Of a stretch of DNA of 34,209 nucleotides, positions 1 through 34,209 are shown one piece after another (the stretch's first letter is position 1; each line of letters begins with the position of its first letter). Source of the DNA: Planctomycetaceae bacterium (lineage in GTDB: Bacteria > Planctomycetota > Planctomycetia > Pirellulales > Pirellulaceae); assembly GCA_027487485.1 (NCBI GenBank), contig JAIYDN010000028.1, positions 1 through 34,209 of the forward strand, read 5' to 3'. The notes beneath the pieces were generated by a model. That model saw nothing but the letters and a program-made list of their open reading frames with translations. It did not search any database and had not been told where the DNA came from. The position numbers were made by a program, and so were the translations under genes.

Positions 1-3000
1 GCAAGATTCTTCGCTCCCCTCTCCCTCTGGGAGAGGGGCTGGGGGTGAGGGTTCAGCCACTCTTGACCAGCAGCCAACACTTACCAGTCTCAGCGTTGAC
101 GCAGGTACGGAACAGTTGGGACAACTGTCTTCCAGTGTAGAACAGTTGTCCTCAACTGTTCCCGCGCTGCAATCGCCAGTCTCAGCCGATTCAACGTTGT
201 CAGACAACAATCAAGCAAGTCTCAGCGTTGACGCAGGTTCGGAACAGTTGGGACAACTGTTCGACACTGTTCCCTCGCTGCAATCGCCAGTCTCAGCCGA
301 TTCAACGTTGTCTGACAACAATCAAGCAAGTCTCAGCGTTGACGCAGGTTCGGAACAGTTGGGACAACTGTTCGACACTGTTCCCGCGCTGCAATCGCCA
401 GTCTCAGCCGATTCAACGTTGTCAGACAACAATCAAGCAAGTCTCAGCGTCGACGCAGGTTCGGAACAGTTGGGACAACTGTTCGACAATGGGCCCGCGC
501 TGCAATCGCGTCCCTCAGCCGACTCGACGCTGTCAAGCAACAACGAAGCAAGTCTCAGCGTCGATGCGGGCTCGGAACAGTTGGGACAACTGTTCGACAA
601 TGAAATCGCTTTCGTTCAATCCGGCCTCTACGACTCCGAAGCCCTCATCGCTGATCTTGAAGCCAATGCCTTGGCTACCGGTCGCACTCTTTCCATCATC
701 GTTCTCAACGGTACCGAAAGCGGCTTCGATCAGATCAGCAGCGTTCTAGCGCAGTACACCGATCTGGATGCGATCCATTTTATATCGCACGGCACGGATG
801 GCATGATTCAGTTGGGTGGATCATGGCTGACCGCTGGCAATATTGAACAATACGAAGCACATCTACAAACGTGGGGAATGTCACTGAGTGAATCAGGGGA
901 CATACTCATTTACGGTTGCGATGTCGCAGCCGGTCCGGAAGGACAAGCGTTCATCGATCGCGTTGCGGAGTTGATGCGAGCTGACGTTGCGGCGTCGACG
1001 GATAAGACAGGGGATGTATCACGCGGTGGTGATTGGGATTTGGAGTATGTCGCAAGCACTACCCCCTCACCCCCGGCCCCTCTCCCCCAAGGGGGCGAGG
1101 GGAGCGAAGCCGGAATGGCCACGCGCTCTGGCGAGGGGAGCGAAAGCTTATTTGATTCTTCGCTCCCCTCTCCCACTGGAAGAGGGGCCGGGGGTGAGGG
1201 GTTGATTTCAGCAAGCACCCCCTTTGGCCTCCAATTCCAATCCTCCTACGGAGGCCTCCTAGCCACCTACACCGTCACCAACACTAACGATTCAGGTGCT
1301 GGTTCATTCCGCCAAGCCATCCTCGATGCCAACGCCAATGCGGGGGCAGACATCATCGTCTTCAACATCGCTGGCGGTGGCACTCAGACCATCAACATCG
1401 TGACGGTGCTACCAACGATCACCGATCAAGTGACCATCGATGGTACGACGCAGACTGGCTATGTCGCAGGCAGCTTCATTCCGATCATCCTCGATGGAAA
1501 CAACTTCAATGCGAGCGGCTTAACGTTGGGCGCCGGTTCGAGCAACAGCACGATTCGTGGATTGGTCGTCCGAGACTTTGGAACGTGGGGTATCGAAGTT
1601 CTTTCCACCTCGATGGCCAATACGATCAGCAACAATTTTGTTGGGCGAATGGACAGTAGTGGTAGCTCCGTTACGGGCGAAGAGAACACGGGAGGCATCC
1701 GGGTTTCGTCCGGTTACAACACCATCGGCGGATCAACTAGCAATAGAAATGTGGTTTCTGGAAATACCGGCTCGGGTAACAGCTACTCTGCTATTCACAT
1801 TGATGGCGTAAACAATGTGATTGCGGGCAATATTGTTGGACTCAATGCCGCCGGTACGTCCGCGTTGGCCAATGGAACGTACGGTATTTGGTTGTCGAGC
1901 AATGCGGCTGGGTCGATTGTTGGCGGGACTAGTGAGACCGCACGCAATATCATCTCAGGAAACACGCACGACGGCATCGTTATTGATGGTGGCAATAGCC
2001 AAACGATGCGTAGCATGCGCATTCAAGGGAACTATATCGGCACAGATATCAATGGTTCAACCGCTATTGGAAACGGCCGTTATGGTATCTACCTGTGGCA
2101 ACAAGCATCTGGAGTTACCATCGGTGGTTCGGTCTCCGGTGCGGGGAATGTGATCTCGGGTAACGCAAGTCGAGGCATTTATGGTGAAAACGGCATCTAC
2201 AACACGATCCAAGGGAACATCATCGGCTTGGACCGAACCGGGACGCTTGATCGAGGGAACACCGGGCATGGAATAGAGTTAATCAATACCAGCTACTCGA
2301 CGATCGGCGGTACCGATCCTTTAGCCCGCAACATCATCTCCGGCAATAACTCGGACGGTATTGCGATTGGCAACGCTACATCGACGAACAACGTCATCCA
2401 AGGGAACTACATCGGCACCGACATCAATGGTTCGGCAGCAACCGGCCTCGGCAATTCGCGCTACGGAGTCTATTTCTACAACAGCGCGGCTAGCAACACG
2501 CTTGGCGGTACAGCGACCGGCGCAGGAAACGTAATCTCGGGCAATGCAGAAATTGGAGTGTACGTCGAAGGGAACAACAACGTCATTCAAGGGAACACGA
2601 TCGGTCGCAACGTTGGCAATAGCTCAAGCCTCGCCAATCAGTATGGCATCTACGTTTTCAACGCGAGCGGAACCATCATCGGTGGAACGGCAGCGGGTGC
2701 AGGGAACATCATTGCGGGGAACACCAATTCCGGTATTCCACTCGCAAACACCGCAGCCAACACTTCGATTCTTGGCAATAGCATCTTCAGCAACGGATGG
2801 TTGGGAATCGACGTGAACAATGACAATATCGTTCAAGCCAACGATGTTCTCGATGCGGACACGGGCTCGAATGGTCTTCAGAATTTCCCAGTCATCTCTA
2901 GTGCCGTATCGGGCCCTACAGGCACAACCATCGCAGGCAGTTTCAATTCGCTGGCGAGTACGAACTTCCGCATCGAGTTCTTCTCGATCCCGAGCGGCAC

Positions 3001-6000
3001 GCAAGACTCGACCAACGGCGAAGGCCCGACCTATCTCGGCTTCATCAACGTCACGACCGATGGTTCAGGTAACGCGTCGTTTACCGAGTTCTTGCAGAAT
3101 CTATTCATTGCAGCTGGCGATCGAGTCACCGCGACTGCCACGGCTCGCCCGACGGACTTTACTTTTGGAAACACCTCAGAGTTTGCTGCCAACGTTTCGG
3201 TGACTTCAGGTGGAACCCAAGGAACAAGCGGCGCCAACTTCTTGACGGGTACCTCTAGCACAGAAACAATTGGCGGACTTGCGGGCAACGACTTCATCTC
3301 GAGCGGCGCGAATATCGCAAGTGACGGTCAGTTCTTGAATGGATCTGCTTCTGGAGGCGCTGTGACCACTTATAGCAGCGGCCAGACATTCGGTGGTTGG
3401 ACGGTATCGCAAGCGAGCATCGACTTATTAACATCTGGCTTCATATCGGTACCAAGCGGTGGCCGTTCGATTGACATGGACGGTGGTTCTCCTGGTGCCA
3501 TTTCGCAGACGTTGACCACGGTAGCCGGTAATACTTACACAGTACGTTTCATGATGTCGGCTAACGCGGGAGGCAACTCAACGCGGTCGCTTGAACTAAG
3601 TGCCGGCGGAGTTCTATCCAACTACAGCATCAACACCTCCGCGGGCCATTCGATTTCCAATCCGGATTGGGTGGAACAGTCGTATACATTCACGGCGACT
3701 GGCACATCGACAGTGCTTCAATTTCGAAGCCTATCTGCTTCCGGAGCAGGAGGAGCCATCCTTGCCGACGTCGCCGTCATCAATCAGTCGGCTTCCAACG
3801 GCACCGACAACCTCATCGGCAACAGCGGCAACGATACGCTCATCGGCAGCGGTGCGGTGGACCGGCTCGAAGGGGACGATGCGAATCTGGTTTACAACGG
3901 GTCGTTTGAGCTTGGTCCGTTCGGTCAGAATACTACTCCGACTGGTTGGACCAAGATCACAAACGTTGGTGACGGAGCCTGGAATGACAGTAGCCGCGCT
4001 TCTGAGGGAACCGGTGAGTTTGGGTTTGGAGGTTGGGTCTCGGGCGCGGGTAGTACCATTGCCCAGACGATTAATACGGTCGCTGGAACGACTTACACGT
4101 TCAGCTTCGATTTGACGCGTACTGCCTCAGACCAGAGACCCGGACAATTACAGGCCTTGGTTCTTGATGGCGCAAACTCGCTACTCAATCAGACTGTAGC
4201 GATAAACTACTTAGGCAAACAAACCTACACATTCAGTTTTACAGCGACCAGTAGTTCCACAACGTTACAGTTCGCAGATCAATCAATTAACCCTGCCGCC
4301 GGTGATATCGATCTAGACAACGTGCGCGTTTATGCATCGACAGGTGGAAACGACACGCTGATCGGCGGAGCAGGCAACGATTCGCTCTATGGCGGTGGGG
4401 GCAATGATACGCTCGATGGCGGTGCGGGATCAGACTACATCGATGGTGGTCCGGGAACTGACACGGTCACTTATGCCAACTCGACTGCCGGTGTGACAGT
4501 CAATCTCGGAATCAACTTTCAAACGAGCACCGGTGATGCGTCCAGCGATTGGATCGCAAATGTTGAGAACGTTATCGGTTCCGCGTTCGCAGATACACTG
4601 ACCGGCAATAGCAGCAACAACACGCTCGATGGTGGAGCGGGTGATGATACGTTTGTAGCCAGCGGTGGATCGGACACGATCATCGGCGGTGCAGGTACCG
4701 ACGTCCTGATTCTGAGTGGAAATCGGTCCAACTATTCGATCACCAACAACTCGGGCACGCTCACGATCATCGATACGCGAAATAGCAGCCCAGATGGCAC
4801 CGAGACAGTCACCGGAGTCGAAACGTTCCGCTTTGCAGATGGGGACATGTCAAGCAGCAATGTTGCGACCATCACGTCGCTTGCGGCACCGATTGTTGAA
4901 ACCTTTGATAACGGTAGCTTGACTGGTTGGACGGGCGGGACCCTGGTAACCACCAACTCGGATTTCGGGCCGTTTTTGACTTCGGCTACGACGTTTAATA
5001 ATCCGAGTACCGCGGCCAGTTCGCTCGGGGTTCAAAACGTTCAAGATGTATCCAAGACGTTTAGCCTCTCAGGAAATCAAACGTCGGTGACCATCAGCTT
5101 CACGATGAATCAAATTGATTCTTGGGATGCCGAAAACTTCCTGGTTTGGCTGAATGACTCGCTGGTTTCATCCAATAGTTTTATACACAACGCAGCGAAC
5201 AACTACACAAACACCACGCCCGATATGGCTGCGGGCACAAGCTACGGATTTTCCGGTTGGCACGAAATCCAAAACACTTATGTTTTGACTTTCAACACTA
5301 CTGCCACCACGTTAAAGCTCGGATTCGGCTCACAATTAGAATCCCAATGGTCTGACGAAGCCTGGGGTGTCGACAATCTGGTCATTCGTGAGAACCTCTC
5401 GGGTGCTTCAACGACTTATTCCGAAGGCAACACAACGGCGGATAACTTCAATGGCTTGGTAGGTTATTGGCGAGCCGACGGGAATCTGAATGATTCGGTT
5501 GGCACGAATAATGGCACGCTTACCAATGGTGCTACGTATGGAACGGGCAGAAGCGGTCAAGCGTTTTCCTTCGATGGCGTCGATGACTATGTTCAGCTTG
5601 GATCGTCGACAAGCTTCCAAATGACCAATGCGTTTACGGTCGATGCTTGGGTCAATCCAACAGGAGCGGGAGCATCATGGGATATCATTCTGAACAAAGA
5701 AGGCGAATACGAAATAGCTAGAAACGCAACCAATGGCCGCCTCTACTGGGCAATCGCGAACAGCAGCAACGCCTGGGCTTGGAACGATACTGGCTACACC
5801 ATTGCGACCGGTTCATGGACACATGTTGCGATGACGTTCGACAATGGAACCGTGCTACTCTATGCAAATGGATCGTTGGTTAGTTCGTCATCCATTTCTT
5901 CTGCAACGATCGGCGATAACCTTGCGGGGCAAAATGATTTGCGCATCGGTGGCCGGCAAGCGGTTGCTTCCGGTGAGAATTTCAAAGGGCTCATCGACGA

Positions 6001-9000
6001 CGTCGGTGTCTATCGTCGAGCACTGTCGGCATCGGAAATCAGCGCCGTGTTCAACGCAGGTGGCGGAAGCAAGGGAGTCGCGAGCAGTCTTGATTTCAGC
6101 GCCGACTCTTACGCGAGTGGGGTGGGGAACGATACGATCTCGACCGGAATGGGCCAAGATTATGCCACCGGCGGTGACGGTAATGATACGCTCGAAGGTG
6201 GTGCAGGAGCCGATGTGCTAACCGGTGGCTGGGGTGTCGATGCGATCACGGGTGGAACTGGTGCCGATACGATTGATGCAGGGGCCGGGGACGACACAGT
6301 TTGGGCTGAGGGAGCGAACCTGATCGTCAACGGTAGCTTTGAATCGGCATTGTCGACGGGTTGGACGAGTAGCGGGAACCTTTCAACAACAACAGCACCG
6401 ACGCCCATTCTGGGCACAACCACCGTAACATTTAGCGGTGGAGATTCGGCGGTCAATGGAGTGTTGATGCAAAACGTCTCCACCGTTGTTGGTGCCAACT
6501 ACAACCTTGGTTTCGATTTCTGGAAGCAAGGAGGCGGAGCTGGTTCGGCCGGTTTCCGCGTCCAGGTCATTTCCGGCGGTGTCTCGGTCGTCGATCGTAT
6601 CGTTAGCAACTCAACTGCGTTCGCTGTTAGCGATGTTGAATACAACTTCACTGCACTCGGTAATAATTCCACAATTATCTTCACCGACGTCTCGTCAGCC
6701 ACAGCAAGCTTAGATGCTGCGCTCGATAACGTCCGCTTGTTCCTGGACAACTCCGACAGCGATCGCGTCTCGGGCGGTTCGGGCAATGACTTGATCTACG
6801 GCGGCGGCGGTGACGATTGGATCAATGGCGGTGCCGGAAATGACACGATCTTCGGCGGAGCGGGCAGCGATACGGTTTCCTACTTCGGTTCCTCTGCCGC
6901 AGTTACCGTGAATTTGAATACTCGCAGCTACACCGGCGGTGATGCGGCAACAGACGTCTTGTACAACATCGAAAACATCGTCGGTTCGATTCACAACGAC
7001 ACGATCACCGGTGATGCGAACAACAACACGATCGAAGGTGGCCTCGGCAACGATACGCTCGAAGGCAATGGCGGATTCGATACGGCCAGCTATTCGCTTG
7101 CCACGAGTGCGGTGACGGTAAGTCTCGCCAACTCGGCAGCTCAGAATACCGTTGGAGCCGGCACGGATACGCTCAGCGGAATTGAAAACCTGATCGGATC
7201 GGCTTTTAACGACACATTGACCGGTGGCTCCAACTCCACGGCCAATACGATCGACGGCGGTGCTGGCAATGACATCATTTACGGCGACAACGACTTGATC
7301 GTTAATGGCAGTTTTGGAGCGGGTGGCGCGGGCTGGTCGTACCCCAATGGATTCGAGGCCTGGGCTAGTACGCAGAATGGATCACCGGCAACGGTCGATG
7401 GCAATCAAAACATTGAATTAGACGTCGGAGGTAGCCTCGATAGCGTCTACCAAGACGTGACCCTGACAATCGGCCAATCTTATACGCTGGCTTATGCGTA
7501 TGTGGGACGAATCGGCATGAGCGACACCTCTAACACGTTCGAAGTGTACGTGGGCGGCACGCTGCAGCAGACTGTCGTTGCGACCAGTACCTCCAGTTGG
7601 ACTCAAGGAACCTATCAGTTCACCGCAACCGCAACCACAACGCGCATTGAGTTCCGTGAAACGGCTGCCGGAAACGACGGTGGTGGCCCACTCCTGGATA
7701 GCATTCAACTGACCTTGACCGGTAGCAGCGACATGTTATTCGGCGGAGCGGGGAATGACACGATCTACGGCGGTGCTGGCAACGACACCATCGAGGGTGG
7801 AGTCGGGGCGGACATTCTCATGGGTGGAGCGGGAAACGACATCCTGTCTTATGCGGGCTCATCGGCCGCAGTCACGATTCACCTACTCAATCGAACCGCC
7901 TCGGGCGGGGATGCAGCGGGCGATAGCTTCTTCAACTTCCGCGATCTGATCGGATCAGCGTTTGCAGATACGCTCACCGGCAACAACAGCAATAACGTTA
8001 TTACCGGTGGCGGTGGCAACGATACGATCGATGGTGGATCGGGCACCGATACGGTTGTCTTCAGCGGCAATCGCAGTGATTACACCGTCACCAGTGGCTC
8101 CGATGGCGGGGGTGCATTTTTTACGATCGTTGACAATCGAACGGCCAGTCCCGATGGTTCGGACAAGGTCTACGCCACCGAGAACTTTACGTTCAATGGA
8201 ACGACGGTCTCCGCCGCGAATCTATTGAGCGCGGGACTTGTGGCCAACAACGATTCCTTTAGCACCATCCAAAGCATTACGACAGTTATCAACCCTGGCG
8301 CCAACGACACTTCGGGAATCAGCAGCACGCGAACGATCACTGGCATTGTGGATACGCTCGGTGGCGGGACGATTACGAACTTCAGCGGTGCGGGCTCGTC
8401 GGTGACGCTTAGTAACGGAACGGTGTTAACGCTTCGGACCGATGGTCGCCTGAATGTCAATGCAGCGTACTCCGGTCCGATTCAGTTCGATTATCTGGTC
8501 TCCGACGGCTCAACCGCTGACCAAGGTACCGTCAATCTGAATGTCACTCCACAGTCCGACGAAACGACAGCCAGGTCGATGGGCTTTGTGACCACTTGGG
8601 ATACGACTCGCAATGGGGCCGACAACGTTTTGACGCTCAATACCCAAGGCAACACCGGCAATTACATCGTCTACTGGGGGGACGGAACGAGCACGGTCAC
8701 TAGCGCTTCGAACCCAAGCAAGACGTATTCGTCTGCTGGGACCTATACCATTACCGTCGTTGGGCCGATGGGAGGGTTAGGATTTTTCGGCGACGCGCGA
8801 GTCAGTGAACTGATGAGCGTCGAACGCTGGGGGAATGTGGCCTTTACATCGATGGATCGAGCATTTTATAACGCGACGAATGTTCGCTTCAACGCGACCG
8901 ATACCCCTGATCTGCGTAACGTAACGAACATGGAGTCCACGTTCCGCAATGCGACCAGCCTGGGCAATGTCAATTTAAGCAACTGGGACACTTCCAGCGT

Positions 9001-12000
9001 TACCAGTATGCATGCTGTTTTTCAGGACAACACCACTTTCAGTGGCGACATCAGCGGCTGGAACACGGCCAACGTTACGCGACTCGATCAAGCGTTCCGT
9101 AACACGGATGGCTTTAACAGCGACATCAGCGGTTGGAATGTCGGCAACGTGACCAATTTAAGCACGACGTTTTACGACGCCGATGGATTCAACCGCAGCC
9201 TGAATAGCTGGAACACGGCAAAAGTCACCAGTCTGAACAATACCTTCGGATATGCCGACCAGTTCAACGGCAACATTTCCAATTGGAACACCAGCGCCGT
9301 AACAGACCTGTCGAACTTCGTTCGCGATACGCTGCAGTTTAACCAGAATCTAAGTGCGTGGAATGTCAGTAATGTGACATCCCTGTATGCAACGTTCTAC
9401 CAAGCAGATGCCTTCAATCAATCGCTGACAGGTTGGGACACTTCCAAAGTCACCAATATGCAGTACTTGTTCGCCTACGCGAACAGTTTCAATGGTGATG
9501 TCAGCACTTGGAATACAAGTCTCGTGACCGATATGTACATGGCTTTTCGAGACATGCCAGTCTACAACCGCGCGATGAGTGGATGGAACACCGGCAACGT
9601 GACCAATATGTCGATTATGTTCTACAACAGCGACTCTTTCAATCAGTCGCTGGCAGGTTGGAACACGTCGAACGTGACGAACATGCAGCAGATGTTCAGC
9701 GAGAGCCAAAGCTTTAATGGAAGCTTGGCGAATTGGAATGTGGGAAAGGTCAATAACTTCTATTTGATGTTCAACAATGCACCTTCCTTCAATCAGAACC
9801 TAAACACATGGACCTTTGGCACGGCTACCAACATCAACATGCAGCAGATGTTCGATGGAGCAACCGCCTTTAACGGAAACGTTTCGAACTGGAACACCTC
9901 GAACGTCAACAACATGTCGTACATGTTCCGGAACGCCACAAGCTTTAACCAAGCGATCGGCAACTGGAACGTCGCTAACGTCACGAGCTTCCTGCAGACC
10001 TTCTATAACGCGTCTTCGTTCAATCAGAATCTTTCGAACTGGAATCCCGCATCGGCTACGACGATGCAAGAAATGTTCCGCGGAGCGACTTCATTCAACG
10101 GCGCGATGAACGGTTGGGATGTACAGGATGTTAACAACTTCTACTTGATGTTCCACCAGGCAACGTCGTTTAATCAATCGCTCGATCAATGGCAACTGGG
10201 TATCGCCAATAACGTGAACATGCAGCAGATGTTCGACGGGGCGACCGCGTTTAATGGATCACTGGCCAATTGGAATGTCTCGAAAGTCAATAACTTCTCT
10301 TACATGTTCCGTAATGCTGACGCGTTTAACCAAAATCTGAATACTTGGACGATCAATACGTCAACGCCAGTGAACATGCATCAGATGTTCCTCGATGCCG
10401 ATTCGTTCAACGGGAACGTCAGTACTTGGAATACGTCCACTGTGACCGACATGGGGCACATGTTCCGCAATACCGATCTGAATCAGAATCTCAGTGGCTG
10501 GAACGTGAGCAATGTCACCAACATGAACGAGATGTTTAATTGGACGCTCATGAGCGTTGCCAACTACAACGCCACACTCATCGGCTGGGCGGCCCAAGCG
10601 GTGCAGAACAATGTTAGTTTAGGTGCCGCAGGTTTGTCGTACACTTCGGCTGCCCAAACGGCGCGCAACACTCTGACCGGAACTCGCAACTGGTCCATCT
10701 CTGGTGATACGCTGGTTGCCGCAGCGACCGCCTCATCCGACGCCGGCACCGCGGCCGAGGCGGGGGGCGTCAGTAATGCCACCGCCGGTAGCAACGCCAC
10801 AGGCAATGTGCTGACTAACGACACGGGTACCAGTCGCGTCGTTTCCGGTGTGGTGGCTGGGACCGCAGGTAGTGCGACAGGCAATGTGGGGGCCGCAGTC
10901 ACGGGCAGCTTTGGTTCGATCACCATCGCGGCCGATGGTAGCTACACCTACACAGTCAACAACAGTAACGCTTCAGTCCAAGCACTCCGCACGACCTCCA
11001 ACACGCTGACCGATGTTTTTACTTACACCCAAACCAGCAGCGGTGCTCAAACTGCGACAACGCAAATCACCGTCACGATTCAAGGTGCTAACGACGCACC
11101 GACAGTGTCACAAGTGACCGGTGCTGTAGCGGCGTATGATTTTGAGAATGGCAGCGGCAACTCTCCTTCGGTCGTATCGGGTGCGCCCAATATGACGATT
11201 GGAAGCGGAGTGACCTACGATACCTCTGCAGGCCGTTTCAGCGGATCGACCGGCTTGTTGTTCAGCAATGCAGCAAACAGCACGACTCCGCCAGTAACGC
11301 TCGCTTCGATACCGAATGTTATTGCATCGAATGCATTCAGCTTCGGGGCGTGGGTGCGTTTTGACCAGACAGATGTTTGGGGACGCATTTTTGACTTCGG
11401 CACAGCAGCGAGTAATAGCAACCTACTTTTTGGACGACAAAACACCAGCAACAATTTGTACCTTGAAAGCTGGACGAGCGGTGGTGCTCAAACGGGAAGC
11501 CTTACGATATCCAATGCTATCACTAATGGGTCATGGATGCATGTGGCCGTCACGGTCAACTCTTCGAACGTTTTGACTGCCTACGTTAACGGCACTTCCG
11601 TTGGCACTTACACCGCGACGGCGGCAATCAATTATGCCGGTTGGACCAAGAACTTAATCGGGGCGTCAAATTGGGTGGGCGATCAACAATTCCGCGGTGC
11701 CATGGATGATATCGCGATCTTCGACAGAGCCTTAACAGCGGGCGAAGTCACCGCACTTGCCTCAACAACGACAGCCCCCACAATCGTCAACAAATCGATC
11801 GCCGAAAACTCAGCCAATGGGACGAATGTGTTTGATGCTCGATCGAGCGACGTCGACTCGGGGGATGGCGTGACGTATTCGATTCAATCCGGCAATACCA
11901 ACAGCACGTTTGCCATCAACGCGACGACCGGACAAGTCACCGTCGCGAACTCAAGCCAGCTCAACTTCGAAGCCAACAGCAGCTATACTCTCGTCATCCG

Positions 12001-15000
12001 AGCCGCCGATACTGCGGGTGCCGCGACCGATCAAACGGTGACGGTTACGGTGACTGACGTGAATGAAGCACCGAATGACATTACGCTCGGCGTGGCACCG
12101 AGCGGACTGACAACCGCAGGCAATGCCAGCTTGGTAAGCGGAACGACGTATCAGTTGACACCCGCAGCGAATGCCCAAGCCGGTGCGGTTTGGGGCGCAG
12201 TGAATCTCGCACAAGACGTGACAATCACGTCAAGAATGTACTTCGGTGCAAGCGATGCTGGCGCCGATGGAATGGCATTTGCGTTCCAGAATGTTGGTGC
12301 TACGAGCGTTGGCGGCGGAGCGACTGGATTTGGCGCCAATCTAACGGGGGCGTTTGGAATCTCCTTTGATACGTTTTTCAATAACCAGAACAATGAAATC
12401 AACTCCGATTTCTCTCAGTTTTTCAGACAAGGTGCCACGGCGGCCCAAGGCACCGCCTTCGACACCGCGAACGCTCATGACAATATCGAAGACGGGTTGT
12501 GGCACGATGTCGTGATCTCCTGGAATGCTTCGACTAAGACACTCAGTTACTCCGTCGATGGCCTTTCCATCGACTCGAAGACTTATGATGTCGTCGCCAC
12601 CGACTGGGGCGGGAACTCCAACGGTTGGTTCGGATTCGGAGCGGGCACAGGCGGCGCGACGAACCAACAGCAGGTTGAAATAATCTCAGTCCAGACCGGC
12701 AGTTTGACTTCCGTGGCTGAGAACTCGGCAGCGAACACCGTCGTTGGCCTTGCCGCAGCCGTCGATCCAGATCGTACGGGAACGGTGACTTATGCGTTGA
12801 CCGATAATGCTGGTGGCCGCTTTGCGATCAATAGCTCAACCGGACAAATCACGGTTGCGAATGGCTCCCGATTAGACGCCGAGTTCGCGACAAGCCATCA
12901 AATCACCGTTCGAGTCACCGACTCAGGTGGCCTAACATTCGACAAATCCCTTTCGTTAGTAGTTGCCAACGTCAATGAAAATCCAACCGATGTTCGCATT
13001 GGTTCTTCGAGTATTTCGATTAACAACGCAAGCTTCGAGCAGAATCCCCTCTCTGACGGCAGTTTTGCTCAAGGAACTCCCGGTTGGACGATGACTGGCA
13101 CCGGCGGCGACTTCAATCCATCAACAGCAACTTACACGAGCGGTAGTGGGACGAACGGCTCGAACGTGGCATACCTCAATAACGGCACCTCGATGTCGCA
13201 AACACTGGGAACGAACTTCTCCAGCAACAACAACTATCAGCTTCTCGTCGATATTGGCTCACAGTTGGAATTCGCCAACGATGCCGTCTTTACCGTTCGA
13301 CTCTACGCCGGCTCCACAGTGGTGGGAACCTACACGAACTCGGTTCCCGACAAGGGATCTTGGGGAACGGTCAACTTGGACGTAGCGGGAGCAAGCTTCA
13401 GCGCCAACAACGGACAAGCCCTAAAAATTGAATTTGCGAACGCTGGCGGAGTCAAGGTCAACCTGGATAATGTTCGCTTGACAGAGACAACTGCCACAAC
13501 ATCGATCGCTGAGAACTCCGTCAACGGCGCCGTTGTTACAACGGTGACAGGCCTTGATCGCGATGCAGGCAACACGCTGTCGTATAGCTTGACGAACGAC
13601 GCCGGTGGTCGCTTTGCCATCAATACTTCCACAGGTCAGATCACCGTGTCCAATGGAAGTTTGCTGAACTTCGAAGCCAGCACCAGCCACTCGGTGGTTG
13701 TGCGTGCAACCGACCAAGGTGGCTTGACCTTCGATCGCACGATGACGATTGCCGTCACGAATGTCAACGAAGCACCAACGGCCTTGACATTAACAGGTGC
13801 GACGACAGGGGCAGGATCTGCGGCTGTTTACAATGCAACGACAGATAGTTACTACACACGCGTCGCTACCGCCTTGACGTGGGAAGCTGCCATGGATAAC
13901 GCCCAGGCAAGTTTTCTCAATGGTGTGAGTGGAACGCTGGCGATCATTGATTCTGCAACGGAGCAGAACTACCTGTTCTCCTTGAGCACAATCGATAACT
14001 GGATCGGTGCGTCGGACAAAAACGCTGATGGCGTTTGGCGATGGTACAATGGTGACACTGCTGGATCGCAATTTTGGAGCGGAGGGACAACGGGTACTGC
14101 CGTCAATGGGATGTACGCAAACTGGACAAGTGCAGGAGAGCCCAATGGCGGTACTGGTGAGAACTACGCTCACATTCGAACGACCGCAACCTGGAATGAC
14201 TGGACCTCCAGTGCAGCGTTGGGCTCCTGGGTGGAATGGACGGGAACGGCGTTTCGAGCCGCAGCAGGAGTGGCTGGCAGCGTGATGGAAAATGCCACGG
14301 CGGGCACCGTCGTGGGAAGTTTGGCTGCGAGCGATGCCGATGCGGGTGAAACGTACGCTTATTCCATCGTCGGTGGCAGCTCACTATTCGAAGTCGTCGG
14401 TAGCGAACTGCGAGTCAAATCGGGGGCAACGTTCAATTTCGAGTCGGCCCAACAACATGCTTTGACCATTCGCGTCACCGACTCGGGCTCCAACACTCGC
14501 GATCAAGCGATCACGGTGAACGTCGTCAACGTCAACGAAGCTCCGACAAACACGGGTGTGATCGGCGCGACGAATCTCATCAGCAACGGTTCGTTCGAGA
14601 CGGATACTACCGGCTGGACCCTATCTGGTTCAATTGCACGATTTAGTGGTCAAGGTTCAACGGCGGGGTCTTTTGGCTTGGGCCTGACTTCAGGAAATGG
14701 GACACCAGATGGAGTGGCCAGCACAACCATGGCCACAACCGTCGGACAAACCTATACCGTTACCTTCGATATGGGAGCGTTTGCGATCAGCGGCGGTATC
14801 AATTCCGCTCAAACGATGAATTTCCAAGTGCAAGGTGCGTCCACACTCATCAATGAAAACATTGTGGATGCAGGTGCGGCCACCAACACATTTAACGGCT
14901 ATCGGTACACGTTTGTCGCGGATAGCACGACAACCACGATTCGATTTGCGGACGTTTCGAGCAACTCGACAAGCGTCGACATGATGATCGACAATGTCCA

Positions 15001-18000
15001 AGCGTACTTAGTGACAACCACCAATCCAACGACGTCGATCGCCGAGAACAGTGCCAATGGTGCGGTGGTCGGTCAAGTCGCCTCGCTTGAGCCCGATGCC
15101 TTCAGCGTCCTCACCTATTCGCTTTCCGATAACGCTGGGGGACGCTTCGCGATCAACGCCACGACCGGTCAAATCACCGTCGCAAACGGTTCATTGCTCA
15201 ATCTCGAATCCGCCGCATCGCATACAATCACTGTACGCACGACCGACCAAGGTGGCCTGACGTTTGACAAGACGGTCACCATCAATTTGACCAATGTCAA
15301 CGAAGCCCCAACCGATATTGCCGTGGTCGGTTCGACGAATTTAGTCACGAATGGCTCGTTTGAAACGGGGACTGTACAGGGTGTACCGCCAGGTTGGACC
15401 ATGACGGGCCCCGGGGGAATCGAGACAGGCAACATTGCCAGGGCGACAGATGGGAACAATTACTTAGCCTTAGGCGGTTGGTCGAGCTCGAGTGGAGCGG
15501 TGCTAAGCCAGTCGATCACAACGGTTATAGGTACGACTTACACGTTGATCTTCGACGCTGGGTCAGTGGGGCCAGCCACGGTTCCGCAAGTATTAAATGT
15601 TCAGGCGCTCAACGGTGCAACGGCACTATTGAATCAGACCATTACGGACACAACGACACCAGGGGATTGGAACACGCGCGGCGCGCAGCGATACATCATG
15701 TCGTTTACCGCGACGGGTACGTCAACTACGCTTCAGTTCACTCATAGCTCCGGCGCAAGCACTGGTAATGATCTGGACCTGGACAACGTCCAAGTCTACG
15801 CCAATACCAATCCAACCATCGCTGAGAACTCGTCCAATGGCACCACTGTGGCCACCGTCACGGGCAGCGATCTCGACCATATGCCGACGCTCAGCTACAG
15901 CTTGACCGATACGGCAGGAGGTCGTTTCGCGATCGGTTCGTCGACCGGCGTGATTACGGTTGCTAACAGTAGCTTGCTCAATTTCGAAACCAACACAAGC
16001 CACACGGTCGTCGTGCGAGCCACGGACACGGGAGGTCTGACGTTTGATCGCACGTTGACCATCAGCGTGACCAATGTCAACGAAGCACCGACCGCCTTGA
16101 CATTGACGGGTGCAACGACAGGTGCGGGTGCTTCTGCGGTGTATAACGCAACGCTCGATAGTTACTATACTCTGGTAACTACACAACTAGGGTGGGAAGC
16201 GGCAATGGACAATGCACAAGCCAGCTTTCTAGGCGGTGTGTCGGGAACACTTATCAACATCAACTCGGCTGCGGAACAGAGCCATGCGACCAGCCTGACA
16301 ACCTGGGGCAACATTGGAGCCAGCGACCTGCTGCAAGAGGGAGTATGGCGCTGGTACAACGGCGACACCCCAACGGTTCAGTTCTGGAGCGGAGCAGGTG
16401 GCGGTAGTGCTGTCGGTGGACTTTATCAGAGCTGGAATGCGGGAGAACCGAACAATGGAGGGGGGACAGAAGATTACGCGGGGCTAGCCGGTAGCGGCCT
16501 TTGGAACGATGGGGCAGCGCCAGGTGCTGCACCATCGATTATCGAATGGACCGGCGCCGCTTTCCGGGCTGCTGCTGGCGTAGCTGGTAGCGTGATGGAA
16601 AACGCAGCGGCAGGAACTGTCGTTGGCACTTTAGCCGCAGCCGATGCCGATGCGGGTGAAACGTACACCTACTCCATCGTCGGTGGAAGCTCATTATTCG
16701 AAGTAGTCGGTAGCGAACTGCGAGTCAAATCGGGAGCAACGTTCAATTTCGAGTCGGCCCAACAACATGCTTTGAGCATTCGCGTCACCGACTCAGGCAA
16801 CAACACTCGCGATCAAGCCATCACGGTGAATGTTGTGAACGTCAACGAAGCGTCTGTCGACACGGGCGTGATTGGCGCGACGAATCTCATCAGCAATGGA
16901 TCGTTTGAGACCAATACGACGGGTTGGACGCTCACGGGCAATGTAGTACGAGGAGGTGGCATAGGAGCAACCGCCGGCAGTAACAGCTTGGTGTACAGCG
17001 GTGGGGACTCTGCGAACACTGGAGTCGCAAGTTCCACTCTAACGACTGTGATCGGACAGGCATACACTGTGACGTTTGATATGGGAGCCTATTCAGCTTC
17101 CGCGTGGCCTCAGCAGCTCGGTTTCCAAGTACAAGGGGCCACAACGCTGGTGAATGAATCACTTGTTGATGCCGGCAGCAATCCGACTACATTCAACTCC
17201 TACCGATATACCTTCGTCGCAGACAGCACTTCGACGATGCTTAGGTTTTCAGACCAGTCTAGCATGACTGGTGGCGTTGATATGGCGTTGGACAATATCC
17301 AGATGTACGCCGTAACGACATCGAGTCCGACTATGTCGGTAGCAGAGAACAGTGCCAATAGCACGGTGGTTGGTCAAGTCACCTCGACCGATCCGGATGC
17401 GTATGGTGTGCTTTCCTATTCGCTCTTAGATACCGCCGGTGGACGCTTTGCGATCAACGCCACGACGGGACAAATCACCGTCGACAACGGCTCATTGCTC
17501 AATCTCGAATCTGCCGCTTCGCATACGGTTACCGTTCGCACGACCGACCAAGGTGGCCTGACCTTTGATAAGACGGTCACGATCAATTTAACCAACGTCA
17601 ACGAAGCGCCGACCGATATCGGTTTCGGCACTCAATTTGTGGGAGATGCGAGCACAGTTGTCTCGGCCAATGCCACCGTGGCTGCAGCGAACAATTTCAC
17701 CCTCGAGATCAAAGCCACTCCGCGAGAAACGATCACCTTGCCAGCACAATCGAATTCTGGAATCAACGCGGGTACCAACGGCGGAATGGCGGTCATGGCC
17801 GATCAGGGGGATGGTGCTTGGGGAACCACCGGAGCCTCAACCCGAAGCATTGGGCTCGCCGTTGGAACCAATGGAGTTGTGGTATATCAACATTCAAGTT
17901 CGAACTTTTCGTCCTTGCTTACCTACTCAGGGACGATTCAGCCAGACTCGGACATCGCTGTCGTCTTCGTTAACAAAACACCGACCCTTTTTGTAAACGG

Positions 18001-21000
18001 TGTACAAGTCGCGACTGGCATCCAAAGCGATGGAACCACGGTGCGCGCTTCGATCGGGAATACTGGTAGCTCAGGTATCGGTGGTGGCGCAGCTGTTGGC
18101 GGCCGTTACTTCAACGGTACGCTATCCGACTATCGCATTTGGAACTCGGCCCTTGACTCCACTACCATTAATGCAAACCGTACGACGGCCATTGCCACGG
18201 GGACTTCGGGATTGCTGGCCAACATGCTCGTCAGCTCGGTCGTTGAGAACGCCAGCAATGGAACGGTCGTAGGGCGGGCCCGTGGATACGATCCTGATGC
18301 TGGTGCAACGTTTGGTTATGCGCTTACGAGCGACGCCGGTGGCCGATTCGCGATCAACAACACAACCGGCGAAATAACTGTCAACAACGGTAGCTTGCTC
18401 GACTTTGAGACCGCGACCAACCACACCGTCACCGTCCGAGCGACCGACCAAGCGGGACTCACTTACGACGAAAACGTAACGATTCGCCTGCGCAACGTCA
18501 ACGAAGGCCCAACGGCCTTGACGCTGACGGGAGCAACGACTGGTGCGGGATCGTCGGCGACTTACAATGCTTCGACCGACAGCTACTACTCGTACGTGTC
18601 GACTGGGATGACTTGGGAAGCTGCGATGGACAATGCCCAGTCGAGCTTGTTGGGTGGCGTTTCGGGTACGCTGGTCAACATCAACACATCGACCGAGCAA
18701 ACTTATCTCGCGGGGCTAGGTGCGAACTCTTGGATCGGCGCCAGCGACAAACTGCAGGAAGGCGTGTGGCGATGGTACAACGGCGATACTCCAAATGCTC
18801 AGTTCTGGAGTGGCGGCCCATCGGGCAGCAGCGTTGGCGGACTCTATGCGAATTGGACTTCGGGTCAGCCCGACAATGCATCCGGGATCGAGAACTACGC
18901 TCACATCTGGAATTCAGGTGCTTGGAATGATAATTTCTCGGGGACCATGAGCGCCTCAGTCGTCGAATGGACGGGCTCTGCGTATCGTGCAGCCGCAGGC
19001 GTCGCAGCCAGCGTGATGGAAAACGCCGCAGCCAATACAGTCGTCGGAACTTTGGCCGCCACCGACCCGGATTCGGGGGAAACGTTTACTTATACGCTAG
19101 TCGGTGGTGCGACGAGCAAGTTCCAAATCTCGGGCACACAACTACAAGTCAAGTCGGGTGCGACGTTCGACTTTGAAGCAACACCGGTCGAAACCTTAAC
19201 GGTCCGTGTGACTGATTCGAGCGGAAATACACGTGATCTGACCACGACGATTAACGTCGTGAACGTCAATGAAGCACCGGTAGATACGGGAGTCGTTGGC
19301 AGCACGAACATCGTAAGCAATGGCAGTTTTGAGACTGGCTCGACGGGAGCAGTGGCACCGACGGGTTGGACAAGAACTGGCGGAGGCGGCTTGTACAACT
19401 CTGCAGGTAGGGCCTCCAATGGATCACAGTACTACGCATTCAATGGCGGAACGGCCACAAGTACCGACGGCGTTCTGTTTCAGGACCTCACAACTGTTGC
19501 CGGACAGACTTACCAACTGTCGTTTGATTTCCAGTCCGCAGGTGTAAGCGTTGATCAACAAGGGCTAAGGGTTCAGGTGCTCGACGGCTCGACCTCTCTT
19601 AGAACAGAAACCATTTACGACACTACATCCTCAGGTACATGGACCTCCGCAGTCTATAACACCTACACATTCACATTCGTTGCATCAAGCACAACGACCA
19701 GATTACAGTTTTCTGACATCGCGTCCGGTAGTAATAATGATGGCGACCTGGACAACGTCGTGGTGCGAGCCATCACGACAACCAGCCCAACGATGTCGAT
19801 CGCTGAAAACAGTGCCAACAGCACCGTTGTCGGAACAATCAATACTCAGGACGTCGACAACGCAAGCGTCCTCGTCTACAGCCTGACCAACAACGCCGGT
19901 GGAGCCTATGCGATCAACAGCACCACAGGCGTAGTCACCGTCGCGAACAGTTCACTGCTCAACTTCGAATCGACACCGACAAGCACGATCGTCGTACGAA
20001 CGACCGATCAAGGCGGCTTGACGTTTGACAAGACGGTCACGATCAATCTGACCAACGTTAATGAAGGTCCCGTAGCGGTAACCGATACAGCAACGGCCAC
20101 TGAAGCAGGTGGCGTAAGCAATGGAACAGCGGGCACCAATCCGACGGGCAATGTCCTCACCAACGACACGGATGTCGACGCAGGCGATACGAAGACGGTC
20201 AGTGGTGTGGCAGCAGGAACAGTTGGCAGTGCATCGACCAACGTTGGCTCAGCAGTCACAGGAACCTTCGGAACGATTAACATCGCTGCTAATGGTGCTT
20301 ATACGTACACCGTTGACAATAGCAACGCGGCCGTACAAGCTTTGCGAACAACATCCAACACGCTGAACGATGTCTTCACCTACACGATGCGTGATACGGC
20401 TGGTTTGACCAGCACAACGCAGATCACGGTCACTATTCAAGGTGCCAACGATGCTCCGACGGTTTCGCAAGTCACCGGTGCGGTAGCCGCGTATGACTTC
20501 GAGAATGGCAGCGGCAATGCAACGTCGAGCGTTACCGACGGTCCATCGGCAACGGTAAGTGGGACAGTCGCATACAGCAATGTTACGGGGCCACTCGGGC
20601 AAACGACCAATGCCCTGGTATTCTCCGCCAATACCAATAGTGCGACTCCACAAGTTACGTTATCGAGCATTCCCAATATCGCGGCGACTGGACAGATTAC
20701 GGTTTCGTCGTGGGTTCGCTTTGATGCCTCTGGTTTTTGGCAAAGAGTTTTTGACTTCGGCAGTGGAAGTGGACTGGGCAATGACATTTTTATTGCACAG
20801 AACGGAACTTCCAATGACTTAACTTTTGGTACATGGTCAGGTGGCGCAAGCCGAACTCACATTACAGCGACCAATGCATTAGCAGGGAGAATCGGCACCA
20901 ATAGTTGGGTCCACGTAGCAGCGACACTCACATCGTCAGGTGCAATGGAGCTGTACGTCAACGGTTCGTTGGCTGTAACTGGAACGACGGTAGCGCCGAG

Positions 21001-24000
21001 CTTTGCGAACTGGAATCAAAACTACATCGGCTATTCGGCGCATGGTGCAGATGCAGCCCTTCGTGGTGCAATCGATGATTTCCATGTCTTCGATCGTGTT
21101 TTGACGGCAGGGGAAATCTCCACACTCGCATCGACGGCCACAACACCGTCGATCGTCAATAAAGCGATCAACGAGAATAGTGCGAACGGAACGGTTGTCT
21201 TCAAAGCAAGGGCGAGAGACGTCGATTCCGGGGATAGCTTGACATACTCGATTGTCTCTGGAAACACGAACAGCACTTTTAGTATCGACGGAGCAACCGG
21301 TCAGGTTACGGTGGCGAACTCGAGTTCGCTTAACTTCGAAACCCAAAGCACCTACACATTAGTTGTTCGTACCACGGATATCGCATTGGCGACAGTGGAC
21401 CAGACCGTGACCATCAATGTTGCCAATGTGAATGAAACGCCCACGGCGGTTGCAGACTCCGCCACTGCCGTCGAAGCTGGCGGAACAGCGAACGGAACAG
21501 CGGGTACAAACCCAACCGGTAACGTACTGACGAATGACACGGATATCGACACCGCGGATACTCGAACGGTAGCGGGTGTAGCCGCTGGTACGGTCGGATC
21601 CGCGTCGGCCAACGTTGGCAGCGCAGTGACAGGTACTTTCGGCTCGATCAACGTCGCGGCTAATGGTGCCTACACGTACACCGTCGATAACAGCAATGCT
21701 TCCGTACAAGCGTTGCGAACCACAGCGAACACGTTGACCGATGTCTTTACGTACACGATGCGTGATACGGCAGGTTTGACCAGCACGGCGCAAATCACCG
21801 TGACGATCCAAGGTGCCAATGATGCTCCGAGTGACCTGGCACTGGCGAACCCAAGCGGTACCAATCTGATCACCAACGGTAGCTTTGAAACGAACAATGG
21901 AGGATCCGGCGTTTTGGCAGGGGTCGCAGCAACAGTTGCTGGCTGGAGTCCCGTTGGAGGCGAAGGATTCGAGATCTGGAAGAACAACGGACCCTCCTCA
22001 AACGGTACAAGTCACTTAGAACTCGATGTTTTTGCCGGCAGTGCCACAGGCATTGCGCAGGATGTATCCACCACGAACGGTCAAACCTATGTGGTCAGCT
22101 TTGACTTTGCATGCCGCGGCGGAGGATCGGAGTCGGTCGAGGTTTACTGGCGTAACGAACGGATTGGAACCATCACGCAGTTGAGCACCGCATGGCGTAC
22201 TCACAGTTTCGTCGTGGTCGGTTCGGGGGGAGCGGATCAACTGCGGTTCATGGAAGTGGGCGCAGAGAGCAACGGAAACGGGTCGCATATCGACAATGTT
22301 CGCTTGATTGCCGAGAACAGTCCCGCTATTTCCGTCGCCGAAAATGCTGCCAATGGTACCGTCGTCGCTCTCGCAGGGGCTCGCGATGCGGATACTGTCG
22401 CCGTCGACACGCGAACCTACTCGCTCACCAACAACGCCAGTGGCCGATTCGCAATTGACTCGACGACCGGTATCATCACGGTGGCTGACGGCAGCCAATT
22501 AAACTTCGAAGCTGCCACTTCGCATACGATCACCGTTCGTGTTGCGGATGCATTGGGTCTGACCTACGACGAAAACTTCACGATCGCTGTCTCCAATGTC
22601 AACGAAGGACCGAGCGATCTCATTTTGTCCGGGACTACGACCGGTGCTGGTTCGAGTGCAGCCCTCAATGCGACGTATGGCAAGTACTATGCGGCGGTCA
22701 GCACGTTTGGAAACTGGGAAGCGGCCATGGATGCCGCTCAAGCTTCGTATTTGAACGGCGTGGCGGGGACACTCGTGACGTTCGGCTCTGCAGGGGAAGA
22801 AGCATTTGTGCGTTCACTGATGCCGAGCAACATGTTTTGGGTCGGCGGTTCGGATATGCTGGTGGAAGGTCAATGGACGTGGTATCAAGGTGACACGCCG
22901 ACGGCTCTCTTTCATCAAGGTGTCGCTGTTTCGGGAGTGTACTCAAATATCAATCTCAACAACTGGCTACACACCTTAGCCGGTGAAGACTACGGTCAGT
23001 ACGGATGGGCTGGAGGGAATGCTTTAAACGACTCGACAGGAATAGCCAACGACACCTACTATATCGTCCAGTGGGATAGCGCTGCTGTTAACGCCGCCAC
23101 GGCAGTCCAAACCGGTGGAACCGTCGCCACAGTCCAAGAAAACGCAGCGGCCAATACATTGGTCGGTAATCTCTCCCGCACTGACGTTGACGCGGGCGAT
23201 ACTGCGACTTACACCATCGTCGGTGGAACTGGCCAAGCGAAGTTCTCGATCGTGAGCGGAACCGAGCTGCGAGTCGCAACCGGTGCGACATTTAACTTTG
23301 AAGCGAGTCCGACCGAAACGGTTGCCATTCAGATCACCGACGGAGGTGGCAACACTCGCACTGAGACCTATACGATCACAGTCGGCAACGTCAACGAAGC
23401 ACCGGTCAATGCCGGGGTAGCATCTGGTTCGAACTTAGTCAGTAACTCGTCATTTGAAACCGATACAACGGGTTGGACGTTGACAGGCACGGTTGGGCTA
23501 AGCGCAGGCGCTGGTGCAAGCCACGGATCGCAATCCCTTAGATTTAGCGAAGGCAATTTTGCTAACGACGGCGTCGCGACGACCACCATTGCAACTGCGG
23601 TTGGCCAAGCTTATACGTTGACCTTCGACGCAGGTGCCTTTTCTGGTTTTAGTGGCCTGGCACAGGCCCTAAACGTTCAAATCCTGGGTAGCTCAACACT
23701 CAGCAATGAGACGATCTTCGATGTGGGCTCGAGTCCGAACACGTTCACAGCGTATCGACTGACATTCATCGCTGATAGCACGACGACGACGCTGCGTTTC
23801 GCCGACTCATCGACGATCACCAGCGGAGTTGACATGGTGCTAGACAATGTCCAAGTCCAAGCGGTCACCACCACCAGTCCATCGTTCACCATCGCCGAGA
23901 ACAGTGCCAACAATACAGTCGTTGGTACCGCGATCGGCTTCGATCCAGATGCGTACAGCAATGACGCCTTGCGATACTCGCTTGCCAACGATGCGGGTGG

Positions 24001-27000
24001 ACGCTTCGCGATCAACTTGCTCACGGGCCAGATCACGGTTGCCAACGGCAGCTTGCTCGATTTTGACACGACTCCGTCGCATTCGATCGTGGTCAGAACC
24101 ACTGACGCCGGTGGCTTGACATTCGACAAGACGATGACCGTCAACCTGACCAATGTCAACGAAGGCCCTGTCGCTGTTGCTGATGCCGCAACAGCAGTGG
24201 AAGCGGGCGGAACCGCTAATGGTACGGCCGGTACAAATCCATCTGGCAATGTTCTGACGAATGACACCGATGTCGATGCGGGCGATACAAGGACCGTTAG
24301 CGGAGTTGCAGCTGGTGTAGTTGGTTCCACATCGACCAATGTTGGCTCAGCAGTCACTGGTAGCTTCGGTTCGATCAACATCGCAGCTAATGGGGCGTAC
24401 ACCTACACGGTCGACAACACGAATGCGACTGTTCAAGCATTGCGAACAACCGCGAACACGCTCAACGATGTCTTTACGTACACGATGCGTGACACTGCGG
24501 GCTTGACCAGCACAACGCAGATCACGGTCACCATCCAAGGTGCTAACGATACACCAACAATCACCAGCAACGGTGGCGGGGCGACTGCTTCATTGACCGT
24601 CAATGAGAATCAAACTTCGGTGACGACCGTTGTCGGGAACGATGTCGATGCTGGTACGACGTTAAGCTACAGCATTGTCGGTGGCGCTGACCTGAACCAC
24701 TTCGCAGTCAACTCGTCCACGGGTGCATTAACATTTATCGGTAACCGCGATGCGGAGCTACCCGGCGACGCGAATCACGACGGAGTGTACATCGTCCAAG
24801 TGCAAGCCAGCGACGGTTCTCTTGCCTCGACACAAACGCTGTCTGTGACGGTAGCGAGCGTTAACGAAGCTCCGACAAACTTGTATGCAGGTACTCGAAC
24901 GGCGATCTCGATCAGCAACCCAGGCTTCGAGTCCACGGTTCAAACTGATGGCACATCAACCTACACAATGCCCGGCTGGACAAGCTCAGTCGCGAATCAA
25001 GTCGGTACATACAATCCTCCTGCGTCCCTCCTTGCAAGTGAAGCTACAGAGGGCTCCAATGTTGCGGCGATCAGCGCCGGATCCGCTGTTGCCATGTATC
25101 AAGTGCTCGGCGAGAACCTAACTGCGAACCAACGCTATGAACTGATTGCGGACGTGGGAAATCGCCAAGATGTAGCTGGCTTTGTGTCGGGCGAGTTCCG
25201 TTTATACGCGGGTTCGACGCTGTTAACATCGAGGGCCATTACTGCTCCTCCTGAAGGTGGCTGGGCAACGCAACGACTCGAATTTGATTCAGCAACCTTG
25301 TCATCAGGAAGCGCACTCTTCGGACAAGCTCTTCGAATCGAATTCTACTCGGCCGGAGTTCAAATCAACATCGACAACGTTCAACTTTGGAAGACCTCCA
25401 ACCCAACGGTCGCTGAGAATAGTACGAACGGCGATGTCGTCACAATAATCACGGGCGTTGATCCAGACGTCGGCCAATCGGCTACGTTAACCTACTCGCT
25501 CACCAACGATGCGGGTGGGCGCTTCGCCATCAACAGCTCGACCGGCCAAGTGACTGTCGCCAACGGTAGCTTGCTCGACTTTGAAGCGAACCCATCGCAT
25601 GCCATCACGGTTCAAATCGCAGACACGAGTGGATTGACTTATTCGGAGACGGTTACTATCTCGGTCAATGCCGTCAACGAGACACCAACCGCAGTCGCTG
25701 ATACAGCAACTGCTGTGGAAGCTGGTGGAGTGACGAATGCAACTGCCGGCACGAACCCGACGGGCAATGTTCTAACGAACGATACCGATCCCGACGCGGC
25801 TGATACGAAGACAATTAGCGGTGTTGCCGCGGGAACCGTGGGCAGTGCATCAACTAACGTGGGCTCTGCGGTAACAGGCACGTACGGCTCGATCAACATC
25901 GCGGCGAATGGAGCTTACACGTACACAGTCGATAACAGTAACTCCGCCGTTCAAGCGTTGCGAACAAGCAGCAATACGCTGAGCGATGTGTTTACCTATA
26001 CGATGCGCGATACGGCGGGCCTCACGAGCACAACGCAAGTGACCGTCACCATCCAAGGTGCCAACGATACGCCTAACGATTTTGTGTTGAGTCAGTTCAA
26101 TGGAACATCGACCATCAGCGATAACTTTAATGACGGTGTTCTTGATAGCAGCAAGTGGACTGCGAACACGGGCGCTAACGGTTCGGCGGCGGTTGTTGAA
26201 TCAAGTGGCGTGATTACCCTGACTCAACGCGGCTTCCTCAACACTACAAATGCTTACAACCCCTCCTTGTCAGGAGGCGTGCGAATCACCGGATCGGCTC
26301 AATTCACAAACGCCGGCGACTTCATTCGAGTCATAACACGCGGTAGCGGTTCGCCGACGAATGCATTTGGAAATGTAAGTGAAGGCGTTGTATTTGCGTT
26401 CGGACCGTACAGCAGTAGCATTGGCATTGGTGGTATGGGGGCTGCGGTTACTGTCGGTTCTGGGACTTCCCTCACCTTTTCAACCGGGGTCTGGTACAAT
26501 TTCGAGGTTGTCGATACTGGCACCAATCTCTTGTTTACCGTTACGGACGCCTCCAACCCTGCCAATACAGCTACCGTTCAAGGTACATCGAACTTCTCGT
26601 CGGCAAGCAACATCATCTCCATCTACAATCGTGAGGTGGCTGGTTGTGTAGCGAATCTGGATGATGTAGCCATTGCAACAGGGGTCAACGCATCCACGGT
26701 TAATCTCGCTGAGAACACCTCCAATGGCACTCAGGTCGCTAAGATAACACCGTTCGACGTCGATTCCGGTGACACATCAACGCTCAGTTTGGTGAACAAC
26801 GCGGGCGGTCGATTCGCACTGAATACGTCGACGGGTGTCATCACAGTCGCAAACAGCAGCTTGCTTGACTTCGAGACCAATACGTCTCACACCATCGTTG
26901 TACGTACGACCGATACGTTGAATGCGACCTACGATGAAACCATCACGATCAACCTGACCAACGTCAACGAAGCCCCGACAGCCGTCGTCGACACAGCTAC

Positions 27001-30000
27001 TGCCGTCGAAGCGGGCGGCACCGCCAACGGCACAGCAGGCACGAATCCCACCGGCAACGTTCTGACGAATGACACCGACGTCGACGCTGGCGATACCAGG
27101 ACCGTGAGTGGCGTCGCGGCTGGAACAGTGGGATCGGCCTCAACAAATGTTGGCAGCGCAGTGTTAGGCACCTATGGTTCGATCACGATCGGTTCGAATG
27201 GTGCTTATACGTATTCAGTCGATAATTCGAACTCGGCCGTACAAGCATTGGCTTCGACCGCCAACACGTTGAGCGATGTGTTTACCTATACAATGCGCGA
27301 TACGGCGGGACTTACGAGCACAATGCAAGTGACCGTCACCATCCAAGGTGCCAACGACGCACCGACGATCACCAGCAACGGTGGGGCTGCGACGGCCGCG
27401 ATCAGCATCAATGAAAACGTCACAGCCGTGACAACCGTCGTTGGCAACGATGTCGATGCTGGCTCGACGATGACCTATAGCATCGTGGGCGGCGCGGACT
27501 CGACCAAGTTCACGATCAATTCGTCTACGGGTGCATTGAGTTTCAATGCCGCACCAGACTTCGAAGCTCCATCCGACGCTGGTTTGAATAATGTCTATGA
27601 TGTCAACATTCAAGTCTCCGATGGATCGCTGACGTTCATGCAAGCGATCGCAGTGACCATCATTGATGTGTCGAACATTTTGGTAGTCGACACAACGGCC
27701 GACAACAACGATGCTTCGATCACGAATGGCATAGGTACGCAAAACGTTGAATGGCTCAACGCGAACAAGGGAACCGACGGCAAGGTGTCGTTGCGCGAAG
27801 CCATCATCGCTGCGAACAACACAACGGGCACCGACACAGTCAACTTTAACATCTCCGGAACCGGAGCGCAAACGATCAGCTTGACCAGTGCCCTACCAAC
27901 GATCACCAGCCCGATCCTCATCAACGGCTACACGCAATCAGGCGCAAGTGCAAACACGCTGGCGACAGGCAACAACGCAGTGCTGAACGTCGTGCTCAAT
28001 GGAACAAGTGCCGGTGCCGGTGTCAATGGTCTGACTTTGGGGTCTGGTTCGACAGGCAGCACAATCAGCGGCTTGGTAATCAGCAACTTCTCTCAATACG
28101 GCATCAGTATATCGAGCGTCAACAACACGATTAGCGGCAACACGATCGGATTGAATCAAGCAGGTACGGCCAAAGCGGCCAACGGTACCGGCATCTACAT
28201 TAACAACGTCGATGGTAACACGATCGGTGGCACGGCGACTGCCGCTCGCAATACGATCTCGGGCAACACAGGAGATGGAATTTTTGTTACCGGAGCTTCT
28301 ACCACCGGAACGATCATCCAAGGCAACTACGTCGGTACAAACGCGGCAGGAACTTCCGGGCTCGGGAATAGCGGTGCAGCGGGAATCACATTCTTCGGTG
28401 GCGCAACAGGAACCATCGGAGGAACTGCGACCGGAGCCGGTAACGTCATCTCCGCGAATGTGAGAGGTATCAACCTGCAAGGCGCCGGTTCCGGAGTTGT
28501 GATTCAAGGCAACATGATTGGCTTGAATGCAGCCGGAAACGCCGCCCTCGGAAACTCGCTCGAAGGGATCGTAATGTGGGGCGGTGCAGGCTCCGCGACA
28601 ATTGGTGGAACAACTGTCGGAGCACGCAACGTCATTTCAGGGAACCTCCAAAGCGGCTTTTATTTGAACGGTGCAAGCCTTTCCGGCACGATCATTCAAG
28701 GGAACTACGTCGGTACGGATATCAATGGTACGTCCGGTTTCGGCAATGGCGCGGCAAACAACATTCTCAACGGCGGCATAAGATTGCTTGGTGGCGCGAC
28801 TGGAATCACTATCGGCGGTACAGCAACAAACGCTGGCAACTTGATCGCCTACAACACAGGAGCCGGTGTTCGAATCGACTCGGATGCGGGTACCGCTAAC
28901 TCGATCCTCGGCAACGTCATCTCGGGCAACACATCGTATGGCGTTAGTTTGTCGACTGCGAGCAACACCGTTCAAGGCAACACGATCGGCCTCAACGCTG
29001 CGGGTAATGCAAAACTGGCGAATAGCTACGGTGTTTACATCAACAACGTCGGAAGCAACATCATCGGCGGCACCGATAACACGACTCGCAATATCATCTC
29101 GGGTAACACAAATGATGGTGTGTACATCACCGGAGCATCGGCCTCTGGGAACATTATCCAAGGCAACTACATCGGAACAAACGCAACTGGAAATGCAGCT
29201 CTTGGCAATAGCGGTGTGGGCATCAACATCCAAGGGGCCGCAAGTGGCACAATCGTTGGCGGATCAACCGCTGGTACTGGCAACGTGATCAGTGGCAATG
29301 GAGGTTCGGGAATGCACTTGGATGGTGCCGTGAATACCGTCATCAGCGGCAACACGATCGGACTTCGAGCTGCAGGCGATGCAGCCGTTGGCAACTTAGA
29401 CAAAGGCATCATGCTTTTGAATTCCTCTGGCACTACGATCGGCGGTACAACCAACCTCACGCGTAACATTATCAGCGGTAACTCGAGCGACGGCATCTAT
29501 GTAAACAGCGGGACTTCGAATACGAACATCCGAGGCAACTACATCGGTACCGATGTAAACGGCGCGAGCGCGATCGGGAACGGTCGATTCGGTATCATCA
29601 TCACCAATGGAGGGTCGAACACGACTATTGGTGGCACGGCGACTAATGCTGGAAACGTCATCAGCGGCAATACGAATGTAGGTATCGTTCTAGGCTCCAG
29701 TTCGAATGTGACCATTCAAGCGAACATCATAGGACGCAACGCGACCAACACGCAGAACGTTGCAAATGCTGCAGGTATCGACGTGAGCGGTGCGTATGGC
29801 AACACGCTCATCGGCGGCACCAGTGCCGGAATGGGCAACATCATCGCTGGCAATACGAACCAAGGTGTCAAAGTGACAGCCACGAACGGCCCAGCCACCA
29901 TTCATCGCAATACAATCACAGGCAATGGCGGGCTCGGTATCGATCTCAAGAGTGATGGAGTCACCAACTCCAACGATGGAGTAAAGGTTGGAACCGATCC

Positions 30001-33000
30001 AAACCAAGGGATGGACTCGCCGTTTATCAACTACGGTAGTCTCGTCGGCAACAACTTGACGTTGAATGGTTACGTTGGATCGAATTCGTCTCAGAGCACC
30101 TTTGCAAACTGCCGCGTCGAGTTTTTCATTAGCGACGCTAACAACTCGGCGGGCAGCGGCCGAGTTTACTTGGGCTTCTTGACCACGGACGCCAACGGCA
30201 ATTTCAACGGCACGCTCGACGTCGCCGGTCTCGGCATGCAGACCACGGACTCGATCACTGCCACCGCGACCGATGCGTCAGGCTATACATCGGAATTCGG
30301 TGTAAACGTCGTTGCCAACTTGACACCGACAGCCGTGGCCGATGCGGCTACTGCTGTGGAAGCAGGTGGAGTTAGCAATGGAACCGTGGGGACCAACCCA
30401 ACTGGCAATGTGGTCACGAATGATACCGATCCGAACTCGGGCGATACCAAAACTGTTACGGGCGTCGTCTCAGGCACATCGGCAAGTGCATCGGGATCGG
30501 TTGGAAGCAGTGTGTCAGGAACGTATGGTTCGATCAACATCGCTGCGGATGGCTCGTACACGTACACAGTCGACAATAATAATGCGGCTGTGCAAGAGTT
30601 ACGAACCAGTGCGCAAACGCTGACCGATGTGTTCACGTACACGATGCGCGACAGTGGCAATCTGACGAGCACAACGCAAATCACGGTCACCATCCAAGGT
30701 GCTAACGATACACCAACGATCACCAGCAACGGCGGTGGGGCGAATGCTTCGTTGACCGTCAATGAGAATCAAACTGCGGTGACGACGGTGGTTGGTAACG
30801 ATGTCGACGAAGGGACAACGCTTGCCTACAGCATTGTCGGTGGCGCTGATTCGAACCACTTCGCAGTCAACTCGTCCACGGGAGCGTTAACGTTTATCGG
30901 CAACCGAGATGCGGAGATACCCGGCGACGCGAATCGCGATGGAGTGTATATCGTCCAAGTACGAACCAGCGACGGGGCGCTTGCCTCGACGCAAACGCTG
31001 TCGGTGACCGTGGCGAGCGTCAATGAAGCGCCGATCGACATTTGGGCGGGGACCAAAACAGCGGTCACAGTCACGAATCCCGGCTTCGAAGCGAACATCG
31101 TGAGTGACGGTACTTACACGGTTAATTCGATTTCGGGATGGTCAGGCTCGGCCAACGGCTCAAGTTTCGGTGCGCATAATATTTACCGTGAGAATCTTGC
31201 CAGCGATGCTGCCTCAGGCGTCAATATTGCTTATCTTAACCCAAATGCCAGCATCAATCAGACGCTCTCGGAAACGCTTACTTCCGGGACAAAGTATGAA
31301 CTAACGTTCGATGTTGGAAATCGTCAGGATGATGTTGGATTTGCCACGGGCACCATCGAACTCTTTGCCGGTGCAACTCTGATCGGGACACGGGCCATCA
31401 ACGCGCCACCCGAAGGTGGCTGGACGACGCAGCGGCTCGAATTCGACAGTGCGAGCTTGGCATCGAGCTCGGCCCTGTTCGGACAGGCGCTAAGAATACA
31501 ATTCACAAGCACTAACAGTACAGGGCTTCAGATCGATCTCGACAATGTACAGCTCTGGAAGACGACGAATCCAACCATTGCCGAAAATAGTTCCAACGGA
31601 GCAATCGTCACCACGATCACCGGCGTTGATCCTGACGTTGGCCAATCGGCTTCGTTAACCTACTCGCTCACCAACGATGCGGGTGGACGCTTCGCGATCA
31701 ACAGTTCGACAGGCCAAGTTACCGTTGCCAACGGTACCTTGCTCGACTTTGAAGCGAACCCATCGCATGCTATCACGGTTCAAATCGCAGACACGAGTGG
31801 ATTGACTTATTCGGAGACAGTCACGATCTCGGTCAACGCTGTCAATGAAGGGCCGACGGCAGTAGCTGACGCTGCGACAGCCGTTGAAGCAGGCGGAGTT
31901 GCAAACGCGACCGCCGGAACAAATCCGAACGGCAACGTGTTGAGCAACGATACCGACGTCGATGCTGGAGATACCAAGACCGTTAGCGGTGTGTCCGCAG
32001 GAATCTCGGCTAGCGTTTCAGGCTCAGTAGGTAACGCCGTCACCGGAACATACGGTTCCATCAACATCGCTGCAGATGGCAGTTATACGTATACGGTCGA
32101 TAACAACAACTCAACAGTTCAAGCTCTTCGCACGACCGCGAACACGTTGAGTGATGTCTTCACCTACACGATGCGCGATGCAGCGGGCTTGACCAGCACC
32201 ACGCAAATCACCGTAACAATCCAAGGTGCCAATGACGCTCCGACCGATGTTATCGGGACGTTGACAGTCGCAGAGAATAGTGCGAACTCCAGTGTTGTTG
32301 GAACAGTTTCCACTACCGATATCGACAGCGGTGATGCGTTTACTTACGCCCTGATCGACGACGCGGATGGCCGATTCGCGATCAATAGTTCCAATGGCCA
32401 AGTGACTGTCGCGAACAGTTCGTTATTAAACTTCGAAGCCGCTACATCGCATTCGATTACCGTTCGCGTAACGGACGCAAACAATCTGACCTACGACAAG
32501 CAACTGACGGTTCAAGTCACCGACATGGCGGAGAACTTGTCTCTTACCAGTGGCGATGATGTCTTCACCGACGTCAGCGTCACCGAGCTTTCGATTGATG
32601 GCGGTGCAGGGAATGACAACATCACCGGCAGCAACACCAATGACTTTATCATCGGCGGTGCCGGCAACGACATGATCGATGGCGGAGCTGGAACAGACAC
32701 GGGAGTCTTCTCCGGGAATCTCTCTGCTTACGACGTCTACTTCAATGATTCGTGGGACGCCAGACTTACCGTGCTCGATCAACGGTCCCTTTCGCCCGAT
32801 GGCGTCGACACTCTCACGAGCATCGAGACTTTGCAGCTTGCGGACCGTAACGTCAGTGTGATTCAAGAGCAACCCTTCCAAGGGACCAGTGGCAACGATG
32901 CAATCATTGCGTTTAGTCACGACTGGAACGCGGGATACTTCGACATCGACGGTGGGCAAGGGAATGACACGCTGATCGGATCGGGGCTTGTAAATCTCTA

Positions 33001-34209
33001 CGGGGGTGATGGTAATGATATCATCAATATCACGGGGGTTGGAGATGACGGAAGCGCTTTCGGAGGTGCTGGCAACGACATCATGACCCAGCGAGGTGGT
33101 TCCCTTTTTCAATTCCAGGGTGGGGACGGCGATGACCAGATGTATGTCTTGGGCGCAGGATCGACCGGTGGAATCGATGGCGGATCGGGCAATGACTTGA
33201 TCGATGCTTCCCAAGAGTGGAATGACAACTTCTTCATCGGCGGAGCCGGGAATGACACTCTCATCGGCGGCATTGGCACGAACGACGTTGCATTCTATAG
33301 CGGTAACTGGAATGACTACACCATCACGTATAACGCGAGTACTTCGACTTACACCCTTGTGGACCGTCGCAACGGTTCACCGGACGGTACCGATACCGTC
33401 ACGGGCGTGGAAGTCTTTCAGTTCGCCGATCAAACGATCATTGTTTCGAATACAAGCGATCTGTTGAACGATGCACCGACGGCGTTGTCCGACACGGCAT
33501 CCGCAGTAGAAGCGGGGGGCATTGCCAATGCAAACGCAGGAACGAACCCGACAGGCAATGTTCTCGTGAATGATTCGGATATTGATATCGGTGATACCAT
33601 GTCGGTAACCGCGATAGCCGCAGGCACATCACCCACAGCAACACAAAACGCTGGGCAAAACGTCGCGGGTTCCTATGGTTCCATCGTTATCGCAGCGGAC
33701 GGATCTTATACGTATTCAGTCGATAACAACAACGCAGCGGTGCAGGCACTTCGAACAACCTCCAATACGCTCACCGACGTATTCACCTACACGATTGCCG
33801 ATGCAAGCGCAGCTACTTCATCTGCTCAAATCAGCGTGACCATTCAAGGTGCCAACGACGCTCCCGTAGCAGTGACCGACACCGCAATCGCGGTCGAAGC
33901 GGGTGGCACCACGAACGGCACCGCAGGTACGAACCCAAGCGGCAACGTTCTGACCAACGACACCGACGTCGATGCTGGTGATACCAAGACAGTTTCGGGC
34001 GTCGCAACCGGAGTTCAGTCCTCCTCGACGGGCTCCGTAGCCTCTTTGGTTAACGGCCTTTATGGCTCCATCAATATAGCTGCCGACGGAACTTACACCT
34101 ACACCGTCAACAATAGCAACGCTGCCGTGCAAGCGTTAGCGTCCAATGCGGATACACTCCAAGATATCTTTACCTACACGGTGACGGATTCCGGTGGATT
34201 GACTAGTAC
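1..34209 (+). CDS. Giant multidomain surface/adhesin-like protein, internal fragment (open at both ends)
   Basis: One reading frame (codons starting at base 2) is open across the whole window, 11,402 codons without a stop. Conserved modules in this same frame run from DUF4347 at the left to VCBS repeats at the right edge, so there is no frameshift. No start is visible: the first in-frame ATG is at 803, inside DUF4347, so the true start lies upstream. The order is tandem repeats, DUF4347, beta-helix, RTX blocks with jelly-roll and LamG modules, BspA-like repeats, then a long cadherin/VCBS chain carrying C-type lectin-like, LamG, L-type lectin and jelly-roll modules. Composition is rich in Thr, Ser, Asn, Gly, Ala and Val and very poor in Cys (four found by eye). 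Families of this kind are exported and calcium-stabilised, and usually act in adhesion or carbohydrate binding. Function and surface location are inferred. The secretion signal and anchor lie outside the window. Confidence 0.95.
2..50 (+). repeat. G+C-rich palindromic (REP-like) repeat, translated in frame
   Basis: A perfect hairpin has arms CCCCTCTCCC (16-25) and GGGAGAGGGG (29-38) around a 3-base loop, followed by a GGGGGTGAGGG tail. The same unit recurs at 1153-1200 in the same orientation and the same codon phase. Both copies encode the peptide DSSLPSPxGRGAGGEG. The rest of this copy may lie left of the window. Such repeats are usually intergenic; this one is coding. Confidence 0.8.
86..601 (+). 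repeat. Tandem repeat, four full units and one partial (37-44 residues each)
   Basis: Units start at 86 (132 bases), 218, 329 and 440 (111 bases each) and 551 (partial, runs into DUF4347). The consensus begins SLSVDAGSEQLGQLFDTVPA and ends LQSPVSADSTLSDNNQA. Units 2 and 3 are almost identical in DNA; the first unit carries 7 extra residues. Each of the last four copies contains a palindrome with 9-base arms GAACAGTTG / CAACTGTTC around GGA (242-262, 353-373, 464-484, 575-595). All unit lengths are multiples of three, so copy-number change keeps the frame. It is probably a spacer ahead of DUF4347; its function is unknown. Confidence 0.92.
602..1057 (+). other. DUF4347 domain
   Basis: Residues 201-352 of the fragment. 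It begins EIAFVQSGLYDSEALIADLE and shows the family's characteristic motifs: ISHGTDG around 782-802, LIYGCDVAAG at 905-934, ADVAAS at about 980-1000 and GGDWDLE at 1025-1045. About 152 residues is the normal full length. In other giant bacterial proteins this domain sits near the N-terminus, before cadherin/VCBS/RTX arrays, as here. Its biochemical role is not established. The His of SHG (788-790) and the Cys of YGCD (917-919) are 43 residues apart, a layout that recalls clan CD (caspase/CHAT) His-Cys dyads; that link is inference. Confidence 0.92.
1062..1201 (+). repeat. Inverted pair of G+C-rich REP-like palindromes inside the gene
   Basis: The outer arms 1063-1082 and 1182-1201 are perfect 20-base reverse complements. 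Each half also folds on itself: 1077-1102 (CCCCTC-T-CCCCC-AA-GGGGG-C-GAGGGG) and 1165-1187 (one mismatch). The right half matches the copy at 2-50. The block lies between the end of DUF4347 and the beta-helix and is read through as a low-complexity peptide containing PSPPAPLPQGGEGSEA and DSSLPSPTGRGAGGEG. It resembles a palindromic element inserted at a domain boundary, tolerated because it has no stop in this phase. Confidence 0.85.
1262..3205 (+). other. Right-handed parallel beta-helix domain 1
   Basis: Residues 421-1068. It opens with TNTNDSGAGSFRQAILDANA, the N-terminal cap style of CSLREA-type beta-helix proteins but without the Cys. Then come repeated coils with the motifs (R/G)N(I/V)ISGN (for example 1943-1963), IQGN(Y/I)IG and TIGGT, spaced as in bacterial right-handed beta-helices. 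From about 2873 a beta-rich C-terminal cap follows, with NFPVISSA, FRIEFF, GEGPTYLGF, TATA and NTSEFAANV, typical of the end of these domains. Probable role: an elongated carbohydrate-binding or structural domain. No catalytic residues can be assigned by eye. Confidence 0.85.
3206..3310 (+). other. RTX-type calcium-binding segment, first half
   Basis: Short degenerate nonapeptide repeats (NFLTGTSSTETIGGLAGNDF) follow the beta-helix. The segment is cut by a jelly-roll module and resumes at 3788, so the two pieces look like one RTX block with an insertion. Confidence 0.65.
3311..3787 (+). other. DUF642-like jelly-roll module
   Basis: Begins NIASDGQFLNGSASGG and contains FGGWTVSQASIDLL, SIDMDGGSPGAISQTL, GNTYTVRFMMSANAG and EQSYTFTATGTSTVLQF. 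This order (wrapped strand with GW, then ID.DG, then Q.L.T..G..Y...F) matches DUF642-type galactose-binding-like beta-sandwiches. It is inserted within RTX repeats. Carbohydrate binding is inferred from the fold family. Confidence 0.65.
3788..3883 (+). other. RTX-type calcium-binding segment, second half
   Basis: Repeats NGTDNLIGNSGNDTLIGSGA followed by VDRLEGDDA. This is the continuation of the block interrupted at 3311, and the next jelly-roll module follows directly. Confidence 0.75.
3884..4339 (+). other. Jelly-roll module (NGSFE...GW type)
   Basis: Starts NLVYNGSFELG, then TGWTKI, STIAQTINTVAGTTYTFSFD, YTFSFTATSSSTTLQF and ends DIDLDNVRVYAS. This pattern, an N-terminal NGSFE strand and a C-terminal LDNVRV strand, defines a galactose-binding-like / CBM-like beta-sandwich that recurs along the protein. 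Ligand unknown. Confidence 0.65.
4340..4864 (+). other. RTX (hemolysin-type calcium-binding) block
   Basis: Canonical GGxGxDxx repeats, for example GGNDTLIGGAGNDSLYGGGG and GGAGDDTF, coordinate Ca2+ in a parallel beta-roll. They are followed by the usual companion elements: DTVTYANSTAGVTVNL, NVENVIGSAFADTLTGN, and a module with SGNRSNYSIT, SPDGTETVTGVETFRFAD. Confidence 0.92.
4889..5395 (+). other. Galactose-binding-like beta-sandwich module (variant)
   Basis: Starts PIVETFDNGSLTGWTGG and ends DEAWGVDNLVIREN. The GW near the start and the VDNL strand at the end match the jelly-roll pattern, but the interior (VSKTFSLSGNQTSVTISF, DAENFLVWLND) differs from the NGSFE modules, so it is a divergent relative or a separate family. 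It lies between an RTX block and the LamG module. Confidence 0.5.
5450..6061 (+). other. LamG / concanavalin A-like lectin domain 1
   Basis: Residues 1817-2020, about 204 residues, normal for bacterial LamG_3-type domains. Motifs in order: LVGYWRADGNLNDSVGTNNG, GQAFSFDGVDDYVQLG, FTVDAWVNP, SWTHVAMTFDNGTVLLYANG and the end signature FKGLIDDVGVYRRALSASEI. Members bind glycans or serve as beta-sandwich spacers, often with bound Ca2+. The ligand here is unknown. Confidence 0.93.
6122..6316 (+). other. RTX calcium-binding block
   Basis: Six or more consecutive nonapeptides, including VGNDTISTG, GDGNDTLEGGAGADVLTGG and GTGADTIDAGAGDDTVWAEG. The array is cut after DTVWAEGA by a jelly-roll module that starts NLIVNGSFE. 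Confidence 0.9.
6317..6757 (+). other. Jelly-roll module (NGSFE...GW type)
   Basis: NLIVNGSFESALSTGWTSSG, then VLMQNVSTVVGANYNLGFDF, VEYNFTALGNNSTIIF and DAALDNVRLF. It is embedded between RTX repeats on both sides and is another copy of the recurring beta-sandwich. Confidence 0.65.
6758..7288 (+). other. RTX calcium-binding block
   Basis: GGSGNDLIYGGGGDDWINGG and further units, then two copies of the companion segment (DTVSYFGSSAAVTVNL with NIENIVGSIHNDTITG; DTASYSLATSAVTVSL with GIENLIGSAFNDTLTGG), ending AGNDIIYGD. The next jelly-roll module interrupts directly after the repeat. Confidence 0.92.
7289..7720 (+). other. Jelly-roll module (NGSF...W type)
   Basis: NDLIVNGSFGAGGAGWSYPN, FEAWAS, NIELDVGGSLDSVYQDVTL, YTLAYAYVGRIGM, YQFTATATTTRIEF and LLDSIQLTL. 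The FE.W, ELD and VYQDV elements make it closest to the module at 21830. Its last residues run straight into the RTX repeat SSDMLFGGAGND. Confidence 0.6.
7721..8239 (+). other. RTX calcium-binding block
   Basis: FGGAGNDTIYGGAGNDTIEG and further repeats, companion segment ILSYAGSSAAVTIHL plus FRDLIGSAFADTLTGN, then GGGGNDTIDGGSGTDTVVF and SGNRSDYTVT, SPDGSDKVYATENFTF. It is the last of the left RTX cluster. Confidence 0.92.
8240..8575 (+). other. Cadherin-like / Ig-like beta-sandwich module
   Basis: VANNDSFSTIQSITTVINPG, ANDTSGISSTRTITG, NGTVLTLRTDGRLNVNAAYS, GPIQFDYLVSDGSTADQGTV. The pattern (N.D.....G......L...G......N...G...F.Y.V.DG......V.V.V) resembles VCBS-related tandem domains of large adhesins. 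It acts as a linker between the RTX cluster and the BspA-like block. Confidence 0.6.
8582..10714 (+). other. BspA-like (DUF285) surface-repeat domain
   Basis: Residues 2861-3571. The start GFVTTWDTTRNG with YIVYWGDGTSTV is the usual cap of this family. From about 8969 to 10549 some 21 repeats of 25-27 residues follow, consensus FNxxLSxWNTSxVTNMxxMF. The C-terminal cap YNATLIGWAAQAVQNN ... AAQTARNTL ... NWSISGDTL is also typical. Three repeats are 27 residues long with an NMxQMF core (two NMQQMF, one NMHQMF). A 381-base block of five repeats is duplicated (compare VNNFYLMF at about 9749 and 10130). The family (Bacteroides BspA, mycoplasma DUF285) is linked to adhesion; the role here is inferred. 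Confidence 0.92.
10727..11101 (+). other. VCBS repeat module 1 (short variant)
   Basis: TAAEAGGVSNATAGSNATGN, then FGSITIAADGSYTYTVNNSN, LTDVFTYT and ITVTIQGANDAP. It is 125 residues, four fewer than the other copies, because the acidic DVDAGD segment after NVLTNDT is replaced by GTSRV (about 10817-10843). A calcium site may be lost. It heads the first VCBS-LamG-cadherin super-module. Confidence 0.88.
11108..11764 (+). other. LamG / concanavalin A-like lectin domain 2
   Basis: AVAAYDFENGSGNSPSVVSG, SNAFSFGAWVRFDQTDVWGR, IFDFGT, GSWMHVAVTVNSSNVLTAYV, NG and FRGAMDDIAIFDRALTAGEV. The end signature is that of LamG_3-type modules. A close relative at 20459 has the same neighbours. Confidence 0.92.
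11774..12073 (+). other. Cadherin-like module 1
   Basis: 100 residues: SIAENSANGTNVFDARSSDV, DSGDGVTYSI, FAINATTGQVTVANSSQLNF, TVTVTDVNEAP. It shares the NVNEAP-type end (compare cadherin DxNDNxP) that recurs in this chain; such modules form Ca2+-stiffened rods. It pairs with the copy at 21143. Confidence 0.9.
12074..12709 (+). other. L-type (legume-like) lectin domain
   Basis: Core at about 12122-12700: NASLVSGTTYQLTPAANAQA, GAVWGAVNLAQDVTITSRMY, GADGMAFAFQN, FGISFDTFFNNQNNEINSDF, DGLWHDVVISWNASTKTLSY and GWFGFGAGTGGATNQQQVEI. The GADG(M)AFxxQ and I.FDT...N..E motifs, with their Asp and Asn residues, are the metal- and sugar-binding elements of L-type lectins. It is the only copy in the window and is flanked by cadherin-like modules. 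Confidence 0.88.
12710..12985 (+). other. Cadherin-like module 2
   Basis: 92 residues: SVAENSAANTVVGLAAAVDP, VTYALTDNAGGRFAINSSTG, ITVANGSRLDAEF, VANVNENP. Class A cadherin (GGRFAIN) linking the L-type lectin to the next jelly-roll module. Confidence 0.9.
13013..13492 (+). other. Jelly-roll module (NASFEQN...GW type)
   Basis: ISINNASFEQNPLSDGSF, GTPGWTMTGTGGDFNPST, GSNVAYLNNGTSMSQTL, YQLLVDIGSQLEF, FTVRLYAGSTVVGTY and VKVNLDNVRL. This subtype, with a G.NVA.LN.G segment and an internal LYAGS strand, recurs at 24875 and 31034. A carbohydrate-binding-like beta-sandwich is inferred. Confidence 0.65.
13493..13777 (+). other. Cadherin-like module 3
   Basis: 95 residues: SIAENSVNGAVVTTVTGLDR, LSYSLTNDAGGRFAINTSTG, ITVSNGSLLNFEAS, VTNVNEAP. 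Class A; opens the first CTLD super-module. Confidence 0.92.
13778..14245 (+). other. C-type lectin-like domain 1 (EPN motif)
   Basis: 156 residues: DSYYTRVATALTWEAAMDNA, GTLAIIDSATEQNYLFSL, NWIGASDKNADGVWRWYNGD, YANWTSAGEPNGGTGENYAH, WNDW and SWVEWTG. It has the CTLD landmarks WIG, EPN (14138-14146) and WND (14192-14200). EPN is the mannose-type selectivity motif in classical C-type lectins and WND supplies calcium ligands. No cysteine is present, so the usual disulfides are absent, as in several bacterial CTLDs. Confidence 0.9.
14270..14545 (+). other. Cadherin-like module 4
   Basis: 92 residues: VMENATAGTVVGSLAASDAD, YSIVGGSSLFEVVGSELRVK, SGATFNFES, VVNVNEAP. Class B cadherin, a subtype found only directly after CTLDs (also 16580, 19001, 23123). 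It is nearly identical to the copy at 16580. Confidence 0.92.
14546..15022 (+). other. Jelly-roll module (NGSFE...GW type)
   Basis: NLISNGSFETDTTGWTLSGS, VGQTYTVTFDMGAF, FQVQGASTLINENIVDAG, YRYTFVADSTTTTIRF and VDMMIDNVQAY. It matches the modules at 16853 and 23405, which sit in the same position of the repeated super-module. Confidence 0.68.
15023..15310 (+). other. Cadherin-like module 5
   Basis: 96 residues: SIAENSANGAVVGQVASLEP, LSDNAGGRFAINATTGQITV, SLLNLESAASH, LTNVNEAP. Class A; closes the first CTLD super-module and is close to the copy at 17321. Confidence 0.92.
15311..15808 (+). other. Jelly-roll module (NGSFE...GW type)
   Basis: NLVTNGSFETGTVQGVPPGW, GAVLSQSITTVIGTTYTLIF, LNVQALNGATALLNQTI and NDLDLDNVQVYANT. 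It stands between the first and second CTLD super-modules. Confidence 0.68.
15809..16090 (+). other. Cadherin-like module 6
   Basis: 94 residues: TIAENSSNGTTVATVTGSDL, LSYSLTDTAGGRFAIGSSTG, SLLNFETNTSH, VTNVNEAP. Class A; opens the second CTLD super-module. Confidence 0.92.
16091..16555 (+). other. C-type lectin-like domain 2 (EPN motif)
   Basis: 155 residues: DSYYTLVTTQLGWEAAMDNA, NIGASDLLQEGVWRWYNGDT, QSWNAGEPNNGGGTEDYAGL, WNDG and SIIEWTG. EPN is at 16445-16453 and WND at 16502-16510. EPNN...ED is the full mannose-type primary-site layout of classical CTLDs. It is Cys-free like the other copies. Confidence 0.9.
16580..16852 (+). other. Cadherin-like module 7
   Basis: 91 residues: VMENAAAGTVVGTLAAADAD, YSIVGGSSLFEVVGSELRVK, VVNVNEA. 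Class B, post-CTLD subtype; its DNA is almost the same as 14270-14545, which points to recent duplication or gene conversion. Confidence 0.92.
16853..17320 (+). other. Jelly-roll module (NGSFE...GW type)
   Basis: NLISNGSFETNTTGWTLTGN, GDSANTGVASSTLTTVIGQA, YTVTFDMGAYSAS, LVNESLVDAGSN and VDMALDNIQMYAV. Equivalent to the module at 14546 in the preceding super-module. Confidence 0.68.
17321..17611 (+). other. Cadherin-like module 8
   Basis: 97 residues: SVAENSANSTVVGQVTSTDP, LLDTAGGRFAINATTGQITV, SLLNLESAASH, LTNVNEAP. Class A; closes the second CTLD super-module. Confidence 0.92.
17612..18229 (+). other. LamG-like / concanavalin A-like domain 3
   Basis: NNFTLEIKATPRETITLPAQ, GMAVMADQGDGAWG, IGLAVGTNGVVVYQHSSSNF, PDSDIAVVFVNKTPTLFVNG and the end signature YFNGTLSDYRIWNSALDSTT. 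The start is less standard than in the other LamG copies, but the end is clearly LamG_3-type. It separates the second and third CTLD super-modules. Confidence 0.85.
18230..18511 (+). other. Cadherin-like module 9
   Basis: 94 residues: VVENASNGTVVGRARGYDPD, LTSDAGGRFAINNTTGEITV, SLLDFETATNH, LRNVNEGP. Class A; opens the third CTLD super-module. Confidence 0.92.
18512..18976 (+). other. C-type lectin-like domain 3 (QPD motif)
   Basis: 155 residues: DSYYSYVSTGMTWEAAMDNA, SWIGASDKLQEGVWRWYNGD, YANWTSGQPDNASGIENYAH, WNDN and SVVEWTG. Here the EPN position holds QPD (18866-18874), the galactose-type motif of classical C-type lectins; WND is at 18923-18931. This points to a different sugar preference from CTLD 1 and 2. 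Confidence 0.9.
19001..19279 (+). other. Cadherin-like module 10
   Basis: 93 residues: VMENAAANTVVGTLAATDPD, YTLVGGATSKFQISGTQLQV, KSGATFDFEATP, VVNVNEAP. Class B, post-CTLD subtype, more diverged than the two copies before it. Confidence 0.92.
19280..19780 (+). other. Jelly-roll module (NGSFE...GW type)
   Basis: NIVSNGSFETGSTGAVAPTG, GVLFQDLTTVAGQTYQLSFD, LRVQVLDGSTSLRTETIYDT and GDLDNVVVRAI. It has the variant C-terminal strand LDNVVVR. It occupies the jelly-roll slot of the third CTLD super-module. Confidence 0.68.
19781..20071 (+). other. Cadherin-like module 11
   Basis: 97 residues: SIAENSANSTVVGTINTQDV, LTNNAGGAYAINSTTGVVTV, SLLNFESTPTS, LTNVNEGP. Class A with GGAYAIN instead of GGRFAIN; closes the third CTLD super-module. 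Confidence 0.92.
20072..20458 (+). other. VCBS repeat module 2
   Basis: 129 residues: DTATATEAGGVSNGTAGTNP, TGNVLTNDTDVDAGDTKTVS, FGTINIAANGAYTYTVDNSN, TYTMRDTAGLTSTTQITVTI and GANDAP. Standard VCBS module (the family named from Vibrio, Colwellia, Bradyrhizobium and Shewanella) of large adhesins. The DVDAGD loop is likely calcium-binding. Confidence 0.93.
20459..21136 (+). other. LamG / concanavalin A-like lectin domain 4
   Basis: AVAAYDFENGSGNATSSVTD, QITVSSWVRFDASGFWQRVF, DFGSGSG, NSWVHVAATLTSSGAMELYV, NG and LRGAIDDFHVFDRVLTAGEI. Close relative of the domain at 11108, in the same VCBS-LamG-cadherin context. Confidence 0.92.
21143..21442 (+). other. Cadherin-like module 12
   Basis: 100 residues: AINENSANGTVVFKARARDV, DSGDSLTYSIVSGNTNSTFS, GATGQVTVANSSSLNFE, VANVNETP. 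Follows LamG 4 and matches module 1 (11774), including the SGNTNSTF segment. Confidence 0.92.
21443..21829 (+). other. VCBS repeat module 3
   Basis: 129 residues: DSATAVEAGGTANGTAGTNP, NVLTNDTDIDTADTRTVAGV, FGSINVAANGAYTYTVDNSN, TYTMRDTAGLTST and GANDAP. Exactly the same length as the other full copies. Confidence 0.93.
21830..22309 (+). other. Jelly-roll module (NGSFE...GW type, variant)
   Basis: NLITNGSFETNNGGSGVLAG, VAGWSPVGGEGFEIWKNNGP, SHLELDVFAGSATGIAQDVS, YVVSFDFACRGGG and GSHIDNVRLI. The FE.WK, LELDV and QDV elements resemble the module at 7289. It contains one of the few cysteines of the protein (codon 22112). Confidence 0.65.
22319..22612 (+). other. Cadherin-like module 13
   Basis: 98 residues: SVAENAANGTVVALAGARDA, YSLTNNASGRFAIDSTTGII, TVADGSQLNFEAATSH, VSNVNEGP. 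Class A; opens the fourth CTLD super-module. Confidence 0.92.
22613..23080 (+). other. C-type lectin-like domain 4 (degenerate sugar site)
   Basis: 156 residues: GKYYAAVSTFGNWEAAMDAA, MFWVGGSDMLVEGQWTWYQG, DTPTALFHQG, LHTLAGEDYGQYGWAGG, ALND and YIVQWDS. The fold landmarks remain, but EPN/QPD is missing and WND has become LND (23024-23032). The classical calcium/sugar site therefore looks lost or rebuilt. It is the most diverged of the four copies. Confidence 0.85.
23123..23404 (+). other. Cadherin-like module 14
   Basis: 94 residues: VATVQENAAANTLVGNLSRT, DVDAGDTATYTIVGGTGQAK, FSIVSGTELRVATGATFNFE, VGNVNEAP. Class B, post-CTLD subtype. Confidence 0.92.
23405..23869 (+). other. Jelly-roll module (NSSFE...GW type)
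   Basis: NLVSNSSFETDTTGWTLTGT, VATTTIATAVGQAYTLTFDA, NVQILGSSTLSNETIFDVGS and VDMVLDNVQVQAV. Equivalent to the modules at 14546 and 16853 in the other super-module copies. Confidence 0.68.
23870..24169 (+). other. Cadherin-like module 15
   Basis: 100 residues: TIAENSANNTVVGTAIGFDP, DAYSNDALRYSLANDAGGRF, LLTGQITVANGSLLDFD, LTNVNEGP. Class A; closes the fourth CTLD super-module. Confidence 0.92.
24170..24556 (+). other. VCBS repeat module 4
   Basis: 129 residues: DAATAVEAGGTANGTAGTNP, NVLTNDTDVDAGDTRTVSGV, FGSINIAANGAYTYTVDNTN and GANDTP. Opens the first VCBS-cadherin-jelly roll-cadherin-VCBS super-module. Confidence 0.93.
24557..24874 (+). other. Cadherin-like module 16
   Basis: 106 residues: TITSNGGGATASLTVNENQT, VVGNDVDAGTTLSYSIVGGA, HFAVNSSTGALTFIGNRDAE, VASVNEAP. 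Class C cadherin, which starts TITSNGG and always follows a VCBS module (also 27365 and 30716). Confidence 0.92.
24875..25399 (+). other. Jelly-roll module (NPGFE...GW type)
   Basis: TAISISNPGFESTVQTDGTS, MPGWTSS, GSNVAAISAGSAVAMYQVLG, YELIADVGNRQDVAGF, GEFRLYAGSTLLTS, PPEGGWATQRLEFDS and INIDNVQLWKTS. Paired with the copy at 31034; same subtype as 13013. Confidence 0.68.
25400..25687 (+). other. Cadherin-like module 17
   Basis: 96 residues: TVAENSTNGDVVTIITGVDP, LTNDAGGRFAINSSTGQVTV, SLLDFEANPSH, VNAVNETP. Class A; nearly identical in DNA to 31568-31855. Confidence 0.92.
25688..26074 (+). other. VCBS repeat module 5
   Basis: 129 residues: DTATAVEAGGVTNATAGTNP, NVLTNDTDPDAADTKTISGV, YGSINIAANGAYTYTVDNSN and GANDTP. 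Closes the first VCBS-flanked super-module. Confidence 0.93.
26075..26683 (+). other. Beta-sandwich (concanavalin A-like?) module, single copy
   Basis: TISDNFNDGVLDSSKWTANT, VVESSGVITLTQRGFLNT, GVRITGSAQF, GDFIRVITRGSGSPTNAFGN, TFSTGVWYNFEVVDTGTNLL and NLDDVAIATG. The opening DNFNDG.LDSSKW and the later strands resemble bacterial concanavalin A-like or DUF1349-like sandwiches that often bind glycans; I cannot assign a family. It holds one of the rare cysteines (codon 26645) and is unlike any other module in the window. Confidence 0.5.
26684..26977 (+). other. Cadherin-like module 18
   Basis: 98 residues: VNLAENTSNGTQVAKITPFD, LVNNAGGRFALNTSTGVITV, SLLDFETNTSH, LTNVNEAP. Class A. Confidence 0.92.
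26978..27364 (+). other. VCBS repeat module 6
   Basis: 129 residues: DTATAVEAGGTANGTAGTNP, NVLTNDTDVDAGDTRTVSGV, YGSITIGSNGAYTYSVDNSN, TYTMRDTAGLTSTMQVTVTI and GANDAP. Confidence 0.93.
27365..27676 (+). other. Cadherin-like module 19
   Basis: 104 residues: TITSNGGAATAAISINENVT, VVGNDVDAGSTMTYSIVGGA, TKFTINSSTGALSFNAAPDF, IIDVSN. Class C; its end is IDVSN rather than NVNEAP, and it runs into the second beta-helix. Confidence 0.9.
27677..30325 (+). other. Right-handed parallel beta-helix domain 2 (CSLREA-like cap)
   Basis: About 883 residues. The cap ILVVDTTADNNDASITNGIG ... GKVSLREAIIAANNTTGTDT is the CSLREA motif with Lys-Val in place of the Cys. About a dozen rungs follow with NTISGN, TIGGT, (R/G)N(V/I)ISGN, IQGNYVGT and GLNAAGNA motifs, two to three times as many as recognisable cap elements suggest for a short helix. 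It ends with a beta-rich cap (MDSPFINYGSLVGNNLTLNG, CRVEFFISDANN, RVYLGFLTTDANGNF, TATATDASGYTSEFG) homologous to the end of the helix at 1262. Cysteine codon at 30110. Probable structural or glycan-binding role. Confidence 0.88.
30326..30715 (+). other. VCBS repeat module 7
   Basis: 129 residues from 30329: DAATAVEAGGVSNGTVGTNP, NVVTNDTDPNSGDTKTVTGV, YGSINIAADGSYTYTVDNNN and GANDTP. The acidic loop reads DPNSGD. Opens the second VCBS-flanked super-module. Confidence 0.93.
30716..31033 (+). other. Cadherin-like module 20
   Basis: 106 residues: TITSNGGGANASLTVNENQT, VVGNDVDEGTTLAYSIVGGA, HFAVNSSTGALTFIGNRDAE, VASVNEAP. Class C; a close copy of 24557-24874 (roughly 90 percent DNA identity by eye). 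Confidence 0.92.
31034..31567 (+). other. Jelly-roll module (NPGFE...GW type)
   Basis: TAVTVTNPGFEANIVSDGTY, SGWSGSANG, VNIAYLNPNASINQTLSETL, YELTFDVGNRQDDVGF, GTIELFAGATLIGT, PPEGGWTTQRLEFDS and IDLDNVQLWKTT. Copy of 24875-25399, more diverged in its first half. Confidence 0.68.
31568..31855 (+). other. Cadherin-like module 21
   Basis: 96 residues: TIAENSSNGAIVTTITGVDP, LTNDAGGRFAINSSTGQVTV, TLLDFEANPSH, VNAVNEGP. Class A; long stretches are identical in DNA to 25400-25687. Confidence 0.92.
31856..32242 (+). other. VCBS repeat module 8
   Basis: 129 residues: DAATAVEAGGVANATAGTNP, NVLSNDTDVDAGDTKTVSGV, YGSINIAADGSYTYTVDNNN, TYTMRDAAGLTST and GANDAP. Confidence 0.93.
32243..32536 (+). other. 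Cadherin-like module 22
   Basis: 98 residues: TVAENSANSSVVGTVSTTDI, LIDDADGRFAINSSNGQVTV, SLLNFEAATSH, VQVTDMAEN. Class A with a degenerate end (TDMAEN); it is the last cadherin-like module before the right-hand RTX block. Confidence 0.9.
32537..33469 (+). other. RTX calcium-binding block (right-hand)
   Basis: GGAGNDNITGSNTNDFIIGG, AGNDMIDGGAGTDT, GGQGNDTLIGSGLVNLYGGD, GNDIINITG, GGAGNDIMTQ, GGDGDDQMYV, GGSGNDLIDAS and GGAGNDTLIGG. It contains two companion modules (SGNLSAYDVY with SPDGVDTLTSIETLQLAD, and SGNWNDYTIT with SPDGTDTVTGVEVFQFAD). Unlike the left cluster it has no inserted jelly-roll modules. Confidence 0.93.
33479..33865 (+). other. VCBS repeat module 9
   Basis: 129 residues: DTASAVEAGGIANANAGTNP, NVLVNDSDIDIGDTMSVTAI, YGSIVIAADGSYTYSVDNNN, TYTIADASAATSSAQISVTI and GANDAP. 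Diverged from the central copies but of the same length. Confidence 0.92.
33866..34207 (+). other. VCBS repeat module 10 (cut by window edge)
   Basis: DTAIAVEAGGTTNGTAGTNP, NVLTNDTDVDAGDTKTVSGV, YGSINIAADGTYTYTVNNSN and TYTVTDSGGLTS, where the window ends. The frame is still open, so the protein continues to the right. Confidence 0.92.

What the first reader, a model, noticed from the sequence alone, without database searches (positions are those of the whole stretch)
1..34209. One gene longer than the 34.2 kb window: an open frame of at least 11,402 codons
A single + strand frame is stop-free from edge to edge, and recognised modules lie in that frame throughout. This puts the product among the largest predicted bacterial proteins. 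Maintaining such an ORF without a frameshift argues for active selection. Start, export signal and anchor are outside the window.
Basis: seen in the sequence. Interest (0 to 1): 0.75.

Follow-up and report, generated by a model that had tools for sequence, protein, structure and literature searches.

The report
Giant bacterial surface protein, ends missing
The whole 34.2-kb stretch is the middle of one enormous gene in a planctomycete, encoding a modular surface protein of more than 11,400 amino acids; such giants are known in this phylum, but this one hints at how they are capped at both ends and why assemblies break inside them.

Summary
Confirmed. The window is a complete contig (C58) of a 7.49-Mb planctomycete genome. 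One + frame has no stop in 11,402 codons; the other five have 226-664. Purifying selection is clear. No internal exact repeat reaches 119 nt, the length at which this assembly seems to break, so collapse or chimerism is unlikely.

Size is not exceptional: at least 12 frames over 5,000 codons occur in this genome, three of them longer (up to 14,639), and 39,678 aa is published elsewhere.

New here: (1) The right end is an assembly junction. C58 and C93 share an exact 119-nt end; C64 and C19 share an exact 119-nt start and carry the only two copies found here of a C-terminal hydrophobic module. Two-in/two-out implies this gene ends in one of them. (2) That module matched nothing in NCBIfam or, convincingly, in Pfam, yet caps 30 of 32 giants with N-terminal DUF4347, against 1 of 88 without. 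(3) DUF4347 is predicted to fold like caspases; its His and Cys align with the putative catalytic pair of Tce1. (4) C64/C19 similarity ends at the stop codon.

Best reading: an anchored, calcium-binding giant adhesin with a built-in caspase-like domain. The start is unfound; anchoring and proteolysis are inferred.

The parts
2..34207 (+). open frame, 11,402 codons, no stop, no start codon of its own in the window; about 1.16 MDa, calculated pI 4.05, 4 Cys
1..60 (+). dispersed palindromic repeat read in frame (SLPSPSGRGAGGEG)
   Evidence: copies on other contigs; hairpin -31.1 kcal/mol, z -2.0
110..165 (+). second palindromic element read in frame, strong hairpin
   Evidence: z -7.1; copies on many contigs
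155..599 (+). four 111-bp tandem copies, linker before DUF4347
605..1063 (+). DUF4347 (PF14252), predicted caspase-like fold
   Evidence: 157 bits against cut-off 24.6; model pLDDT 93.4; fold matches
788..790 (+). His of the conserved SHG motif (residue 263), putative catalytic
   Evidence: at least 90% conserved in 21 sequences; position checked
917..919 (+). Cys of the conserved YGC motif (residue 306), putative catalytic
   Evidence: invariant in 21 of 21 sequences; position checked
1060..1204 (+). two further in-frame copies of the dispersed palindromic repeat; their hairpins are not significant (z -1.3 and -1.6)
1289..3001 (+). first beta-helix-like region (label by homology to giants annotated PF13229; no Pfam hit of its own)
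3308..8050 (+). jelly-roll (DUF642/HpiC1-like) and RTX nonapeptide blocks, with one laminin-G domain at 5591-6040
8903..10651 (+). DUF285 repeat block
   Evidence: 530 bits
10712..27661 (+). long array of cadherin and VCBS/Cadherin_4-type domains with interspersed jelly-roll and laminin-G domains
13925..23032 (+). four C-type-lectin-like domains (13925-14200, 16238-16510, 18659-18931, 22760-23032)
   Evidence: the first Pfam row is just under its cut-off, the second over it
27662..30313 (+). second beta-helix-like region (by eye; left uncovered by the domain map)
30314..34207 (+). terminal VCBS/cadherin domains with RTX repeats at 32600-33283
34091..34209 (+). 119 nt identical to the right end of contig C93: assembly junction, not a gene end

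Best explanation
The window is the body of one giant gene for a calcium-binding, multi-ligand surface adhesin of a planctomycete. SHOWN: one intact frame under purifying selection; N-terminal linker, DUF4347, beta-helix-like region, jelly-roll/RTX blocks, DUF285 block, about 22 cadherin and 10 VCBS-type domains with laminin-G and C-type-lectin-like domains, second beta-helix-like region, more VCBS/cadherin/RTX; the contig stops inside a VCBS domain at a repeat junction. STRONGLY INFERRED: the gene continues through an unassembled stretch shared with the C93 gene and ends in the C-terminal module on C64 or C19. INFERRED: an N-terminal segment with a LEPR-XLL-like motif lies left of the window; the protein leaves the cell through a TolC/HlyD-type route and the hydrophobic C-terminal module holds it at a membrane; Ca2+ stiffens the cadherin/VCBS/RTX shaft; lectin, laminin-G and beta-helix parts bind surfaces or glycans. 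LEAST CERTAIN: DUF4347 is a cysteine protease in cis that processes or releases the adhesin.
Against: The 5' end was not found by two searches. The joining stretch itself is not held, and three DUF4347 contigs of this kind (C58, C47, C93) face only two C-terminal modules, so one C-terminus is unaccounted for. Not every neighbouring contig overlap is 119 nt: C54/C71 is 44 and C49/C63 is 29. The hydrophobic segment of the C64 module is modest (peak Kyte-Doolittle mean 1.7 over 19), no higher than the best stretch inside the window (1.8). Exporter and GGDEF/HD genes were seen beside 2 of 5 relatives' genes and not beside this one. No expression or proteome data.
Confidence: 0.6

Rival explanations
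1. The long frame is an assembly artefact: collapsed or chimeric repeats stitched from several smaller genes.
For: Repeat-rich sequence; contig ends lie in repeats; the C93-type N-terminus is joined to a different DUF4347 type in a sister genome (L076).
Against: No exact repeat of 119 nt or more inside the contig; longest 74 internal, 86 to C47, 46 to C93 outside the end, 18 of 114 contigs compared. Four orthologous segments keep the order over residues 4-3375, and C47 aligns as one stretch over 62-9803, though loosely in the repeat array. Single-contig relatives hold frames of 4,999 and 8,497 aa with both ends.
Confidence: 0.05
2. A giant secreted protein whose DUF4347 domain acts on foreign targets (an effector or toxin-like protein) rather than on itself.
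For: The only solved relative of DUF4347 found is an injected putative protease, Tce1 (PMC13323088, passages).
Against: DUF4347 sits at the N-terminal side of an adhesin-like shaft, with a hydrophobic module at the other end in 30 of 32 cases; no delivery module was recognised in the window.
Confidence: 0.12
3. A structural cell-coat or polysaccharide-handling protein rather than an adhesin.
For: [quoted passage not shown] beta-helix-like and lectin parts could bind or process glycans.
Against: No Pfam hit to a polysaccharide-degrading catalytic domain in the window at E <= 0.01; cadherin/VCBS/RTX composition is typical of adhesins (recalled).
Confidence: 0.2
4. A decaying or unexpressed frame kept open by chance.
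For: No expression data.
Against: dN/dS 0.07-0.23; chance of a stop-free run 1e-99 or less.
Confidence: 0.03

Closest known systems
P0054, 6,988-aa protein (unnamed organism, contig 192 kb)
   Same: N-terminal LEERILFSA, DUF4347, beta-helix-like, jelly-roll/RTX, DUF285, cadherin/VCBS and the C-terminal module; 64-66% identity over window residues 201-1811 and 2035-4331
   Different: Much shorter; no C-type lectin match found with the window's domain
Planctomycete giant genes (>5 kb in PMC5352709, >15 kb in PMC8303584; passages of both; Reva and Tummler 2008 as cited there)
   Same: Phylum, size class, surface-protein character
   Different: About 36 kb is the largest cited in PMC5352709; this frame alone is 34.2 kb and must be longer
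Novipirellula VCBS-domain proteins P0020 and P0041 (7,918 and 7,407 aa)
   Same: LEERILLS/LEDRILLS N-terminus, DUF4347, VCBS/cadherin body, same C-terminal module
   Different: Their Pfam lists show no DUF285
LapA-type RTX adhesins (recalled; PMC12153261 passages)
   Same: Long Ca2+-binding beta-sandwich shaft; TolC/HlyD genes and GGDEF/HD proteins beside some relatives
   Different: [quoted passage not shown] here a hydrophobic module sits at the C-terminus and the predicted protease is in cis
Tce1 (PA0256), Pseudomonas aeruginosa T6SS effector, PDB 9qpe
   Same: DUF4347 fold and His/Cys pair (PMC13323088 and PMC8262886, passages)
   Different: Small injected protein; not part of an adhesin
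Omnitrophota giant ORFs (39,678 aa; PMC10066038, passage)
   Same: Giant predicted surface-associated protein
   Different: Much larger; described there with 42 predicted transmembrane helices

Membership tests
DUF4347 giant surface proteins | PF14252 domain over its cut-off | tested here: met
   157.1 bits against 24.6
DUF4347 giant surface proteins | N-terminal LEPR-XLL-like motif before DUF4347 | tested here: inconclusive
   Start not in the window; motif seen in paralogue C93 and orthologue L076 (LEDRIMYSA); my motif pattern is found in 22 of 32 DUF4347 giants and in 13 of 88 others; NCBIfam gives no LEPR-XLL hit for C93
DUF4347 giant surface proteins | C-terminal hydrophobic W-x2-R/Q...P-x-W...D module | tested here: inconclusive
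   Two copies found in the genome, linked to C58 and C93 by the two-in/two-out 119-nt junction, but the joining stretch is not held
RTX adhesins (LapA type) | RTX nonapeptide repeats | tested here: met
   PF00353, 10 stretches in the first 3,000 residues and 1 in the last 3,002
RTX adhesins (LapA type) | N-terminal retention module cut by a LapG-type protease under a LapD-type receptor | not tested
   Start not in the window; no LapG/LapD search was made
RTX adhesins (LapA type) | C-terminal type I secretion signal | not tested
   C-terminus not in the window; 30 of 32 relatives with DUF4347 end in a hydrophobic module
Clan CD (caspase-like) cysteine peptidases | caspase-like fold | tested here: met
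   [not shown]
Clan CD (caspase-like) cysteine peptidases | His-Gly and Cys dyad | tested here: met
   His63 at least 90%, Cys106 21 of 21; aligned to the His-Gly and Gly-Cys of Tce1, by my count His186/Cys240 as named in PMC13323088
Clan CD (caspase-like) cysteine peptidases | protease activity | not testable with these tools
   needs a bench assay
Planctomycete giant genes | gene over 15 kb in a planctomycete | tested here: met

The most novel reading that the evidence does not exclude
DUF4347 giants are a self-contained adhesin release system, found in planctomycetes and proteobacteria: an N-terminal caspase-like protease and an undescribed C-terminal membrane module bracket an interchangeable shaft of adhesive domains. 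Export is by adjacent TolC/HlyD-type genes and control by adjacent GGDEF/HD proteins. The organism exchanges N-terminal and C-terminal caps between giants (3' similarity ends at the stop codon), so it rebuilds its surface by module shuffling.
Probability: 0.22. Interest if true: 0.75.

Novelty: new member of a known kind. Interest (0 to 1): 0.47.

Why it matters
It gives a giant-gene class a testable anatomy: caps at both ends (caspase-like domain, hydrophobic C-terminal module) around a variable adhesive middle. The C-terminal module got no NCBIfam hit and no credible Pfam hit although it marks 30 of 32 DUF4347 giants examined. It also shows that this assembly breaks inside such genes at shared modules, so giant proteins are undercounted and their ends lost: at least 8 of the 12 frames over 5,000 codons seen in this genome run off a contig edge.

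Full report
WHAT WAS CLAIMED AND CHECKED. The window is exactly contig C58 (34,209 bp) of a genome of 7,487,990 bases in 114 contigs, 99.98% complete, 2.61% contamination. Frame +2 holds no stop in 11,402 codons; the other frames hold 226-664. At those stop densities a stop-free run of this length has a chance of 1e-99 or less. The first in-frame Met is residue 268, inside DUF4347, so the true start is left of the window.

IS THE FRAME REAL AND SELECTED? Orthologous segments from other MAGs give dN/dS 0.14 (L074, 1,424 codons), 0.18 (L075, 1,897), 0.18 (L076, 3,001) and 0.12 (L154, 972); the paralogous contig C47 gives 0.23 over 9,113 codons. Synonymous sites are saturated or close to it in these five (dS 1.4-2.5), so the values are rough, but third positions change most in each. 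The C58/C93 tail (118 codons) gives 0.12, and the 3' coding ends on C64 and C19 (233 codons, dS 0.23, dN 0.017) give 0.07. The longest exact repeat inside the contig is 74 nt; the longest exact matches to C47 and C93 are 86 and 46 nt, apart from the terminal 119 nt (18 of 114 contigs compared, several in part). If the assembly word is 119 nt, nothing found inside the contig could have misled it. Order is supported by orthologues over residues 4-3375 and, more loosely, by C47 over 62-9803; residues beyond 9803 have no such support.

WHAT IT ENCODES. The frame would make about 1.16 MDa with pI 4.05 and 4 Cys; my domain map covers 62% of it. In order: a linker with four 111-bp repeats, DUF4347, a beta-helix-like region (by homology), jelly-roll and RTX blocks, a DUF285 block, a long cadherin/VCBS array with laminin-G and four C-type-lectin-like domains, a second beta-helix-like region (by eye), and more VCBS/cadherin/RTX. 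Copy numbers from an iterative self-search are cadherin 22, jelly-roll 13, laminin-G 4, C-type lectin 4 and RTX 15. The VCBS model also picked up cadherins; 10 of its 30 matches do not overlap a cadherin.

WHERE THE GENE ENDS. C58 and C93 share an exact 119-nt suffix and are about 87% identical over their last 357 nt. Other 119-nt identities at contig ends: C101/C84 at both ends and the C13/C89 overlap. C54/C71 overlap by 44 nt and C49/C63 by 29. I read 119 as the assembly word. Relatives of this gene with both ends known finish in a hydrophobic segment followed by a W..R..L...P.W...D motif. Searching the own genome with an alignment of seven such ends gave two places at E <= 1, on C64 and C19, each a 233-234-codon frame open to the contig edge. 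Those two contigs share an exact 119-nt start. Two contigs in and two out around one unassembled stretch is the pattern of a collapsed shared repeat, so the window's gene should end in C64 or C19. Which one is not decided, and the stretch between is not held. If so, total length exceeds 11,402 + 233 codons by the missing stretch and the N-terminal part. In the C93 frame 614 codons (563 from the first Met) precede the DUF4347-like domain; in the window about 200 do, so some hundreds of codons are probably missing on the left.

AN UNDESCRIBED C-TERMINAL MODULE PAIRED WITH DUF4347. Of the 120 listed giants (best 120 of 182), 32 carry DUF4347 by my profile; 30 of these have the C-terminal module in their last 200 residues, against 1 of 88 without DUF4347; leaving out the 7 seeds, 23 of 25 (Fisher 1e-20). 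Across 60 genomes, 18 have DUF4347, 14 the module and 11 both (Fisher 2e-5; related genomes, so not independent). In six frames the two lie in one open frame, by coordinates, strand and frame length: G005 4,999 aa, G036 8,497 and 3,437 aa, G032 2,515 and 2,285 aa, G045 2,214 aa. G005, G032 and G036 are single-contig genomes. The C64/C19 ends match nothing in NCBIfam and only one chance-level Pfam row at E <= 1. The hydrophobic peak is modest, so membrane anchoring is inferred.

NEIGHBOURHOODS. I fetched flanks of five of the six relatives' genes. G032 2,285 aa has a divergent cluster upstream of an outer-membrane efflux gene and three HlyD-type genes, and a PAS-GGDEF-HD protein downstream; G036 8,497 aa has a divergent outer-membrane efflux gene and an M50/HlyD gene upstream and a PAS-GGDEF-HD protein downstream; G036 3,437 aa is followed by a hybrid kinase, with no exporter among the neighbours scanned. 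Four scanned neighbours of G005 and of G032 2,515 aa show none of these; other neighbours there were not scanned. The own genome has six genes related at 24-28% identity to the 712-aa HlyD-type protein of G032; one on C71 follows the 3' part of a LEPR-type RTX gene whose 5' part is on C54. None is known to lie beside the window's gene.

MODULE EXCHANGE. C64 and C19 are 90-100% identical in each of the eleven 60-column bins up to position 660; the bin holding the stop has 43 of 60, and beyond it the similarity is at background. The bodies of C58 and C93 align at only 26-32% identity in protein overall, although single modules reach about 80% in DNA. The C93-type N-terminus is joined in the sister genome G002 (L076) to a DUF4347 of the C58 type. 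Both point to exchange of caps between giants by recombination; an assembly error in either genome could mimic the second.

SIZE IN CONTEXT. Frames over 5,000 codons seen, which list only frames with a Cadherin_4 or RTX hit: C13 14,639; C41 11,829; C67 11,482; C58 11,402; C50 10,679, 5,339 and 5,172; C47 9,613; C49 7,928; C93 7,518; C3 5,840; C8 5,218. That is 12 frames, about 320 kb or 4.3% of the genome, a lower bound. At least 8 of them run off a contig edge (C13, C41, C67, C58, C50 10,679, C47, C93, and C49 by arithmetic); C3 and C8 were not checked. C13 continues into C89 for 449 more codons, about 39 of them in the overlap. Published giants: about 36 kb in planctomycetes (PMC5352709, passage), 39,678 aa in an omnitrophote (PMC10066038, passage). 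PMC11573180 (abstract and passages) reports Planctomycetota as enriched in proteins over 5,000 aa. So the window is a strong example, not a record.

WHAT IS IN PRINT. Searches for 'DUF4347' (4 papers), 'LEPR-XLL' (2 papers), giant genes with Planctomycetes (10 papers) and giant/adhesin/Planctomycetes/LapA/cadherin (14 papers with 4 of the 5 terms, 8 listed) showed in their listings no paper on paired DUF4347 and C-terminal caps. These cover only the held open-access library, and only selected passages were read.

VERDICT. Observation confirmed; new member of a known kind (planctomycete giant surface genes). The value lies in the caps: a caspase-like domain at one end and an undescribed module at the other.

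Noticed in passing
1-60, 110-165, 1060-1204: Dispersed palindromic repeats of this genome are read through in frame as part of the giant protein (SLPSPSGRGAGGEG and similar), with copies on many other contigs; reminiscent of the in-frame palindromic elements of Rickettsia (recalled).
   Followed up: partly
L161 and L162 (C64 and C19), 3' coding ends: Two giant-gene 3' ends are 90-100% identical in each 60-column bin up to position 660 and unrelated beyond the stop codon, suggesting gene conversion of the C-terminal module.
   Followed up: yes
G000 contigs C13, C41, C67, C50, C47, C49, C93, C3, C8: At least 12 open frames over 5,000 codons in one 7.5-Mb genome, the window's included; C13 (14,639 codons) overlaps C89 by 119 nt and continues there.
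   Followed up: partly
L032 (C63), L056 (C101), L058 (C84), L059 (C52), and the ends of C41, C50, C67: A second family of giants shares a different, very similar 3' part (seen by eye, e.g. FNRQVFYNNSGFE or NNKPFDN) at which contigs break or converge.
   Followed up: no
L076 8285-10001 and L011 1199-2752: The N-terminal segment of the C93 gene is joined in the sister genome G002 to a different DUF4347 type: N-terminal swapping, or a misjoin in one assembly.
   Followed up: partly
L186 1800-5880, also L185, L187, L188, L189, L190: Six loci with a HlyD-type gene related to the exporter of a relative, in 5 of 6 next to a second weaker match; the C71 pair follows a LEPR-type RTX giant.
   Followed up: partly
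L010/L030 (C47): Contig C47 is also open edge to edge (9,613 codons) and has no assignable C-terminus: three DUF4347 contigs of this kind but only two C-terminal modules.
   Followed up: no
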